In this document: positions 1 through 64,000 of the stretch, in pieces
Layout: each line of letters starts with the position of its first letter
Position numbering within the stretch: position 1 is the first letter of the stretch
Assembly: GCF_004014875.1 (NCBI RefSeq)
Contig: NZ_CP034929.1
Location: 1,612,001-1,676,000, forward strand
Length of the DNA: 64,000 nucleotides
From: Nocardioides yefusunii
Lineage (GTDB): Bacteria > Actinomycetota > Actinomycetes > Propionibacteriales > Nocardioidaceae
Reading direction: 5' to 3'
Position numbers and translations under genes: made by a program
The notes under the pieces: generated by a model
Database searches by the model: none
What the model was told of the DNA's origin: nothing
What the model saw: only the letters and a program-made list of their open reading frames with translations

Positions 1-1
1 C

Positions 2-439
2 AAGTTCGTCGCTCTGCGTGCGTTCTTCAAGGGTGCCTGGGCCGACGCCGACGCCAAGCGTCGCGTCTTCAAGGTGCTCTACGAGGACCAGGTCATCGTT
101 GACGGCATCCGTCCCGAGCTGCTGCCCTTCGACCTCGCCTCCGAGCTGCACGTGAAGTCGGACTACAACGCGGTGCTGTTCCGCCGTCGTCGTCAGGAGC
201 TCATCGACATGGGTTGGTCCGTCGAGGGCAACACCATCGTCGGTGAGGGCCCGGCCCGCGTCGAGGCCCGCGTCATTCCCTCCCCGGCTCGCAAGCTCGT
301 GCCCGAGCTGGCTTCGGCCTGGAACTTCAAGGAGGTGCGCAGCCGTCAGATCCTCGAGGGCCGCGCCCCCCAGATGATGACCACCGCCGAGCGCGAGGCC
401 ATCGACGCCGAGACCGCGGCGGCCGCCAACAAGAAGTGA
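2..439 (+). CDS. Rieske-type ring-hydroxylating oxygenase large subunit, C-terminal part
   Basis: The reading frame is open from the left edge and ends at the TGA before 440, so only the last 145 residues are present. The pattern 'EDQVIVDGIRPELLP' followed by a DLxxELHVKSD stretch and an RRRR helix is the usual ending of the catalytic domain of Rieske non-heme iron oxygenase alpha subunits. The [2Fe-2S] centre and the mononuclear iron ligands would lie outside the window. Such enzymes use NAD(P)H electrons delivered by a reductase to hydroxylate or open rings. It is the first visible gene of a co-directional set (650-4650). The substrate cannot be read from this part; aromatic, steroid and tetrapyrrole ring oxygenases all belong to the superfamily. 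Confidence 0.75.
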   Translation, partial: KFVALRAFFKGAWADADAKRRVFKVLYEDQVIVDGIRPELLPFDLASELHVKSDYNAVLFRRRRQELIDMGWSVEGNTIVGEGPARVEARVIPSPARKLVPELASAWNFKEVRSRQILEGRAPQMMTTAEREAIDAETAAAANKK

Positions 440-444
440 TCGTC

Positions 445-486
445 CGCCGCGTGCCGTGACCCCCGAGAAGGTCACGGCACGCGGCG
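445..486 (+). terminator. Intrinsic terminator-like hairpin after the Rieske gene
   Basis: Perfect 17-bp arms (445-461 and 470-486) flank an 8-base loop. There is no clear T-run. It may only attenuate, because the next genes are co-directional. Confidence 0.6.
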
Positions 487-649
487 CACCCGGACTGGGG
501 ACGCTCGTGCAGCGTTCCCGGTCCAGGACCCAGGCCGGACACCGACACCGGTGGCCGGCCTTCGTCGCTCTGCGCCCACACGTGCGCGAGCGGCACTCGG
601 GCGTGCGCCCGAACCATCCCCGCCACCACTGACACGAAGAGGTAGTCCC

Positions 650-1390
650 ATGACGCTTCCCGCTGATCTCTGCATCTCCACCCTCGACAAGATCGTCGCG
701 AACACCGGATCCACCGAGATCCTCGGCGCCGACGGCGGCCCGGTCGAGGTCCTGACCTCCGTCATGGGTCCCGACCCGGTCGGTTCGGTCCGCGTCTTCA
801 CCGGTGACAAGGTCGCCAAGATCGTCTACATCGGCGTCGTCGTCCCGCAGATCGGCCTGGACTCCCACATGGTCTTCGCCTTCATGCCGGAGAACTCCCC
901 GGTCCCGCACTACACCCTGGACTCGGTCCAGGCCGGCGGCCACCTCGCCTTCCACCTCGACCTGATCCAGCGCGTCGACGCCGGTACCCACATGGTCACC
1001 ACCGACTGGTCGCACACCCCGATCTCCGAGGCGTTCGAGAAGCTGACCTCGTCCGAGGGCCTCTCCAAGGCTGCCCTCGAGCCGCGCCAGCTCACCGTCA
1101 TGTCCTCCTGGATGGTCGCGAACCGCGCCACCGAGGAGGCCTTCGCAGCGCTCAACGAGCCCGTCAACGCCTACCTCGACCACTGGCTGACCCTGGTCAA
1201 CAACGAGATCCCCGCCGAGGTCGTCGCCGACGTCGCCGACACCGACCTCGCGGTGCGTGACGCCAAGAACCGCGCCCTGCTGTTCTCGCCCGAGGTCGAC
1301 AAGGTCTGGGCCCAGATGACCCGTCTGCTGGGCGAGGAGACCGCCGAGCGTCTCCGTCTGCACCTCGTCTCCAACGACCTCCCGGCATGA
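650..1390 (+). CDS. Bilin reductase / RCC reductase-superfamily protein
   Basis: This 246-residue protein appears to belong to the ferredoxin-dependent bilin reductase / red chlorophyll catabolite reductase fold. Seen: a VPHYTLDSV strand (85-93), FHLDLIQR (101-108), a YLDHWL helix (175-180), an RDxxNR motif (203-208) and SPEVD (213-217) before a final LG helix. The second half (WL..V, RD, LG) matches in order the protein at 17120-17938, so the two look like diverged paralogues. By my alignment from memory, D91 and D204 sit where plant RCCR has its substrate-contacting Glu and Asp. The ATG at 650 follows a GAAGAGG ribosome site; upstream in-frame codons lack one. Its stop overlaps the next gene (ATGA). 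A role in reducing a linear tetrapyrrole is inferred, not shown. Confidence 0.5.
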   Translation: MTLPADLCISTLDKIVANTGSTEILGADGGPVEVLTSVMGPDPVGSVRVFTGDKVAKIVYIGVVVPQIGLDSHMVFAFMPENSPVPHYTLDSVQAGGHLAFHLDLIQRVDAGTHMVTTDWSHTPISEAFEKLTSSEGLSKAALEPRQLTVMSSWMVANRATEEAFAALNEPVNAYLDHWLTLVNNEIPAEVVADVADTDLAVRDAKNRALLFSPEVDKVWAQMTRLLGEETAERLRLHLVSNDLPA

Positions 1391-2388
1391 GCCAGGACGT
1401 GAACGCCTCCGCGGAGGTCCCCGCCGTCGAGACCGCTGAGGTCGAGACGTCGGAGTGGCAGAAGCGGATCGAGGGGGAGTGGCACGGCATCCCCGCGCTG
1501 TTCGACGCCCAGGGCAACCACGTCGGTTTCGAGTACATCGCCCGCGCCTCCGAGGTCACCGCCGAGGGTGCGCGTTACTGGATGGACTCGAAGCTCTCGG
1601 GCGCGGGTCCGCTGCGCAACCGTTTCGAACTGGGCGCCCAGTTCGACTTCGGCGTCGTGGACTCCGACACCAACCGCGTCTACACCGGACCCGACTTCTA
1701 CGGGACCGGGCAGCCGTACGGCTTCTTCGTCGAGGCGAACTACTACTCGCCCGGTTGGCAGGCCGACCTGCGCACCTGGAACCAGGTGCTCGCCGACGGC
1801 GAGACCCAGGTGTACTCCTCGGTCCTGCACGACGGCTGGGCCGTCTGCGCCGTCTTCAACGGCATCTACAAGCGGACCACTGACCGCGAGACCAACCCCG
1901 AGACGCAGAAGTTCGTCGACGAGTGGCGTGCCCTGGAGACCGAACGTGGCTCGCGGCCCCAGGTGCTGCCCACCAAGGAGAAGGGCGCCTGGACCGGCAC
2001 CCTCTTCCTCGACAACGCCGACCAGACCTCGCCCACCGGCGCGGTCCACGTCACCATCGAGCACGAGCCCACCTCGCTCCGCTCGGCGCGTCACACCATC
2101 ACCTGGACCGGCGACCTGGAGCGGAAGTACACCTTCGACCGCTACCGCGACGGTGCCCGGACGATGTTCGAGGGCCCCGAGGTCTTCGGCAACGCGACCT
2201 CCTACGGCCGTGCGCTGTTCACCACCCAGCACATCATGGGTGCCGACGGCACCGGTGTGGAGAAGATCCGTGGCCGTGAGGTCCTGATCGACCCCACCAC
2301 CCGTGAGCTCGCGATCGTCTGGCAGCTGATGTCGGGCGAGACCACCACTCACTGGGTGCACGGCTCGCTGCAGTGGGAAGCCCGATGA
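1387..2388 (+). CDS. Two-fold lipocalin-like/beta-barrel protein of unknown function
   Basis: 333 residues, translationally coupled (ATGA) to the gene before and after it. I do not recognise a named family. It appears to have two related halves: each begins with a GxWxGxxxLxDxxG-like pattern (about 30-45 'GEWHGIPALFDAQG' and about 200-215 'GAWTGTLFLDNAD') followed by alternating aromatic and polar strands, suggesting two small beta-barrels. There is no signal peptide or membrane segment. A barrel that binds a hydrophobic ligand would fit a product-handling or isomerising role beside a bilin-reductase-like enzyme, but that is inference. The N-terminal 20 residues are Glu/Val-rich and probably disordered. 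Confidence 0.6.
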   Translation: MSQDVNASAEVPAVETAEVETSEWQKRIEGEWHGIPALFDAQGNHVGFEYIARASEVTAEGARYWMDSKLSGAGPLRNRFELGAQFDFGVVDSDTNRVYTGPDFYGTGQPYGFFVEANYYSPGWQADLRTWNQVLADGETQVYSSVLHDGWAVCAVFNGIYKRTTDRETNPETQKFVDEWRALETERGSRPQVLPTKEKGAWTGTLFLDNADQTSPTGAVHVTIEHEPTSLRSARHTITWTGDLERKYTFDRYRDGARTMFEGPEVFGNATSYGRALFTTQHIMGADGTGVEKIRGREVLIDPTTRELAIVWQLMSGETTTHWVHGSLQWEAR

Positions 2389-3206
2389 GCACCGCGATCG
2401 CCCAGAGCGGCGCCGACAAGGTTGTCGTCGTCACCGGCGGCGTCCGTGGCATCGGTCTCGGACTCGCGCGTGAGTTCCTCGCCCGCGGAGCCAAGGTCGT
2501 CGTCTGCGGCCGCTCCCAAGGTTCGGTCGACGCCGGTCTCGCTGCCCTCGCGGCAGGGGACCGGGCGACCGGTCTGGCCACCGACATCACCGACCGCGCC
2601 CAGGTGCAGGCACTGTGGGACCACGCCGTGGCGACCTTCGGTCGCGTCGACGTGTGGGTCAACAACGCTGGCATCTCCGCCCCCAAGAAGCCCATCGTCG
2701 ACATCGAGCAGTCGGTGATCGAGGACGTCCTGAAGGTCAACGTCGTGGGCACGCACAACGCCTGCGCCGTGGCCGCCAAGGGCATGGCCGCGCAGCCGAC
2801 CGGCGGATTCGTCTGGAACATGGAGGGCTTCGGCTCCGACGGACGGATCCAGGACGGCATCGGCGTCTACGGCACCTCCAAGTACGGAGTTCGCTACCTG
2901 ACGAAGGCGCTGGCCAAGGAGAACAAGGAGGGCGCCGTGAAGTTTGGTTTCCTCTCTCCCGGCATCGTCGTGACCGACCTGCTCGTCGGTGACTACGACG
3001 GCGACCCCGAGGGCTTCGAGAAGGCCAAGAAGATCTTCAACATCCTGGGCGACAAGGTCGAGACGGTCACCCCGTTCCTCGCTGAGAACGTCCTGGCCGC
3101 CACGAAGAACGGCGCTCGCGTCGAGTGGCTCACCAACGGCAAGGTGATGAAGCGCTTCCTGACCGCCGGCTTCACCAAGCGCGACCTCTTCACCGAGGCC
3201 AGCTGA
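2385..3206 (+). CDS. Short-chain dehydrogenase/reductase
   Basis: A 273-residue classical SDR using NAD(P). The Rossmann motif TGGVRGIG lies at 17-24, NNAG at 93-96, and the catalytic Y162-GTS-K166 with Ser151 upstream. The ATG at 2385 overlaps the previous stop as ATGA; the in-frame GTG 12 bases earlier lies inside the previous gene and has no better ribosome site. The next start overlaps its own stop, so it sits in the middle of a tightly coupled operon. It resembles the SDR at 21037-21840 (same GSDGR and YSATK/YGTSK neighbourhood). Likely oxidises or reduces a hydroxyl/keto group of the pathway substrate. Confidence 0.85.
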   Translation: MSTAIAQSGADKVVVVTGGVRGIGLGLAREFLARGAKVVVCGRSQGSVDAGLAALAAGDRATGLATDITDRAQVQALWDHAVATFGRVDVWVNNAGISAPKKPIVDIEQSVIEDVLKVNVVGTHNACAVAAKGMAAQPTGGFVWNMEGFGSDGRIQDGIGVYGTSKYGVRYLTKALAKENKEGAVKFGFLSPGIVVTDLLVGDYDGDPEGFEKAKKIFNILGDKVETVTPFLAENVLAATKNGARVEWLTNGKVMKRFLTAGFTKRDLFTEAS

Positions 3207-3901
3207 TGGCCGCCGGGACCGTGGACGTCTGCGCCGAGTACGGCGTGGCCCTGGCCGTGGAGGACTTCGTCCCCTGCATCCTGGCTGCCGCTGCCCTCGT
3301 CGTCCTCGTCCAGGCAGTGCGTGCGCGGGTTCCGCAGACGTTCCTGCCGGCGGCCGTCGGTGCGGTCCTGATCGCGGTCGGCGGTCTCTCCAAGGCGTCA
3401 TGGAAACTCCTGGTGGCCAGCGGCTGCTGGGAGTACCCGATCCTGGAGCAGGTGCTGTTCCCGTTCATCTCCTTCGGCTTCGCGGCCATGGCGTGGGCAA
3501 TCCTCAGTGCCTCCAAGGGGAACGTCGTCGTGGGGTGGCCCTTCGCGCTGATCCCCGTGGCGTGTTCGGTCGTCGCAGTCGTGGTGGGCAACATGTTGCC
3601 GCTCCTGGCGTCAGCAGCCATCGGTGCGACGTTCTTCGGCGTCACGGCAGCGACCGTGGCTTTCCGGGCCGGCAAGCGTTCGGTGGGTTGGGTGTTCGTG
3701 GTCTACGTGCTGGGCACCAACATCCTCCCGCCGCTGGGTGCGCAGCCCAACCAGACCGCTGCGCTCCAGTGGGCCGAGCAGCTCACCAACTCGTCCATCC
3801 AGTTGCTCTTCCTCCTGGGATGCCTCTGGCTGCGCGAGCACTTCAAGAACCAGCCCACCGAGAACCCGGTGGCAGAAGAGAAGGCAGGAGTTCCCGCATG
3901 A
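3206..3901 (+). CDS. Polytopic membrane protein of unknown function
   Basis: 231 residues with about six or seven hydrophobic segments (roughly 20-40, 45-65, 75-100, 105-130, 130-150, 160-180 and 195-215) and a charged, Glu/Lys-rich cytoplasmic tail. The ATG at 3206 shares one base with the SDR stop, and the gene ends in an ATGA overlap with the next, so it is part of the same operon. No transporter signature is recognised. It may be a carrier, or a membrane anchor for the pathway. Confidence 0.7.
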   Translation: MAAGTVDVCAEYGVALAVEDFVPCILAAAALVVLVQAVRARVPQTFLPAAVGAVLIAVGGLSKASWKLLVASGCWEYPILEQVLFPFISFGFAAMAWAILSASKGNVVVGWPFALIPVACSVVAVVVGNMLPLLASAAIGATFFGVTAATVAFRAGKRSVGWVFVVYVLGTNILPPLGAQPNQTAALQWAEQLTNSSIQLLFLLGCLWLREHFKNQPTENPVAEEKAGVPA

Positions 3902-4650
3902 GTGGAATCGACCGTCTGGGATGGCGCAAGAAGTTCGGCGTCATCGCCCCGAGCACGAACACCATCGTGCAGCCTGAGTTCGACATGATGCGCGTCCCGG
4001 GTGTCACCTCGCACTACGGCCGCATCTTCATCCCCGACGGTCGCATCGCGACCGACGAGGGCATGGAGAACCTCCTCGTGCAGATCCGCGCGAACATGGA
4101 CGACTGCGTGCGCAGCCTCATGACCATGCAGCCCGACTACATGGTCATGGGCATGAGCGCCGAGACCTTCTGGGACGGCGTCGAGGGCAACCGTCAGTTC
4201 GTCAAGCAGATCCAGGACCTCACCGGCGGTCTCGGCGTGGCCACCGGAGCCGAGGCGTGCGAGCGCGCGCTGAAGCTCTACGGTGCCAAGAAGATCGCGG
4301 TCGTGACCCCGTACACCCCCCTGGGTGACGCCAACGTCCGCAAGTTCTTCACCGAACTCGGCTTCGAGGTCGGCGCGATCAAGGGTCTCTGCGTCAACAG
4401 CGCGGTCGAGATCGCCCAGGTCACCGAGCAGCAGCTGCGTGAGGCACTGCAGGAAGTCGACGGCGACGACATCGACGCCATCGTCCAGTGCGGCACCAAC
4501 CTGTGCATGACCGAACTCGCCGACGAGGCCGAGCGTTGGCTCGGCAAGCCGGTCATCGCGATCAACGCCGCCACCTGGTGGATGGCGCTGCGTGAGAACG
4601 GCATCGAGGACAAGCTGCACGGTTACGGCAGCCTCCTGCGCGACCACTGA
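3898..4650 (+). CDS. Maleate isomerase / arylmalonate decarboxylase-superfamily protein
   Basis: 250 residues of the Asp/Glu racemase superfamily, maleate cis-trans isomerase branch. Seen: the N-terminal GVIAPSTNT motif (14-22), the second catalytic Cys198 in QCGTNL, and the closing KPVIAINAATWW block (217-228). Classical maleate isomerases use two cysteines. Here the first site reads MGMSAET (84-90) with no Cys, a one-cysteine arrangement also known from arylmalonate decarboxylase. The substrate is therefore uncertain. Maleate isomerase would convert maleate, an end product of maleimide breakdown, to fumarate. ATG overlaps the previous stop; it is the last gene of the operon, followed by a strong terminator. 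Confidence 0.7.
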   Translation: MSGIDRLGWRKKFGVIAPSTNTIVQPEFDMMRVPGVTSHYGRIFIPDGRIATDEGMENLLVQIRANMDDCVRSLMTMQPDYMVMGMSAETFWDGVEGNRQFVKQIQDLTGGLGVATGAEACERALKLYGAKKIAVVTPYTPLGDANVRKFFTELGFEVGAIKGLCVNSAVEIAQVTEQQLREALQEVDGDDIDAIVQCGTNLCMTELADEAERWLGKPVIAINAATWWMALRENGIEDKLHGYGSLLRDH

Positions 4651-4677
4651 TCTCCTGCCTCCTGTGAGGTGATCAGG

Positions 4678-4709
4678 AAGGGTCCCGGACCAGCAGGTCC
4701 GGGACCCTT
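4678..4709 (+). terminator. Rho-independent terminator of the Rieske/SDR/isomerase operon
   Basis: Perfect 14-bp stem (4678-4691 with 4696-4709), AGCA loop, followed by TTCT. Confidence 0.9.
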
Positions 4710-4755
4710 CTGCATGCCCGGACGCGTGGTGCCCGCGACCTGCGCCGGAATGCAT

Positions 4756-4791
4756 CAGGCCCCGCCCGTCAGGGTGACGGGGCGGGGCCTG
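4756..4791 (-). terminator. Terminator of the sortase operon (minus strand)
   Basis: A 16-bp GC-rich stem with one bulged G, just past the stop of the 53-residue minus-strand gene. With the preceding hairpin it insulates the two convergent operons. Confidence 0.75.
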
Positions 4792-4807
4792 TGCGGAGCT
4801 GGTCAGG

Positions 4808-4969
4808 TCACTCGTTGCCGATGATGATCTGGTCGAACGGCAGGAGCGGCTCGGCCCAGGGGAAGACCCAGTACAGGAGCACCACGACCACCATGGTCAG
4901 CAGTGCCAGGCACTGGAGCACCTTGGCCCAGACCGGACCCGGGAGAACTCGCCAGAGAGCTGCGTACAC
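4808..4969 (-). CDS. Small sortase-associated membrane protein (53 aa)
   Basis: A short gene directly downstream of the sortase. The GTG at 4969 is preceded by AAGGA on the minus strand and the frame encodes 53 residues beginning MYAALWRVLPGPVWAKVLQ. One transmembrane helix follows (about 19-37), then WVFPWAEPLLPF and a short hydrophilic tail. This one-helix layout with a WRxLPGP start and a WVFPW end is, as I recall, common beside actinobacterial class E sortases. Function unknown; a membrane partner of the sortase is a reasonable guess. Confidence 0.75.
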   Translation of the reverse strand: MYAALWRVLPGPVWAKVLQCLALLTMVVVVLLYWVFPWAEPLLPFDQIIIGNE

Positions 4970-5018
4970 GTGCGTGACGTCCTTCGGTTGTGGGGGAGCG
5001 ATCGGTGAGGCCGGAGCC

Positions 5019-5693
5019 TCAGGCGGGCTGCTTGAGTTCGGGGCGGCCTGCTTCGGCGGCGACGCGCTTGGTCAACTGGGTGCCGACGACGTAGCGCTCG
5101 GTGGAGCCCCAGCGTGGGTGACAGGTGATGATCGTCATCTGACGCTGCTTGGCCTTCTTGCCCGGGTATCCGGGGACGGGCTCGAGCAGGGACATCGCAG
5201 TGGGCGGCACGATCTGGGTCCAGGCGACGGTGTAGACGAGCCACTCGTCGTTGGTCTCCACCAGGATCTCGTCGCCGACCTCGATCTCCTCGACCTTCGC
5301 GAAGGGCTCGCCGTGCGTGGCGCGGTGGCCAGCGATCGCGAAGTTGCCCTTCTTGCCAGGCATGGCGGTGCCCTTGAAGTGTCCGGGGCCCTTCATGAGG
5401 TCCTCGTTCTCGGTGCCCTCGACGATGACCTGTTCCCAGTCGTCGCCGAAACGGGGGATGTGCATGATCGCGACCCCGTCGCCGTTGGACGGCTTCGCGG
5501 GCAGCTGGATCTTGCCGTTGCTGTCGGTGGTGCGGATCTCCGCGAGCAGGTCAGCCTGGACCGCCGCGTTCCGGTGACCGGTCCAGACCAGCAGGTAGAA
5601 GGCGAACAGCAGGAGTACAAAACCAGCGGTCAGCGCCAGTTCCGCAGCGAGGCGCACGGTGTTCGTGATGAGGTTGCGAAACGTTGTTGACAC
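5019..5693 (-). CDS. Class E sortase
   Basis: 224-residue membrane-bound transpeptidase that cleaves a C-terminal sorting motif and links surface proteins to peptidoglycan. One N-terminal membrane anchor (about 16-37) is followed by the sortase domain with catalytic His123 (AGHRATH), Cys191 (TIITC) and Arg200 (STERYVV). The GTG start at 5693 follows a TATATT box by 6 nt, so the message is probably leaderless. It is divergent from the surface protein at 5751. LPxTG-type substrates lie nearby at 13376 and 14029. Confidence 0.9.
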   Translation of the reverse strand: MSTTFRNLITNTVRLAAELALTAGFVLLLFAFYLLVWTGHRNAAVQADLLAEIRTTDSNGKIQLPAKPSNGDGVAIMHIPRFGDDWEQVIVEGTENEDLMKGPGHFKGTAMPGKKGNFAIAGHRATHGEPFAKVEEIEVGDEILVETNDEWLVYTVAWTQIVPPTAMSLLEPVPGYPGKKAKQRQMTIITCHPRWGSTERYVVGTQLTKRVAAEAGRPELKQPA

Positions 5694-5750
5694 GTAATGA
5701 ATATATCATCGCCTAGAGTGATCCAGATCGCATCGAGCACGGAGGTACAA
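5694..5750. promoter_or_regulatory. Divergent promoter region of sortase and surface-protein gene
   Basis: An AT-rich patch, AATATATC (5699-5706 region), in otherwise GC-rich DNA. On the minus strand it reads TATATT, 6 nt before the sortase GTG. On the plus strand the GGAGG ribosome site (5741-5745) precedes the GTG at 5751. Similar ATATAT patches precede 8016, 17938/17984, 19836 and 21840. Confidence 0.5.
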
Positions 5751-7946
5751 GTGGGATCCAGGTCGAGGCTCTTCGCAGCAATGACTCTCGTCGTCATGCC
5801 TGTTGCGACGGGACTGCACGCCAGCCCGAGTTTCGCGGCTGAGGCCGTGCGGGCGATGGGAGCGTGCTGGGTCTACACCCCTGAAACCACGGGCATCGCC
5901 GAGGATGACCTGCTGGGTCAGCTCACCGCACCCGTGCAGTCCGACGGCATCGGAGGCGACGTGGCCACCGCGCCCGTGGCCTGGAGCCCGGACGCCGATG
6001 GCGCGGAGCTGCGCCTGGAGACCTCGGGCGGTACTGCTCGAGGATCCGAGCGCTCGATCTCCCTCGAGCTCGCCGACGGCCCCGTCCTGGACGCGACCAC
6101 GCGTCGCGAAGGCACTGCGCACGCCGTGCTGCGTCTGATCGCCCCCGGCGAGGACGTGGCTGCTGAGCTGACGCCGGAGGAACTCTCCGAGCGCATGCGC
6201 ATCGCGAGCACCGAGTTCGCCGTCGAGGCGGGAGAGCAGGCCGACGGTCTGGTCTTCACTGCCGAAGACGTGATCGACCTCGTCGACGAGGGTGAGTACC
6301 GCGTCGTCCTGCAGTCGGTGCACTTCGTCGTGACCGAGGAGACCGTTCCCGGGTCCGTCACCACGCTGCACTGGGCGTGCAACGCCCAGCAGGGCACTGA
6401 GCCCACCGCCTCGGCGGCGCCGGCCCCCGGCGGCACCGAGGTCGTGCCCGCGCTCAACCCCGCCGCGAGCCCCGAGCCCTTCGTCGGGGTCATGTCGGAG
6501 TTCGCGGTGCAGAACACCTCGCTGCTCCTCCTTGACGACGTCCGGGGCCAGGTCGGCACTGCGGCCGCCCGCGCCGGAGACGTGCTCGTGCTCAGTGCCA
6601 GCGGCATGGAGACGTCCTCCTCCTTCAACGTGGGCTTCGGGCCCGCCGGTGGTCCCTACGTCCTCGACAACATGGTCGTCACCTCCGACGAGGAGGGCGT
6701 CGTCGAGCGCTTCGAGGTCGCGGTTCCCCAGGGCGCCGTCGTGGGTCAGGGCGAGGTCACCCTGGTCAAGATCGGCACCCCCGAGGTGCCGAGTGCCCCC
6801 GCGGGTGTGCCGCTCTCGCTGCGCATCCTGGGGGCGCCGGTGCTGACCGCGACCGAGACCGTCGGCGACGAGCGTCTCGACGTGGTCGTGGCCGGTGTCG
6901 GGTTCGACCCGCTCACGCAGGTGCGAGTGCGCGGTCGTGCCGGCGAGGCTGCCGCCTCCGACAAGGCCGTCGAGGTCTGGACCGACGTCGACGGCGCTTT
7001 CACCACCGACTACGTGCTCACTGACCTCGACGCCACCGCCCTCCGGGCGCGCCAGACGCGTGAGGCCTCCTTCGGCGAGCTCACTGCGCGCGTCGAGCTG
7101 GCCAACGCGGTCCCGGGACCCAGCGGGTCCAAGCCTCCGGTCACGCCTCCGGCCGAGGTGCCCACTCCCATCACTCCGCCGGTGGCGGTGCCCCCGAGCG
7201 TGCCCGCGCCGAGTGTTCCCGCGCCGGTGGTCCCCGCCCCGATCGCCCCGATCGCCCCGACCGCTCCGCCGCTCAACATTCCGCTCCCGGAGACCGCGCC
7301 CATTGTCGAGGTCCCTGCTCCGGAGGTCCCTGACGCCATCGCCGTCGCCGAGCTGAAGCTCACCGAGCCCACGCTCGAGGGATCCGTCTCGATGGGTGAA
7401 CTCTTCGGCGGTTCCTCCGAGCGTCGGGTGGTGTTCGAGGTCGAGAACGTCGGTGGCGCCGCCGCCGACGACCCGGACGTGCTCCTGGGCATCGGCCGAA
7501 CGGCCGACGCCACTCCGAGCACGGTCGCCACCAGCCTCGGCACCATCGAGCCGGGCGCCCGCGTCGCAGTCGGCATCAACCTGGCCCTCCCGATGGCCTC
7601 CTTCGGCACCTACCAGGTGGTCGGTCAGGTCGGCGACGAGACCGCGACCTCCTTCAGTGTCCGTTGGGACACCTATCCGTGGGGTTTGTTCGCGGCCAAT
7701 GTGGCGGGCGTCGGCCTGCTGGTCTGGGGTGTGTCGCGTCGTCGCACCAAGGCTGCCCCGATCCCCGCGGGTCCGGAGACGGCAGAGGCCGGTGCCTCGG
7801 TGGTCGATCTCGATGCACTCGACAAGTGGTGGAAGGAGGGCAAGGTCGTCCACGCGGCGCCCGAAGTCCTTGAGGACAACGACTCCGTCGTCGACCTGGA
7901 TGCAGCAGATCGGTGGTGGGCGCGAAACAAGGGCAATGTGTCCTGA
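5751..7946 (+). CDS. Large exported surface protein with proline-rich stalk and C-terminal membrane anchor
   Basis: 731 residues. Start GTG 5751 is chosen because GGAGG lies 5 nt upstream and it gives a clean signal peptide ending SFAAEA (about residue 30); an in-frame ATG 54 bases earlier lacks both. A long beta-rich ectodomain follows, then a Pro/Val/Ala stalk (about 460-525), another domain, one transmembrane segment (about 640-660) and RRR. The cytoplasmic tail carries two copies of a VVDLDAxDxWW motif separated by about 30 residues. There is no LPxTG motif, so it is membrane-anchored rather than sorted. Function unknown; location between a sortase and an importer suggests a surface binding role. 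Confidence 0.7.
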   Translation: MGSRSRLFAAMTLVVMPVATGLHASPSFAAEAVRAMGACWVYTPETTGIAEDDLLGQLTAPVQSDGIGGDVATAPVAWSPDADGAELRLETSGGTARGSERSISLELADGPVLDATTRREGTAHAVLRLIAPGEDVAAELTPEELSERMRIASTEFAVEAGEQADGLVFTAEDVIDLVDEGEYRVVLQSVHFVVTEETVPGSVTTLHWACNAQQGTEPTASAAPAPGGTEVVPALNPAASPEPFVGVMSEFAVQNTSLLLLDDVRGQVGTAAARAGDVLVLSASGMETSSSFNVGFGPAGGPYVLDNMVVTSDEEGVVERFEVAVPQGAVVGQGEVTLVKIGTPEVPSAPAGVPLSLRILGAPVLTATETVGDERLDVVVAGVGFDPLTQVRVRGRAGEAAASDKAVEVWTDVDGAFTTDYVLTDLDATALRARQTREASFGELTARVELANAVPGPSGSKPPVTPPAEVPTPITPPVAVPPSVPAPSVPAPVVPAPIAPIAPTAPPLNIPLPETAPIVEVPAPEVPDAIAVAELKLTEPTLEGSVSMGELFGGSSERRVVFEVENVGGAAADDPDVLLGIGRTADATPSTVATSLGTIEPGARVAVGINLALPMASFGTYQVVGQVGDETATSFSVRWDTYPWGLFAANVAGVGLLVWGVSRRRTKAAPIPAGPETAEAGASVVDLDALDKWWKEGKVVHAAPEVLEDNDSVVDLDAADRWWARNKGNVS

Positions 7947-8015
7947 TGTGATGCGCCGCACGTATAGATCCTATATTCTTTAATCATTCGTATTCCCCCC
8001 GTCTGAGGAGTAGCT
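7947..8015 (+). promoter_or_regulatory. Promoter/leader of the importer operon
   Basis: AT-rich element with the inverted repeat ATAG-ATC-CTAT and a TATATT box (7970-7976 area), then GAGGAG at 8005-8010 serving the GTG at 8016. Confidence 0.5.
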
Positions 8016-9455
8016 GTGGCAGCAGGCAGGAAGAGGCAGGCTCGGAGCTCGAGCATGTGGTCCGACAAGTCAGCCCTGGTCCGTTCGGGCATCGTGTCGG
8101 CAGGCCTCGTGCTCTCGCTGGCAGCGTGTGGCGCGCTGATGCCGGGTCAGAACCCCGGAGGCGGGGCCGGCCCTGCCCAGCCCCAGGCCGGAGACGGCCC
8201 CGGCGTGACCGAGGACTCCGTCAAGGTGGTCTTCGTCGGTACTGACCTCACGGCTGTCGAGGCCATCACGGGCTTCAAGACCGAGCCGCCCGGTGACCTC
8301 GCCGAGCAGGTCGAGGCGCTCGAGACCTGGGTCAACGCCAACGGCGGCATGGGCGGGCGCAAGCTCGACGCCGTCTACAAGCTCTACGACGGCATCAACG
8401 ACAGCGTCGCGGCCGAAGAGCAGCTCTGCAACCAGATCACCCAGGACGAGAAGGCCTTCGCCGCCGTCATCACCGGTCAGTTCCAGACGAATGCGCGTCC
8501 GTGCTACGCCAAGCGCAAGACCGTCGTCATGGACGCCACGCTGCTCGCCTCCGACCAGGAGTACTACGAGGAGCTCGCTCCCTTCCTCTGGTCCCCGTCC
8601 TACCCGGAGCTCGGAGCGCACACCCGCGCCCAGCTCCAGGTCCTGGACGAGGAGGGCTTCTTCGCGGCCGGCGCCGGTGGCCTCGGTGTCGTCGCGGCTG
8701 ACAGCCCCGTCAACAAGCGCGTCTACGAGAACACCGTCGTGCCGATGCTCGAGGAGAAGGGCGTCGACTTCAAGGTCTCCTGGATCGACACCACCGACAT
8801 GGGCACGCTCAACACCACGCTCGGTGAGGCTGCCGGTTCGTTCCGTGACCGCGGCCTGAAGAACGTCGTGTTCCTCGGTGGTGCCCGCATGGCGTCGATG
8901 TTCTCCACCGCTGCCGGTGCGATCAAGTACGAGGCCCGTTACGCGATGACGAGCTACGACAACCCGACCTACTTCACCAACAACGGTGACGAGCTCTCGT
9001 CTCCGTCCATGCGCAACACCATGGTCGGCGTCGGCACCACCCCTGCGCAGGAGGTGACCCAGCCCGACAGCCACCCGTTCCCCTCCGCCGAGGAGGAGAA
9101 GTGCATCGGCATCTACAAGGAGGCCGGTATCACCTGGAAGACCCGTGAGGGTGCTCGCGTGGCGCTGCCGTACTGCGACGCGATCATGATGCTCAAGCTC
9201 GGTGCCGACAACGTCGCCGAGGGTGACGACTTCAACGCCTGGACCTGGTCCGACGCGCTCAAGGCCAACGCCTCGGAGTACCGCACGGCTGCCGGGTTCG
9301 GCAACGGTCTGGTCGACAAGGACGGCAACTGGAAGGGATACGGCGGTTCGGGTGGCTTCAAGGTGATGCGTTTCGCTGCCGACTCCCAGAACGCCGAGGG
9401 CAAGATGGGCGAGTTCCTCTACGAGGGTGAGGAGCGTTCCTTCGATGACCAGTAG
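8016..9455 (+). CDS. Branched-chain-amino-acid-type ABC transporter substrate-binding lipoprotein
   Basis: 479 residues, periplasmic-binding-protein type 1 (LivJ-like, Peripla_BP_6). A lipobox LSLAAC (about 34-39) follows an N-terminal hydrophobic segment, so it is a membrane-tethered receptor. The mature part begins with a flexible Gly/Pro/Gln linker and the GVTEDSVKVVFVG strand typical of the family, then an ANANGGMGGRKL-like region. GTG at 8016 is served by GAGGAG. It is the first gene of an importer operon (8016-13094). Family members bind amino acids, amides, urea or aromatic acids, so the ligand is not fixed by sequence. Confidence 0.85.
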   Translation: MAAGRKRQARSSSMWSDKSALVRSGIVSAGLVLSLAACGALMPGQNPGGGAGPAQPQAGDGPGVTEDSVKVVFVGTDLTAVEAITGFKTEPPGDLAEQVEALETWVNANGGMGGRKLDAVYKLYDGINDSVAAEEQLCNQITQDEKAFAAVITGQFQTNARPCYAKRKTVVMDATLLASDQEYYEELAPFLWSPSYPELGAHTRAQLQVLDEEGFFAAGAGGLGVVAADSPVNKRVYENTVVPMLEEKGVDFKVSWIDTTDMGTLNTTLGEAAGSFRDRGLKNVVFLGGARMASMFSTAAGAIKYEARYAMTSYDNPTYFTNNGDELSSPSMRNTMVGVGTTPAQEVTQPDSHPFPSAEEEKCIGIYKEAGITWKTREGARVALPYCDAIMMLKLGADNVAEGDDFNAWTWSDALKANASEYRTAAGFGNGLVDKDGNWKGYGGSGGFKVMRFAADSQNAEGKMGEFLYEGEERSFDDQ

Positions 9456-10182
9456 TCCTGCGTTGGTCGTCGACGGCATCCACGCCTCGTACGGCCCCCT
9501 GCAGGTGCTCTTCGACTCCAGCCTCCGGGTGGAGCGCGGCGAGATGGTGGCCCTCCTGGGCCCCAACGGCGTCGGCAAGAGCACCCTGCTGAAGGTGATC
9601 GGCGGTCTGTTGACCCCCGACGCCGGGACCGTCTCGATCCTCGGCCAGGACCTCACCTCCGCCCCCACTCGCAAGCGCGTGGAGGCCGGGCTGTGCCAGG
9701 TCGTCGGACAGTCCTCGTTCCCGTCCATGAGCGTGGTGGAGAACCTGCTCATGCACGGCTACACCAACTCTGACCGCAAGTGGACCAAGGAAGCGACTGA
9801 GGCAGCCCTCGCCGTCTTCCCGCGTCTCAACGCACGTCGCAACCAGGCAGCCTCCACCCTCTCGGGTGGAGAGCGACAGATGCTGGCCCTGGCCAAGACC
9901 ATCGTGGGTGACCCCAAGCTCCTCGTCGTCGACGAGTTCTCGCTCGGTCTCGCCCCGGTCGTCGTCGGTGGCCTCATGGACCTGGTGCGTCGTCTCAACG
10001 AACGTGGAGCCTCGATCCTCCTGGTGGAGCAGTCCGTCAACGTGGCGCTCTCCCTGGTGCACCGGGCCTACGTGATGGAAAAGGGCACGATGATCGCTGA
10101 AGAGGACGCTGCCGTCCTGGCCGCTGACCCCGAGCGCGTCGCCGCGCTGATGCTGGGCGGACACGCGGAGGCCCACGCATGA
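9445..10182 (+). CDS. livF: ABC transporter ATP-binding protein (LivF-like)
   Basis: 245 residues. Walker A GPNGVGKST (about 41-49), signature LSGGERQ (about 146-152) and Walker B LLVVDEF, in which Phe replaces the usual Pro after DE. This is the LivF-type NTPase of hydrophobic amino acid uptake systems. The ATG at 9445 lies inside the end of the substrate-binding gene and follows GAGG. Its own stop overlaps the next start (ATGA), so translation of the importer is coupled. It pairs with the LivG domain fused to the permease. Confidence 0.9.
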   Translation: MTSSPALVVDGIHASYGPLQVLFDSSLRVERGEMVALLGPNGVGKSTLLKVIGGLLTPDAGTVSILGQDLTSAPTRKRVEAGLCQVVGQSSFPSMSVVENLLMHGYTNSDRKWTKEATEAALAVFPRLNARRNQAASTLSGGERQMLALAKTIVGDPKLLVVDEFSLGLAPVVVGGLMDLVRRLNERGASILLVEQSVNVALSLVHRAYVMEKGTMIAEEDAAVLAADPERVAALMLGGHAEAHA

Positions 10183-13094
10183 GCCTCCTCGCGACCGCTG
10201 TGGGCGGTGTCTCCCCGATGATCCTCGACGGGTTCGACTTCGGAGTCGAACGAGTCGTCATGGGTCTCTTCAACGGCATGACCTACGGCCTGCTGGCTGT
10301 CGGTCTGGTGCTGGTCTACAAGTCCAGCCGCTTCGTGAACTTCGCGCACGGATCCATCGGTACCTTCGGTGCCTCCGTGCTCGCCTTCCTGGTCCTCGAC
10401 CTGAAGTTCCCGTTCTGGATCGCCTTCGTGGTCGCGATCGCGGCCGCGGGGGCTCTGGCCGCCGGTATCGAGGTCGTCGTCGTGCGGCGCCTCAACGGCC
10501 GCCCGGCCCTGATCGGCATGATCGCGACCCTGGGTCTGTCCCAGCTGATCGCGGGCATCGCGCTGCTCCTGAGCAGTGCCACGGGTCTGAAGTACCCCAT
10601 CGCCCCGTTCCTGCCGACGTTCTACATCGGCACTCTCGAGGTCGGCCCGCCGCACATCACGATGCTGATCCTGGGCACGGCCCTCTTCGTGGCACTGTGG
10701 TGGTTCCTGTACCACAACAAGGTCGGCATGGGCATCCGTGCTGCCGCCGACGACCCGGACGCCGCACAGCTCGAGGGCATCCCGGCGCGCCGCATGGCAG
10801 CGCTCGCCTGGTGCATCGCCGGTGCCATCGCGGCATTCTCCGCGATCCTGGTGACCCCGACGTCGTCGAACATCTCGATCGAGGGCATGGGACCCGAGCT
10901 CCTGCTCAAGGGTCTCGCCGGTGCCGTCATCGCTCGCATGGCGTCGATCCCGATCGCCGTCGTCGCCTCGCTCGGTGTGGGTCTGGTGGAGCAGTTCCTG
11001 CGCTCCAACCCCGACACCGCGAGCCTGGTGAACGTGGCCATCGGCCTCATCATCATCGTCGCGTTGCTGTCCCAGCCTGCCCTGGGCCGTGCCGGCAAGG
11101 AGCGCGTCAGCTGGCGTCGCGTGGTGGCAGAGCCCGTCCCGGCGGCCTACAAGGAGAACATCGCGTTCATCCGTTGGGCTCCGCGGATCGGCCTCGTGCT
11201 CGTCGCCTTCATCTCCATCGGCCTGGCCTACTGGGTCACCAACGAGACCGCTTCGGCTCTCACCAACCTGATCGGTTACGCGCTGGTCGGCATGAGCGTC
11301 GCACTGCTCACCGGTGTGTCCGGTCAGCTCTCGCTGGGTCAGTTCGCCTACGCCGGCATCGCGGCCGCCATGTCCGCCCAGGCCGTCAGCAACTCAGGCA
11401 GCTGGGTCTTCGGTGTCTTCTGCGGCATCCTGTCGGCCGCCGTCATCTCGATGCTGGTCGGTATCCCCGCGATGAAGCTCAAGGGACTGGCGCTCGCTCT
11501 GGCCACCTTGGCGTTCGCGCTGGCCTCGGTCAGCTGGATCTTCCGCCTGGACTTCTTCCTGGGCAACGGCATCGAGCCGGCCAAGCCCACGGTCTGGGAC
11601 TACCCGGTCGAGTACGCGAAGGACTACTACCTCTTCTCGCTGCTGCTGCTGACCATCGGCTTCATCGTCACCGACAACGTGCGCAAGTCTGGCTTCGGTC
11701 GTTCGCTCCAGGCGCTGCGCGACAACGAGGACGCCTCGCGTGCCCTCACCGTTCCCGCTCGCCTGCGCAAGTTCCAGCTCTACGGCCTCACGGGTGCGCT
11801 GGCCGGTCTGGGTGGTGTGGTCATCGGCCACAGCCAGACCCAGCTCACGGTCAACTCGTTCCCGTCGGGCGCCTCGATCGACGTCGTCGCGATCGCGGTG
11901 GTCGGTGGTCTCACCGTCACCAGCGGTCCGATCATCGGTGCTCTCGTGATCATCGGAATCCCCGCGCTCTACCCGCTGGGCATCTTCGGTGGTGCGATCC
12001 TGTCGATGGTGTGGCTGGCGATCGTCATCGCCCTGCCGGACGGTCTCGGTGGCGTTCTCATGAACTGGCGCAACCGCTTCTACGACATGCTCGCCCGTCG
12101 TCGTGGCATCGATCCTGTGCACGTCCGCCTGGGCCCCGCGACCCCTGCGGTCTCGCCGCTGCAGCAGGCCCTGGACCTCAAGGGTCTGATGGACGGCATC
12201 ACTGACCTCGATGCCGACCACGTCGTCCCCGGCACCGGTGCCCCGATCCTCACGATCAACCAGATCACCAAGCGCTTCGGTGGCGTGGTCGCCGCCGACG
12301 GTGTCGACTTCACCGTCAAGCACGGCGAGATCATCGGCATCATCGGCCCGAACGGTGCCGGCAAGACGACGCTGTTCGAGATGGTGGCCGGCTTCACGGT
12401 CCCCGACTCGGGCAAGATCGTCTTCGACGGCCTGGACGTCACCAAGGCGTCGCCGGAGAACCGTGCCATCGCTGGTCTGGTCCGCTCCTTCCAGGACGCG
12501 GCGCTCTTCCCGACCCTGACGGTCCGCGAGACCCTCATGATCGCTCAGGAGCGCGTCGCCCCCAGCCGCCTGTGGTGGTCCATGTTGGGCGTCACGTCCG
12601 CGGAGAACGCCAAGGCTGAGGCGGCCGAACTGCTGATGGCCCGGATGGGTCTGGACGCCTACGCAGACCGCACCATCGACGAGCTCTCCACCGGCACCCG
12701 CCGCGTGGTCGAGATCGCCGGCCTGCTGATGCTGTCGCCGCGGGTCCTTCTGCTCGACGAGCCCTCCGCCGGTATCGCGCAGAGCGAGTCCGACGCCCTG
12801 GGTGAGCTGCTGCTCAGCATCCGACGCGAGTTCGGCACCACGATGGTCGTCATCGAGCACGACCTCCCGCTGCTGTCGAACATCTGCGACCGGATGATCG
12901 CGATGAACCTGGGTCGCGTGATCGCCTCCGGCACGCCGGACGAGGTCCGCAACGACCCGGCCGTGGTCCGCTCCTACCTCGGTGGGGACTCCGCGGCGAT
13001 CAACCGCTCGGGTCTGCATGTGGTCGAGGACGACGAGGACTCTTCGGTCAGTCTGAAGAAGTCGGAGAACAATCTCCCGGTTCCGACCGTCTGA
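10179..13094 (+). CDS. Fused LivH-LivM-LivG: two permease domains plus ATPase in one chain
   Basis: 971 residues combining three usually separate subunits. About 20-310 is a LivH-type permease (MNGLTYGLLA-like start, FVNFAHG motif), about 330-640 a LivM-type permease (SLGQFAYAGIAA motif), and about 690-950 a LivG-type ATPase with Walker A at 723 (GPNGAGKTT) and Walker B LLLDEPSAG. The ABC signature reads LSTGT (836-840) instead of LSGGQ, a variant known in actinobacterial family members. With the LivF protein and the lipoprotein receptor it would form a complete importer. It is the last gene of the operon; a hairpin follows at 13142. Confidence 0.9.
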   Translation: MSLLATAVGGVSPMILDGFDFGVERVVMGLFNGMTYGLLAVGLVLVYKSSRFVNFAHGSIGTFGASVLAFLVLDLKFPFWIAFVVAIAAAGALAAGIEVVVVRRLNGRPALIGMIATLGLSQLIAGIALLLSSATGLKYPIAPFLPTFYIGTLEVGPPHITMLILGTALFVALWWFLYHNKVGMGIRAAADDPDAAQLEGIPARRMAALAWCIAGAIAAFSAILVTPTSSNISIEGMGPELLLKGLAGAVIARMASIPIAVVASLGVGLVEQFLRSNPDTASLVNVAIGLIIIVALLSQPALGRAGKERVSWRRVVAEPVPAAYKENIAFIRWAPRIGLVLVAFISIGLAYWVTNETASALTNLIGYALVGMSVALLTGVSGQLSLGQFAYAGIAAAMSAQAVSNSGSWVFGVFCGILSAAVISMLVGIPAMKLKGLALALATLAFALASVSWIFRLDFFLGNGIEPAKPTVWDYPVEYAKDYYLFSLLLLTIGFIVTDNVRKSGFGRSLQALRDNEDASRALTVPARLRKFQLYGLTGALAGLGGVVIGHSQTQLTVNSFPSGASIDVVAIAVVGGLTVTSGPIIGALVIIGIPALYPLGIFGGAILSMVWLAIVIALPDGLGGVLMNWRNRFYDMLARRRGIDPVHVRLGPATPAVSPLQQALDLKGLMDGITDLDADHVVPGTGAPILTINQITKRFGGVVAADGVDFTVKHGEIIGIIGPNGAGKTTLFEMVAGFTVPDSGKIVFDGLDVTKASPENRAIAGLVRSFQDAALFPTLTVRETLMIAQERVAPSRLWWSMLGVTSAENAKAEAAELLMARMGLDAYADRTIDELSTGTRRVVEIAGLLMLSPRVLLLDEPSAGIAQSESDALGELLLSIRREFGTTMVVIEHDLPLLSNICDRMIAMNLGRVIASGTPDEVRNDPAVVRSYLGGDSAAINRSGLHVVEDDEDSSVSLKKSENNLPVPTV

Positions 13095-13141
13095 GGCTTC
13101 CCCATGAAGCAAACTTCATACACATTGGAGTGACATCTCCG

Positions 13142-13167
13142 CCCGCGGACGCTTCGGTGTCCGCGGG
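13142..13167 (+). terminator. Hairpin downstream of the importer operon
   Basis: 9-bp perfect stem CCCGCGGAC/GTCCGCGGG with a GCTTCGGT loop. The 200 bases between it and 13376 show no gene. Confidence 0.65.
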
Positions 13168-13375
13168 TGGAGCTCCACCACAACTTCAGGACCAGCGGAA
13201 CTCTCGCCGGTCCTGTCAGCACCCCGCAGTACTGCCCCGCCGTCCTGACGGTCGGGCGCAGCCCCGAAGCAGTACCCAGCAGCACCAGCACCATCCCGGC
13301 GCCGGCACCACTGACAGTCGGCGTCGATCGAACACCGATCACGAGCACACGTGATCGTCACCACGAGGAGTACCA

Positions 13376-14029
13376 GTGAGAAAGACACCGAAGAAGCTCA
13401 CCAGGGCGTTCGCCGGAGTTGCGGGCCTCGCGCTCGTCGGTTTCGCAAGCCCCGCCTTCGCGGCCGCCACCCTCGAGGTCAGCAAGACCACCGGTCTCGC
13501 CGACGGCGACCAGATCACCGTGTCGGGCACCGGCTTCAAGCCGGGCCTGGCCAGCATCGCCGTGGGCCAGTGCAAGGAAGGCATGACCGGTCCGGTCGAC
13601 TGCAACACCGCCACCGGTGCCACCTTCGTGACCGCTGACGCCAACGGCAACATCAAGGAACTCTCCCTCGTCATGAAGGAGGAGTTCAAGGGCATCAACT
13701 GCTCCACGCAGAAGTGCATCATCGGCGCGCAGCCGCTCCCCAACGCTGTCGACGCCGAGACCCTGAAGGCCAACACGGTCTACTACGACATCTCCTTCGG
13801 CGCTGCCGCTGCTGACCCGGCCCCGGCCGAGACCCCTGCTCCGGCCCCTGCTCCGGCCCCGGCCCCGACTCCGGGCGACACCACCACGAGCACCACTGCT
13901 GCTGGGGAGCTCCCCAAGACCGGTGCCGGTGAGACCCTCGGTCTCGCCCTCGGCGGCGGCCTGCTCCTGCTCGCCGGTGGCGTTGCGGCTCTCCGCATGA
14001 CCCCGCGTCGCAACGAGGGTGTCGCCTGA
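13376..14029 (+). CDS. Neocarzinostatin-like domain surface protein with LPKTG sorting signal
   Basis: 217 residues. Signal peptide to about 30 (SPAFAA). The domain 32-141 has the TTGLADGDQITVSGTGF start and AVGQC pattern of the neocarzinostatin / enediyne-apoprotein fold, with two cysteine pairs (C66/C76, C109/C114) matching its two disulfides. An Ala/Pro/Thr stalk, LPKTG (179-183), a transmembrane helix and RR follow, so it should be sortase-anchored to the wall. GTG at 13376 follows GAGGAG. Proteins of this fold bind hydrophobic chromophores in antibiotic producers; here the ligand is unknown. The next start shares one base with its stop. Confidence 0.75.
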   Translation: MRKTPKKLTRAFAGVAGLALVGFASPAFAAATLEVSKTTGLADGDQITVSGTGFKPGLASIAVGQCKEGMTGPVDCNTATGATFVTADANGNIKELSLVMKEEFKGINCSTQKCIIGAQPLPNAVDAETLKANTVYYDISFGAAAADPAPAETPAPAPAPAPAPTPGDTTTSTTAAGELPKTGAGETLGLALGGGLLLLAGGVAALRMTPRRNEGVA

Positions 14030-15363
14030 TGACCCTCAAGCGCAGCCTGGCTGCTTCCGCGGTGGCGGTCCTGGCCGCTGGTTCGGTCTCCCTCGGTTCC
14101 CCCGCGCAGGCGGCTGACGCCAAGGTCGAGGGCAAGGTGACGTTCCACTGCACCATGCCCGACTTCAAGGACGCCGAATTCGACTACGAGGCGACCATCA
14201 AGGTGGAGGCCCTGCGTGCCACGCCGGACGCCACGGACGTCACGATCGTCATGAGCACCAGCGACATGCCCGGCGTGGTGCCGTCCTTCATCTCGATGAA
14301 GGACGCCGCCGCCTCGGTCACGTTCACCGGTACCGCCGACGGCAAGCCGATCACGCTCGCCAGCAACGGCAACACCGACGTGAACCCCAGCAAGAACGGC
14401 ACCAAGGAGCCGGTGGTCCTGCCGGCCAACATCCAGGGCACGGTCTCCACCACGGCCTCCGACATCCAGCTGGACCTGTCGAGCTTCGCCTTCATGGTTG
14501 ACGTGGTGGGTGACACCTGCACCTACAAGTCGGGATCGATTCCGGTGTTCAGCCCGGTCGTGGGCGCAGCCCCGGAGCCGGCGCCGACCCCCACGCCGAC
14601 TCCGACCCCCACGCCGACTCCGACCCCCACGCCGACTCCGACCCCCACGCCGACTCCGACCGACGGGCCGACCGAGCCGCCCAAGGAGGAGGGCAAGGAG
14701 GGCGTTCCCGCCAGCGGGAACGCCTCGTTCAGCTGCCTGCTGAAGCCCTTCGAGTCGGACTTCGTCTACGAGGGTGAGATCGCGATCTCCGGAGCGCGTG
14801 CGACGGCGGACGACACCACGGTCCAGCTCGCCGGAACCTTCCCGAAGATCCCCGGCATCGCCCCGGTTCCGATCGACGGCGGCTCGATGACGGTCACCGC
14901 CACCGGCACTGCCGGCGGCAAGGCGTTCGAGCTCACTGGCTCCAGCACGGTGAACGCTGAAGCCAACGCCCCGGTTGCGGTCCCGACTCTCAAGGGTTCG
15001 GTGGATCTGGCCGACGAGGAGGCCGAGGTCGAACTGAAGACCTTCGGCTTCGAGTTCGGCGAGATGATGAACCTCGTCATCACGGCTGACTGCGAGGTCA
15101 CCAAGGGCGCCGTTCTCGGCGACATGGTCGTTGGCATCGGTGAACTCGATGACGAGGACGGCGAAGACAAGAACGGCAACGGCGATGCCGGTGCTGGTGC
15201 TGGTGCTGGTGGCGGTACGGGCACCACCGACACGACGGCCACCCTGCCGCGCACCGGTGGAGCTGACGCCATGCCGGTCATCGGTCTGTGGGCCCTGGCC
15301 TTCGGTGTCGCGGGCGCCGGCCTCCTGGTCTGGATGCCGCGCCAGCGTCGTTCCGCCAACTGA
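14029..15363 (+). CDS. Two-domain secreted protein with Pro-Thr stalk and LPRTG sorting signal
   Basis: 444 residues: signal peptide (to about 28), a beta-rich domain with one Cys near each end (about 33-175; VTFHCTMPDF start), a (PT)n linker (about 186-210), a second copy of the domain (about 230-360; ASFSCLLKPF start), an acidic Gly/Ala stalk and LPRTG (406-410) with membrane helix and RQRR. The domain resembles what I recall as DUF6801, found repeated in actinobacterial envelope proteins. The second copy is closely similar to the protein at 15498. Presumed sortase substrate. Translationally coupled to 13376. Confidence 0.75.
   Translation: MTLKRSLAASAVAVLAAGSVSLGSPAQAADAKVEGKVTFHCTMPDFKDAEFDYEATIKVEALRATPDATDVTIVMSTSDMPGVVPSFISMKDAAASVTFTGTADGKPITLASNGNTDVNPSKNGTKEPVVLPANIQGTVSTTASDIQLDLSSFAFMVDVVGDTCTYKSGSIPVFSPVVGAAPEPAPTPTPTPTPTPTPTPTPTPTPTPTPTDGPTEPPKEEGKEGVPASGNASFSCLLKPFESDFVYEGEIAISGARATADDTTVQLAGTFPKIPGIAPVPIDGGSMTVTATGTAGGKAFELTGSSTVNAEANAPVAVPTLKGSVDLADEEAEVELKTFGFEFGEMMNLVITADCEVTKGAVLGDMVVGIGELDDEDGEDKNGNGDAGAGAGAGGGTGTTDTTATLPRTGGADAMPVIGLWALAFGVAGAGLLVWMPRQRRSAN
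14586..14657 (+). repeat. Four tandem 18-bp repeats encoding the Pro-Thr linker
   Basis: Four exact copies of an 18-bp unit (GACCCCCACGCCGACTCC), each encoding three Pro-Thr pairs. In-frame gain or loss of units would change stalk length. Confidence 0.9.
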
Positions 15364-15372
15364 GCAACAACG

Positions 15373-15430
15373 TGACTCCTCGTCAGGAGTCATGAGTGAG
15401 GGACCTGCGGCCGCTGGCCGCGGGTCCCTC
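15373..15430 (+). terminator. Tandem hairpins after the LPRTG protein gene
   Basis: Stem 1 is 8 bp (15373-15380 with 15385-15392). Stem 2 spans 15398-15430 with about 14 bp and a single mismatch, loop GCT. They separate the two-gene surface operon from 15498. Confidence 0.75.
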
Positions 15431-15497
15431 CTGTGTGAGAACAACCATTCCTGTGACGTGGCCGTGGGCTGCGCCGATGAATCGACGAGGAGAACAG

Positions 15498-16175
15498 ATG
15501 TCCGTCAAGCGTGCTGCTGTCGCAACGACCCTGGGTCTTGCCGCCGCCTCCCTCGCCACCCAGGGGCTGGTGTCAGGTGCCGTTGCCGCCGACAGCCGTG
15601 GGGTGTCGGGTGAGGTCAGCCTGGACTGCCTGCTCCAGCCCTTCGTGGAGGGTTTCCGCTACGAGGGTCCGATGGCCGTCAAGGCATCTCGAGTGGGGGA
15701 CTCCTACGAACTCCTGGCCCAGATGCCCAGCATTCCGGGCATCGCCCCGGTGGCCATCGACGGAGGTCGCATGCGTGTCGTCCTCGAGGGTTCGGTGGGC
15801 AAGGAGCCGTTCACGCTCACCGGGACCCGCTCGGTGGACGCCGAGGCCTCGTCGCCGGTGCCGGTTCCTGATCTCGTCGGGACGATCCCGGCGATCGACG
15901 GCGACGTGGAACTGTCGAAGTTCACCTTCGAGTTCGACGAGATGATGGGTCTCACCATCGAAGCCGGCTGCGACCCGTGGAAGGCGACCGGGCTCGGTGA
16001 GTTGACTGCCGGCGCTGAGCCCGGTGCGGTGACGTCCACCGAGGAGGCCTCCGCCGACGTCATCACCGTCGACGACGAGGGCTCCGCGATGCCGCTGATC
16101 CTGGGTGGTGGCGCTGTCGTCCTGGCTCTCGGTGGCGTGGCTGCGTGGTTCGTCAGCCGTCGTCGTCCCGCCTGA
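15498..16175 (+). CDS. Single-domain paralogue of the 14029 surface protein, membrane-anchored
   Basis: 225 residues: signal peptide (to about 32), one DUF6801-like domain (about 38-165) and a transmembrane helix (about 198-218) ending SRRRPA. The domain shares VSLDCLLQPF, PGIAPVAIDGG, TFEFDEMM and the closing Cys with the second domain of the preceding protein, indicating local duplication. No LPxTG motif precedes the helix, so it should stay in the membrane instead of being sorted. ATG at 15498 follows GAGGAG. Function unknown. Confidence 0.75.
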   Translation: MSVKRAAVATTLGLAAASLATQGLVSGAVAADSRGVSGEVSLDCLLQPFVEGFRYEGPMAVKASRVGDSYELLAQMPSIPGIAPVAIDGGRMRVVLEGSVGKEPFTLTGTRSVDAEASSPVPVPDLVGTIPAIDGDVELSKFTFEFDEMMGLTIEAGCDPWKATGLGELTAGAEPGAVTSTEEASADVITVDDEGSAMPLILGGGAVVLALGGVAAWFVSRRRPA

Positions 16176-16206
16176 TCGGTTCGCGAACCGGTCTTGCTCC
16201 GGTCAC

Positions 16207-16244
16207 GACGAAGGCCCCCGTCCATCAGGACGGGGGCCTTCGTC
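16207..16244. terminator. Bidirectional terminator between convergent genes
   Basis: Perfect 17-bp stem (16207-16223 with 16228-16244), ATCA loop, between the surface-protein gene and the minus-strand epimerase-like gene. Confidence 0.9.
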
Positions 16245-16259
16245 GTACTCAGGTGAGCG

Positions 16260-17123
16260 TCAGGCGTTCTTGAGCTCGTCGAGTGCGGGGTCGTACGACT
16301 TCGACGGGGTGAAGCCGGAGTCGATCAGCTTCTTGACCGAGATCGGCGACGTCGGTCCGGCGATCTCGCCGCGGTACTCGAGCGCGGGGAGGTCGTTGCG
16401 GAGCGAGATGGTGTCGAACAGCGTCGAGTTGGTCGGGGGGACCTCGTCGTGGGTGAGGTTGAAGACACCCTGCAGCTTGTTGACGATGGCGTGGACGGCA
16501 GCGTTCGCGGCGTCCTCGACCTGGAGGCGGTACAGCAGCGCGTCGCCCGAGAACGGCACGGAGCCGCCCAGGTACTGGTGCGCCATCTTGACCTTGTCCT
16601 CGATCGGCGGGTCACCCTCACCGAAGATGTCACCACAGCGGAGGACGGCCACACGCTCGCCCGCGGCGAGGTAGGTCTTCTCCATCAGGATGAAGTTGGC
16701 CGGGCTCGGGTCGTCCGAGTCGGTGACCGGGGCGTCCTCGGTGACGAGGTCGAGGTGGTTGGCGGCGTTGCCGTAGACCGACAGCGACGAGAGGCACACG
16801 ATGTGGGCGTCGCCGGGGGCGGAGACCACGTTCTCGGCGGTGCCGACGAGGATCTCGCGGTAGGTCTTCGCGCGACCCTCGGGGGTCATGGACCCCTGTG
16901 CCGAGGGGCCGGCGGTGACGATGACGGCGTCGGCGGCCGCGACGGCAGCGTGCACGCCGTCACGGTCGGAGCCCTTGAGCACGATCGCGTTGCCGAAGCG
17001 CTCGGCCAGGGGGGCGACCTTCGCCTCGGTGGTGGTGGTGACCGTGACCTCGTGACCGAGACCGATCAGGCGCTCGGCCGCGGCGGAGCCGACGAAACCG
17101 GCTCCGATGACCAGGACCTTCAT
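16260..17123 (-). CDS. NAD-dependent epimerase/dehydratase (extended SDR)-like protein
   Basis: 287 residues. N-terminal Rossmann motif GAGFVGS (7-13) and an SVYG block (about 125-129) typical of extended or atypical SDRs. The active-site Tyr/Lys pattern is not canonical (VYGNAAN), so it may be an atypical reductase or an NAD(P)-binding protein. Its start overlaps the stop of the RCCR-like gene, so both are translated from one minus-strand transcript initiated near 17945. That coupling suggests it acts on the product or substrate of the RCCR-like protein. Confidence 0.75.
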   Translation of the reverse strand: MKVLVIGAGFVGSAAAERLIGLGHEVTVTTTTEAKVAPLAERFGNAIVLKGSDRDGVHAAVAAADAVIVTAGPSAQGSMTPEGRAKTYREILVGTAENVVSAPGDAHIVCLSSLSVYGNAANHLDLVTEDAPVTDSDDPSPANFILMEKTYLAAGERVAVLRCGDIFGEGDPPIEDKVKMAHQYLGGSVPFSGDALLYRLQVEDAANAAVHAIVNKLQGVFNLTHDEVPPTNSTLFDTISLRNDLPALEYRGEIAGPTSPISVKKLIDSGFTPSKSYDPALDELKNA

Positions 17124-17938
17124 GCAAGTTCCTCCATCTGCTTGAAGCCGGCGCGGACTGCGACCAGCTCTTCGACCCTTGCGGCACCGAGGAACTTCTT
17201 CGAGAGTTCGTTCATCGGGTCGAGGGTGTATCCGTAGGTGCGGACCTTGTGGTCACGCTCTCGCAGGGCGGCACGCTCGGACGGGTCGGTGGCGACCGCG
17301 GTGCGGACGGCCTCCAACCACTTGTCGACGCGCGTGTTCACGACCTGACGCAGGGTGGCGACGACGTCCTCGGTCCGGTCGGCCACGTAGGAGTGGGCGA
17401 CGGGGGAGAGGAAGGCGCGCATGTAGGAGCCATGGGAGACCGACCACGTGAAGCGGTCGTCGCCACGCAGTGCGAGGTAGTCCTCGTTCAGCGGCTCGTA
17501 GTACTTCTCCAGGTAGTCCACCTCGGTCATGAGGTCGCGACGGGGGACCAGCTCGGAGTAGAAGAAGATGTTGGGGATGGTGCCGAACACGAGGATCAGG
17601 TGGGGCACGTCGATGTGCGGTCCCAGCCAGACCTGCAGGTTCATGTCGAGGATCGAGTTGGTGCGGTTGCCGATCCAGGAGTGGACGAGCCACTCCGCGC
17701 CGGCGTCGGGGTCACCGACGAAGGTGTTCATCGAGCCTTCGTAGGACTTGTCCTCGGTGGCCCAGTACTCCAGACCCTCGCTGGAGGGGTGTGCCTGGAC
17801 CGGGAGCTCGGCCACGATGCGTTCCTTGGCGTCGCTGAGGATCTCCCAGAACTGTGCCCACAACTCGGTGTTGTCGACGTCGGGGTTCTCCGCGAGGAAC
17901 TCGTGGATGGTCTTGGTCTGACTCACTTTCTCGGCCAT
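17120..17938 (-). CDS. Red chlorophyll catabolite reductase (RCCR)-like protein
   Basis: 272 residues. From memory of plant RCCR (ACD2), the same landmarks occur in the same order: HSWIG (86-90), VPHLILVFG (111-119), VPRRDLMTEVDYLEKYY (131-147), YMRAFLSPVA (172-181), a KWL helix (206-208), RERD (226-229), DP (240-241) and a final LGxxRVEELV helix. D229 falls at a conserved acidic position; the Glu of the plant active site appears replaced by Val117. Plant RCCR reduces a linear tetrapyrrole with ferredoxin electrons and has no cofactor of its own. The ATG at 17938 lies 7 nt after TACAAT, suggesting a leaderless message. The substrate here is unknown. Confidence 0.6.
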   Translation of the reverse strand: MAEKVSQTKTIHEFLAENPDVDNTELWAQFWEILSDAKERIVAELPVQAHPSSEGLEYWATEDKSYEGSMNTFVGDPDAGAEWLVHSWIGNRTNSILDMNLQVWLGPHIDVPHLILVFGTIPNIFFYSELVPRRDLMTEVDYLEKYYEPLNEDYLALRGDDRFTWSVSHGSYMRAFLSPVAHSYVADRTEDVVATLRQVVNTRVDKWLEAVRTAVATDPSERAALRERDHKVRTYGYTLDPMNELSKKFLGAARVEELVAVRAGFKQMEELA

Positions 17939-17983
17939 GGGACAGATTGTATAGATATATGATCTATCGCGAAGGGGGTTGGT
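17939..17983. promoter_or_regulatory. Divergent promoter/operator between RCCR-like and ABM genes
   Basis: The 6-bp inverted repeat ATAGAT-(5)-ATCTAT (about 17951-17967) lies in the 45-bp gap between divergent starts. On the minus strand, TACAAT sits 7 nt before the RCCR-like ATG. On the plus strand, GAAGGGGG precedes the GTG at 17984. A dimeric repressor site that controls both sides is likely; the GntR protein at 19046 is the nearest candidate. Confidence 0.6.
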
Positions 17984-18319
17984 GTGATCGTCGTCATCTC
18001 GCAAGCCTGGACGAAGCCCGAAGAGGCCCATGTCCACGCCTATGTACAGCTCAATGAAGAGTTCGGTCAGTTCTTCCGTGACCACCCCGGGTTCCGAGGC
18101 CGGCAGTTGGTCCGCGGCACCGAGGACCCGACGCACTTCACGCACCTGCGGTGGTTCGACACGCTGGAGGATTACGAGGAGTGCACGCGTCAGCAGGGTT
18201 ACGTCGAGCACACGGTGAAGATGTACGAACACCTCGTGCCGTACGAGTCCTACCCCCGCGAGATCGTCGAGGTCGTGTTCGACGAGCGCCCGGCGCCGCA
18301 CACCGGTGACCCGGCGTGA
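17984..18319 (+). CDS. ABM-domain (antibiotic biosynthesis monooxygenase-like) protein
   Basis: 111 residues with the dimeric alpha/beta-barrel pattern: IVVISQAWTKPE first strand, an FFRDHPGFRGRQLVRG central strand and THFTHLRWFDTLEDYEE. Members act as cofactor-free monooxygenases, heme-degrading enzymes (IsdG type) or ligand-binding proteins. GTG 17984 follows GAAGGGGG. Its stop overlaps the hydrolase start (GTGA). Divergent from the RCCR-like gene, which points to shared regulation. IsdG-like heme opening is possible, but the key Asn/Trp/His set is not clear to me. Confidence 0.65.
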   Translation: MIVVISQAWTKPEEAHVHAYVQLNEEFGQFFRDHPGFRGRQLVRGTEDPTHFTHLRWFDTLEDYEECTRQQGYVEHTVKMYEHLVPYESYPREIVEVVFDERPAPHTGDPA

Positions 18320-19035
18320 AGCGTCCGTTCCTGCTGGTGCACGGTGCCTTCCGTGGTGGCTGGTCCTGGGCGCGGGTGCGACCCGGCCTGGTTGCGGCGG
18401 GCCACGACGTGCATGCGCCGTCGTTGCCCGGGTGCGGTGAGCGGTACATCGAAGGGGAGGCAATCCTTTCCCTCGATGTCTGGGTCGATGCCCTGGAGCG
18501 TCTCGTCGTGGCCGAGGACCTGCATGAGCTCGTGCTGGTGGGCCACAGCCAGGGCGGCATCGTGACCGCAGCGCTCGCGGCGCGTGTCCCGGAGCGGATC
18601 GCGGTCCTCGTGCACCTGGATGCAGCAGTCCTGGCTCGCGGGGAACGCGCCGTCGACCTCACAGGTATGGGCGGGCATCTGCCCCCGCGTGACTTCTGGG
18701 TGCCCGCGCGCCCCCTGGTGGCGGCCGCGGACCTGGACGAGGAGACCGCCGCGTGGGCCTCGGCGCGACTGACGCCCACGCCGATGGGACCTTCGCTCGA
18801 CGTCGTTCCCGACGTGCCCGAGGAGGTGGACGTACGCACCTGGTTCTGCTCGGGAACTCCGCAGGGATTCCCTTCGACGGTTTCGCGCCGGAGGATGGAC
18901 GAGGCTGGCTTGGCCTATGACGTGCTCGACTGCGGCCACGACGCACCGCTCGTGGCTCCCGACCGCGTGGTGGAGGCACTCCTGGCCGCTGCTGACCTTT
19001 CCGAGCACTCGGGTGCGCGGCCCGAATCCCACTAA
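18316..19035 (+). CDS. Alpha/beta hydrolase (methylesterase-like)
   Basis: 239 residues. HGAFRGGWSW oxyanion region (9-18), nucleophile Ser78 in GHSQGG (76-81) and the catalytic His208 in DCGHD. The compact layout, with an HGAxxGxWxW start and GHSxGG, is shared with plant methylesterase/hydroxynitrile-lyase-like enzymes and many bacterial esterases. It is translationally coupled to the ABM gene. In plants, members of this family demethylate chlorophyll catabolites; whether this one acts on a comparable ester is inference. Confidence 0.8.
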   Translation: MKRPFLLVHGAFRGGWSWARVRPGLVAAGHDVHAPSLPGCGERYIEGEAILSLDVWVDALERLVVAEDLHELVLVGHSQGGIVTAALAARVPERIAVLVHLDAAVLARGERAVDLTGMGGHLPPRDFWVPARPLVAAADLDEETAAWASARLTPTPMGPSLDVVPDVPEEVDVRTWFCSGTPQGFPSTVSRRRMDEAGLAYDVLDCGHDAPLVAPDRVVEALLAAADLSEHSGARPESH

Positions 19036-19045
19036 GGTTCCCTCC

Positions 19046-19765
19046 ATGCCCTCTGCACCTGAGACCGGTCCTGCGTACCGGGCGGTCGCTGACGCCCTGC
19101 GGTCCCAGATCCTTTCCGGGGACCTGAAGTCCGGCGACCGACTGCCCACTGAGTCTGAGCTCTGCGAGCTGCACTCGGTCTCGCGCAGCACTGTCCGTGA
19201 GGCATTGCGGGCCTTGGCCACCGAGCGCCTCCTGGTCACGCGCCGCGGCGTCGCGGGAGGTTCGTTCGTGGCCGCCCCCGGCCCGGAGGAGATCGCGGGG
19301 CTTGTCCAGTCGAGCCTCTCCCTGCTGAGTGACTCCGACTCCGTCTCGGTGCAGTCGCTGCTGGAGGTGCGCCTGATGCTCGAGGTGCCTGCCGCGGGGC
19401 TGGCTGCGGCACGGCGTCGTGACGCGGACCTCGTCTCGCTGGAGTCGCACCTGTTCGACCCGGTCGCGACCGACCTGGAGTCGATGTTCACTGACAATCG
19501 CGACTTCCATCTGGGGCTGTTGCGGGGGGCTGCGAACCCGGTGCTGGAGGCGGTCGCCGCGCCGATCTACGGAGTGGTCTATGAAAGATTCGTCCGCCGG
19601 GAGGCGCCCGTGGACTTCTGGCGCTCGGTCGACCATGACCATCGCGCGATCCTCGATCGGGTACGGGCTGGTGACGTGGGTGGCGCCGAGGAGGCGCAGC
19701 GCGCCCATCTGGTGGACCTGGGGCCGACGTACGAGCGGATCGACGCCGAACGGCAGAGGTCCTGA
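19046..19765 (+). CDS. GntR-family regulator, FCD (FadR) subgroup
   Basis: 239 residues. Winged helix-turn-helix at about 10-75 (LPTESELCELHSVSRSTVREAL), then an FCD ligand-binding domain with the metal-site pattern NRDFH (151-155), H199 and H221. Such proteins repress catabolic genes until a carboxylate-type effector binds. The ATG at 19046 is 7 nt after TAAGGT, suggesting a leaderless message; the longer upstream frame lies inside the hydrolase. It is the only obvious regulator within the RCCR-like gene set and the best candidate for its control. Confidence 0.9.
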   Translation: MPSAPETGPAYRAVADALRSQILSGDLKSGDRLPTESELCELHSVSRSTVREALRALATERLLVTRRGVAGGSFVAAPGPEEIAGLVQSSLSLLSDSDSVSVQSLLEVRLMLEVPAAGLAAARRRDADLVSLESHLFDPVATDLESMFTDNRDFHLGLLRGAANPVLEAVAAPIYGVVYERFVRREAPVDFWRSVDHDHRAILDRVRAGDVGGAEEAQRAHLVDLGPTYERIDAERQRS

Positions 19766-19835
19766 CGGCGGGTTCTTCCCACACGCCGCTCTTAACAGGA
19801 TATATTTTGTGTTCCCTGATGTGTGAGGAGCAGTG

Positions 19836-20105
19836 ATGAACAAGCGTTTCGGTCTCGCCCTGGCCGTGGCCGGCCTCGTCGGCGTCGGCGTCGTGGTGAA
19901 GAAGAAGCAGGCCTCGGCCAGCACCATCCCGACCGGTAAGCCCGTCGTTTCCTTCGCCGGCATCCCCACCGCCAAGAAGGTGCAGCTCCCGCTGCTGTGC
20001 CGTCTGCGCGGACACGGCTGGCGCATCCCGCGCAACCCCAAGCAGATGCCGCTCCGCAAGGCGTGCCAGAACTGCCAGCGCATCGACATTCCGCTCCCTC
20101 GCTGA
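19836..20105 (+). CDS. Small membrane protein with C-terminal zinc-ribbon-like motif
   Basis: 89 residues. An N-terminal hydrophobic helix (5-20) followed by KKK is a membrane anchor or uncleaved signal. The C-terminal part has LCRLRGHGWR and CQNCQR, a single-Cys plus CxxC pattern like the small DUF1660-type zinc ribbons. ATG 19836 is preferred over the GTG three bases earlier because it lies 5 nt after GAGGAG. It has its own promoter region with an ATATAT patch at about 19799. Function unknown. Confidence 0.6.
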   Translation: MNKRFGLALAVAGLVGVGVVVKKKQASASTIPTGKPVVSFAGIPTAKKVQLPLLCRLRGHGWRIPRNPKQMPLRKACQNCQRIDIPLPR

Positions 20106-20123
20106 GCCAGTCGTCGTGACCCG

Positions 20124-20157
20124 CAGGGCCGACGCCACCGCGGTGGCCTCGGCCCTG
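20124..20157 (+). terminator. Hairpin terminator after the 89-aa gene
   Basis: Interrupted stem CAGGGCC/GGCCCTG with an inner GCCACC/GGTGGC helix, just before the VOC gene. Confidence 0.65.
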
Positions 20158-20183
20158 TGGTGTACCCACCCACCGGAGGAACC

Positions 20184-20948
20184 GTGACTCACCTGCCCCG
20201 CGTCAACCATGTCGGCATCTCGGTCGCCGACCTCGACGCCGCCCGTACCTTCTGGATCGACGGGCTCGGCGCTCTCGAGCACGGCGCCTTTTCTTGGCCG
20301 GTCGGCACCACGCCTGCTGACGACTCCCTCGCGACCAGCGGTACCGCCGCCGACGTGGTGCTGCTGCGCACCGACGCGGCCTTCATGGAGCTCTTCGCGT
20401 TCTCCTCGCCGACACCGCAACGGCGTGACCCGCGTCGTCCCGGCGTGGTCTCCCTGGCCTGGGCGGTCGAGGACCTCGCACTCGCCCGGTCCCGGGCCCT
20501 GGCGCACGGCGCGAGCATGGGGGAGCAGGCGCACCACGTCAGATGCCCCGACGGAACCGACGTCCACCTGGTCCTGGCCGGCGAGGGGCCCACGGGTCTC
20601 GTCGCGGTGCAGGTGCAGGTGGAGGCCGCGGCAGAGTTCCCCTACGGCGACGTCGCCGGACCGGTCGTGCTCGACGTGGTGGGTGGGGCACTCGCCCCGG
20701 ACGCCACGGGCGGATCGAACGTCGACCTCGGCGTCAACCACATCTGCCTGGACGTCGACGACGCCCACGCGGCTCGCGCTGCCGGCCAGGTCGGGGGCCG
20801 GGTGCGGTGGCACCACGAGGTGACCGAGTCCAGCGGCGGGATCGCTGCGGTCTGCTACGGCACCACCCATGACGGTGTTCTGGTGGAACTGCTGGAGTCC
20901 CGCACCGAACAGGCGTTCTTCTCCCGGACCCGGCTCGGCTGCCCCTGA
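20184..20948 (+). CDS. Two-domain VOC-superfamily (glyoxalase/extradiol dioxygenase fold) protein
   Basis: 254 residues with two vicinal-oxygen-chelate halves. The first starts VNHVGISVADLDAARTFW; the second has VNHICLDVDD and ends GVLVELLE. His in VNH of each half and Glu near each end are the usual metal ligands. Families with this layout include ring-cleaving dioxygenases, glyoxalases and epimerases. GTG 20184 follows GGAGG. Its place next to the SDR/RCCR-like set suggests a step in the same pathway, but the reaction cannot be assigned. Confidence 0.75.
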   Translation: MTHLPRVNHVGISVADLDAARTFWIDGLGALEHGAFSWPVGTTPADDSLATSGTAADVVLLRTDAAFMELFAFSSPTPQRRDPRRPGVVSLAWAVEDLALARSRALAHGASMGEQAHHVRCPDGTDVHLVLAGEGPTGLVAVQVQVEAAAEFPYGDVAGPVVLDVVGGALAPDATGGSNVDLGVNHICLDVDDAHAARAAGQVGGRVRWHHEVTESSGGIAAVCYGTTHDGVLVELLESRTEQAFFSRTRLGCP

Positions 20949-20963
20949 GTCCCCTGAAACGCC

Positions 20964-21022
20964 ACGCACCAGTCAGAAGTGCTGCCGAAACCGAGGTTTC
21001 GGAGCACTTCTGACTGGTGCGT
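20964..21022. terminator. Long perfect inverted repeat between convergent genes
   Basis: 20-bp arms without mismatch (20964-20983 with 21003-21022), and an inner CCGAAAC/GTTTCGG helix. A bidirectional terminator of unusual length. Confidence 0.9.
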
Positions 21023-21036
21023 GAGAGGTCTGAGGC

Positions 21037-21840
21037 TCAGAGGCCGTAGCGAGCCATGACGTCGTTCTTCTTCGCGTAGCCCGGCGTCATGAAGCGCGTC
21101 GCGATCCGTCGGTTGGTGAGCCAGGAGATCTCCGAACCCGTCTTCGTGGTGGTCATGACCTCACTCACCAGGTACGGCGCCACGTCGTCGACGTGGTCGG
21201 AGAGGTAGTTCAGCGCCTTGCGCTGGGAGGAGACCTGCTCGGGGGCACGCTGGGCCTCGCGCAGCCAGCCGTCGGAGATCAGGATGCCGGGGCGGATCTG
21301 ACCCACCAGGACCGGCGTCTCCTTGGACTCCTTGACCAGTGCACGCGTCAGCATGTCGAGACCGCGCTTGGTGGCGGAGTAGACGCCCATGCCCGGCCGC
21401 AGGCGTCCGTCACTGCCGCCTCCGAGGACGTTGAAGAGCTTGCCCGAGCCCTGGGCGGTCATGCCGCGCAGGGCGACCTGGGAGCCGAAGATGGTGCCGA
21501 GCATGTTGGTGCGCACCATGGCGTGCACGTCCGCGGGCTTGGTGTCCACGACCTTCTCGGTGGTGTGGGCGACGCCAGCGTTGTTGATCCACACGTCGAC
21601 GCTGCCGTGCTGGGCGACGGCGTGGTCCCACAGAGCCTGGACGGCGTCGACGTCGGAGACGTCGGTGGCGAGGCCGGTGACGTGGCCGTTGCCCGGGGCG
21701 GCGACCAGTTCGGCCACCGCTGCGTCGACGGACTCCGCGCTGCGGCCCGAGACGACGACGTTGTATCCGTGGCGGCGGAACTCGCGGGCCATGGCGTGGC
21801 CGATTCCCTTGGTGCTTCCGGTGATGACTGCCGTGCTCAA
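21037..21840 (-). CDS. Short-chain dehydrogenase/reductase
   Basis: 267-residue classical SDR: TGSTKGIG nucleotide motif near the start, NNAG, and a YSATK catalytic motif. Start TTG at 21840 is chosen because AGGAGG lies 5 nt upstream and the protein then begins STAVITGS, as family members do; an in-frame ATG at 21888 lacks a ribosome site. Upstream on the minus strand lies TATATT within an AT-rich patch (about 21866-21875). It resembles the SDR at 2385 (QALWDHAVA, VDVWVNNAG, GSDGR), so the two ends of the island carry related reductases. Confidence 0.85.
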   Translation of the reverse strand: MSTAVITGSTKGIGHAMAREFRRHGYNVVVSGRSAESVDAAVAELVAAPGNGHVTGLATDVSDVDAVQALWDHAVAQHGSVDVWINNAGVAHTTEKVVDTKPADVHAMVRTNMLGTIFGSQVALRGMTAQGSGKLFNVLGGGSDGRLRPGMGVYSATKRGLDMLTRALVKESKETPVLVGQIRPGILISDGWLREAQRAPEQVSSQRKALNYLSDHVDDVAPYLVSEVMTTTKTGSEISWLTNRRIATRFMTPGYAKKNDVMARYGL

Positions 21841-21987
21841 TGCTGCCTCCTGGTAGGGGAGCCAGAAATATATGCTGACATGTGGCATGGGTCACCCGCT
21901 TTGACAGATACCCACCGCGCACACTCCTTCCCCTCGCCACGAGGCCTCCCTAGGCTGCGAGTCCGTTCGCATCCACGGGAGACACAC

Positions 21988-22962
21988 ATGAGCCGCACGG
22001 GCATGGGACATGACGGCGGACTCTTCGCCCCCGACGCGCTGATCCGACATGTCCAGGCACACCACGTCGTCGGACAGACCTACGGTCAACGCGCCCTCGT
22101 CCTGGGGGCCACCAACCCCGTGCCCTACATCGGCACCAGCTCCTCCACCCTCGCCAAGGAACGCCCCTTCACCCGCCTCGCTGTCACCGCCAAGGCCTTC
22201 GAGACCGTCATCCTCGGCACCCGCGCCGACGCCGAACGCGTGCTCGCCCGGGTGCACCACATGCACACCCGGGTCCGAGGGACTCTCCCCGAGCAGGCCG
22301 GACTTCACCCCGCCGGCACCCCCTACGACGCCTTCGACCCCGAACTCATGCTCTGGACGATGGGCGTCCTCGCCGACTCGTCCCGCCGCTCCTTCGAAGC
22401 GTTCGTCAGACCGCTCGACACCGACGAACGCGACGCCCTCTGGCAGGACTGGATCACCTTCGGCACCCTCTTCGGCATGCCCCGCGACGTCGCCCCACGC
22501 ACCGCAGCCGACTTCGACGACTGGATGGCCGAACACCTCACCTCCGACCGCTTCCACGTCACCCCCGAGGCCCGCGCCGTCGGGCGCGCCATCGTCACCG
22601 CCATGCCCGTCCCGGCACGCATGCGCCCAGGCGTACGAGCCACCAACTTCACCGTCATCGGGCTCCTCCCGCCCCGGGTCCGTGACGCCTTCGGGCTCGG
22701 CTGGGGCCGGGGACACCAACGCGTCCACGACGCCCTGGCCGCCAGTCTGTGGCTCTCCTCGCGCACGCTCCCGGCCCGAGTCCGGCTCGGCACCAACGCC
22801 CGACTGCTCGACATCGTGATCCGGTCCGAGGCAGAGGTTGTCGCCCGCGGGGGACGCACCATGCCCACTCTGGAGGCACCCACTCTGGAGGCACCCACTC
22901 TGGAGGCACCCACTCTGGAGGCACCCACTCTGGAGGCACCCACCCTCGACGCGCCCCCGTGA
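21988..22962 (+). CDS. Oxygenase MpaB / DUF2236-family protein
   Basis: 324 residues. The HHMHTRVRG motif (90-98) and the following D..LMLW helix are hallmarks of the MpaB/latex-clearing-protein-like family of heme-associated oxygenases. No signal peptide. ATG 21988 follows GGGAGA; a TAGGCT box lies about 35 nt upstream. The C-terminal tail is a run of TLEAP units encoded by tandem DNA repeats and is probably disordered. The substrate is unknown; fungal MpaB cleaves a polyprenyl chain, and Lcp cleaves rubber. Confidence 0.8.
   Translation: MSRTGMGHDGGLFAPDALIRHVQAHHVVGQTYGQRALVLGATNPVPYIGTSSSTLAKERPFTRLAVTAKAFETVILGTRADAERVLARVHHMHTRVRGTLPEQAGLHPAGTPYDAFDPELMLWTMGVLADSSRRSFEAFVRPLDTDERDALWQDWITFGTLFGMPRDVAPRTAADFDDWMAEHLTSDRFHVTPEARAVGRAIVTAMPVPARMRPGVRATNFTVIGLLPPRVRDAFGLGWGRGHQRVHDALAASLWLSSRTLPARVRLGTNARLLDIVIRSEAEVVARGGRTMPTLEAPTLEAPTLEAPTLEAPTLEAPTLDAPP
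22864..22938 (+). repeat. Five tandem 15-bp repeats in the MpaB-like gene
   Basis: Five identical copies of CCCACTCTGGAGGCA encoding PTLEA, followed by one diverged copy. They are in frame at the 3' end of the gene. Confidence 0.95.
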
Positions 22963-23003
22963 ACGCCCCGCACGGGCCCCCGAGCCCCGGTAGGGTCCGC
23001 CGC

Positions 23004-23699
23004 GTGAACCGCCGTCAGCGTCTCGTCGCCGCCGCCCTGCACCGCGCCCACTCCTGGGCCGAACGGGCCGGAGCGATCGCGCCCGGCACCGCCCTCGGCG
23101 ACAGTTTCGGCACCCTGGGCAGCGGCAGCTGCATCGCGTTCCCGCCGATGTCGCTCTTCGGGCAGCAGCACATGCACATCGGTGCCGGCACCATGATCGG
23201 ACGCCGCGTCGTTCTCGGCGTCGGCTACGGCCCCGACGACGCCGCCGCGCCGCCGCGCGGCCTGGTGATCGGTGAACGTTGCGTGATCGGTGCCCGCAAC
23301 ACCATCACCGCGCACTCCTCCATCACGATCGGCGACGACGTGTGGTTCGGGATGGACGTCTTCGTCTCTGACGCCAACCACGGCTACCAGGACCCCGACA
23401 CCCCGGTCGGACTCCAGTTCGGGCGACACGACCCGGTCTCCATCGGCTCAGGAAGCTGGCTCGGCCACGGAGTGGTGGTCCTGCCCGGCACCCACATCGG
23501 ACGCAACGTCGTCGTCGGCGCCGGATCCGTGGTCCGCGGCCACGTCCCCGACCACAGCGTCGTCGTGGGAGCGCCGGCCCGCGTCGTGCGTCGCCACGAG
23601 CCGGGCCGGGGATGGGTCTCGGTCTCCCGGCCCGAGGACGTGCTCCCCGAAGTCAGCACAGCCGAGGTCGCGGCCGCGATCGGCGTCTTCCAGACCTGA
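23004..23699 (+). CDS. Left-handed beta-helix acetyltransferase
   Basis: 231 residues with hexapeptide repeats ([IV]GxxxxI type): MHIGAGTMIGRRV, IGERCVIGARN, SITIGDDVWFGMDVFVSDANHGY, then IGSGSWLGHGVVVLPGTHIG. The DANHGY loop with an active-site His is typical of maltose/colanic acid-type acetyltransferases, which transfer acetyl from acetyl-CoA to sugars. GTG 23004 is exactly 7 nt after TAGGGT, suggesting a leaderless message. Likely modifies an envelope glycan. Confidence 0.85.
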   Translation: MNRRQRLVAAALHRAHSWAERAGAIAPGTALGDSFGTLGSGSCIAFPPMSLFGQQHMHIGAGTMIGRRVVLGVGYGPDDAAAPPRGLVIGERCVIGARNTITAHSSITIGDDVWFGMDVFVSDANHGYQDPDTPVGLQFGRHDPVSIGSGSWLGHGVVVLPGTHIGRNVVVGAGSVVRGHVPDHSVVVGAPARVVRRHEPGRGWVSVSRPEDVLPEVSTAEVAAAIGVFQT

Positions 23700-23830
23700 G
23701 TCGGTGCGCCGTGCCGTCCCGGGCCTCCTCAACGGTGGGAACCCCGGCGATGCGGTGCGGTCGACGGGGTCCGGCTGGGTAGGCTTGGCTGGTCCGGTTC
23801 GTGGCCCGGACGGAGACGGAGGAGGGCGCA

Positions 23831-24541
23831 GTGGGGGAGAAGACGTCCTCGCGCGGTGACGTGGTCACGGTGCCCAACCTCCTCAGCGGGCTCCGACTGC
23901 TGCTCACACCGCTCTTCGTGTACCTGGTACTGGCGCGCGACGCCGAGGTGGCAGGCGCACTCGTCCTCCTGCTCGCCGGACTCACCGACTGGCTCGACGG
24001 CCGTCTCGCGCGCCGCCTCGGACACGACACCCGACTGGGTGCCGTGCTCGACGTCGTCGCCGACCGCGTCCACCTGGTCGCCGTCGCCTTCACGTTGGCC
24101 GCCCACGACGTCGTGCCGTGGTGGTTGGCCCTGTTGCTCCCGCTGCGGGACCTGCTCATGCTTGCACTGGTTCCCCTGCTGCGTTCGCGCGGACGCAGCG
24201 TGCTGCCCTCCCACCTGCTCGGAAAGGTCGCCTCGGCCCACCTCTTCCTCGCCTTCCCGCTCCTGCTCCTGGGCGGCGCCACTGCACCGGCCGGGGAGAG
24301 CCTCGCGGTGCTGGGCGCGGTACTGGGATGGGCGTTCGCGCTGTGGGGCCTGGGACTGCACTGGTGGACCGGCCTCCTCTACGGCTGGCAGGTGCGTGCT
24401 CTGCTCCAGCAGGCGCCCCCGGTCGCACGTGAACGCCGCCGTTCCCGGGCTCGCGCCACCAGCTCCAGGCGTCTCGCATCGATCTCGGCTCCGCAGGTGC
24501 CCGAGAGCCGTGCGGCCGCTGGGCGTCGGAGGGCGCAGTGA
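23831..24541 (+). CDS. CDP-alcohol phosphatidyltransferase
   Basis: 236 residues, integral membrane enzyme of phospholipid synthesis. The CDP-OH-P motif D-x2-DG-x2-AR-x8-G-x3-D-x3-D is complete (DWLDGRLARRLG then GAVLDVVAD). Five or six hydrophobic helices follow; the C-terminal tail is Arg-rich. GTG 23831 follows GGAGGG. It is the first gene of a coupled run with the DUF881/small basic protein genes (stop overlaps the next ATG), a common actinobacterial order. The exact headgroup (glycerol-P or inositol-P) is not resolved. Confidence 0.9.
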   Translation: MGEKTSSRGDVVTVPNLLSGLRLLLTPLFVYLVLARDAEVAGALVLLLAGLTDWLDGRLARRLGHDTRLGAVLDVVADRVHLVAVAFTLAAHDVVPWWLALLLPLRDLLMLALVPLLRSRGRSVLPSHLLGKVASAHLFLAFPLLLLGGATAPAGESLAVLGAVLGWAFALWGLGLHWWTGLLYGWQVRALLQQAPPVARERRRSRARATSSRRLASISAPQVPESRAAAGRRRAQ

Positions 24542-25599
24542 TGCGCGAGTACGACGAGTTCGGCAACGAGTACGACCCCGAGTACGACGACGCCCCCGCC
24601 ACGCGCACGATGCGGGTGCCCGCGCTTCCCCTGGAGGAGTACCAGCGCGCCGCAGGGGAGTCCGACGAAACCGACGCCGGGGCGCACACGCGCGGCGTCA
24701 GCGTCGCCGCCCCCCGAGGCACAGGACCCACCTACGCCGGCACCTCCACCGTCGTGATGCCCCTGCTCGACCTCGTCACCAAGCAGTCGATGGACGAGGA
24801 CTACAGCCTCGTGGCCGCCCGACGCCGGGCCGCCGGACGTGCCCCCGGGCGACGCGGAGCCGACGACAACCAACGACGCATCGGCACTGCCGCCACCGTC
24901 GTCGTGGTCGCGATCAGTGCCCTGGTCGCCACCGTCGCCGGCGCCCAGACCTCACGCAATGCCGACGTCACCGCGCTGGGCAGGGCTGCCCTGGTCGAGC
25001 GCATCCAGATCGCCAAGGAGAACGTCCGCGAACTCCGTGCCACGGCCGGTGACATGACGGCTGCCAACGCCACGTTGGAGGAGAGCTCCCGGGCACTGCA
25101 GGCCGAGGAGGCCGCAGCGGCCGACCAGGTCCGTAGCCTCGGCACCCTCAGTGGGTTTCTTGCCGTCACCGGTCCGGGCATCCGGATCGTCGTCGACGAC
25201 GGGCCGGGGGAGACCCGCAGGTCGAAGGTGCGCGACGACGACCTGATCTTCCTGGTCCAGGGCCTCTGGTCCGCGGGGGCCGAAGCGGTGGCCATCAACG
25301 GGCAGCGCCTCAGCGTGCTGAGCCCCATCCAGAACTCCGGTCAGGCGATCCACGTCAACGTGCGCCCCCTGAGCCCGCCGTACCGGGTGGAGGCCATCGG
25401 TGATCCCGACACGCTCGAGGGTGCGTTGCTCGCCAGCACGGGTGGCGCCACCTTCTACAATGTGGCCAACGAGCTCGGATTCGGCGTCAGCGTGGAGGAC
25501 GTCGAGGTGCTCGAACTTCCTGCGACGCGGGTCCGCAGTCTGAGGCACGTCGAGAAACTGGACGACGACAAGTTGAGCAAGCAGGAGGACGACGAGTGA
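24541..25599 (+). CDS. DUF881-family membrane protein
   Basis: 352 residues. An acidic, disordered cytoplasmic N-terminus (about 1-110) precedes one transmembrane helix (about 115-135), a coiled coil (about 140-185) and the DUF881 domain (about 190-330; FLAVTGPGIRIVVDDGP, GAEAVAINGQRL, PPYRVEAIGD). DUF881 proteins flank the small basic protein in Firmicutes and Actinobacteria and are linked to cell-envelope and division processes. ATG 24541 overlaps the previous stop; an alternative GTG lies one codon earlier. Confidence 0.85.
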   Translation: MREYDEFGNEYDPEYDDAPATRTMRVPALPLEEYQRAAGESDETDAGAHTRGVSVAAPRGTGPTYAGTSTVVMPLLDLVTKQSMDEDYSLVAARRRAAGRAPGRRGADDNQRRIGTAATVVVVAISALVATVAGAQTSRNADVTALGRAALVERIQIAKENVRELRATAGDMTAANATLEESSRALQAEEAAAADQVRSLGTLSGFLAVTGPGIRIVVDDGPGETRRSKVRDDDLIFLVQGLWSAGAEAVAINGQRLSVLSPIQNSGQAIHVNVRPLSPPYRVEAIGDPDTLEGALLASTGGATFYNVANELGFGVSVEDVEVLELPATRVRSLRHVEKLDDDKLSKQEDDE

Positions 25600-25925
25600 T
25601 CGCCGCGATCGGACTCGCCCTGGGCGTGGTGCTGGGACTGTTGTTCCAGCCCGACATCCCGCTGGCGTTGGAGCCCTACGTCCCGATCGCGGTCGTGGCT
25701 GCGCTCGACGCCGTCTTCGGCGGCCTGCGGGCCCACCTCGACGGGATCTTCGACGACAAGGTCTTCGTCGTGTCCTTCGTCAGCAACGTCATCCTGGCCG
25801 CGATGATCGTGTTCGTCGGCGACAAGCTCGGCGTGACCGAACTGGCCACCGGCGTCGTCGTCGTCCTGGGCATCCGCATCTTCTCCAACGCCGCCGCCAT
25901 CCGTCGTCACCTCTTCCACGCGTGA
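25596..25925 (+). CDS. Small basic protein family (DUF1290)
   Basis: 109 residues with three transmembrane helices; matches the Sbp/DUF1290 family (GLLFQPDIP, IAVVAALDAVFGGLRAHLDGIFDDKVF). The GTG start overlaps the upstream stop. It sits between two DUF881 genes, the conserved arrangement. Role probably envelope/division-related; not biochemically defined. Confidence 0.9.
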   Translation: MIAAIGLALGVVLGLLFQPDIPLALEPYVPIAVVAALDAVFGGLRAHLDGIFDDKVFVVSFVSNVILAAMIVFVGDKLGVTELATGVVVVLGIRIFSNAAAIRRHLFHA

Positions 25926-25932
25926 TCAGTCG

Positions 25933-26826
25933 ATGAGTGACCAGCGCGAGGACACCACCCCGGACGACACCACCCCGGACGACACCATCCCGGACGACAC
26001 CATCCCGGACGACACCATCCCGGACGAGGCGCAGGCGGACGGCTCGGAGGTGACCTCGTTGATGCCGGCCGTCAGCGACGACCCCGCCGACGAGGCGCCG
26101 CGCGAGGGTGCCGGCGCGAAGTTTCGCCGGACCTTCTTCGCCGCCTCGCGCAGCCAGGTGATCGTCGGCGTGCTGCTCGCGCTGGTGGGCTATGCCGTGG
26201 TGATCCAGGTCCGCAGCACCGAGGAGGACTCGACCTACGAGGGTCGCCGCCAGGAGGACCTCATCCAGATCTTCAACGGTCTGACGGGCAATGAGGACCG
26301 CACCCGACGTGAGATCGACCGTCTCGACAAGGCGCGCCGTGACCTCCTGGTCGACACCAGCGCCCGCGAGGCGGCCGTGGAGCAGGCCAGGCAGCGCGTC
26401 GACGCCCTCAACATCCTCGCCGGACACGTCCCGGTCACCGGTCCGGGCCTGCGCGTCACCATCATCGGCGAGCAGGGAGTGTCCTTGTCGCTCCTGTTGG
26501 ACATGGTCCAGGAGTTGCGCACCGCGGGTGCGGAGGCGATGGAGTTCAACGACTCCGTGCGTCTGGTCGCCTCGAGCCACTTCGACGTCGACGGTGCGGG
26601 CAACGTCTCCCTCGACGGCACCGCCCTGGGCTCGCCGTACGTCCTGGAGGCGATCGGTGAGTCGGCGACGCTGCACGCAGGCCTCGACTTCCCCTCCGGA
26701 CCCATCCGCGAACTCGAGAAGATCGCAGGCGTCTCCGTCGACGTGGAGGAGTTGAGCAGGGTCGACATCACCAGCACGGTGGACGAGGACAGGCCGGTGT
26801 ACGCCGAGCCGTCGGCGGGGCAGTAG
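25933..26826 (+). CDS. Second DUF881-family membrane protein
   Basis: 297 residues: a repeat-rich acidic N-terminus (DDTIP units, 7-31), one transmembrane helix (about 75-95), a coiled coil (about 110-155), and the DUF881 domain (ILAGHVPVTGPGLRVTI, GAEAMEFND, PYVLEAIGES). The protein ends ELSRVDITS plus an acidic tail. Completes the DUF881 / small basic protein / DUF881 trio. Confidence 0.85.
   Translation: MSDQREDTTPDDTTPDDTIPDDTIPDDTIPDEAQADGSEVTSLMPAVSDDPADEAPREGAGAKFRRTFFAASRSQVIVGVLLALVGYAVVIQVRSTEEDSTYEGRRQEDLIQIFNGLTGNEDRTRREIDRLDKARRDLLVDTSAREAAVEQARQRVDALNILAGHVPVTGPGLRVTIIGEQGVSLSLLLDMVQELRTAGAEAMEFNDSVRLVASSHFDVDGAGNVSLDGTALGSPYVLEAIGESATLHAGLDFPSGPIRELEKIAGVSVDVEELSRVDITSTVDEDRPVYAEPSAGQ
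25951..26025 (+). repeat. Five tandem 15-bp repeats encoding DDT(T/I)P
   Basis: Five copies of GACACCA[CT]CCCGGAC, the first two with C, the last three with T. They lengthen the disordered N-terminus of the DUF881 protein. Confidence 0.95.
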
Positions 26827-26898
26827 CGTTGCCCTCGTCATGGGCCGTGCCTGCACGACCCATGACCACTGAACTTTTCGACGCGACAGGAGTCCGTG

Positions 26899-27282
26899 AT
26901 GTACCCCGAGGACCTCAAGTACACCGCTGAGCACGAGTGGGTGCGCACCCCCGGCGAGCACGAGGGATCGGTGCGCATCGGCATCACCGACTTCGCCCAG
27001 GACGCCCTCGGCGACATCGTCTACGTCCAGCTCCCCGAGCTCGGTGACACCGTCACCGCCGGCGAGAGCTGCGGCGAGCTCGAGTCGACCAAGTCGGTCT
27101 CTGACATCTACGCCCCCGTGAGCGGCGAGGTCGTGGCCCGCAACGAGGCCCTCGATGCCACTCCTGAGCTCGTCAACAACGACCCCTACGCGGGCGGTTG
27201 GCTGATCGAGGTCGTCCCGAGCGACGCGGCCCAGGCCGACGCTCTCCTCGACGCTGCGGCCTACCAGGCCCTGCTCGGCTGA
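26899..27282 (+). CDS. gcvH: Glycine cleavage system H protein
   Basis: 127 residues, the lipoyl carrier of the glycine cleavage complex. Lipoylation site Lys65 in [17 protein letters not shown]; start [15 protein letters not shown] is typical. ATG 26899 is preferred over GTG 26896 by spacing from AGGAG. It shuttles the aminomethyl group from the P protein (gcvP at 30262) to the T protein, which is not in this window. Confidence 0.97.
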
Positions 27283-27295
27283 ACCACCCACTCAC

Positions 27296-27326
27296 GGTTG
27301 CCCCGGATGCTAGTTTCGGGGCAACC
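27296..27326 (+). terminator. Hairpin after gcvH, similar to the one before gcvP
   Basis: 10-bp perfect stem GGTTGCCCCG/CGGGGCAACC with an 11-base loop containing GATGCTAGTTT. The loop holds a possible -10 box (TAGTTT), so it may double as the promoter of the FHA gene. Nearly the same sequence occurs at 30056-30079. Confidence 0.65.
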
Positions 27327-27396
27327 TTGAGTCTTCACCACAGGTGGGGACTCATCGCTTGGCCGGCCCGGCCAGGAAGATCGAATCGGAGGACAG

Positions 27397-27903
27397 ATGC
27401 CGTTCTGCACGGCCTGCGGCAAGAACAACCCCGACGACGCCCGTTTCTGCTCCCAGTGTGGGACGCGGATCGCGGCCGCCGAATCGCCTGCGACCACCAG
27501 CGTGGAGTCCACTGCGACCATCGCCCCGGTGATCGACTCCCTCACCACGTCTGACCGCGACCTCAGTCCGGTCGACGCCGCTGCCGTGGACGCGCTCCCG
27601 GCCGGCTCGGCCCTGCTCGTGGTGCAGCGCGGTCCCGGCGCGGGCCAGCGCTTCCTCCTGGACGCCGACACCGTGAGCGCGGGCCGTCACCCCGACTCCT
27701 CGATCTTCCTCGACGACGTCACCGTGTCGCGTCGTCACGCGGAGTTCCACCGTGTCGAGGGCGCCTACCTGGTCAAGGACGTCGGCAGCCTCAACGGCAC
27801 CTACGTCAACCGTGACCGGATCGACGACGTCGCCCTCAACACCGGCGACGAGGTCCAAATCGGCAAGTTCCGTCTCGTGTTCTTCGCCGGCCACGCCGGA
27901 TGA
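27397..27903 (+). CDS. FHA-domain protein with N-terminal zinc ribbon (GarA/OdhI-like)
   Basis: 168 residues. CxxC-x11-CxxC zinc ribbon (4-21: CTAC...CSQC), a Thr/Ser-rich linker with TTSVEST (possible kinase sites), then an FHA phosphothreonine-binding domain (about 80-165; GRHPDSSIFLDD, VSRRHAEF, GSLNGTYVN). In mycobacteria and corynebacteria the equivalent protein regulates 2-oxoglutarate and glutamate metabolism when phosphorylated. The upstream position next to ftsR is conserved. The stop overlaps the next start. Confidence 0.85.
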   Translation: MPFCTACGKNNPDDARFCSQCGTRIAAAESPATTSVESTATIAPVIDSLTTSDRDLSPVDAAAVDALPAGSALLVVQRGPGAGQRFLLDADTVSAGRHPDSSIFLDDVTVSRRHAEFHRVEGAYLVKDVGSLNGTYVNRDRIDDVALNTGDEVQIGKFRLVFFAGHAG

Positions 27904-28661
27904 GCGGAGGCGTCGAGATGGCCAGGGTCGCAGCCGCCGGTGAAGGTCAGCCGCGTGCGCTGATGAACATCGGCCAGGTCCTGGATCTGCTGCGTCCTGA
28001 CTTCCCGGGAGTCACGATCCCCAAGATCCGGTTCCTCGAGGACAAGGGTCTGATCAAGCCCGAGCGCACCCCGGCGGGGTACCGGAAGTTCTCCGGCGTC
28101 GACGTCGACCGGCTGCGCTACGTGCTGCGCATGCAGCGTGACCACTACCTGCCGCTGAAGGTCATCGGCGAGCACCTGGCCGCGATCGACGCCGGCCACG
28201 AGCCGCCGCCGATCGAGTCGGTGGTGCCCACGGTGCCCAAGGTGGCCCTGGCCTCCGACGGTCTGCCGTCGGCGGAGTCGTTCGCGCGTCGTTCCGACGT
28301 GCGTCTCTCGCGTCGTGAGCTGGTCAAGATCGCCGAGATCGACGAGGAGTTCTTGGTCGAGCTCGAGGGGCATGCCTTGGTGCAGCCCCTGCGCGGGACT
28401 GGGCAGTACGACAGCGACGCCCTGCTGGTGGCGCGCACCGCCAAGGAGATGGCTGCCTTCGGCATCGAACCGCGTCACCTGCGCGCCTTCAAGGCCGCGG
28501 CCGATCGAGAGGCCGGTCTGGTCGAGCAGGTCACCGAACCGCTCAAGCGTGGACGCGACGCAGCGGCTGCCGCTCGCGCCCAGGAAGCGGCCAACGAGAT
28601 CGCCGCACTGTCGGTGAAGCTCCACGCCACGCTCGTCAAGGCTCGTCTCCAGCGTTCCTGA
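27900..28661 (+). CDS. ftsR: MerR-like cell-division regulator FtsR
   Basis: 253 residues. MerR-type HTH (about 20-90; MNIGQVLDLLRPDFPGVTIPKIRFLEDKGLI, PAGYRKFSGVDVDRLRYVLRMQRDHYLPL), a long central region and a C-terminal helical domain. Matches the actinobacterial family named FtsR, an activator of ftsZ in Corynebacterium. ATG 27900 overlaps the FHA stop (ATGA); another in-frame ATG lies 18 bases downstream. Confidence 0.85.
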   Translation: MSGGVEMARVAAAGEGQPRALMNIGQVLDLLRPDFPGVTIPKIRFLEDKGLIKPERTPAGYRKFSGVDVDRLRYVLRMQRDHYLPLKVIGEHLAAIDAGHEPPPIESVVPTVPKVALASDGLPSAESFARRSDVRLSRRELVKIAEIDEEFLVELEGHALVQPLRGTGQYDSDALLVARTAKEMAAFGIEPRHLRAFKAAADREAGLVEQVTEPLKRGRDAAAAARAQEAANEIAALSVKLHATLVKARLQRS

Positions 28662-28710
28662 ACCCTTCCCGCCCCTGACGTTCGTGGGGGTGGGGAGTAG
28701 GGTTCATGGG

Positions 28711-29187
28711 GTGCGAGAGGTCGACGTTGTCGGAGTCCGGGTAGAGATGCCTTCGAACCAACCCATCGTGCTGCTGCGCGAGGTGGACGGGGAGCGTTTC
28801 GTCCCGATCTGGATCGGGGCCGTGGAGGCCACCGCCATCGCGTTCGCCCAGCAGGGCGTCATACCGCCGCGCCCACTCACCCACGACCTCATGCGTGACG
28901 TCCTGGAGGCCACCGGCCAGCGTCTCGACGAGGTCCGCATCGTCGACGTCAAGGACGGCGTCTTCCATGCCCTCCTCGTCTTCGCTTCCGGTGTCGAGGT
29001 CTCTGCGCGTCCCTCGGACTCGATCGCGCTGGCGTTGCGCACCGGCACCAAGGTGCTCGTGGCCGACGCCGTCCTGGAGGAGGCCGGCATTGCCGTCCCC
29101 GAGGAGGAGGACGACGAGGTCGAGCGGTTCCGCGAGTTCCTGGACCAGATCACGCCCGAAGACTTCGAGCGTCCCGTCGAGGACTGA
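28711..29187 (+). CDS. Bifunctional nuclease family protein (DUF151)
   Basis: 158 residues. REVDVVGVRVEMPSNQPIVLL start, IWIGAVEATAIAFAQQG and RPSDSIALALR are diagnostic for DUF151. The GTG at 28711 is 7 nt after TAGGGT, consistent with a leaderless message, and gives the standard family N-terminus; the longer frame does not. The C-terminus is acidic (EEEDDEVERFREFLDQI). Lies in the conserved FHA-ftsR-DUF151-MerR order. Confidence 0.9.
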   Translation: MREVDVVGVRVEMPSNQPIVLLREVDGERFVPIWIGAVEATAIAFAQQGVIPPRPLTHDLMRDVLEATGQRLDEVRIVDVKDGVFHALLVFASGVEVSARPSDSIALALRTGTKVLVADAVLEEAGIAVPEEEDDEVERFREFLDQITPEDFERPVED

Positions 29188-29262
29188 TCTCGCCGGATCC
29201 GAGCGTTCCGGACGTAAGTCCTCCGACTTCTGCAAGCCACTGCTGAGCCTGCATCTGGGTTA

Positions 29263-29279
29263 AACCTCAACAACAGGTT
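29263..29279. promoter_or_regulatory. Inverted repeat upstream of the second MerR gene
   Basis: AACCT-(7)-AGGTT lies in the 255-bp gap before 29443. A TAGGGT box at about 29402 could be the -10 of the MerR promoter. Possible MerR autoregulatory site; not proven. Confidence 0.35.
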
Positions 29280-29442
29280 CAGGGTTTGGCGACACGCCGA
29301 GTGATGCCGTTGTCTTGGCGTGTTGCGGGACTTACCTTGAACTGTCTCCGTTGTAACTCAACCGACGGACCTGCTCGGGCGGGTCCACTTCCTTCCCCCG
29401 ATAGGGTTACGCGCAGCGGAGTAGACGACGGAGGGTCCCGAA

Positions 29443-30033
29443 GTGGGCGTGAACAAGAACGAGCAGGACTCGGCAGTGCAGGTCGCTGCCGGCGTCGCTC
29501 AGGAGCAGGGTCTGCTCCTCAGTGACGACGCGTCCGCGCTGCCCAGTGACACCGGCTACCGCGGGCCCACTGCCTGCAGTGCCGCTGGTATCACCTATCG
29601 GCAGCTGGACTACTGGGCACGTACTGGCCTGGTCGAGCCCACCGTGCGTGGGGCGACCGGTTCTGGTTCGCAGCGCCTGTACTCCTTCCGCGACATCCTT
29701 CTGCTCAAGGTGGTCAAGCGTCTCCTCGACGCCGGCATCTCCCTGCAGCAGATCCGCACTGCCGTGCATCACCTGCGTGAGCGCGGCACCAGCGACCTCA
29801 CCCGCGTCACTCTGATGAGCGACGGTGCCTCGGTCTACGAGTGCACCAGCAACGACGAGGTCATCGACCTCCTTCAGGGTGGTCAGGGAGTGTTCGGCAT
29901 CGCCATCGGTGGTGTCTGGCGCGAGGTCGAGGGCACGCTCTCGGCGCTGCCCGGAGAGCGGATGTCCGCATCCGAGGCCCCGGCCGCAGGCGACGAACTT
30001 GCCGCTCGCCGAGCTCAGCGACGTATCAGCTGA
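29443..30033 (+). CDS. MerR-family transcriptional regulator
   Basis: 196 residues. The HTH (about 42-110) reads GYRGPTACSAAGITYRQLDYWARTGLVEP and FRDILLLKVVKRLLDAGISLQQIR. The following VTLMSDGASVYECTSNDEVIDLLQGGQGVFGIAIGGV block is characteristic of the regulator found beside ftsR in actinobacteria. GTG 29443 follows GGAGGG with 7-nt spacing; an alternative GTG lies two codons later. Target genes unknown; the neighbourhood suggests a cell-cycle or metabolic role. Confidence 0.85.
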   Translation: MGVNKNEQDSAVQVAAGVAQEQGLLLSDDASALPSDTGYRGPTACSAAGITYRQLDYWARTGLVEPTVRGATGSGSQRLYSFRDILLLKVVKRLLDAGISLQQIRTAVHHLRERGTSDLTRVTLMSDGASVYECTSNDEVIDLLQGGQGVFGIAIGGVWREVEGTLSALPGERMSASEAPAAGDELAARRAQRRIS

Positions 30034-30055
30034 TATCGGACTGTGACCGAACGGT

Positions 30056-30079
30056 GCCCCGGATGATAGATTCCGGGGC
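30056..30079 (+). promoter_or_regulatory. Hairpin/promoter element before the glycine riboswitch
   Basis: 8-bp stem GCCCCGGA/TCCGGGGC around TGATAGAT. It could terminate the MerR transcript. The loop also contains a TAGATT -10-like box that would start the riboswitch leader. It shares the GCCCCGGATGxTAG core with 27296-27326. Confidence 0.5.
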
Positions 30080-30087
30080 GCTGTTTA

Positions 30088-30200
30088 TTTCGACGGGAGA
30101 GTTCCGACTCCTGGTCGGCGCCGAAGGGGCAATTCCTCCCCGGAACCTCTCAGGCACAAAGGACCGTCCGAAGCAGGCGACTCTGAAGGTCGACCCCACC
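30088..30200 (+). ncRNA. Glycine riboswitch (single visible aptamer)
   Basis: Conserved aptamer landmarks in order: CGACGGGAGAGT (30091), GCGCCGAAGGGGCAA (about 30118), CTCTCAGGCAC-AAAGGACCG (about 30148-30166) and GACTCTGA (about 30179). It lies directly upstream of gcvP, its classical partner, and should turn on P-protein synthesis when glycine is high. I see only one full aptamer; many are tandem. A G/C-rich hairpin near 30197-30210 may form the expression platform around the gcvP ribosome site. Confidence 0.92.
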
Positions 30201-30261
30201 CGCGGGGGAGATGCGACAGAGGGGGAGGGACCGTGTACTTCTACCCTCGGAGCGTTGTGCC

Positions 30262-33171
<2,910 letters not shown>

Positions 33172-33224
33172 GCCCGGAGGAGTCCGGGGGCTGTCCCGGA
33201 CGGCTCCATGGTTCGTGCGTGACG

Positions 33225-33259
33225 GGACGGCCCCGCGGTGTGTCACCGCGGGGCCGTCC
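33225..33259 (+). terminator. Terminator after gcvP
   Basis: Perfect 16-bp stem (33225-33240 with 33244-33259), TGT loop, followed by TT. Confidence 0.9.
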
Positions 33260-33345
33260 TTGCGCTTTGGTGCGAACCAGTCCCGGCGGGGACTGCGCCT
33301 GCCTACTGTCATGGCTCAGGACAACGGTGCGTGGGGTGGAGACGA

Positions 33346-35247
33346 ATGACGACGTGGAGCAGGGCCAGAACGAATGCTGCGGTGAGCGCAGGGCTGCTGG
33401 GGCTGGCAGCGTGGGCGGTCGCAGCCCCGGGTGTGGCTGTGACTGCGGCTTCGTCCGGGGTCCTGCCTGCTCAGGAAGTGCCCTGGCACGCGCTTCATCA
33501 GAGCGCGGACGACGCGAGTTGGTCCGTGAACGATGGGATCGTGCCCCAAGGAGACCTCGACGAACGTCCGGGTGAGCGCAAGGCCGCCGATGCGGCTCGT
33601 CAGGCACGGCAACTGGGCATCGAGGTCGAAGTGTTCTCCCTGCGCACCGCGTCGGAGCGGATCTTCGCCCAGCCCGACGGGCAGTGGGTGCGTGAACAGC
33701 GCGTCCGCGGCGCTGGTGCTGGTGCTGGTGCTGGTGCGCGTCAGGCGTTCAACGTCGCCCCTGACGTGCCGTTGGCCCCGCAGATCTCGTCGAAGGACCT
33801 CACCGGTGGTGTGGTGACGCAGTCGCGCCCCGGGTTCGCGGTCACGGTGGCAGACCCCGAGAAGGGTCTGGTCAGTGCGGAGTTCGAGATCCGTCGTGAG
33901 GGTGCGACGGTGGCCTCGCGCCGCACTGAGGAGGTGCACCGCTCCGGTCGGGCTCGGTGGTCGTTGGCCGACGAGGCTGATCTTGCGCTCACTGACGGCA
34001 GCTACACCGTCCGCGCACGTGGGTACGACGGGCACACCTCGTCGGAGTGGAGTCAGGAGACTGCGTTCGTGGTGGATGCCGCGACCCCGCGTCCTCACGA
34101 CCCGAGGGCCCATCCGTTGGAGTCCGTCTGGCGCGATGAGGTGGGTGAGATCCTGGCGGTCTTCGGGACGGAGGTGACGCTGTCGGCGCAGGTGGAGTCC
34201 GCGACCGGTGAACCGGTGCGTGCACGGTTCCACCTCGAACAGACCGACGAGGACACCCCTGACCTGGTCAGGCTCGGGTCCGTGGTCGCGTCGGGTGAAC
34301 GTTCGGTCGTGGTGATCGATGCCGATGACCTCTTCGACGGGTACTACCGGGTGCGGATCAGCACCGTCAGTGGTGATGTGACGGCCACCGACGATGCGCC
34401 GGGCCGGCAGTCCGGTGTGAGCGAGATCTGGCTGCGGACCCTGTCCGGTGGCGCTGGCTACGACGAGGACGCCCATGAGGCAGAGATGGAAGCCGAGTTG
34501 GAGGCGTACGAGGCTCTGGAGGGTGTCCCCACCGCTTACCCGGGCGTCGACGCCATGTGGCTCTCGGACTTGACGGAGATCGCCGTCGACGAAGGCCGAG
34601 ACCTCGACGATGTCGTGGACTGGGCGCTGTGGGAGGACCGCTACAGCGAAGTGATCGATCTGGCCTCGGACCACCCCCAGTTCAGCGAAGTTCGAGGAGA
34701 GGAACGTGGGCGCAGGGTCGACGTCTGGTTCACGGGAGACGTTCCGCCCGATCTCGCTGCCCGCATTGCTGCGTTCGGTGGTGACACCCACGTCCACGGG
34801 GGAGCTGCGCTCTCCGCGACCGCGGCTGAGCAGGCACGCGAGCACGTGTACCAGGGCGGCCATGCGGTGTTCGGTGATGACGTCAAGCTCGATCTCCAGG
34901 CGGACTCCGTGTCCGGGAGGATCACCGGCTCGCTGGGGATCCCGCAGGGCCACCGCCTCACCTTCGCCGACGCTGTGGCCGCACTCGAGCGCGAACTGGG
35001 TGAGGGACCTCTCGGGAGGAGCTCGGTGACGTTGGACCTGGATCCGATGACGGTGAGCGACTTCAGAAGCAGTGTGGTCGCACTTCCTTACACCGGGGGC
35101 GAGGAAGAGCGACCCGCCGGCACGTTGCTCCCGGCCCGACCCCCAGTGATGACCGGAAGCGGGACCCTTGGTCGGCGTCTGAGCGGTGAGGTGTCGGAGG
35201 GGTCTGCGGCTGCCGTGGATGACGTGCTGCCCCACACCGGCGGCTGA
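33346..35247 (+). CDS. Secreted repeat protein ending in a bare LPHTGG motif
   Basis: 633 residues. Signal peptide to about 34. Fibronectin-like beta segments occur around 130-360 (GSYTVRARGYDGHTSSEWS), like those in N-terminal parts of actinobacterial RHS or cell-wall proteins. An acidic helical segment and a globular region follow. The chain ends DVLPHTGG with no hydrophobic helix or positive tail after it, and a second LPYTGG lies about 50 residues earlier. A normal sorting signal needs the helix, so it is truncated or released. ATG 33346 follows GGTGGAG. Function unknown. Confidence 0.65.
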   Translation: MTTWSRARTNAAVSAGLLGLAAWAVAAPGVAVTAASSGVLPAQEVPWHALHQSADDASWSVNDGIVPQGDLDERPGERKAADAARQARQLGIEVEVFSLRTASERIFAQPDGQWVREQRVRGAGAGAGAGARQAFNVAPDVPLAPQISSKDLTGGVVTQSRPGFAVTVADPEKGLVSAEFEIRREGATVASRRTEEVHRSGRARWSLADEADLALTDGSYTVRARGYDGHTSSEWSQETAFVVDAATPRPHDPRAHPLESVWRDEVGEILAVFGTEVTLSAQVESATGEPVRARFHLEQTDEDTPDLVRLGSVVASGERSVVVIDADDLFDGYYRVRISTVSGDVTATDDAPGRQSGVSEIWLRTLSGGAGYDEDAHEAEMEAELEAYEALEGVPTAYPGVDAMWLSDLTEIAVDEGRDLDDVVDWALWEDRYSEVIDLASDHPQFSEVRGEERGRRVDVWFTGDVPPDLAARIAAFGGDTHVHGGAALSATAAEQAREHVYQGGHAVFGDDVKLDLQADSVSGRITGSLGIPQGHRLTFADAVAALERELGEGPLGRSSVTLDLDPMTVSDFRSSVVALPYTGGEEERPAGTLLPARPPVMTGSGTLGRRLSGEVSEGSAAAVDDVLPHTGG

Positions 35248-35352
35248 GTGCCCACGAACTGAGCGTGGGATGAGCCGTGGTGGGGGCGGGGAGCAGAAAG
35301 GGGCTGTCCGGACACAGAGAGGGTGACACATCCATCTCTCCGGGGAGTTCTC

Positions 35353-36288
35353 ATGACCGTTGACCCTTCTCTGCCCTTTTGTCCGTCCCCTTCTCCGTCC
35401 TTGTCTGCTTCTTCGGCTGTGGGCCAGCCCGATCGCATCCTGTTCGTGGGCGATGTCCACGGTGATGCCGAGCATGCCGGACGTCTCGTCGACGTCGCGG
35501 TGGGGCGCGGCGCCACCTGCATCGTCCAGGTGGGCGACTTCGGTTACTGGGCCCACCACCCGTCCGGTGTGGAGTTCCTCGACACCGTCGACGCGCGCAG
35601 TCGCGAGGCCGGTGTGCGGTGGATCTTCGTCGACGGCAACCACGACAACGTGGGACACCTGCGCGTTCACCACACCCACCTCACCGAGGACGGTTTCGTG
35701 CACGTGCGTGACGCGATCGCGTATGCGCCGCGGGGGCACGTGTGGACGTGGCACGGGCTGCTGTTCGGGGCCCTGGGCGGCGCCGTCTCCACCGACAAGT
35801 GGGAGCGGTTGAACTGGGAGAAGCGCCACCGGAAGCCCGAGAGCCTGTGGTTCCCCGACGAGGAGACCACGGACGCCGAGGCGCAGGTTCTCGTCGACCG
35901 CATCGAGCGTCTCGACGTCCTGCTGACCCACGACAAGCCGCGGGCCACGGACCCGTGGATCCACCGCAAGGACACCCCTGACTGCTGGCCCAACCAGGAC
36001 CGCATCCAGCGGGTGGTGGAGGCGTTGCGCCCGCGGCTGGTGGTGCACGGGCACCTGCACTACCGCTACACCGACCAGATCGACCACCCCGAGGGAGACC
36101 GCACGCGGGTGGAGGGGCTGGGATGCGACCCCGCGGCGACCCCGTGGCAGGTGTCGTGGTCGCTGAACGACGCCTGGCTGTGGGTGGACCTCACCCGTGG
36201 GTTGGACGACGTGCTGGCCGGCGAGCCGATCCGCCAGGCCAGGCCGCGGGCCCGGCGTCATGTGTCCGGTGCGGAGACCGGTGAGTGA
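35353..36288 (+). CDS. Calcineurin-like metallophosphoesterase
   Basis: 311 residues. The metal-binding signature is complete: GDVHGD (about 33-38), GDFG (about 60-63), GNHDN (about 96-100), a TH.KP motif (about 196) and GHLH (about 230-233). Such enzymes hydrolyse phosphomonoesters or diesters with a dinuclear metal centre. The Ser/Pro-rich first 25 residues are unstructured. ATG 35353 follows GGGGAG; a GTG 30 bases upstream is a weaker alternative. Overlaps the next (broken) gene by GTGA. Confidence 0.85.
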   Translation: MTVDPSLPFCPSPSPSLSASSAVGQPDRILFVGDVHGDAEHAGRLVDVAVGRGATCIVQVGDFGYWAHHPSGVEFLDTVDARSREAGVRWIFVDGNHDNVGHLRVHHTHLTEDGFVHVRDAIAYAPRGHVWTWHGLLFGALGGAVSTDKWERLNWEKRHRKPESLWFPDEETTDAEAQVLVDRIERLDVLLTHDKPRATDPWIHRKDTPDCWPNQDRIQRVVEALRPRLVVHGHLHYRYTDQIDHPEGDRTRVEGLGCDPAATPWQVSWSLNDAWLWVDLTRGLDDVLAGEPIRQARPRARRHVSGAETGE

Positions 36289-36775
36289 CGGGTGGGAGCG
36301 ATCGTGACGGGGGCTGTCTCCTGGAAGGCAGCGAGGCCATCGTGCTGGCTGATGCGTGCAACGAACTCATCGAGTACCTGATCCCCGGCGACCTGGATCA
36401 CCCCGACACCGCTGTCGGGCAGCGTGACGCCCTGATCGCTCGGTATCAATTCGCGGTGGATGCGGCGCAGCACATCCAGTTGATGATCAACGTCGACGCG
36501 ACCAACCTGAACGGGTTCAACCCCGAGGACGAGACCGAGCACACCCTCACCGCGGACTTCGCGGAGAAGAAGCACCCGTTCCGTGGGCGGAGGTGGGACC
36601 ACCCGGTGTTCCGTTGGTCCTTGTGGCGACCGACTACGCCCCGTTCGTGCCCGCACACGTGCCGCCGATCGGCAACGTGCTGTGGATCGACCCGTCGGAC
36701 GAGCTGGTGTTCCTGTCGACCCTGTCGGTGATCGGCTACATCTCCTTCATGACGCAGGAGCGACGGCAGGGCTGA
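36285..36775 (+). pseudogene. Frameshifted hypothetical gene
   Basis: Two overlapping open frames look like one protein. The first (from GTG 36285) carries ANELIEYLIPGDLDHPD and a helical ARYQFAVDAAQHIQLMIN stretch. After about 36590 it turns into low-quality Arg/Cys/Thr-rich sequence, while the +2 frame continues with VPLVLVATDYAPFVPAHVPP and WIDPSDELVFLSTLSVIGYISF to 36775. A single-base indel between about 36580 and 36593 would rejoin them. Either a real inactivation or a sequencing error. No family recognised. Confidence 0.6.
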
Positions 36776-36792
36776 TGACCTGGACTAATGAC

Positions 36793-36864
36793 CTGAGCGG
36801 AAAGTGTGCAGATTTGGGGCTCAGGAGGCCCGCTGGGGCCATTGAGTGCACACTTTCCGCTCAG
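36793..36864. terminator. Long inverted repeat between convergent genes
   Basis: Perfect 18-bp arms (36793-36810 with 36847-36864) around a 36-base loop that can fold further. Separates the frameshifted gene from the minus-strand secreted-protein gene. Confidence 0.75.
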
Positions 36865-36877
36865 TTCTGGGTGGAGG

Positions 36878-38449
36878 TCACGCCTTCATCGACCTCAAGA
36901 ACGAGGCATGTTCCTTGGACGCCGTCTGGTAGTCCCTCTTCGCGACGTCCCGCTTCTTCTTCGTCGTGCGCTTCTTCTTCACGGTCTTCGCCTTGGCGTA
37001 CTTCTTCTTCGCGGCGACGTACTTCGCCTTGAGCTTCTTCGCCTTCTGGTAGGTCTTCTCCAGAGAGGCAATGTCGCCCTTGAACAGCGGCACGGCCTTC
37101 GCGCGGGTGTCAACGGTCGCAGCTGCGATCTCAGCAGCGTTGGCCGAACGGTAGGTCGCAGTCTCAGCAGCCCCGATGGCCTCGTTCTGGGCATCGCGCG
37201 CCGCGATGGCCCTCGACTGGTCGTAGGCCTGCTGGTGCAGGTTCGCGAAGCTCGCGGTCACAAGGTGCAGCGCGGTCGGCACACCGATCTTCTTCGCGTG
37301 CGCGGCAGCCTGAGCAGCGCTCTGGCCGACCCCGACCACCCAGGCGCTCATTTTGGTGTCCTGCGTGACGCTCCTGGTCACGGTGACCTTCGCGGTCTCG
37401 ACGATCTTCGACGCACCCTTCTGCGTGCGCTTGACCTTGTGGCCACGCCACTTGCCGTGGAGCGTGACCTTGACGCTCTTGCCGCTACGCGTGCGGGTCT
37501 GGGTGCTCGACGCGGTAGCCGTCTTCGTGACCTCGTCGGTCGCGTAGATCAGCTTCTCCGCGATCACCCAGCCGTAGGCCGGGTTCTCCGAACCCTGCTC
37601 ACGGGCCCCGTTGACGGTGCACGCCGCATGGACCGACCCGACGGGACAGTTCGACGCGAGCTCCTCACCGGTGCACGCCGGATCAGCAGGCGCCTCGAGG
37701 TTCGCGACCGTGCTCTTGTGACGGTTCGCATCCGCCGGCAGGCCGGTGCACGTGTCGGGCGCCGGACGCCACAACTCGGCCACGACGTCCTTCTTCACCT
37801 TCGACCACGCGTACTGCTTGTCACGGCAGCCCACGGCCTCCCACGGAGCGCACTCCATGACTTCGGCAGCGGTAGCCGGAACAAGCCCGTGGTTCATGGA
37901 CGTATGCGCAGACAGACTGTTGCGCCCCGAGCAGTTGGCCTGCAACCGGCCGTCGATCGTACGCAACTCCAGCAGCAGCCACGGCTCAGCCGCAACACGG
38001 CTGGCACACGCCAACCGTGCACTGTCCGCGCCCTCGAACGTAGCCACGTGCTCAGGGGCGTTCATGCACTGCCACGTGTTCATCCACGGGCTGAACAGGG
38101 GAAAGTTGTTGGGGGTGGCGCAGGTCGTGCCCCACGTTTGGTAGAACCACTGGAAATCACGCGGCTTGTAGTCGTGCTGGGGTCGCAGGGTCTCTCGGGC
38201 GTACCAGAAACCGGTGTCGTCAGCGTGTTCGGTGTCGACGTGGATCACCCGACCGGCGTTGATCAGCTCGTTGGGCTCGAGCGTCGAGACGTACACGTAC
38301 GGGTCGCGGATCTCCGCGAACCCGCTCAGTTCGGTCTCGGGAATCGCGGGGACGTCAGTTGCTGACGCACCGCTGAGTCCGAGCAGGGGCAGGACGAGCG
38401 CGAGGACCGCGCTCAGGGCGAAACGGCGCTTCGGGCCGGGGACAGGCAT
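36878..38449 (-). CDS. Secreted protein with Lys-rich C-terminal coiled region
   Basis: 523 residues, unknown family. Signal peptide to about 31 (LSGASA). The N-terminal half (about 35-300) is rich in Trp and Cys (at least ten Cys), suggesting a disulfide-bonded extracellular domain. The C-terminal third is helical, alanine-rich and then strongly basic (KKLKAKYVAAKKKYAKAK), likely to bind DNA, lipoteichoic polymer or the cell wall. ATG 38449 follows GGAGGAG on the minus strand. Confidence 0.7.
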   Translation of the reverse strand: MPVPGPKRRFALSAVLALVLPLLGLSGASATDVPAIPETELSGFAEIRDPYVYVSTLEPNELINAGRVIHVDTEHADDTGFWYARETLRPQHDYKPRDFQWFYQTWGTTCATPNNFPLFSPWMNTWQCMNAPEHVATFEGADSARLACASRVAAEPWLLLELRTIDGRLQANCSGRNSLSAHTSMNHGLVPATAAEVMECAPWEAVGCRDKQYAWSKVKKDVVAELWRPAPDTCTGLPADANRHKSTVANLEAPADPACTGEELASNCPVGSVHAACTVNGAREQGSENPAYGWVIAEKLIYATDEVTKTATASSTQTRTRSGKSVKVTLHGKWRGHKVKRTQKGASKIVETAKVTVTRSVTQDTKMSAWVVGVGQSAAQAAAHAKKIGVPTALHLVTASFANLHQQAYDQSRAIAARDAQNEAIGAAETATYRSANAAEIAAATVDTRAKAVPLFKGDIASLEKTYQKAKKLKAKYVAAKKKYAKAKTVKKKRTTKKKRDVAKRDYQTASKEHASFLRSMKA

Positions 38450-38531
38450 GGGGGTTCTCCTCCGGGCGACGCCACGCTCGGGGGAGGAGCATGGGGGAGG
38501 GCGTCGCCCGGAGAATTCTCCCTGACGTGGA

Positions 38532-41009
38532 TCAGGCGAAGCGTGCGCGGGTGGTGAGGCGGCGTCGCAGGGTGTCGGTGGCGTCGACGAGGTTGCGGCG
38601 CACGGTCAGGTCCAGGCCCTCGACGTCGAGTGCAGCCTCAGCGGCGCTCAGGAACTCGGCCGTCAACGCGGTGTGCGGGTAGAAGGACCGCAGTGCGGTG
38701 CCGAGCACCCAGCCCGCGTGCACCGAGGCGGCGCTGGGGAGCAGGTCGAGGAACGCGTCGGCGTACTCGGCGGTCAGCTCCTCCTGGCCCGAGCGCCACA
38801 TGCCCAGGCCGGCGGCTTCGAGTTCGTAGTTGGGGACGTCGACCTCGCCGGTGAAGCGCTGCCAGGCCCATGCCTTCGCTTCCGCCTCGGGCAGGGAGGC
38901 ACGGGCACGGGTGTACTCCACGCGCGCCTTGGCCGAGGGGTCTGCGGCCAACGCCTCGTCCAGTTCGGCGACGTCGGTGGCTCCCAGGACGGCCAGACGG
39001 ACCCGGACGGCCCACGCGACGTCGGAGTCGAGGACGACGCCTGCGGGGACGTCACCGGCGAGCCAGGTGCCGAGCAGGGAGACGTCGTCGGTGGTGGAGA
39101 CCGCACCGAGGAACGCGGAGAGCTGCAACGTGGAGCCGGGATCGGCGGTGGTGGCTCGGTTCAGGGCTGCGGTGTGCAGGGACGCCAACAGCGGGCCGGG
39201 GGCGTCGGTGAGCGCTGCAGCACTGGCGGCGAACGGGAGCAGGGTGGTGACGGCGTCGTCGTCGGTCTCGGTCGGTAGGACCGAGGCGACCAGTTCGACC
39301 ACGGGGGCCGGGGACAGCCGGGACTGGTGGAACGCGGAACGGATTGCGTTCCAGGTGCCCGAACGCAGACGGCCGTCGTTCACTCCGGCCAGGACGGGCA
39401 GGAGCGCGGTGACGGTGGTGTCGTCGACCACGGCAGCGGCCCAGGTGGCCTCGTAGGGGTCGGGGACGACAGCAGCGCCGGTGGGGACGACGAACGGGGT
39501 GCGGTCGGCGTCGAGGGTGACGTCGGTGATCTGGACGTCGGTGCCGTCGGTGTCGTCACCCGTGATGACTGCGACCTGAAGTGCGTGACGACGCGGGGAG
39601 GACTCACCCGCTGCGACGGTGTCGGGTGCGGTGCGCACCAGTTCTCCGGTGGCACGGTCCAGGGAGATCGTGTCGGGACCCGCGGTGCGCAACCAGGCGG
39701 CGGTGAAGTCCGTCAGGTCTCCGGCCCCGGCACGTTCCCAGGAGCCGATGAGGTCGTTCATGGTGGCGTTGCCGAACCGGTGGGTGGTGAAGTGGTCGAT
39801 CGCGCCGGCGAGGAAGACGTCGTCGCCGATGGTGGCGTTGAGCTGCTTCAGGATCGCTGATCCCTTGGCGTAGGAGATGCCGTCGAAGTCCTGCAGCGCA
39901 GCGGTCGCGTCGACGGCACCGTTGCCGGCGACGGGGTGGGTGCTGGGACGCTGGTCGGCCACGAGACCCCACTGGCGTCGGGCCCACGCGTTGTGGGTCC
40001 AGGCGTCGTCGAACTGGGTGACGGCTGCGGTGACACGGCTGCCCATGTACTCCGCGAACGACTCGTTGAGCCAGAGGTCGTCCCACCAGCGCGGGGTGAC
40101 GATGTTGCCGAACCACTGATGGGCCATCTCGTGGGCCACGGTGGTGGCGCGCTGCACCCGCAGACCACGCGGGACGGTGCCGGTGAACAGCAGCGGGTCA
40201 CGGAACGTCACGCAACCGGGGTTCTCCATCGCGCCGGCGTTGAACTCCGGCACGAACGCCTGGTGGTACTTGTCGCCGAAGGGGTAGCGGATCCCGAAGA
40301 GGCGGTGGAACTCGTCGAAGCACTGCTTCGTCACCGTCAGCAGTTCCTCGGCGTCACGATCCAACTCACGGGCCAACGACTGACGTGCGCTCAGGCCCAG
40401 CTTGATCCCGTCGTGGGAGTCGGTGATCAGGTGGTAGGGGCCGGCGACCAGGGTGACGAAGTACGTCGACAGCGGCTGCGAGGCCTGGAACTCCCAGACG
40501 CCGGGCTCGACCTGCTCACCGGGAGCGTTGCCGATGACGGTCCACTCCTGCGGTGCGGTGACGTGGAACGTGTAGGGAGCCTTGAGGTCGGGCTGGTCGA
40601 AGCAGGCGAAGACGCTGGGGGCGGCGTCCATGAACGACATCCCGTAGACGTAACGACGCCCGTCGGCGGGGTCGACGTGGGCGTGCAGCCCTTCACCGTC
40701 GTTGCGGAACCGCATGGTGGCCTCCACCACCAACTCGTGACGCCCTGCGGAGAGCCGCAGCGGCACCCGGCCGCGATCCAGCAGATCCACCGGCAACGAG
40801 GTGCCGTCGAGGGTGATCGCGTGCGTCGCGACCGGCTTGAGGTCGAGGAACGTCTCGCCCTCTCCGGAGGTGAACGTGATCGTCGTGCGACTGGCGAACG
40901 TCTCCTCGCTGGAAGCCAGGTCGAGGGAGACGTCGTAGTGGGTGACGTCGAGGAGGCCAGCGCGGGCGATCGCCTCGGTGTGCTGGAGGCTGCGGTACGG
41001 GTTGCTCAC
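38532..41009 (-). CDS. pepN: Aminopeptidase N (M1 family)
   Basis: 825 residues. Zinc site HEMAHQWFGN (293-302) with NESFAEYMG downstream, and the exopeptidase motif GAMENPG. It removes N-terminal residues from peptides in the cytoplasm. The GTG at 41009 is favoured: TAGAGT lies exactly 7 nt upstream (leaderless), and that box overlaps the alternative GTG at 41018. The C-terminal ERAP1-like helical domain is complete. Confidence 0.95.
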   Translation of the reverse strand: MSNPYRSLQHTEAIARAGLLDVTHYDVSLDLASSEETFASRTTITFTSGEGETFLDLKPVATHAITLDGTSLPVDLLDRGRVPLRLSAGRHELVVEATMRFRNDGEGLHAHVDPADGRRYVYGMSFMDAAPSVFACFDQPDLKAPYTFHVTAPQEWTVIGNAPGEQVEPGVWEFQASQPLSTYFVTLVAGPYHLITDSHDGIKLGLSARQSLARELDRDAEELLTVTKQCFDEFHRLFGIRYPFGDKYHQAFVPEFNAGAMENPGCVTFRDPLLFTGTVPRGLRVQRATTVAHEMAHQWFGNIVTPRWWDDLWLNESFAEYMGSRVTAAVTQFDDAWTHNAWARRQWGLVADQRPSTHPVAGNGAVDATAALQDFDGISYAKGSAILKQLNATIGDDVFLAGAIDHFTTHRFGNATMNDLIGSWERAGAGDLTDFTAAWLRTAGPDTISLDRATGELVRTAPDTVAAGESSPRRHALQVAVITGDDTDGTDVQITDVTLDADRTPFVVPTGAAVVPDPYEATWAAAVVDDTTVTALLPVLAGVNDGRLRSGTWNAIRSAFHQSRLSPAPVVELVASVLPTETDDDAVTTLLPFAASAAALTDAPGPLLASLHTAALNRATTADPGSTLQLSAFLGAVSTTDDVSLLGTWLAGDVPAGVVLDSDVAWAVRVRLAVLGATDVAELDEALAADPSAKARVEYTRARASLPEAEAKAWAWQRFTGEVDVPNYELEAAGLGMWRSGQEELTAEYADAFLDLLPSAASVHAGWVLGTALRSFYPHTALTAEFLSAAEAALDVEGLDLTVRRNLVDATDTLRRRLTTRARFA

Positions 41010-41142
41010 CCGATCCACTCTAGAACGCTGCGGTACGGGTGAGGCCTGCGTCGAGGTGCAGATCGGGCCGGGGACGTGCGGGTTGCCCCCGGACGGGGTG
41101 AGTGCAGCCTCAGCCCAGCCTCAGCCCAGCCTCAACCCAGCG

Positions 41143-41778
41143 TCAACGCAGTGCGGCGACGACCATCGCCCGGGTGCGCAGCACGGTCTCCACGGTGTCG
41201 GCGGTGATCAGGATGCGTCCGTCGTCGTCGACGTGGATCTTCGAACCCGTCGACGACTCCAGACGTCGGATCCCGGAGCCGCCCTTGCCGATGAACTCAC
41301 CGACCTGGTCGCCGCGGATCCGGATCGCTGCTGAACGCTGGGCCGCGGTGGACTTCACCACCGCTTCCTTGCGCGGGGGCCAGCCGTCGGCGTCGGAGAC
41401 CCACACCTTGACGGTGTGTCGCACGGTGATGTTGCCGTGGGTGTCGTCGAAGACCTGCTCGAAGCATCTGCTGCGTTCCTTGGTGTCGGGGGTGACCCGT
41501 ACCGGGTTGGCGACCGTCCCGCGCAACCATGCCTCGGGAATGTCGCGTTGGGTCATGCGCTGCTTGACGTGCTTGGTGAGCACCAGCGGCACCGAGGCTG
41601 GGACCCCGTCGGGGTTGCGACGACGCTGGGAGCCGGCACCGGAACGGACCGTGCCCTGCTTGCCGGGACGCTTCGGCTTCGGGGGCCGAGGGCGCAGGAA
41701 CGGCATCACCACCGAGGTCAGGACGACGCCGACCAGGAGTGCGGCGATCAACCAGTACAGAGGTCCCCAGTCGGACAT
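41143..41778 (-). CDS. Membrane-anchored KH-domain protein
   Basis: 211 residues. One N-terminal transmembrane helix (about 8-28), a basic linker, a DUF4258-like segment (about 65-125; LTKHVKQRMTQRDIPEAWLRGTV) and a C-terminal KH RNA-binding domain with the GKGGSGIRRLE GxxG loop. ATG 41778 follows GGGAAGGGA. A membrane-located RNA-binding protein; the DUF4258 plus KH combination may indicate an RNase-like role, but this is a guess. Confidence 0.7.
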   Translation of the reverse strand: MSDWGPLYWLIAALLVGVVLTSVVMPFLRPRPPKPKRPGKQGTVRSGAGSQRRRNPDGVPASVPLVLTKHVKQRMTQRDIPEAWLRGTVANPVRVTPDTKERSRCFEQVFDDTHGNITVRHTVKVWVSDADGWPPRKEAVVKSTAAQRSAAIRIRGDQVGEFIGKGGSGIRRLESSTGSKIHVDDDGRILITADTVETVLRTRAMVVAALR

Positions 41779-41866
41779 GGCGTCCCTTCCCGTGCTCGGC
41801 GGCAACGGGGATCAGCGTAGACGGATCATGCCCCTGCGTGGGGCGTGAATCGCCGTCGTCGGACGC

Positions 41867-42715
41867 TCACACAGGTGTCGTGACGGCAGCGCGCTGCCAG
41901 CCGGCCCAGCCCGGCAGGTACAGGCGTGCGTCCAGGGAGTTGTTCCGCGCGACGTAGGCCACCCACGCACTCGCGCTCGCGTCGTCGCAGTACACCGCGA
42001 AGGGCTGTTCGGGGTCCACGCCCGAGCGACGCAACCGCAGCCGCATCGACGCCGGATCCAGCACTCGACCGGCTTGGTCTCCGAACGCCGTGGACGGAAC
42101 GTTCACCGCCCCGGGCACACGCTGGTCACTCACCCCGGACGGACCCTTGGCGCCGAACCGGGACCGGGTCCGCACGTCGACGGCCTGTCGGTGAGCCGCG
42201 AAGGAGGCCAACTCCTGCGTCGAGCACGTCAGCACTTCCCGTGGGGACAGCGTGACGTCGCCGGGTCGGGCCGGGGGCACCTCCTCGGTGCTGGTGGGCA
42301 GGCCCAGACGCCACCACGCTTCGTAGCCGCCGTCCAGGAGTGCCGTGGATCGGTGTCCGGCCCACTGCAGCAGCCACGCCAGCCGTCCGGCCTCGATGCC
42401 CTTGTGTCCGCCGTAGGTGACCACGAGCGTGTCGTCGTCGGCGCCCAGGGCCCGCAAGGTCGCCTGGATCGTCGTTGGGTCGGGGTCAGGGGAGGTCCAG
42501 GTGCTCACCGTGGGGTCCAGGTGGTGTGCGCCGGGCAGGTGTCCGGCCTCGTAGGTGCCCCGAAGGCTGCGGACGTCCAGCAGCACCATGCGCGGGCTGG
42601 CAGGGGTGGCGGCAGTGGTCGTGCTGGCCTCCAGCAGCGCCGCGAGCGCGGGGGACTCGACCACACGGTGCGGACCGCGCTGAGGGAGCGAACCGTGGGG
42701 GGAAGCAGAAGCCAT
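41867..42715 (-). CDS. Tandem-rhodanese sulfurtransferase
   Basis: 282 residues with two rhodanese domains. The second carries the active-site cysteine in FAVYCDDASASAW; the first reads VVTYGGHKG and lacks Cys, as expected for thiosulfate/3-mercaptopyruvate sulfurtransferases. The active loop CDDASAS differs from the common CGSGVT. ATG 42715 is 6 nt after TAGGCT (leaderless). Likely cytoplasmic sulfur transfer. Confidence 0.85.
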   Translation of the reverse strand: MASASPHGSLPQRGPHRVVESPALAALLEASTTTAATPASPRMVLLDVRSLRGTYEAGHLPGAHHLDPTVSTWTSPDPDPTTIQATLRALGADDDTLVVTYGGHKGIEAGRLAWLLQWAGHRSTALLDGGYEAWWRLGLPTSTEEVPPARPGDVTLSPREVLTCSTQELASFAAHRQAVDVRTRSRFGAKGPSGVSDQRVPGAVNVPSTAFGDQAGRVLDPASMRLRLRRSGVDPEQPFAVYCDDASASAWVAYVARNNSLDARLYLPGWAGWQRAAVTTPV

Positions 42716-42803
42716 GTGACGAGCCTAGGTTCTCCGTGCCGGGGAGTGTCCAAGCCGGGGCCGCTGGCACGGGAGGCCCCAGATGGCTCCGTATGCTTTG
42801 TCC

Positions 42804-43271
42804 ATGACTGAGGAGAACACCCCGAAGCCGGAGAACCACCGCACCGTCGAGCTCACCAAGATCGGTGCCAACCGTTTCAAGGCCGAGAACGGCCGAGGCG
42901 GCGAGATCTTCTTCGGCACCGGCGGAGACGACCCGGACTTCTCGCCCGTCGAGCTCCTGCTGACCGCGATCGCCGGTTGCAGCTCCATCGACGTCGACCT
43001 GATCACCGGCAAGCGCGCCAACGCCGTGAAGTTCAACGTCACCGCTGAGGGCGACAAGGTCCGCGACGAGCTCGGCAACCACATGAAGAACTTCAAGCTC
43101 ACCTTCGACGTCGAGTTCCCCGAGGGCCCCGAGGGCGACGCCGCTCGTGGCGTCCTGGTCCGTTCCATGGAGCAGTCCCGCGACCGCCTCTGCTCGGTCT
43201 CGCGCACCGTCCAGATCGGTGAGCCCGTCGAGTTCGCCACCCCTGAGGGTGTCCTGGAGCGCAAGGCCTGA
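42804..43271 (+). CDS. OsmC-family protein
   Basis: 155 residues. The two redox cysteines of OsmC/Ohr peroxidases are present (AIAGCSSIDV and RLCSVSRTV), with the family core SPVELLLTAIAGC. Probably reduces organic hydroperoxides or is a related thiol protein. Start ATG 42804 lies 6 nt after TATGCT, consistent with a leaderless message; the in-frame ATG 21 bases earlier overlaps that box. Confidence 0.9.
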   Translation: MTEENTPKPENHRTVELTKIGANRFKAENGRGGEIFFGTGGDDPDFSPVELLLTAIAGCSSIDVDLITGKRANAVKFNVTAEGDKVRDELGNHMKNFKLTFDVEFPEGPEGDAARGVLVRSMEQSRDRLCSVSRTVQIGEPVEFATPEGVLERKA

Positions 43272-43316
43272 GACCCCCCACGCTGTGGTGTCGCTGCGAT
43301 GCCAGCGTGATGACGA

Positions 43317-43348
43317 CAGCCCCCGTCCGGAGCACCGGACGGGGGCTG
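43317..43348. terminator. Bidirectional terminator between osmC-like and cyclophilin genes
   Basis: Perfect 14-bp stem (43317-43330 with 43335-43348), AGCA loop, between convergent genes. Confidence 0.9.
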
Positions 43349-43380
43349 CTGCGTTCAGACACGTTCCAGTGCCGGAGAAC

Positions 43381-44106
43381 TCAGCCGACGGTGACCTTCT
43401 TCAGGTCGACGGCCTGCTTCGGTGCGACGCCGTCGGCGGCGTTGCCCTTCGCGGCCACCTTCTCCACCAGCTTCACGGTGTCGGCATCGACGGAGCCGAA
43501 CACGGTGTAGGCGGGCGGCAGCGGGGTGTCGGCGTAGACGATGAAGAACTGCGAACCGTTGGTGTCCTCGCCAGCGTTCGCCATCGCCAACGTCCCCGCC
43601 TCATACGTCTCAGAACCGTCCAGTTCGTCGGCGTAGCTGTAGCCCGGGCCACCCATGCCCGACGCGCTCGGGTCGCCGCACTGCAGGACGAAGATGCCCT
43701 CGGTGACCAGACGGTGGCAGGTCGTGTCGTCGAAGTAGCCCTGCTCTGCCAGGGAGACGAACGAGTTCACCGTGCACGGAGCAGAGGCAGCATCCAGGGT
43801 CAGGTTCATGGCACCCACCGACGTGGCGACCTCGACCGCGACCTCACCAGTGACGCTCGGCGTCGTGGGGGGAAGGTCGACCTTCTTCGCGGCACTGCCG
43901 CCGCCCTGGTAGGAGCACTCGGTGGCCGGGGTGGATGAGCCGATCGAACCCTCCGTCGACGGTGAGGCCGAGGATGAGGTCTCAGGGGCAGCGGTCTCGG
44001 TGCCGTCGTCGGTCTTCTCGATGCCGCACCCGACGGCAGAGAGGGCCAACGTGGACAGAGCCACGACAGGGAGGACGCGACGGCACAGGAGAGTGGAAGT
44101 CAGCAT
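43381..44106 (-). CDS. Cyclophilin-type peptidyl-prolyl isomerase lipoprotein
   Basis: 241 residues. The signal peptide ends in a lipobox (LSAVGC, about 20-25), so it is anchored outside the membrane. A Ser/Thr/Glu-rich linker precedes the cyclophilin domain (about 75-240; TVNSFVSLAEQGYFDDTTCHR, NTNGSQFFI-like DTNGSQFF). It would assist folding of exported proteins. ATG 44106 is 6 nt after TACGAT (leaderless). Conserved residues of the Arg/Phe active site are partly altered (HRLVTEGIFVLQCGD). Confidence 0.85.
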   Translation of the reverse strand: MLTSTLLCRRVLPVVALSTLALSAVGCGIEKTDDGTETAAPETSSSASPSTEGSIGSSTPATECSYQGGGSAAKKVDLPPTTPSVTGEVAVEVATSVGAMNLTLDAASAPCTVNSFVSLAEQGYFDDTTCHRLVTEGIFVLQCGDPSASGMGGPGYSYADELDGSETYEAGTLAMANAGEDTNGSQFFIVYADTPLPPAYTVFGSVDADTVKLVEKVAAKGNAADGVAPKQAVDLKKVTVG

Positions 44107-44143
44107 GTGTTGATCGTACGGACCCCGTGCGAGCATCGACGAC

Positions 44144-44812
44144 GTGTTCGGCGTCATCGATCTCCCCACCTACCTCGTCGGACTCGCGGTGGTCATCCTG
44201 CTGCCCGGGCCCAACTCGCTCTACGTCCTCGCCACCGCCACCCGTGCCGGTGTCCGCCCCGGTTTCGCCGCCGCCGCTGGCGTGTGGGCCGGGGACACGG
44301 TGTTGATGACACTGGCTGCCGGGGGAGCGGCCTCACTCCTGCGCTCCAGCACGGTCCTCTTCGGGATCGTGAAGTACGCCGGCGCTGCCTACCTCACCTG
44401 GCTCGGCATCGGACTCATCCGCGCTGCGATCACCGCATGGCGCAGCCGTCGTCGGGCCGGGGACGCCTCGGACGAGGTTCAGGAGCCCGCTGGGGTCGGG
44501 GTCCGGGGAGGCGCGGCGTTCAGCAAGGCGTTGGGGATCAGCCTGCTCAACCCGAAGGCGATCCTCTTCTTCATCTCGTTCTTCGTGCAGTTCGTCGACC
44601 CTGACTACGCCCACCCGTGGTTGTCGTTCCTCGTGCTGGGGGTGATGGTGCAGGCCGCGAGCGCGCTGTACCTCAGTGTCCTGATCATCTCGGGGGCCCG
44701 TGTGGCGAGTGCGCTGGTCCGACGTCGACGACTGACTGCGGTGGCGACGGGCATGGCAGGCATGGTCTTCCTGGCCTTCGCGGTGAAGCTAGGAGTGGCG
44801 ACGGCCGTCTGA
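44144..44812 (+). CDS. LysE/RhtB-family amino acid exporter
   Basis: 222 residues with six predicted helices. The [22 protein letters not shown] start and the [14 protein letters not shown] motif are diagnostic for LysE/RhtB, close to the LeuE branch. Exports a neutral amino acid or derivative. GTG 44144 is the best start; divergent from the cyclophilin gene. Confidence 0.9.
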
Positions 44813-44841
44813 GGTCGTTCACAGCAAGGAGTGGTTCAAAA

Positions 44842-44856
44842 CCGGTTCAAAACCGG
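44842..44856. promoter_or_regulatory. Palindrome within a direct repeat upstream of the chemoreceptor gene
   Basis: CCGGTT-CAA-AACCGG is a 6+6 palindrome formed where GGTTCAAAACC is directly repeated (44833-44854). It lies about 65 bp before the chemoreceptor start, near a TATCCCT -10-like box. Possible operator. Confidence 0.4.
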
Positions 44857-44919
44857 ACTGCAAGCGGCACACTTCATTTAACGGGACATTTTGTATCCCT
44901 AAGAGTGAAGGGAAGAGCT

Positions 44920-46248
44920 GTGCGCACCACCGAAGCGCTCAGTGCCTGGATGCCCCGCGGTGTCCAGCACACCGGAGCCGAGTTCGCCCGCCGCCACCGC
45001 GTCATTCGCGGCGTGCTCGGCATCCACGTCGTCGTCCTCTCCGCCCTCGCGGCGTGGTGGCCCACCACCACCTGGGGAACCGCGCAGCAACAGCACCCCG
45101 CCGCCTTCACCTGGGGACTGATCGTGGCGATGGCGGCCGCATGGCTCGCCTCTGCCGACACCCGACGCCCCGCACTCGTCTCAGGCGCCGTCGCAGGAGC
45201 ACTCGTGCTGGGATCCTCCACCGTCGTGCACATCTTCGGCGGACTCACCGACCTCCACATGCACTTCTTCGTGATCGCCGCCCTCGTCGCGCTCTACCAG
45301 GCATGGACCCCGTTCCTGGTCTGCATCGCGTTCGTCGCCGTTCACCACGTCTCCATGGGCCTGTGGATGCCGACACTGGTCTTCTCCGACCCCCGCGCCC
45401 TCGGCAACCCCCTCGCCTTCGCCGTCCTGCACGCACTCCTGTTCCTCGCCCAGTGCGTCGCCCTGGCGCTGTCGTGGCGCTTCACCGCTGACGCCGTCGC
45501 GCTGCGCACCCACGCAGAACGCCAGACGCAGGAAGCCATCGCCGCCCACGCCGTCGCAGCCACAGCCCGCGCCGAGGTGGAGGAAGCCCGCGCCCGCGAC
45601 GCCGAACGCGCGCAGACCGCCCTCGCGGCCCGCGCCGCCGTCGACCTGCACCTCGACGACGTCGACCGCACCACCGGAGAGATCCTCCGCCAGGTCGCCG
45701 GCGCCCGGGACGAGGTCCACGCCCTCGATCGCTCCGCCTCCGCCATGGGCGCCGCCGCCCGCCGGGCCCGCCGATCCCTCGAGCACGCCGTGACCCTCAC
45801 CCGCAGCAACGCCACCCTGATGGAACGCCTCAACGCCTCCGTCTCGCAGATCGACACCCTCGCCACGCGCGTGGACCGCATCTCCACCCAGACCAACCTG
45901 CTGGCCCTCAACGCCTCCATCGAAGCCGCCCACGCCGGACACCACGGACGAGGATTCGCCGTTGTCGCCGACGAGGTGCGCCAACTCGCCGGAGAGGTCG
46001 GAGCTGCCACCGACGCCATCGCCCGCGCCGTGGACGGCGTGCGCCGCGACGGACAAGCCGTCGCCGAGAACGCACGCACCCTCCTCGACGCACTCGGTGA
46101 CGCCAGCCAGACCCAGGACGAGGTCACAGTCGGAGCAGAGACCCAACGCGCGGTCACCACCCGCACCGGAAGCCTCATCGACGAGATCGCCGCAGGGACG
46201 GGACACCTCGACGACGTCGTGCGCGAGATCGCCCTCGCCCGCTCGTGA
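44920..46248 (+). CDS. Methyl-accepting chemotaxis-type receptor with membrane sensor domain
   Basis: 442 residues. The N-terminal half has five or six transmembrane helices (about 25-195) with a TDLHMHFFV and VAVHHV pattern, so sensing is intramembrane, not periplasmic. A short coiled linker (about 200-245) follows, then the MCP signalling domain with the hairpin-tip motif [18 protein letters not shown] and [15 protein letters not shown] 44920 is used; an in-frame GTG at 44905 is possible. No other chemotaxis gene lies in the window. Confidence 0.85.
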
Positions 46249-46649
46249 CCACACGCCTCGCCACTCGGGCCGGGAGCACGCTCCGCTGGGGTGCGGTGGC
46301 GCTCTTGGTCGCCGCTGCCTGCGTCCTCCTGTGGAGGGGGATCGCGGGGCACGGAGATCACGCTCGTCACATGGAACGCCTGGTGCAGGTGGTGGAACGG
46401 GACTTCGGTCTCACCTCACCCACGATCCAAGGCTCGGAGGTCGCGTGGAGACGCTCTGCGGACCCCCGGGGCGAGGTGCTGGTGGCGTGCCGCCACCGCG
46501 AGCAGCGCGGTGGCGGCGTCGCGTGGCAGGACCACACGTGCGTCGTCGACGTCTCCCTGGCCTCGGGACGCCGGTTGCCGTTCACGGTGGAGGAAGGCGG
46601 GAGCAAGGACGGCTCCGGGTTCCGGGCCTCCTTTGCCGTGCGGGGCTGA
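46245..46649 (+). CDS. Small membrane-anchored hypothetical protein
   Basis: 134 residues. One hydrophobic segment near the N-terminus (about 14-32), then a soluble domain with two Cys (ACRH and HTCVVDV) that could pair outside the membrane. The start overlaps the chemoreceptor stop (GTGA), so the two are probably co-transcribed. No family recognised. Confidence 0.55.
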
Positions 46650-46658
46650 GGCCGGACG

Positions 46659-47162
46659 TCAGGACGTGCTGTCCGCCGCTGCCCGCAAGGTCAGGCGCTC
46701 CAGGAAGGCCGTCACGTGTGCAGCCTCCTCGGGAGAGGCGAGTTCGCCGACGATGCGACGTACGTCGGCGGCGTGCCTGCGCGCTGCGGTGGCTGCCACC
46801 TCAAGCCCGGCCTGGGTCAGCTCCACCAGCACGACGCGCTTGTCATGGATGGCTCGGCTGCGTCGGACGTGCCCCAGTGCCTCCAGGCGATCGACGACCT
46901 TGGTGGCGGCACCGCTGCTGTAGAGCAGAGCGGCGGCCAGGTCGCCCATCGGGATCGGGTCGGGCCGGTTCTGCAGCAGACGCAGCAACACGTCGTACTG
47001 GGACACCGTCAACCTGTGCTCCTTGAACGCCGCAGCGAAGGCGCGCATGGTGGTGTCGTGCGCGACCACGAGGGCACGCCACACGGGGAGGGGATCAAGG
47101 GAGACGTCGTCGGCCGGGTGCATGGGCCCATTGTGACCGGGAATGAATGTGCTCTGCGCCAT
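46659..47162 (-). CDS. MarR-family regulator
   Basis: 167 residues. Winged HTH core (about 50-115): LTVSQYDVLLRLLQNRPDPIPMGDLAAALLYSSG, AATKVVDRLEALGHVRR and DKRVVLVELT. Divergent from the quinone-reductase-like gene with a perfect operator palindrome 6 bp from its ATG, implying autorepression and control of the neighbour. The start at 47162 may be leaderless; an alternative in-frame ATG lies at 47123. Confidence 0.88.
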   Translation of the reverse strand: MAQSTFIPGHNGPMHPADDVSLDPLPVWRALVVAHDTTMRAFAAAFKEHRLTVSQYDVLLRLLQNRPDPIPMGDLAAALLYSSGAATKVVDRLEALGHVRRSRAIHDKRVVLVELTQAGLEVAATAARRHAADVRRIVGELASPEEAAHVTAFLERLTLRAAADSTS

Positions 47163-47167
47163 GTAGA

Positions 47168-47185
47168 CATCTGTAGGTACAGATG
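47168..47185. promoter_or_regulatory. MarR operator palindrome
   Basis: CATCTGTA-GG-TACAGATG: perfect 8-bp arms with a 2-bp centre, lying in the gap between divergent marR-like and oxidoreductase genes. Typical size and symmetry for a MarR dimer. Confidence 0.8.
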
Positions 47186-47227
47186 ATGGTGAGGTGGAAC
47201 ACCCACACCCGACACGAGGAGCAGGAC

Positions 47228-48139
47228 ATGCGCGCAGTGGTCGCCACCCGATTCGGAGGACCCGACGTCCTCGAGGTCCTCGACCTCCCCGAACCCACCG
47301 TCGGACCCGGCCAGGTCAAGGTCGACGTCGTGACCGCAGGACTCAACCCCGTCGACGCCATGATGCGCCGCGGAGAGATGGGCGGACAGGCACCCCTACG
47401 CCTGGGAACCGAACTCGTCGGACGCATCACCGAGATCGGCCCCGGCGTCACCGGGTTCACCGTCGGTGAGGAGATCATCGGCTTCGGTGCCCTCGGCTCC
47501 TACGCCGAGACCCACGTCCTGCCCGCCACCCAGATCGCCCCCAAGCCCGCACCGCTCGACTGGAACGTCGCAGGCGGCCTCTCCGGCGTCGGACAGACCG
47601 CCCTCACCGTCCTCGACACCCTCGCACTCACGCCAGGGCAGACCCTCCTCGCCCACGGCGCCACCGGAGGAGTCGGCTCACTCCTCGTCCAACTCGCCCA
47701 CCGCGCAGGCATCCACGTCATCGGCACCGCCTCACCCGCCAACCACGACTACCTCCGCCGACTCGGCGCCACCCCCGTCGCCTACGGCCCCGGACTCGCC
47801 GACCGCCTCCGCACCGCCCTCCGTGAAGGCGACCACCCAGGCATCGACGCCGCCGTCGACATGAGCGGAGTCTGGGACAACATCGAATCCACCCTCGAAC
47901 TCGTCCCCCTGAACCGGACCATCACCCTCGTACCCGCCACCGCCCAGCGCAGCGTCCCCCTCGTCCGCGTCCAACGCTCCGCCGCACGCCTCACCCACCT
48001 CGCCGCACTCGCCGCCACCGGCGAACTCCACGCCGAAGTCCAAGAAACCTTCCCCCTCGACGACATCGTCCGCGCCCACACCCAACTCGACACCAAGCAC
48101 ACCCGCGGCAAGCTCGTCCTCCGCATCAGGGAGGCCTGA
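47228..48139 (+). CDS. Zinc-independent alcohol dehydrogenase / quinone reductase-like MDR protein
   Basis: 303 residues, medium-chain dehydrogenase/reductase superfamily, quinone oxidoreductase branch. MRAVVATRFGGPDVLEV start, and the NADPH motif GATGGVG (about 142-148) preceded by LSGVGQTAL. Cys/His ligands of zinc enzymes are absent. ATG 47228 follows GAGGAG; the longer frame would start inside the operator. Reduces quinones or reactive enones and is likely induced by the MarR ligand. Confidence 0.9.
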   Translation: MRAVVATRFGGPDVLEVLDLPEPTVGPGQVKVDVVTAGLNPVDAMMRRGEMGGQAPLRLGTELVGRITEIGPGVTGFTVGEEIIGFGALGSYAETHVLPATQIAPKPAPLDWNVAGGLSGVGQTALTVLDTLALTPGQTLLAHGATGGVGSLLVQLAHRAGIHVIGTASPANHDYLRRLGATPVAYGPGLADRLRTALREGDHPGIDAAVDMSGVWDNIESTLELVPLNRTITLVPATAQRSVPLVRVQRSAARLTHLAALAATGELHAEVQETFPLDDIVRAHTQLDTKHTRGKLVLRIREA

Positions 48140-48181
48140 CGCACCACCCACCACGCGTACACCCCGGCGTAACCTGCTGGG

Positions 48182-48958
48182 GTGTACGCGCTCCAGATCA
48201 ACCAGGTGTCCGTCCGCCGAGCAAGCCAGATGATCCTCGAGGACGTCACCTTCGACGTCGGCGTCGGCCAACACTGGGCCATGATCGGCCCCAACGGCGC
48301 AGGCAAGACCACCATCATGAACCTCCTCGCCGCCACCACCTTCCCCACCACAGGAACCGTCCACGTCCTCGGCGACCAACTCGGCCGCGTCGACCTCCGC
48401 GACCTGCGACGACGCATCGGACACGTCACCCCACGCCACCCCCTGAGCAGCAACCTCAGCGCCCTCGACGTCGCACTCACCGGAGAAACCGCCACCGTCG
48501 AACTCCTCGGGCCGGGGGCGTACTCCGACGAGATCCGTCATCGCGCGGAGATGCTCTGCAAGGAGTTCGGCCTCGACGATCCGGCGGCCGCTCGCTGGCT
48601 GACGATGAGCCAGGGCGAGCGCGGCAAGGCGCTCATCGCTCGGGCGCTCGTCACTGACCCGCCGCTGGTGCTGCTCGACGAACCCAGCACCGGACTCGAC
48701 CTCGCGACCCGCGAACAGATGGTCCGCACCATCGGCGAGATGCAGGAGACCCGTCCGGAGTTGACCACCGTCACGGTGACGCACCACCTCGAGGAACTGC
48801 CCGCCACCACCAGCCATGCCGTCCTGGTGAAGGCCGGACGCGTGATGGCGGCCGGGCCGGTCGAGGAGGTCCTCACCTCGGCCAGTGTGTCGGAGTGCTA
48901 CGCGTATCCGCTCACCCTGGAGCGGCGTCGGGGCCGCTGGAGTGCGTTCGCCGCCTGA
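48182..48958 (+). CDS. Orphan ABC transporter ATPase
   Basis: 258 residues. Walker A GPNGAGKTT, signature MSQGERGK (Met for Leu) and Walker B LVLLDEPSTGLD. No permease gene is adjacent. The arrangement resembles ModF/YlmA-type single ATPases. GTG 48182 is 6 nt after TAACCT (leaderless). Function uncertain; may serve a distant permease. Confidence 0.85.
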   Translation: MYALQINQVSVRRASQMILEDVTFDVGVGQHWAMIGPNGAGKTTIMNLLAATTFPTTGTVHVLGDQLGRVDLRDLRRRIGHVTPRHPLSSNLSALDVALTGETATVELLGPGAYSDEIRHRAEMLCKEFGLDDPAAARWLTMSQGERGKALIARALVTDPPLVLLDEPSTGLDLATREQMVRTIGEMQETRPELTTVTVTHHLEELPATTSHAVLVKAGRVMAAGPVEEVLTSASVSECYAYPLTLERRRGRWSAFAA

Positions 48959-49029
48959 ACCTGCTGGCCTCACCGAGCCTTTCACACAGCAGCGGGGCGC
49001 CGCCGGAATCCCGACGACGCCCCACCGCC

Positions 49030-50640
49030 TCAGGTCGACATCACCCGCTGGTGCAGCGCCTGCACCGAGTACCGCGCAGCCCAGAACGCACCGTGCTGCC
49101 ACGCCGAGATCTCCGACATCCAGTCACCGGCGAAGTAGGTGTTACCCACGCCCTGCTGCAGCTTCTTGAACCGCGCCGACGACGTGTTGGGGTAGGCCCA
49201 GGCTCCTTCGATGTAGGGAACCTTGTGCCACGCGATCGAGAACGAACTCTCCAACTCCGTGCGGTACTTCGGCCCGAAGATCTTCTCGCCCAGCGCCACC
49301 GCCCTGGCCTGACGCTGCTTCGGGGAAAGATCTGCATAGGTCCGAGCGTTGGCTCCGGTGTTGTAGTAGCCGACCATCAGCCCCTTCTTCGCGCCATACC
49401 CGTAGGAGGGGTGCCACACATGAGCCAGGTCCATGTCCGTCTCGGTGATACCGCCGTAGATGCGGTGATCGGTCTCCCACCACCGTGAGCGGTACTGCAG
49501 ACCGATCTTGCCCGCAGGGGAGCCGACCGCGAACTCGCCCAGCGCGGCATCGATCTCGCTGCCCCAATTGGTGTCCCACCTGCGCATCAGACCCGCCGGG
49601 GCACACACCACTGCGAAGTCCGCATCGATCTGCTTGGGACGCCCGTTCGTCGGGCTGTAGGTGACAGTCACGCCCTTCGGAGTGTTCTTCACCCCCGACA
49701 CCGGTGAGTTCAGGAGCACGTTCTCCCACCCGACCTGCTTCGCGAAGTACTGATAGATGGTGTCCATCCCGCCCACGGGCTGGAACATCAACATCGCCTG
49801 TTCCCAGTTGACCTCGAACGAGAAGTACGACCCGAACTTCGACGCGAGCACCGACGACATCGAACCAGGGCCCGGCAACGCCGTCCCGTGCTCGTTCCAC
49901 GCCGACGGGTACGTCGAGTAACCCCGATTGCTGCCCCCGCTGTACTTGCCGCCCGAGAGCGATCCCCACGAGCGCAGGAACGCCCGAAGGTTCTCCTTGT
50001 CCTCCGCAGTCAACTGCGCGTCCAGCGCCCCCTGGTCGGTCGCCAGGTGCAACAACTCCGAGGTGTACCCGAACACGTCAGCCTTCGCCGTGCGGTACCG
50101 CGTCGGGTTCCCGGGCGTCGACCCCGTCTTCTCGTTGTAGAGGTATGCATCCGCATTGGCGTTCGTGAACACCTCGTACGGAACACCCAGTTCACGCATG
50201 TAGTCCATCGTGACCATCCACTGCGCGATACGGCCCGCACCCGCATTCATGTAGATGCCCTTGTCGAACCGCGCAGTCTGCTTCACCCCGTCCAGATCCG
50301 TCTCGGAGTCGCCATCCCGGATGGTCAGCGTGCGCCCACCCACTCGGTGCCGTGCCTCCAGCACCGTCACCTTGTACCCGGCCTTCTGGAGCTCGTACGC
50401 CGTCGCCAGGCCTGCAGGACCGCCGCCCACCACGACGACCTTCTTCTTGGCCCTGCCCGTCAGGTTGAAGTCGCTGCGCCCCGGCGGCACCCACGCCTGG
50501 GCGCCCGGTTGCCCCGCCGCGGTCGGGGCCATCCCGATCGCTCCCATCGCGGCGAACATCACGCCTGCGCTCGTGCTCGCGCCGACCGCCTGCAGGACAC
50601 TGCGCCGCGAGACGCCGTCGAGGATCTGCTGTTCGTTCAC
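49030..50640 (-). CDS. Exported flavin monoamine / L-amino acid oxidase
   Basis: 536 residues. Tat signal SRRSVLQ (11-17) followed by a hydrophobic stretch, then the FAD-binding motif VVGGGPAGLATAYEL (about 70-84) and the GGRT loop. Family features include a final GDWMSEISAWQHGAFWAA block. It oxidises an amine or amino acid outside the cytoplasmic membrane to an imine plus hydrogen peroxide. GTG 50640 follows GAGAGGG and is the start that gives the Tat motif near the N-terminus. Divergent from the exported RidA-like gene at 50981. Confidence 0.88.
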   Translation of the reverse strand: MNEQQILDGVSRRSVLQAVGASTSAGVMFAAMGAIGMAPTAAGQPGAQAWVPPGRSDFNLTGRAKKKVVVVGGGPAGLATAYELQKAGYKVTVLEARHRVGGRTLTIRDGDSETDLDGVKQTARFDKGIYMNAGAGRIAQWMVTMDYMRELGVPYEVFTNANADAYLYNEKTGSTPGNPTRYRTAKADVFGYTSELLHLATDQGALDAQLTAEDKENLRAFLRSWGSLSGGKYSGGSNRGYSTYPSAWNEHGTALPGPGSMSSVLASKFGSYFSFEVNWEQAMLMFQPVGGMDTIYQYFAKQVGWENVLLNSPVSGVKNTPKGVTVTYSPTNGRPKQIDADFAVVCAPAGLMRRWDTNWGSEIDAALGEFAVGSPAGKIGLQYRSRWWETDHRIYGGITETDMDLAHVWHPSYGYGAKKGLMVGYYNTGANARTYADLSPKQRQARAVALGEKIFGPKYRTELESSFSIAWHKVPYIEGAWAYPNTSSARFKKLQQGVGNTYFAGDWMSEISAWQHGAFWAARYSVQALHQRVMST

Positions 50641-50980
50641 GGTGTAGCCCTCTCGTCCGTCCCGATGACACGCGAACTCTCGCCCTCCAGACGAGCACCG
50701 CACCGGGATGCACCGGACGCTAGGAACCTCCTGTTACGCCTGCGCGACACCCGAGTGACAACCCCTCGCGCGTCCAGCAGCCCCACGACCACGCCTGAGC
50801 GCGGTCACGTACCGGGTTGGAGCCACCCTGGGTTGCACGCCCGAAACACAGTGAGCACTTGGCCTCATGCGCGCAACGTGTGCGCCTCACGCCCGACACC
50901 CGCCACCCCTACGTTCCGGGGACGGACGCCCCCAGGCGTCGCCTCCCACTGCCGTGGGACTCCCTTTCGGAAGGACAGCC
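50641..50980. other. Intergenic region between divergent oxidase and RidA-like genes
   Basis: 340 bp with no convincing gene. It must hold two divergent promoters. An AAGGACAG ribosome site serves the GTG at 50981. I see no strong palindrome. Confidence 0.5.
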
Positions 50981-51700
50981 GTGAAGACCCGAACCAAGAT
51001 CCTCACCACCGCAGCCCTGACCACCGCGCTCGCCGTTCCCACCACCGCTCTGGCTCACCAGCAGCTCTTCCGCCCCGAGCCAGCGACCTCCTACTCATTC
51101 ATCACCGGAGACACCGCTCAGATCGCAGACGGAGTGGCCATCGGCAAGGACGTCGACTGGTACAAGTCCTCGGGCCTGGGGCCCTCTGCTCTCAATGCGA
51201 CCCCCTCGACCGTTGGGTCGGCAGCCGAGGCCCGCTACATTCCGACGGACGTGTTCCCCGGCGGTGTTCTCCCGGCGGGCGTCACCATCACCGAAGCCCA
51301 GGGCATCAATGTGCTCATGCGGATAGGCGAGAACCTCGCCAAGGCCGGCCTCAGCTACAGCGACGTCGTCTCCATGCGCGTGTTCCTGCAGAACCCAGCG
51401 GGGGAGGAGAAGATGGACTTCAACGGCTGGAACCGCGCCTACCGACAGTTCTTCGCCAACACCAACCTCAAGACCGGCGAGACGATGAGTGTCTCCATGG
51501 GCTCCACCACGATGGAACCGATGGTGGTGAACCCGGCGCGGCCCTCACGCTTCGCCCTCGAGATCGAGAACCTCCCCGTCAACGGCTGGCTTGTCGAGGT
51601 GGAGGTCGACGCCGTTTATCCCAAGCCCGGCAAAGCGAAGCCCACCAAGCCCGTGAAGCTGCCCCTCAAGTTCCCCACACCGGGCAAGAAGAGTCGCTGA
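50981..51700 (+). CDS. Exported RidA/YjgF-family protein
   Basis: 239 residues, much longer than the usual 130-residue RidA. Signal peptide to about 25 (TTALA), a linker region (about 26-100), the RidA domain (about 103-214; ENLAKAGLSYSDVVSMRVFL) and a Lys/Pro-rich tail. Arg190 aligns with the catalytic Arg of RidA, which binds the carboxylate of 2-iminoacids. RidA enzymes hydrolyse imines to ketoacids and ammonia. Divergent from the exported amine oxidase, whose imine product would be its natural substrate. Confidence 0.82.
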   Translation: MKTRTKILTTAALTTALAVPTTALAHQQLFRPEPATSYSFITGDTAQIADGVAIGKDVDWYKSSGLGPSALNATPSTVGSAAEARYIPTDVFPGGVLPAGVTITEAQGINVLMRIGENLAKAGLSYSDVVSMRVFLQNPAGEEKMDFNGWNRAYRQFFANTNLKTGETMSVSMGSTTMEPMVVNPARPSRFALEIENLPVNGWLVEVEVDAVYPKPGKAKPTKPVKLPLKFPTPGKKSR

Positions 51701-51754
51701 GACGAGCGTAGCCACTTCACCGCGGGGAGTGGGCTGCTCTGCGGGCAGGCTTCG

Positions 51755-51807
51755 CATGGCAACGCCCCTTTCCTCAATGGTGCCTACTGGAAAGGGGCGT
51801 TGCCATG
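51755..51807. terminator. Long-arm terminator after the RidA-like gene
   Basis: Perfect 19-bp arms (51755-51773 with 51789-51807), 15-base loop. Confidence 0.85.
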
Positions 51808-52053
51808 AGGGGAGGGCGAGGTGGCGCTCGCCAGGAAGCACTACGGGCTGACCGGGCCCCGGGGCCCGAGGCGGGCTGGCGAACTGGCATCACGATGCAG
51901 TCCGTTAAGCGCAACACCGCGTGTCGATGTCCATCGCCTTCGAGCGCCTTCGGCGCCGCCACAACGAAGTGACTGGACACCGGGGCCGGACTGCGTGGCA
52001 CCTGCAGACGTCCGGGGGAGTGATGGCGCGGTGCAGCCCCGAGAAAGCGCAAC

Positions 52054-52085
52054 GTCCGGATCCCGCGCTCTTGCGGGATCCGGAC
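52054..52085 (-). terminator. Terminator of the 52112-52732 gene
   Basis: Perfect 13-bp stem GTCCGGATCCCGC with loop GCTCTT, positioned 27 bp after the minus-strand stop. Confidence 0.85.
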
Positions 52086-52111
52086 GGGTGTTTCGGGGCG
52101 AGCGGGGAGGC

Positions 52112-52732
52112 TCAGGCCTCTTCGGCGGCGTCCATGGCGTCGAAGACCTCGATCATGAGGTCGCCCAGGTCGTCGAGCTCCTGGCGGATCTGGGCGGCGA
52201 CTGCTGCGACGTCGGAGGCAGGCAGGGTGACGGGGCCACGGAGCCCGAGGTCGGCGGGGGAGACGGGCTCGTCGTCGACGATGAATCCGGGGACGACGCT
52301 GGCGAGCAGGTTCTCGTCGTCGTCGTAGTCCAGGAGAACCATGACGTCGGCCTCGGGGGCGTCGCTGAGGGCGGTGAGGAAGACCTCGTCGCCGACGGTC
52401 TCGGTGGAGGTACGGATCTCCTTCAACTCAGCCGCGAGGGCGGCGAGGAAGTCGATCTCCTCGGTGTAGGCGGGCTCGCCGGGCTCAGTCAGTGCGCGGA
52501 TGGCGGTGGCGGCGGCGACGACGGTGTAGGGGTCGTTCTCGCCGTAGGTGGTGCCGGCGGGCTGCCAGTCACCGTCGGTGTCGAGGTTCTCCAGACGGAT
52601 ACCGCGGTGCGGGGCTTCGAAGGCGCGCACCTTGGTGTTCCCCACGAGGAACAACAGGTGCGGGGTGGGGGACTCGAAGCGCGTGCACTTGAGGTCGGAG
52701 ATCTCGACGGAGAGGGCAGTGAGGCGGGACAT
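52112..52732 (-). CDS. Hypothetical acidic protein
   Basis: 206 residues, no named family recognised. Starts MSRLTALSVEISDLKCTRFES, then an alternating strand/helix region, and a strongly acidic helical C-terminus (DDLGDLMIEVFDAMDAAEEA). No signal or membrane segment. ATG 52732 is exactly 7 nt after TAACGT, supporting a leaderless start over the longer upstream frame. Confidence 0.65.
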   Translation of the reverse strand: MSRLTALSVEISDLKCTRFESPTPHLLFLVGNTKVRAFEAPHRGIRLENLDTDGDWQPAGTTYGENDPYTVVAAATAIRALTEPGEPAYTEEIDFLAALAAELKEIRTSTETVGDEVFLTALSDAPEADVMVLLDYDDDENLLASVVPGFIVDDEPVSPADLGLRGPVTLPASDVAAVAAQIRQELDDLGDLMIEVFDAMDAAEEA

Positions 52733-52839
52733 GGGAACGACGTTAGTCGTCCTGAGGCGATCAGGGCGGATCAGGGCGCGCTCCGCAGAGGGCTCCAGTG
52801 CGCGCCGCCGACGTTCGTCGTGCGTGTTCTCATGCCCGC

Positions 52840-53055
52840 ATGCAGTGGCTGGGTGACAGTACGACCTTCCCCGGCCCGGGCGACTGGCGTCGTGACCACG
52901 ACGACCACTGCGGCGCGGACGTCGTCGGGTGGGAATCGAGCCGCTGGGTGCTGCACGCCATGTACGAGTCGACGATCCCGGTTCGGTCCGATCTGCCGTC
53001 ACGCACGGTCTTCCTGCGCAGTGGTGGTCCGCCCTGGCTCGAGGTCATTGCGTGA
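52840..53055 (+). CDS. Small hypothetical protein
   Basis: 71 residues beginning MQWLGDSTTFPGPGDWRRDH, with several Trp and a CGADVVGWESSRWVLHAMYES core. The composition looks like a folded protein rather than shadow sequence, and no other frame is better here. No ribosome site is obvious. Unknown function. Confidence 0.4.
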   Translation: MQWLGDSTTFPGPGDWRRDHDDHCGADVVGWESSRWVLHAMYESTIPVRSDLPSRTVFLRSGGPPWLEVIA

Positions 53056-53078
53056 CGGGGGGGAGGGCAGGGCCTTGC

Positions 53079-53098
53079 ATGTAGCCAAAGGGCTACAT
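53079..53098. promoter_or_regulatory. Operator palindrome at the toxin-antitoxin promoter
   Basis: ATGTAGCC-AAAG-GGCTACAT, perfect 8-bp arms. Its right edge touches the TAGGCT -10 box (53098-53103), 7 nt before the ATG at 53111. Suits autorepression by the XRE protein. Confidence 0.8.
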
Positions 53099-53110
53099 AG
53101 GCTCATGTTC

Positions 53111-53458
53111 ATGAACCCGTCCGCCCTGATGGCCGAACTGCTCGCCGTCGGCGGGCTGTCCAAGGCCGAACTGTCTCGTCGTTCCGGCGTCAGTCGCACG
53201 GCGATCGATGCCTACCTGTCTGGGACCAAGGCCCCGACGACTCGTCAGCTCAACAAGCTCGCTGCCGCGGCGGGCTGCCAGGTCGACGCGCAGATCACGA
53301 CCATGGCCCATCGCGTCAGTGAGAATCCTGAACGACGTGAGCGTCTGATCGCAGTGCTCGAACTGGGGGAGACGTTCCCCGCGAAGACGTTCAAGCCTCT
53401 GCCTGACCTGAGCGACGTGTGGGCTGCGGCGCGAGAACGCGCAGGGAGCGCCGCATGA
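53111..53458 (+). CDS. XRE-family antitoxin/regulator
   Basis: 115 residues. HTH at about 15-40 (LSKAELSRRSGVSRTAIDAYLSGTKAP). The ATG at 53111 is 7 nt after TAGGCT (leaderless); an ATG two codons earlier falls inside the spacing. The operator palindrome upstream implies autorepression. Its stop overlaps the nucleotidyltransferase start (ATGA), the usual coupling of a type II or IV toxin-antitoxin module in which this is the antitoxin. Confidence 0.82.
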   Translation: MNPSALMAELLAVGGLSKAELSRRSGVSRTAIDAYLSGTKAPTTRQLNKLAAAAGCQVDAQITTMAHRVSENPERRERLIAVLELGETFPAKTFKPLPDLSDVWAAARERAGSAA

Positions 53459-54027
53459 GCATGCCCGTGCTGTTGCGCCGGCTCCATGAGGTCTCCACTG
53501 CCTTGACGGTGGCCGGCTTCGACCATGCCGTGGGCGGAGCACTTGCGCTGGCGGTTCACGCGGAACCTCGGTTCACCGCGGACATCGACCTCAACGTGAT
53601 CGCTGATGCCGACCACCCGGAGCCGCTCCTTGCGGCACTGCCCTCGGACCTCGAGCCGTTGCCCGAGGCAGCCGACCAACTGCGCGCGACAGGCCAGGTC
53701 CGTTTCCACTGGGCAGATCCGAACACTCCGCTGGACTTGTTCTTGCCGCAGCACCCGACGTTCCACGCCCAGGTCGCCAAGCGCGCGGTGCCGTACCGGT
53801 TTGCCGACGGCGTCACGGTGAAGGTCATCACCGCCACTGACCTGTTGATCTTCAAGACACTGTTCGGGCGCAGCAAGGACTTCGTCGACATCGAAACGCT
53901 CGGTGAGCACGGCGCGGGTGATCTCGACGAGGCGAGGTCCTGGGTACAGGAGATCCTGGGAGACGGCAGTGCCGCAGAGCGGCGTCTCGTTGAAGCGTGG
54001 ACCCAGGGCCAGGGGAGTCAGGCCTGA
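53455..54027 (+). CDS. AbiEii-like nucleotidyltransferase toxin
   Basis: 190 residues. Nucleotidyltransferase signature GGALALAVHAEPRFTADIDL: the GG followed by DxD (D-I-D) metal-binding pair, about 23-42. Later VITATDLLIFKTLFGRSKDFVDI matches the AbiEii / DUF1814 family, members of which modify tRNA or other RNAs and halt growth. Coupled to the XRE gene upstream. Confidence 0.8.
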   Translation: MSMPVLLRRLHEVSTALTVAGFDHAVGGALALAVHAEPRFTADIDLNVIADADHPEPLLAALPSDLEPLPEAADQLRATGQVRFHWADPNTPLDLFLPQHPTFHAQVAKRAVPYRFADGVTVKVITATDLLIFKTLFGRSKDFVDIETLGEHGAGDLDEARSWVQEILGDGSAAERRLVEAWTQGQGSQA

Positions 54028-54271
54028 GATCCACCCTGCAGGTGGAGCAGCCATCGTGAACAGATCGCGCTGATCGCGGCGATGGGCGCAGACATTCAGG
54101 CAGATGAGTACCTCGACAACGCTCATCCTTCGGCCGATGGCTATGAGGAGGAACAACCGGTGCGGGTGAAACAGCCCGCTGGCGAGGTTCCGCTGGAATC
54201 GGAGTCCTGCGAGCGGACGGCATTCCTGTACGAGGACGGCGTCGTCGTTCTGTCCGGTGAGCAGTACGACG

Positions 54272-54697
54272 TCAGGTGGCTGGACGGATTTGGGAGGCAT
54301 CCGAGCGTGCCACATCCAGGATGTCCTTGGCTGAGGTCAGGCGGTTGTTCAGGCGCTCTGCCGCGTTTGGGTTCGACAGTGCGGCGACCTGGCTGTGCGC
54401 GAAGTCGATGGCGTCGCTGGCCCGCTGCGTTCGTGTGACGATCTCGGTGGCGTCCTCGCTCATGAGGGCAGCGCGTCTCTGGAGTCCGCGCAGGCCGTCG
54501 TAGGCGTCCTCGAAGGCGCGGGAATCCTTGCGGTTGCGTGACGCAGCTTCGCTGTCGGTGCGTGCTGATGCGAGGACCGTCAGCGCGCTTTCGGTCGCGG
54601 CGACGATGTCTTCGGCCGAGGCAGCGGCACGCCTGAGTTCTCTGAGCATCTCGTCGACGCCGCGGATCGCCCCCTCGACGGCGTCCAGGTCACTCAT
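54272..54697 (-). CDS. Helical protein, possibly secretion/toxin-associated
   Basis: 141 residues, almost wholly alpha-helical by composition (MSDLDAVEGAIRGVDEMLREL, heptad-like). Its size and helix content resemble WXG100/LXG-type partners near polymorphic toxins, but no WXG motif is seen. Start ATG 54697 overlaps the stop of the 46-residue gene upstream, so the two are coupled. Confidence 0.6.
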   Translation of the reverse strand: MSDLDAVEGAIRGVDEMLRELRRAAASAEDIVAATESALTVLASARTDSEAASRNRKDSRAFEDAYDGLRGLQRRAALMSEDATEIVTRTQRASDAIDFAHSQVAALSNPNAAERLNNRLTSAKDILDVARSDASQIRPAT

Positions 54698-54830
54698 CTG
54701 CGCCCGAGGTGGTGGCACCGGCTGGCACCTCCGAGGGGGAGAACAGCGGAGCGACGGTTTCGAGGAACTCGATTGCACTGGCCTGCAGTTGCTTCAGGCC
54801 GTCCAGCAGCGGCTCGGGTGCTTGGGTCAT
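54690..54830 (-). CDS. Small protein coupled to the helical gene
   Basis: 46 residues beginning MTQAPEPLLDGLKQLQAS, one amphipathic helix then a Pro/Ala/Thr tail. ATG 54830 follows GAGAGGG. The stop overlaps the next start. Likely the first gene of a two-gene unit beside the RHS locus. Confidence 0.55.
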   Translation of the reverse strand: MTQAPEPLLDGLKQLQASAIEFLETVAPLFSPSEVPAGATTSGADE

Positions 54831-54922
54831 GATGCCCTCTCCAGCACGTTCACGCGTCGTGATGGAGAGGAAAGCAACCGCGGTGGGGGAGAGCCGGACG
54901 CGGGGGCGGGACTTGTGAGAAG

Positions 54923-55042
54923 TCAGGTCACCAAGTCGCGGATCAGGTGGGCGGTCGCGTCGTCAGGGAAGTAGAGCTCGACGGCCACAGCGGTCTCAGC
55001 GGGGTGGGCAGCGTCGATGTGGGTTCCGTAGTGGGTGTCCAT
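54923..55042 (-). CDS. Short ORF abutting the truncated RHS gene
   Basis: 39 residues (MDTHYGTHIDAAHPAETAVAV...). Only a weak ribosome site. It reads away from the point where RHS homology begins, so it may be a fragment left at a recombination junction. Confidence 0.3.
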   Translation of the reverse strand: MDTHYGTHIDAAHPAETAVAVELYFPDDATAHLIRDLVT

Positions 55043-56812
55043 GTGCATCACTTTCTGATCAGCCGACTCGTCACCCAGGCCAGCCCGGGTGGAGTCGTCC
55101 AGCACACCGAGTACGACATGGCCGGCGACGTGCTGGATAGCGCCCCGACCCTGGACTCGGCCACCATCGAGTACAACTACGACCGCGCATCTCGTCTGAC
55201 CAAGGTCACCGACACCACCTCGGTACAAGGCGGAACCCCGGCCTGCCTGACGCGCGAATACGCGTTCGACAAGAACGGCAACCGCACCAGCAAGACCACC
55301 GAATCCTGCACCACCACGCCAGCGAACAACACCCTGACGTGGACCTACGACAACGCCGACCGCTTCACGACCCCCTCGGGCTACGTCTACGACGGAGTCG
55401 GGCGCGTCACCACCATGCCCGGCAACGACACCCCCAAGGCTGAACTCGCCGGCACCAACATCGCGATCGAGTACTACGTCGACGACGCTGTGCGCACCCT
55501 CGATGGCACGGTCTACACCCGTGACGCCGCAGGTCGCGTCACCAGCGACGGGGAACTGACGCGCTACTACACCGACTCCAGCGACAACGCGTCCTGGACG
55601 AAGAAGGCCAGCGACGTCGAATGGTCCCTGCCCGGCCTCAACGGCGACCTCGCAGCAAGCAAGAACGTCGCCGGGACCGGCGCTGGCACCCTCGAGGTTC
55701 CGATCGTGAACCCCCACGGCGACATCCTGACCCAGGTCATCGTCCCCGCCACCGGAACCCCGACAGGCATCTCCCCGTGGGCACCGACCGACGAGTACGG
55801 CAACCAACTGCAGCCGCTCTACCAGTGGGCCGGAGTGAGCCCGACCCAGCTGTCCGGTACCACCTGGGAAGGCGGCCTCGGCTACGGCTGGCTCGGAGCC
55901 AAGGAACGCGAAGTCCACGCCAGCGGCCTCACACTCATGGGAGCCCGCGTCTACAACCCCTACAGCGGTTCGTTCACCAGCGTCGACCCCATCTTCGGCG
56001 GAAACACCACGGCCTATGCCTACCCGCAGGACCCGATTAACCAGCACGATGTATCAGGAGAAGGCTGTGTCCCCTGCATCCCTGTCGGCGTGGCGTTGGG
56101 CAAGTGGGCCATCAAGAAGTTGGCGAAGCCGAAGCCGCGGACGTGTCGAAACTCGTCTGATCAGGACACGCCGGTTCTCATGGGCGATGGCACGCTCAAA
56201 TTCATTGCCGATGTTGAGTACGGAGACGAGGTTTGGGCTTCGGATCCTGAGACCGGGGAGGCAGGGCCTCGACAAGTTGTTGGCCTGATTAGGCACGCTG
56301 GTCCACATGTCATGGTTCGCGTTGTTTTGGCGAACGGGACTGTCTTTGATGCGACGGATGAACATCCAGTGTGGGTGGCGCAGCGTAAGCTCCCGCTGCT
56401 AGGCCGGGCCTGGGTTGATGCAATCGATCTGCGGGTCGGGGACCGGGTTGTTGGAATCGACGGCGAACTCGTGACCGTCATGGAGTTGACGGTCATTGAG
56501 AAGGAGCTGACGGCCTATAACCTCACTGTTGCCGATCTCGAGACCTACTATATTGGCGACGAGCCCGTGCTCGTTCACAACACCAATTGTATAGGTCCGG
56601 CTGATTCAAAGTACTGGAAGAGCTTCAAGAATTACCGAGGTCGAATCAAGATAAATGGCAAGAATGGCTCAAAGAGGCAATATTATTACTGGGATTTCAC
56701 TCACAATGACATCGAGGTGTTCAATCACAAAAAGAAGCACATTGGATCAATGAATCCCGTGACAGGGCGAATGTACAAGGCTGGAATTTCTCACAGAAGG
56801 TTCCCGGAATAA
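54947..56812 (+). CDS. 5'-truncated RHS/YD-repeat protein with HINT domain and colicin-E3-type rRNase tip
   Basis: RHS homology begins only at about 55069; the large N-terminal secretion and shell part is missing, and the first 40 codons look non-RHS. Order: YD repeats (VQHTEYDMAG, YDRASRLTKV, YVYDGVGRVT), the RHS core end (GLTLMGARVYNPYSGSFTSVDP), a pre-toxin HINT autoprotease (TPVLMGDGT...TDEHPVWV...VLVHN), and a 60-residue toxin tip. The tip has D583-x2-H586-x1-D588-x1-E590 and R617/R618, with the same spacing as the 16S rRNase domain of colicin E3. The base composition drops in GC at the tip. Without a start signal it may be a silent cassette. Confidence 0.8.
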   Translation: MGGRVVREVELDGHSGLSGVGSVDVGSVVGVHVHHFLISRLVTQASPGGVVQHTEYDMAGDVLDSAPTLDSATIEYNYDRASRLTKVTDTTSVQGGTPACLTREYAFDKNGNRTSKTTESCTTTPANNTLTWTYDNADRFTTPSGYVYDGVGRVTTMPGNDTPKAELAGTNIAIEYYVDDAVRTLDGTVYTRDAAGRVTSDGELTRYYTDSSDNASWTKKASDVEWSLPGLNGDLAASKNVAGTGAGTLEVPIVNPHGDILTQVIVPATGTPTGISPWAPTDEYGNQLQPLYQWAGVSPTQLSGTTWEGGLGYGWLGAKEREVHASGLTLMGARVYNPYSGSFTSVDPIFGGNTTAYAYPQDPINQHDVSGEGCVPCIPVGVALGKWAIKKLAKPKPRTCRNSSDQDTPVLMGDGTLKFIADVEYGDEVWASDPETGEAGPRQVVGLIRHAGPHVMVRVVLANGTVFDATDEHPVWVAQRKLPLLGRAWVDAIDLRVGDRVVGIDGELVTVMELTVIEKELTAYNLTVADLETYYIGDEPVLVHNTNCIGPADSKYWKSFKNYRGRIKINGKNGSKRQYYYWDFTHNDIEVFNHKKKHIGSMNPVTGRMYKAGISHRRFPE

Positions 56813-57177
56813 TGAATTCGACGTCGACGGAGTCGACCCTCCCTCATGCTTGCGAACTGATGACTTCTCAAGTAAGGGATGAGCGGGTACCACTGCAGTA
56901 CGATCCTCAATTTCGAGAGTATTCGATTCTCCTGACTTTTCCCCCGGGGGACTCTATTCGGGTCGCGCAGGGGATCACGTACTGCCCTTGGTGCGGAGAG
57001 AAACTACCCGCGGATCTTAGGGATCAGATTTTTGATGATCTGGAGCGCGATCTCGGGGGGGAGCCGGATGATTACTTTGAGGCGCTTAGATTGGCTCCAA
57101 AAAAGTACCACTCTGATCTATGGTGGAGGGGGCGCTATGATTGGGATGGCAATCTGATCGCAGGGCCTGGAGATTAG
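56812..57177 (+). CDS. Immunity protein with CPWCG motif (DUF6980-like)
   Basis: 121 residues. HACELMTSQV near the start and YCPWCGEKLP later, a two-site Cys pattern likely binding zinc, as I recall for DUF6980 proteins. Start shares one base with the toxin stop, the standard toxin-immunity coupling, so it should neutralise the E3-type rRNase. GC content is clearly lower than in flanking genes, marking acquisition with the toxin tip. Confidence 0.75.
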   Translation: MNSTSTESTLPHACELMTSQVRDERVPLQYDPQFREYSILLTFPPGDSIRVAQGITYCPWCGEKLPADLRDQIFDDLERDLGGEPDDYFEALRLAPKKYHSDLWWRGRYDWDGNLIAGPGD

Positions 57178-57195
57178 CTGCTGCTGAGGTTTTCT

Positions 57196-58622
57196 GGCTC
57201 ATCACAGTTGAGGGTGTAGTGACGTAGCCGGGGCCGGTGTCGGGATAGACGTCGAGGTCTCCCGATGATGGAAGTTCTCACGCTCGCCATCTGGAAGACC
57301 TCGACGTGCCTGACGCTACCTTCGCTTGCCCTGACCTGACCAAGTTCGCCCGCCTCGACGAGCTCGGCCTCGTTAGGACCGGGCAACGCCTCGAAGCAGA
57401 TCGTTCGGTCCTGGCCTGCAGGGTTCTCGAACCCGATCAGTGGTGCCGACGCTGCGGCTGCGAAGGCACCGTTCGTGACACCGTGACCCGTCGTCTGGCC
57501 CACGAACCACTCGGCTGGCGACCCACCACCCTGATCGTGAGCATCCGTCGCTACCGGTGCACCGACTGTGGGCACGTGTGGCGCCAAGACACCACCAAGG
57601 CTGCCGAACCACGAGCCAAGTTGTCGCGCCGCGGGTTGCGGTGGGCACTCGAAGCGATCGTGGTGCAGCATCTGACCGTGGCCCGGGTCGCCGAAGGGCT
57701 CGGGGTCGCGTGGAACACCGCCAACGACGCGGTCCTGGCCGAAGGCAAGAGAGTTCTCATCGACGATCCACTGCGCTTCGACGGCGTGAAGGTCCTCGGC
57801 GTGGACGAGCACGTGTGGCGCCACACCAGGCACGGCGACCGGTACGTGACCGTGGTCATCGACCTCACCGGAATCCGCGACAAGACAGGTCCCGCACGCC
57901 TGCTCGACATGGTCGAGGGCCGTTCCAAGGCCGTGTTCAAGACCTGGCTCGCGGACCGTCCCCAAGCCTGGCGCGACCGAGTGGAGGTGGTCGCGATGGA
58001 CGGGTTCACCGGCTTCAAGACCGCCACCACCGAGGAACTGCCCGACGCTGTGGCGGTGATGGACCCCTTCCACGTGGTCCGGTTGGCCGGCGACGCGCTG
58101 GACCGGTGCCGGCGTCGGGTGCAGCAGGACCTGCACGGCCACCGCGGCCGGAAGAATGACCCGCTCTACCGGGCACGCAGGACGCTGCACACCGGTGCCG
58201 CGTTGTTGACCGACAAGCAGCGCAATCGGCTGACCGAGTTGTTCGCGACCGATGCCCACGTCGAGGTCGAAGCGACCTGGGGGATCTACCAGCGCATGAT
58301 CACCGGCTACCGTCAGCCCGACCGCGCCACGGGAAAGGTGTTGATGGAGAAGTTGATCGCATCGGTCGGCGCCGGGGTCCCGAAGTCGCTGGTCGAGCTC
58401 AGCACTCTGGGCAAGACACTGACCAAGCGTGCCGTGGACGTGCTGGCCTACTTCGAGCGGCCCGGCACCAGCAACGGACCCACGGAGGCGATCAACGGCA
58501 GGCTTGAGCACCTGCGCGGATCAGCGCTCGGGTTCCGCAACCTGACCAACTACATCGCCAGGAGCCTGCTCGAGACCGGCGGGTTCAGACCCCGACTCCT
58601 ACACCCTGGATTGTGATGAGCC
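57196..58622 (+). mobile_element. ISL3-family insertion sequence
   Basis: 1427 bp bounded by 24-bp imperfect inverted repeats (57196-57219 and 58599-58622; 21 of 24 match, outer GGCTCATCACA). One transposase gene fills it. I see no matching 8-bp target duplication (GGTTTTCT left, CCTATAAG right), so flanks have changed or ends were recombined. It sits just after the immunity gene and cuts into a second toxin tip. Confidence 0.85.
57306..58616 (+). CDS. ISL3-family transposase
   Basis: 436 residues, intact. N-terminal zinc ribbon (CRRCGCEG...CTDCGHVW), an HTH region, then the DDE domain with GVDEHVWRHTRHGDRYVTVVIDL, AMDGFTGF and VMDPFHVVRLA, and the final NGPTEAINGRLEHLRG block. All are hallmarks of ISL3 transposases. 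It ends inside the right inverted repeat. GTG 57306 begins the family-typical protein. Confidence 0.93.
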   Translation: MPDATFACPDLTKFARLDELGLVRTGQRLEADRSVLACRVLEPDQWCRRCGCEGTVRDTVTRRLAHEPLGWRPTTLIVSIRRYRCTDCGHVWRQDTTKAAEPRAKLSRRGLRWALEAIVVQHLTVARVAEGLGVAWNTANDAVLAEGKRVLIDDPLRFDGVKVLGVDEHVWRHTRHGDRYVTVVIDLTGIRDKTGPARLLDMVEGRSKAVFKTWLADRPQAWRDRVEVVAMDGFTGFKTATTEELPDAVAVMDPFHVVRLAGDALDRCRRRVQQDLHGHRGRKNDPLYRARRTLHTGAALLTDKQRNRLTELFATDAHVEVEATWGIYQRMITGYRQPDRATGKVLMEKLIASVGAGVPKSLVELSTLGKTLTKRAVDVLAYFERPGTSNGPTEAINGRLEHLRGSALGFRNLTNYIARSLLETGGFRPRLLHPGL

Positions 58623-58717
58623 CCTATAAGACAAATGTGACGACTTGGACTGCTGGGTGCGCGGCATCTAGTTGTCACAAACCGCCGCCGAAGAAGAAGA
58701 AGAAGACTTGGTGGTGA
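58622..58717 (+). pseudogene. Last codons of a second RHS toxin tip, cut by the IS
   Basis: Immediately right of the IS an open frame reads YKTNVTTWTAG...CHKPPPKKKKKTWW and stops at 58717. The P-P-P-K5-T-W-W ending is the kind of short tail seen at the end of RHS-linked tips. Its 5' part is gone, so a second toxin cassette was lost at the insertion. Confidence 0.55.
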
Positions 58718-58747
58718 TGTGGGACAGTGGGAACGCGAGAGGCTAAA

Positions 58748-59158
58748 ATGGTGTGGCGCACTTCAATCCCTCTTTCTACAAGCTATTGCGTGGGTGCGCT
58801 CTTTTCGGCCCTGATGGCCTTCGATGTACTACGACACTATCCCGAAGGTGAGGATGGGTCTCTTGTAGTGGGCTTTCTGCTCGCTGAGTGCGCGGCAGTG
58901 CTGTTATGGGTGACTTTTTGGCCCCGTCTTGAGATCACTTCAGGCGGACTGCTTCGTTGCCGGAATTCTGCGCAGAGTTGGTCTCTCGAGATTTCGAAAA
59001 TTGGTTCGATGGAACTCGGTATGGCTGGCTACTTGCGGGTCACTGACACGAACGGCCGAAAGCGGCGAATTCTGGTTGCATCGGCGCACCCCCTTGAATG
59101 ATTCTTCGGTGTGAACCAGGCCGAGGAGGTGCAGAACTTGATTTCATCGATGATGTAA
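58748..59158 (+). pseudogene. PH-like membrane immunity gene with in-frame TGA
   Basis: ATG 58748 follows GAGAGG. Two N-terminal transmembrane helices (about 10-55) precede a PH-like beta domain (RLEITSGGLLRCRNSAQSWSL, KIGSMELG). The frame meets TGA at 59099-59101 (HPLE then stop), then continues in phase with FFGVNQAEEVQNLISSMM to TAA at 59158, exactly how such proteins usually end. A single TGG-to-TGA change would explain it. Probably the immunity partner of the lost tip at 58622. Confidence 0.6.
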
Positions 59159-59204
59159 ATCAGACCCTGTCTGATACGCATCGTGGCCGCGGGGGATGAA
59201 TAAG

Positions 59205-59248
59205 CGGGAAGGCCTCGTGTCGCCTTGAAAGGGCACGAGGTCTTCCCG
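59205..59248 (+). terminator. Hairpin downstream of the immunity pseudogene
   Basis: 15-bp arms with one G-T type mismatch (59205-59219 with 59234-59248). Confidence 0.7.
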
Positions 59249-59389
59249 ATTTACGAAATGGTGGGTTTTACGGGCTCTTCGTACCCGCGGTGGGGCGGCC
59301 ACCGAGGCGTTTTCGTGTCGGATCTGGCCGATCGCCCACCAACATGCCCGCTTGGTGAGCAGAGCTCGTGTCCGGGTGAGGACCAGGTG

Positions 59390-59438
59390 CTGTTCGGTCC
59401 ACGAGCCCACCGCACAGCGGGGCTCGTGGACCGAACAG
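59390..59438. repeat. Perfect 19-bp inverted repeat
   Basis: Arms 59390-59408 and 59420-59438 match without error around an 11-base loop. Too far from a stop codon to be an obvious terminator; may be a relic of a mobile element or a terminator of a deleted gene. Confidence 0.75.
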
Positions 59439-59599
59439 TTCCTCTTGCGGCATTGCACCCCAACTCGGCACCAGCTGCCGCATCGATCCAGCCGCTGCTG
59501 CAAGCCATGGCGACGACGAGACGCGGTTCTCTGGCCGGCGTTACCTGAACCGCACTGGGTTGGTTGGAGTCTCCTTCGTTTGGAAACGAGGATGTACTC

Positions 59600-59889
59600 A
59601 TGCCGAAGGACACCACCCCGGGGAAGCCGACCACGCGTCGATATAGCCCTGAAGAGAAGGCTGCGGCGGTGCGGATGGGGACCCCTGCGCGCCGAGCTCG
59701 GCACGGAGCACGGCACGGTCCAGCGCGTCGCATCCCAGCTCGGGTACGGCACTGAGTCGGTGCGGCCCTGGCTCCGCCAGGCCGACATCGACGAGGGCCA
59801 CGTCGCTGGCCTCACCACGAGTGATGCCGAGAGGTTGAAAGCGCTCGAGCAGGAAGTCCGGGAACTCAAGAGCAGCCACGACCGTTGGA
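59600..59889 (+). pseudogene. IS3-family orfA remnant, frameshifted
   Basis: The first frame (ATG 59600) reads MPKDTTPGKPTTRRYSPEEK, the N-terminal HTH of IS3 OrfA proteins. At about 59680 homology jumps to another frame (LRAELGTEHGTVQRVASQLG, VRPWLRQADIDEGHV and the leucine-zipper region LKALEQEVRELKSS). It ends abruptly; orfB is absent. A dead fragment of an IS3 element. Confidence 0.8.
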
Positions 59890-60472
59890 ACTCTTTCGGT
59901 CAGGCAGGTGGGTCAGCCTCGGGGGGACTGAATCGACTACGAGCACATCACCAGCCATCAGCAAGATAACCTGTCTCAAACGGCATTCCTGTAGGCAAGG
60001 GTCGGATTTGCCATCCGGCGCGGGGAAGTGGGATGAGGTCTCCGGATTGATTCATCTGATGCGATACGCAGACTAGAGACTGACATAATGTAGATTATCG
60101 GATGTTTATTCAGGGGTCGCCAGAAGGGGTTGTTGACGATGTTGTTCCTGGTGGCGACATTGTCCACGTGCCCGCCTGGCGAGCATCGGGGCGCGCTGGC
60201 ATTCCGCTGAAGTGGCCCAGCGAGTTCTGTGAGAGCAATTCTGAGCGAAGTGGATGATGTGGCGCCGGCGGCATCTCGGCTCCCGGGGCCGCCCTGATGA
60301 CCCCGCCCCGTGGCCCCTTGAGGCGCATTTGCGCACATCTGCGTTGCTCGCAGTTATGACAAATGCTCAAGGTGGCAGGCGTGCCCTGAGGCGGATTCTC
60401 GCGTCTCCGGCCCGAGGCAAAAGGATAGTTCCGCCACCAAACCGACGCATCTGGGGCGTTATCGGCCCCTGA
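59890..60472. other. 583-bp region without a convincing gene
   Basis: Composition is mixed and lower in GC near 60000-60110. The best plus-strand frame, 60102-60257 (51 codons, MFIQGSPEGVVDDVV...), has no ribosome site; it may be the end of a lost gene. Otherwise I see nothing. Confidence 0.4.
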
Positions 60473-60907
60473 TCATGTGGTCGAGAGGTGGCTCGGCACG
60501 TCAATGTCTGCGGTGATTCCCAGGGTGCGACGCAGATCGTCGCTCTCGCTGGCGTCCATCCAGTGGCACGTGAATGCGAGTGCGCCAACGGTGCACAGCG
60601 TCTGGCCCCATGGGGCCATCAGCGCAGCTGCTTCGGCACGGCTCAGCCAGATGCTCTGCTGGTGGCCGGCGATCTCAATCCAGAGGATCACGTGCGCTGC
60701 GCGGCGGGATCGCCAGGGCCATCGTCTGGAAGAGCCGGCATCCGGCCGCTGTGCGTCGAGGTAGAGACTCCCGATGACCACGTCTCCACTCAAGAGGCGA
60801 GCCCCGCGTCCGACTGCGAATCCGACGGGGTCGTCGGCGAGGGAGGTGGCTTCCTGCTGCCACTCCCCCGTGTTCGTGCGCATTGAGAAACGCATGCCCC
60901 CATGCAT
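60473..60907 (-). CDS. Hypothetical protein in the toxin zone
   Basis: 144 residues, no family recognised. Reads MHGGMRFSMRTNTGEWQQEA, with later VILWIEIAGHQQSIWLSRAEAAALM and a helical end. The ATG at 60907 is exactly 7 nt after TAGGCT on the minus strand, the leaderless pattern of this genome, and that fixes the start. Size and place suggest an orphan immunity protein; this is inference. Confidence 0.55.
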   Translation of the reverse strand: MHGGMRFSMRTNTGEWQQEATSLADDPVGFAVGRGARLLSGDVVIGSLYLDAQRPDAGSSRRWPWRSRRAAHVILWIEIAGHQQSIWLSRAEAAALMAPWGQTLCTVGALAFTCHWMDASESDDLRRTLGITADIDVPSHLSTT

Positions 60908-61030
60908 GCGCGCAAGCCTAGTTCGGCGCTGCTCTCGGACGCAGGGTTTCGAGCAGGGTGCTGGACGACGGCCATTATTTATGGAACACAATGAACGATT
61001 TTGTGTAGGGTTCATGACGACCGCGACGCT

Positions 61031-61213
61031 ATGGGGGCATGGGCATTGAACGACGACATCATCGGTGGATCAACCGAAGACTGGCTCAACGGGGCACCTG
61101 AAGTGCTCGCGGGTTTCTACCAGGTGCACCTGCGGACCTTGGACCGCTTCGTCGGACGTCGGGTGAGTGATCCGTTCTTCTCGCCTGAGCCCCCGGGCTC
61201 CCCCGCGTCCTGA
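61031..61213 (+). pseudogene. Fragment resembling the N-terminus of an ECF sigma factor
   Basis: 60 codons. GAPEVLAGFYQVHLRTLDRFVGRRVSDP resembles sigma region 2.1 (FYRRH...RFVARRV.DP) but the frame then gives PEPPGSPAS and stops. No region 2.4 or 4 follows. Either a remnant or an unrelated short protein. Confidence 0.35.
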
Positions 61214-61286
61214 TCCGTCGCTCTGTTCTGTCGCTCGGGCGGAACCACGGCCCGAGGCGAAGGAGCGCTGGACCAGTCCACTGGGG

Positions 61287-61303
61287 CGAAATTCGGAATT
61301 TCG
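61287..61303. promoter_or_regulatory. Perfect palindrome upstream of the tail-collar operon
   Basis: CGAAATTC-G-GAATTTCG, 8-bp arms, about 80 bp before the first tail-collar gene. AT-rich core in GC-rich DNA; a likely repressor or activator site. Confidence 0.55.
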
Positions 61304-61381
61304 TCCAGAGTTGGACCTGCTCTGGAAGCCTGTTGCTCCTGGGTACACGCGTTGCCCTGGGGACGACAGCTGAGGAACCTC

Positions 61382-61897
61382 ATGAGTAATCCCCACGTGG
61401 GCGAGATCCGTCTCTTTGCAGGGAACTTCGAGCCGCAGGGCTGGATGTTCTGCGCGGGCCAGACACTGCCAACCTCTACCCATCAGGCGCTGTTCGCCCT
61501 GCTCGGCACCACGTACGGCGGCAATGGGATTACCACCTTCGCGCTCCCTGACATGCGGGGGCGAGTACCGATCCACCAGGGCAACGGACTCGGTCTGTCC
61601 GGTCGCGCGTTGGGTGAGCGGGGCGGCCAGGAGGGTGTGGCGCTGCTGGAGCAGCACATTCCCGGGCACACGCACCAGAGCGCGGTCTCTGCGAAGACCG
61701 CCACTTCGCGGTCCTCGGTCGGCAACGTGCGTGCCGCGCTGCCTGACGGGAAGAAGGCGTACAGCCAGAGCGCATCGAAGGTCGACGTAGGCCGTTCCTC
61801 GAGTGCCGGCGGGTGGCGGGTCCACGAGAACCGTCAGCCCTACCTCGGTCTCCACTACATCATCGCCGTCAGCGGCGTTTTCCCGAGCTCGTCCTGA
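61382..61897 (+). CDS. Phage tail collar domain protein (microcystin-dependent-protein family), first
   Basis: 171 residues. VGEIRLFAGNFEPQGWMFCAGQTL, LFALLGTTYGGNGITTFALPDMRGRVPIHQG and a final QPYLGLHYIIAVSGVFP are the family signature. These proteins resemble the short tail-fibre collar fold and often occur in three consecutive copies outside prophages, with unclear function. ATG 61382 follows GAGGAA. First of three co-directional copies. Confidence 0.9.
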   Translation: MSNPHVGEIRLFAGNFEPQGWMFCAGQTLPTSTHQALFALLGTTYGGNGITTFALPDMRGRVPIHQGNGLGLSGRALGERGGQEGVALLEQHIPGHTHQSAVSAKTATSRSSVGNVRAALPDGKKAYSQSASKVDVGRSSSAGGWRVHENRQPYLGLHYIIAVSGVFPSSS

Positions 61898-61906
61898 AGG
61901 AGTCCC

Positions 61907-62413
61907 GTGGCCGACTACGAACCCCTCTTGGGCGAGATCGCCCTCTTCGCGACCAACTTCGTCCCCAGGGGGTGGGCGCCCTGCGATGGCCAACTCCTGG
62001 CGATCGCACAGAACACCGCGTTGTTTTCCATTGTTGGTGCGGCCTACGGCGGCGACGGCAGGACCACGTTCGGTCTGCCCGACCTGAGGGGCGTCGTGGC
62101 CCTCGGCGTGGGCCAGGGTCCCGGACTGACCAACTACAGTCTCGGCGAGATGGGCGGCGAGGGTTCGGTGACGTTGCTGCCCGCCGACATGCCCGGGCAC
62201 ACCCACGCTGTGCGTGCAGGAGGGTCTGCGACCAGCGGATCTCCGGTGGAGAACCGGCCGGCTGGCGGTGACGTGCAGCTGTACAACTCGGAGCCGACGA
62301 GTGAAGAACGCTTGTCGGTGGAGGGGCAGACGCAGCCGCACAGCAACGAGCAGCCATCGCTGGGCCTCCAGTACTGCATCGCCCTGACGGGCACCTACCC
62401 TTCGCGATCCTGA
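61907..62413 (+). CDS. Phage tail collar domain protein, second
   Basis: 168 residues with the same order: LLGEIALFATNFVPRGWAPCDGQLLAI, YGGDGRTTFGLPDLRG, and QPHSNEQPSLGLQYCIALTG. GTG 61907 follows AAGGAG, only 9 bases after the previous stop. Diverged from the first copy in the middle third. Confidence 0.9.
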   Translation: MADYEPLLGEIALFATNFVPRGWAPCDGQLLAIAQNTALFSIVGAAYGGDGRTTFGLPDLRGVVALGVGQGPGLTNYSLGEMGGEGSVTLLPADMPGHTHAVRAGGSATSGSPVENRPAGGDVQLYNSEPTSEERLSVEGQTQPHSNEQPSLGLQYCIALTGTYPSRS

Positions 62414-62421
62414 GGAGCATC

Positions 62422-62949
62422 ATGTCCGCTGAACCCTTGCTCGGCTCCATTGAGTGGGTCGCGCACTCACGGGTGCCCGTGGGCTGGGCCCGTTGCGATG
62501 GTCAGGTGTTGCCCATCCACCAGCACTCGGCCCTGTTCTCACTTCTCGGAACGACGTACGGCGGTGACGGTCGGACCACGTTCAGGCTGCCTGACCTGCG
62601 CGGACGCACACCCATGGGGGTGGGGAACGGGCCCAGGAACCCTAGGCGCACGTCGTTGGGTGAGCCTGCGGGATCCGAAGAAGTAACGCTCACCGTGGCT
62701 GAACTGCCGGCGCACGCCCATACGGTTCCGTTGTCCGATGCCAAGGCCTCGCGGGCTGCTCCTGACAGTGCCGCCCATGCGTTGGCCGGGGGTAGCAGGG
62801 CGTTCGTTGATCCGTCCCAGGCAGACAGCGTGATGGTCTCGGACTACGTCGAGGTGGTCGGGGAAAGCCAACCCCACACCAACATGCAGCCTTTCCTGAC
62901 GCTGAATGCGCTCATCGCGATCGAGGGCGTCTTCCCGGCGCGCCCGTGA
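62422..62949 (+). CDS. Phage tail collar domain protein, third
   Basis: 175 residues: LLGSIEWVAHSRVPVGWARCDGQVLPI, YGGDGRTTFRLPDLRGR and QPHTNMQPFLTLNALIAIEGVFP. ATG 62422 follows GAGGAG. Third of the set; spacing is 8 bases from the second. The three presumably form one complex. Confidence 0.9.
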   Translation: MSAEPLLGSIEWVAHSRVPVGWARCDGQVLPIHQHSALFSLLGTTYGGDGRTTFRLPDLRGRTPMGVGNGPRNPRRTSLGEPAGSEEVTLTVAELPAHAHTVPLSDAKASRAAPDSAAHALAGGSRAFVDPSQADSVMVSDYVEVVGESQPHTNMQPFLTLNALIAIEGVFPARP

Positions 62950-62989
62950 TCGGTCCGCCGTCGCTCCCCTTCACGCACAGGAGACTCTG

Positions 62990-63484
62990 ATGCCTCAGGC
63001 AACTCGCCGCACCGTCCTGCAAGCGGCCACGTGGACGCCACCCGTCGTGGCACTCACCAGTGCGGCCCCGGCCTTCGCTGTTTCCGGATCTGCCGGAGTG
63101 ACGTTCGTCCCAGGTGCCAGCTCCGTCGTGACCGATGGTGAGTTCTTCGGGGTCCAGTTCAAGGGCGCGTCCTTGGTCGTGGGCTCTGATGCCGTCGTCG
63201 CACCGACGGGAGTCACTCTGGCGGTCACCTTCGTGCCGGTGTCCGGGGGCGACAAGCTGTACTCGGACCTCACGGCGCCTGCGTCGTGGACCGTGGTCCC
63301 TCGAGGTACGACAGGGCGCAACGTCGTGACGTTCCGCCACGGGAACGTGACGGCGAGTGGAGCGTCCATCCCGCTGAGCAACGGGATCTACTTCGGGACC
63401 GACGACGTCGACCAGCGCGGCACCTTCGTCCTCGCGTTCACGGTGGGGGCTCTCGTGGCCCATTGGTCGGCCGCCACTCCCTGA
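62990..63484 (+). CDS. Exported (Tat-type signal) hypothetical protein
   Basis: 164 residues. N-terminus ATRRTVLQAATWTPPVVAL with a twin-arginine and an AFA cleavage site (about 27), then a beta-rich domain with no Cys. ATG 62990 follows AGGAGA. Forty bases after the third tail-collar gene, so likely in the same operon and working with those proteins outside the cell. No family recognised. Confidence 0.65.
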   Translation: MPQATRRTVLQAATWTPPVVALTSAAPAFAVSGSAGVTFVPGASSVVTDGEFFGVQFKGASLVVGSDAVVAPTGVTLAVTFVPVSGGDKLYSDLTAPASWTVVPRGTTGRNVVTFRHGNVTASGASIPLSNGIYFGTDDVDQRGTFVLAFTVGALVAHWSAATP

Positions 63485-63506
63485 CCTGCACTCTGACTGA
63501 CCTGCT

Positions 63507-63537
63507 CGATCGGGCGGGAGCGTCCCCGGCCCGATCG
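63507..63537. terminator. Terminator between convergent operons
   Basis: 9-bp perfect arms CGATCGGGC/GCCCGATCG with further G-C pairing inside. Confidence 0.7.
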
Positions 63538-63556
63538 CGGCCGAGCTTCGACTGCT

Positions 63557-64000
63557 TCAGCGTCGGCGCAGGAGCCCCAGGAGGCCCTTCTTCAGCGGAG
63601 GTGCGGACGGGGAGCGTCGGCCTTCGGCCAGGGCGGTGGCTTCGTCGTGGACGCGGGTGTCGATGTCGGTGACGTCGGCTTCGCCGAGTCGGTCGCAGTA
63701 CTGCTGCTCGAGTTGGAGGAAGATGCGTCCGCTTTCGCCGCCGCGCAGTCCGATGACGCGGGTGACCCAGTAGGTGAGTTCGCGGTGGGTGACGTGCCCG
63801 GTGATGTGGCGTCGGGTCATGGCTGCCAGGGCGAGTTGTTGGGCGTCCTCGCCGGTGATGTCGCCCAGTCCCATCTCGTGCTGCAGTTCGGTGACCATGC
63901 GGTGGACTCCCCCGCGTGACGCGTCAGGTCCTTCGGCGGCGAGGCGTTCCAGTGCCGGGGAGGTGGTGCCGGCGGTGACGAGCGTGGCGGCTGTCTCCAG
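63557..64000 (-). CDS. Hypothetical protein, C-terminal part (runs off the right edge)
   Basis: The frame stays open to base 64000; an internal ATG at 63898 is not needed as a start, since 34 more codons lie in phase upstream. The visible 147 residues are helical (QQLALAAMTRRHITGHVTHRELTYWVTRVIG, FLQLEQQYCDRLGEADV) and end in a basic, leucine-rich tail (KKGLLGLLRRR). Family not recognised. Confidence 0.55.
   Translation of the reverse strand: METAATLVTAGTTSPALERLAAEGPDASRGGVHRMVTELQHEMGLGDITGEDAQQLALAAMTRRHITGHVTHRELTYWVTRVIGLRGGESGRIFLQLEQQYCDRLGEADVTDIDTRVHDEATALAEGRRSPSAPPLKKGLLGLLRRR

Follow-up and report, generated by a model that had tools for sequence, protein, structure and literature searches.

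Chlorophyll in plants is broken down through the PAO/phyllobilin pathway, with PAO, RCCR, MES16 and TIC55 among its enzymes. In bacteria, NicF and NicE form the maleamate/maleate branch of nicotinate and nicotine degradation, and the gut bilirubin reductase BilR is a member of the Old Yellow Enzyme family. BilV is a reductase of the same family according to a passage of PMC13252198, and the product of BilR is given as urobilinogen in passages of PMC10769871. The chlorophyll degraded yearly amounts to about a billion tons (passages of PMC13203533 and PMC12930011), and the former also describes phyllobilins as accumulating in plants without further breakdown. According to the sections on bilin reductases in PMC10151467, heme oxygenase, V4R and globin-type proteins are typical products of pre-1 and pre-3 clusters. 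The same paper assigns sequences of Ca. Schekmanbacteria to the RCCR outgroup, and the existence of bacterial relatives of RCCR is thus already published. The excerpts of open-licence PMC literature that we searched, including those of PMC10151467, PMC6755814, PMC11879140, PMC10769871 and PMC13203533, contain no bacterial RCCR catabolic cluster.

Our analysis suggests that a gene cluster in Nocardioides yefusunii is probably catabolic, importing an open-chain (or Rieske-opened) bilin- or phyllobilin-type tetrapyrrole and dismantling it for carbon and nitrogen. Family and fold, gene order, conservation and co-occurrence were computed, and we infer the substrate. Chlorophyll-derived phyllobilins are one candidate.

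Gene content of the locus

The window is a stretch of 64,000 nucleotides of contig NZ_CP034929.1. All the gene types that a first-pass annotation had listed are located within its positions 1-21840, where the SDRs, the ABM and VOC proteins, the maleate-isomerase-like enzyme, the Liv importer, the GntR/FCD regulator and the surface proteins were each confirmed (families by Pfam). Gene starts are those of revised gene calls, and the Pfam scan of some proteins used a slightly earlier start.

G000:C1:1609381-1610199 (1.8 kb upstream of the window): third RCCR relative, RCCR-B
1-439, plus strand: C-terminal third only of a VanA-type Rieske oxygenase that starts ~0.8 kb upstream of the window (full gene G000:C1:1611219-1612439, 406 aa)
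650-1390, plus: RCCR-C, reductase of RCCR/FDBR fold (hhalign and structure model), with aspartates at or near both bilin-reductase pair positions
1387-2388, plus: LIPO, tandem beta-barrel of DUF3598/BFA1 fold (fold search), candidate tetrapyrrole carrier; its start overlaps the RCCR-C end by 4 bases
2385-3206, plus: SDR1, short-chain dehydrogenase (Pfam)
3206-3901, plus: MEM, membrane protein matching no Pfam family, with relatives in 8/36 cluster loci
3898-4650, plus: MaiA, member of the maleate isomerase / arylmalonate decarboxylase superfamily (Pfam); closest solved relatives maleate isomerase 2xed (E 1.7e-12) and 4fq5 (E 4.9e-10)
5019-5657, minus: sortase (PF04203, E 7.2e-32)
5781-7946, plus: large secreted proline-rich protein with, by reading, a membrane-spanning stretch near the C-terminus; no Pfam family; relatives at 30-35% in Nocardioides loci
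8055-9455, plus: putative lipoprotein substrate-binding protein without a Pfam match (E<=1) or an NCBIfam match (E<=0.01), called LivK for its position; it accompanies LivF/LivHMG in 11 loci
9445-10182, plus: LivF-type ATPase (Walker A and signature motif read directly from the sequence), found in 12 loci
10179-13094, plus: fused LivH-LivM-LivG importer (permease-permease-ATPase), 971 aa (PF02653 in two stretches, PF00005)
13376-14029, plus: neocarzinostatin-family LPXTG surface protein (PF00960 E 1.3e-19, PF00746)
14029-15363, plus: secreted protein, LPXTG-like, in which an unnamed domain occurs twice (by reading); no Pfam family; accompanies the neocarzinostatin-family gene in Nocardioidaceae
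15498-16175, plus: another secreted protein that seems, by reading, to share this unnamed domain
16260-17123, minus: EPIM, NAD-dependent epimerase/dehydratase-like (Pfam), adjoining RCCR-A in Nocardioidaceae and near it in the gammaproteobacterial loci L020 and L047
17120-17938, minus: RCCR-A, PF06405 RCC_reductase (Pfam)
17984-18319, plus: ABM-family protein (PF03992)
18316-19035, plus: ABH2, alpha/beta hydrolase (Pfam; SABP2 1xkl, E 1.8e-13)
19046-19765, plus: GntR/FCD regulator (Pfam)
20184-20948, plus: VOC (Glyoxalase) protein (Pfam), with a relative in one locus only (L007, N. gilvus)
21037-21840, minus: SDR2 (Pfam)

The cluster extends ~20 kb upstream of the window with catabolic genes, which include a maleamate-amidase-like gene, a flavin reductase and acyl-CoA-dehydrogenase-like pair and aldehyde dehydrogenases.

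RCCR-related reductases and the barrel protein

Two RCCR-like genes had been proposed and both are real, since 17120-17938 belongs to PF06405 and 650-1390 has the same fold, but the total is three, with one upstream. RCCR-A and RCCR-B match PF06405 with 55.0 bits (E 8.8e-15) and 46.8 bits, respectively, at a Pfam cut-off of 24.9. The RCCR-A profile finds AtRCCR (3agb) with E 1.4e-17, and RCCR-B has a weak match to Fe_bilin_red (24.1 bits, cut-off 31). RCCR-C matches no Pfam family at E<=1 and stays below the RCCR profile, so only A and B are filed in PF06405; NCBIfam holds no family for RCCR-C or LIPO at E<=0.01. PDB searches with the RCCR-C sequence and profile returned nothing related, and the likeness surfaced through the structure model only. 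The AlphaFold model (pLDDT 95) has the RCCR/FDBR fold; its best Foldseek match is plant RCCR, bilin reductases are matched as well, and the relatives of known activity in the fold list are tetrapyrrole enzymes. Against the RCCR profile, hhalign gives a probability of 96.3 and E 1.7e-9. RCCR-C is a homologue of RCCR despite the Pfam miss.

The acid pair of plant RCCR, which we take to be Glu154 and Asp291, was mapped via the alignment. The loop Asp is kept in RCCR-A (40/40) and RCCR-B (38/38). The strand acid, Glu in plant RCCR and Asp in bilin reductases, is replaced by V/I in all 40 RCCR-A and by A in all 38 RCCR-B sequences, so these two families may do different chemistry and plant-like RCC activity is not claimed for them. 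Asp110 of RCCR-A was considered as a substitute acid and dropped, being D in just 16/40. In RCCR-C, D91 (placed by motif and position within strand 87-95) and D217 (placed by hand between helices, where hhalign gives a different register) are each constant in 33/33. A first alignment puts Ser213 opposite the loop Asp, and aligning on the following helix puts D217 there. The catalytic Asp pair of the bilin reductase GtPEBB is Asp-99/Asp-219 in a passage of PMC6755814. These residue counts exclude the RCCR-A of L077 (wrong frame) and the RCCR-C of L059 (masked bases), and the RCCR-C alignment (A7) comprises the window, 20 of the 33 loci rows and 10 further proteins.

In a tree of 66 rows, a 100/100 branch separates RCCR-A from all other rows, and another does so for RCCR-C. 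Only these two are taken as clades: RCCR-B comes out paraphyletic to A, and the tree has a meeting point of several long branches. The tree omits near-duplicates chosen by hand (20 RCCR-A loci, 10 RCCR-B/C loci), the L077 RCCR-A, and rows that were short or had stops or masked bases. Some Nocardioides and Mumia proteins are already named RCC reductase in databases; viral contigs gave no RCCR-A relative.

The fold of LIPO is that of tandem barrels as in 2o62 and 5yvf, which places it with DUF3598/BFA1. Below these two entries the fold list runs from omptins (13.7) through nitrobindins (~13) to phycobilin lyases (10.9). Since outer-membrane barrels outrank the other two, the lower-ranked likeness is unspecific. 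The alignment used for the model and searches (A6) holds the window and 26 of 29 loci rows, omitting L055, L059 and L077. A search of 149 genomes gave 10 LIPO positives, all among the 18 RCCR-bearing genomes described below, and the draw may not hold the other 8. Likeness in fold is no proof that the substrate is the same.

Conservation, plant parallel and alternative substrates

Of 396 genomes sampled from the phylum, 3 have PF06405, the present one among them, so two PF06405 genes and a third relative within ~20 kb of this genome are more than chance. Within the family, 18 of 198 genomes have PF06405 (two copies each), and these same 18, with the present one among them, are also the genomes with the RCCR-C family. 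A Rieske gene is found in 31 of 35 RCCR-B loci and RCCR-C in 29 (some loci are short), and Liv importer genes lie beside RCCR-A in 11 of 14 loci (L007-L020), all 11 in Nocardioidaceae. Co-conservation of the RCCR genes with the Rieske and importer genes had been set beforehand as a test of the tetrapyrrole proposal, and these counts favour it. As the loci were found through RCCR, the counts measure RCCR neighbours.

Both Actinomycetota and Pseudomonadota keep RCCR-B, RCCR-C and the DUF3598-fold barrel protein as a set, which RCCR-A joins in Nocardioidaceae and two proteobacterial loci (L047, L077). RCCR-C is present in 14 of the 15 genomes behind cluster loci, some copies lying elsewhere than in the locus. 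Some gammaproteobacterial RCCR-A genes are solitary, their neighbours being a two-component system and a ferredoxin. The neighbours of RCCR in Actinomycetota, Pseudomonadota and partly Chloroflexota include Rieske, DUF3598/BFA1 barrel, C-N hydrolase, isomerase, hydratase and C-C lyase genes; the Chloroflexota loci lack both LIPO and the VanA-type Rieske gene. We counted 36 cluster loci, 34 from one search and two short ones (L005, L006) from the 396-genome survey, leaving L080-L087 uncounted. Families in loci were assigned by BLASTP above 60 bits, which is loose for large families (SDR, ALDH, CitE, CaiB). C-N hydrolases occur in 29/36 loci, MaiA in 11/36 and the isochorismatase type in 5/36. 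The accessory C-N and C-C enzymes vary by lineage, and hence the lower pathway is not one fixed set. SDR1 is found in 21/36 cluster loci, but of 24 control loci, which are gammaproteobacterial and so differ in taxon as well as context, 8 have SDR1-like and 7 have ALDH2-like genes; both gene types therefore carry little weight.

The cluster had been likened to the plant trio of PAO, RCCR and methylesterase. A Rieske oxygenase, RCCRs and an MES-like esterase are indeed present, but the full Rieske protein is VanA-type (PF00355 E 2.3e-24; PF19112 VanA_C E 2e-22), and the catalytic residues of RCCR-A and RCCR-B differ. The PaO domain PF08417 was found in 0/25 RCCR-bearing genomes, while the control search did match in two known genomes, those of Synechococcus elongatus and Caulobacter vibrioides, in one case above the cut-off. 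Staygreen (Mg-dechelatase) was likewise found in 0/25, the same search being silent in the controls too. This set includes L024, where RCCR-A alone was found. The closest solved structures to ABH2 belong to the plant MES/hydroxynitrile lyase family (SABP2 E 1.8e-13; 'probable pheophorbidase' 5hk8 E 5e-9), with matches spanning mainly residues 2-115 of 239; its gene occurs in 11 loci, all Nocardioidaceae. The proposal of a locus for tetrapyrrole uptake and breakdown stands as the best reading, its tetrapyrrole chemistry predicted from fold, context and logic, with a plant parallel looser than proposed.

Another N-heterocycle (pyrrole, indole, pyridine alkaloid, prodiginine-like tripyrrole, corrin/porphyrin) might be degraded instead, with RCCR-fold proteins recruited to reduce it. 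This would fit the absence from RCCR-A and RCCR-B of the strand acid of characterised relatives, and nicotine/nicotinate pathways likewise combine C-N hydrolases with enzymes like maleate isomerase and maleamate amidase. We consider it unlikely, as the known-activity relatives of RCCR-C act on tetrapyrroles, the RCCR-B, RCCR-C and barrel set is kept across two phyla with RCCR-A joining it as above, and HMGL alone among six cluster enzymes passes a curated NCBIfam cut-off.

An aromatic or steroid island, with the RCCR-like genes as passengers or with their products acting on its aromatic substrate too, is an improbable reading. Such islands often contain Rieske, SDR, HMGL, CaiB and ligase genes, and the flavin reductase and acyl-CoA-dehydrogenase-like proteins distantly resemble HsaB/HsaA and HpaC/HpaH, but with scores far under cut-off (HsaA 57 of 450, HsaB 114 of 230). 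An N-free ring would not need the C-N hydrolases seen in most cluster loci, and the association of RCCR-B with Rieske genes and the presence of RCCR-C in nearly all genomes behind the loci indicate that the RCCRs are not passengers.

Endogenous, non-nutritional tetrapyrrole modification (heme/siroheme turnover, bilin pigment or signal synthesis) could suit the lone gammaproteobacterial RCCR-A genes and recalls the pre-PcyA reductases with which heterotrophic bacteria make bilins (passages of PMC10151467), but is very improbable given the importer, cell-wall-anchored surface proteins, CoA-activating and C-C cleaving enzymes and GntR/IclR regulators of the locus, with no heme oxygenase, globin or V4R among the genes identified by other searches.

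Proposed pathway and comparison with known systems

The gene set suits reduction of a linear tetrapyrrole followed by conversion of alkylated rings to maleates and small acids, in an order of activities that we infer. Surface proteins and the Liv importer would bring the substrate in; to our knowledge, this branched-chain-type importer class is not known for tetrapyrroles. The VanA-type Rieske oxygenase and the three RCCRs, presumably ferredoxin-dependent, might then oxidise and reduce it at different positions, with LIPO as carrier. Splitting at the bridges, which would release single rings of alkylated pyrrolinone or maleimide type, could fall to the aldehyde dehydrogenases and the flavin reductase/acyl-CoA-dehydrogenase-like pair, the latter perhaps a two-component monooxygenase. 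C-N hydrolases (nitrilase-type, isochorismatase-type) would open the imide or lactam, and the maleate-isomerase-like enzyme would convert dialkyl maleate to its fumarate form. Pyruvate and short acyl groups may then arise through hydratases, CoA transferase/ligase and C-C lyases (HMGL here, also CitE and isocitrate-lyase type in relatives). The earlier idea that maleimide-derived products are finished here is strengthened by the maleamate-amidase-like gene upstream and by hydratases and malate-type lyases in relatives.

If this is true, soil and water bacteria probably feed on open-chain pigments, e.g. chlorophyll or heme breakdown products, the RCCR/bilin-reductase superfamily gains bacterial families with new active sites, and a carrier role is suggested for DUF3598-type barrels. 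The conserved gene set in cultured Nocardioides, Mumia, Streptosporangium and Nocardia makes the fate of phyllobilins testable. We see an even chance that this is the first recognised bacterial system fully mineralising linear tetrapyrroles (phyllobilins of leaf litter and food, bile pigments, phycobilins), one in which new RCCR/FDBR reductases and a Rieske oxygenase are linked with opening of the imide and cleavage of dialkyl maleates, present in at least two phyla and in part in a third, and a missing sink for the yearly turnover of chlorophyll.

The present loci encode catabolic enzymes instead of the proteins typical of the pre-1 and pre-3 bilin reductase clusters. Like BilR/BilV, the cluster is proposed to carry out bacterial reduction of a linear tetrapyrrole, but ring-opening genes, predicted here, do not appear in the passages of PMC10769871 on the BilR system. 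With the NicF/NicE branch it shares maleamate-amidase-like and maleate-isomerase-like genes, and differs by its RCCRs and by hydratase/lyase types that would suit alkylated maleates. It resembles the ferredoxin-dependent bilin reductases in the fold of the RCCR-C model, in the weak Fe_bilin_red match of RCCR-B and possibly in the Asp pair, strand and loop Asp of RCCR-C being constant in 33/33 each, with the loop Asp placed by hand. With the plant PAO/phyllobilin pathway it has in common RCCR-family reductases, a Rieske oxygenase near RCCR-B and an MES/hydroxynitrile-lyase-like esterase, whereas its Rieske protein is VanA-type without the PaO domain and its RCCR families are divergent, with other active-site residues. 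Plants accumulate phyllobilins (passages of PMC13203533), whereas this cluster would continue to ring hydrolysis.

Extent and layout of the gene cluster

The catabolic island that the first-pass annotation placed at 1..21840 of the window is real and extends beyond that span, with the catabolic genes continuing upstream of the window (contig positions 1612001-1676000) in the single 3.32 Mb contig of Nocardioides yefusunii. Twelve co-directional genes form a run that begins upstream of the window and ends inside it with the gene of a maleate-isomerase-like protein (MaiA). The genes of this run located in our analysis are as follows, with contig coordinates except where the window is named.

From 1603624, upstream of the window: FlvR-HMGL (flavin reductase, HMG-CoA-lyase type), first of the run
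After FlvR-HMGL, upstream of the window: an acyl-CoA-dehydrogenase-like gene and two aldehyde dehydrogenases
1609381-1610199, just upstream of the window: RCCR-B, a relative of plant red chlorophyll catabolite reductase (RCCR)
Between RCCR-B and the Rieske gene: ABH1, alpha/beta hydrolase
1611219-1612439: Rieske oxygenase gene
Window 650-1390, + strand: RCCR-C, a second RCCR relative, followed inside the window by LIPO (DUF3598/BFA1-fold tandem barrel protein), SDR1 (short-chain dehydrogenase), MEM (membrane protein) and MaiA, the last five genes of the run, with end-to-end overlaps of 1-4 bases

Farther upstream of the run are a nitrilase-type hydrolase in two stretches, an isochorismatase-type hydrolase, CaiB, an HMG-CoA-lyase-like gene, an acyl-CoA ligase, and GntR and IclR regulators. 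Downstream of MaiA are a sortase, surface proteins, a fused Liv importer (LivH, LivM and LivG as one 971-aa protein, window 10179-13094), a neocarzinostatin-family protein, and the gene pairs RCCR-A/EPIM (a third RCCR relative with an epimerase/dehydratase-like protein) and ABM/ABH2 (the latter an esterase). We also observed an MPAB/rubber-oxygenase (Lcp) family protein with TLEAP repeats at its C-terminal end (window 21988-22962), and a stretch at 56001-62000 with a G+C content of 0.59-0.64, below the 0.66-0.72 elsewhere in the window, where by reading the ORF near 57660 is transposase-like and that near 61907 tail-collar-protein-like.

Three families related to RCCR

RCCR-A (window 17120-17938, - strand) scores above the PF06405 (RCC_reductase) cut-off, as does RCCR-B in the profile search. 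The nearest named relative of RCCR-A, from N. gilvus, is 84% identical to it, and a profile built from 14 sequences finds the RCCR of Arabidopsis with an E of 1.4e-17. RCCR-C has no Pfam match and is related by profile and model: its profile finds RCCR-A with an hhalign E of 1.7e-9 (1.3e-6 in the genome search), and its AlphaFold model (pLDDT 95.4) matches RCCR, bilin reductases and two chloroplast FtsHi-complex chains, with coproporphyrinogen oxidase lower and all else separated by a clear gap.

According to PMC6755814, bilin reductases have two essential aspartates, Asp-99 and Asp-219 in GtPEBB. In our profile alignment the loop Asp is present in RCCR-A (40/40) and RCCR-B (38/38), and the strand acid is replaced by V/I or A in every member of both. 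In RCCR-C the strand position is occupied by Asp (33/33), and the loop contains one invariant Asp (33/33, its alignment register being approximate). RCCR-A, RCCR-B and RCCR-C are hence separate families, other than plant-type RCCRs.

Conservation across bacteria

We scanned GTDB species genomes, which gave 73 loci, and then compared the neighbour genes. A core of the nitrilase-type hydrolase, RCCR-B, Rieske, RCCR-C, LIPO, ABH1 and SDR1 was found, complete or partial, in Nocardioides, Nocardia, Nonomuraea, Streptosporangium, many Acidimicrobiia, one Rhodospirillaceae MAG and gammaproteobacteria. Among the 36 cluster loci, i.e. those with RCCR-B or RCCR-C, some of them short, Rieske is found in 32, RCCR-C in 30, LIPO in 29 and the nitrilase type in 25, against none of any of the four in the 24 gammaproteobacterial control loci with RCCR-A alone. 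In the Chloroflexota loci RCCR-B is accompanied by the hydrolases, MaiA and a lyase, and the neighbour comparison found no VanA-type Rieske gene and no LIPO there.

With the host genome counted, PF06405, RCCR-C and LIPO each occur in the same three of 396 phylum genomes, and PF06405 and RCCR-C in the same 18 of 198 family genomes. Of 15 genomes taken from those behind the loci, 14 have RCCR-C, including the two Chloroflexota genomes where it lies outside the locus; the search for it found none in the Nevskiaceae genome (L067), the one exception.

RCCR-A is frequently separate from the cluster in gammaproteobacteria (L021-L043, L050). By reading, it is followed there by an apparent response regulator and histidine kinase (each in 16 of the 27 loci compared) and an apparent [2Fe-2S] ferredoxin (13/27), and the stand-alone gene possibly has a tetrapyrrole-linked sensing role. 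Two small Actinomycetota MAGs (1.4-1.7 Mb; G598 and G608) have five RCCR-C-family matches each, with two RCCR-B genes in the locus of the former (L053) and one in that of the latter (L060); one is labelled Bifidobacterium breve, a label that looks wrong. The Acidimicrobiia clusters (L054 14061-17207 and equivalents) encode three more conserved proteins with, by reading, a LIPO-like opening motif and no Pfam name, and also a DUF3891 protein (identified in the L044 relative); these extra proteins occur in 13-15 of the 36 cluster loci.

Candidate pathway and substrate

The likeness to plant chlorophyll breakdown proposed in the first-pass annotation holds in part. The Rieske gene is present but its protein falls outside the pheophorbide a oxygenase family, and hence a step that opens a macrocycle is possible without being implied. 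The closest family to the esterase is that of the plant MES/hydroxynitrile-lyase proteins, and the methyl ester of chlorophyll catabolites would suit such an enzyme, but it is seen only in Nocardioidaceae loci and hence we do not use it to favour chlorophyll over heme as the source.

MaiA is closest to maleate isomerases and arylmalonate decarboxylases. For the isochorismatase-type hydrolase the closest proteins are N-carbamoylsarcosine amidohydrolase and further entries that we take to be maleamate amidases. Relatives have other enzymes that follow the same pathway logic: L044 encodes an aconitase pair plus an amidohydrolase, and isocitrate-lyase/PEP-mutase-type lyases adjoin MaiA in L020, L053 and L060. 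CitE-type lyases, MmgE/PrpD, a cyclase-type hydrolase and hydantoinase B were also seen in relatives, and PrpD-type genes are present in 9 and CitE-type in 7 of the 14 loci L007-L020. A C-N hydrolase is found in 29/36 cluster loci versus 0/24 control loci, and a C-C lyase in 29/36 versus 4/24. Alkylated maleimides or pyrrolinones are oxidation products of bilin rings, and this set of enzymes is what we would expect if such compounds were opened, isomerised, hydrated and cleaved. The steroid or aromatic pathway, suggested earlier as an alternative, would start from a nitrogen-free ring, which would have no need for C-N hydrolases.

The best reading of the cluster, and a reasonably probable one, is the catabolism of bilin-type linear tetrapyrroles, for which we infer the substrate identity, the order of the steps and every activity. 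Those parts with known relatives are members of known families; should a tetrapyrrole prove to be the growth substrate, the complete system would be without a counterpart in the literature we found.
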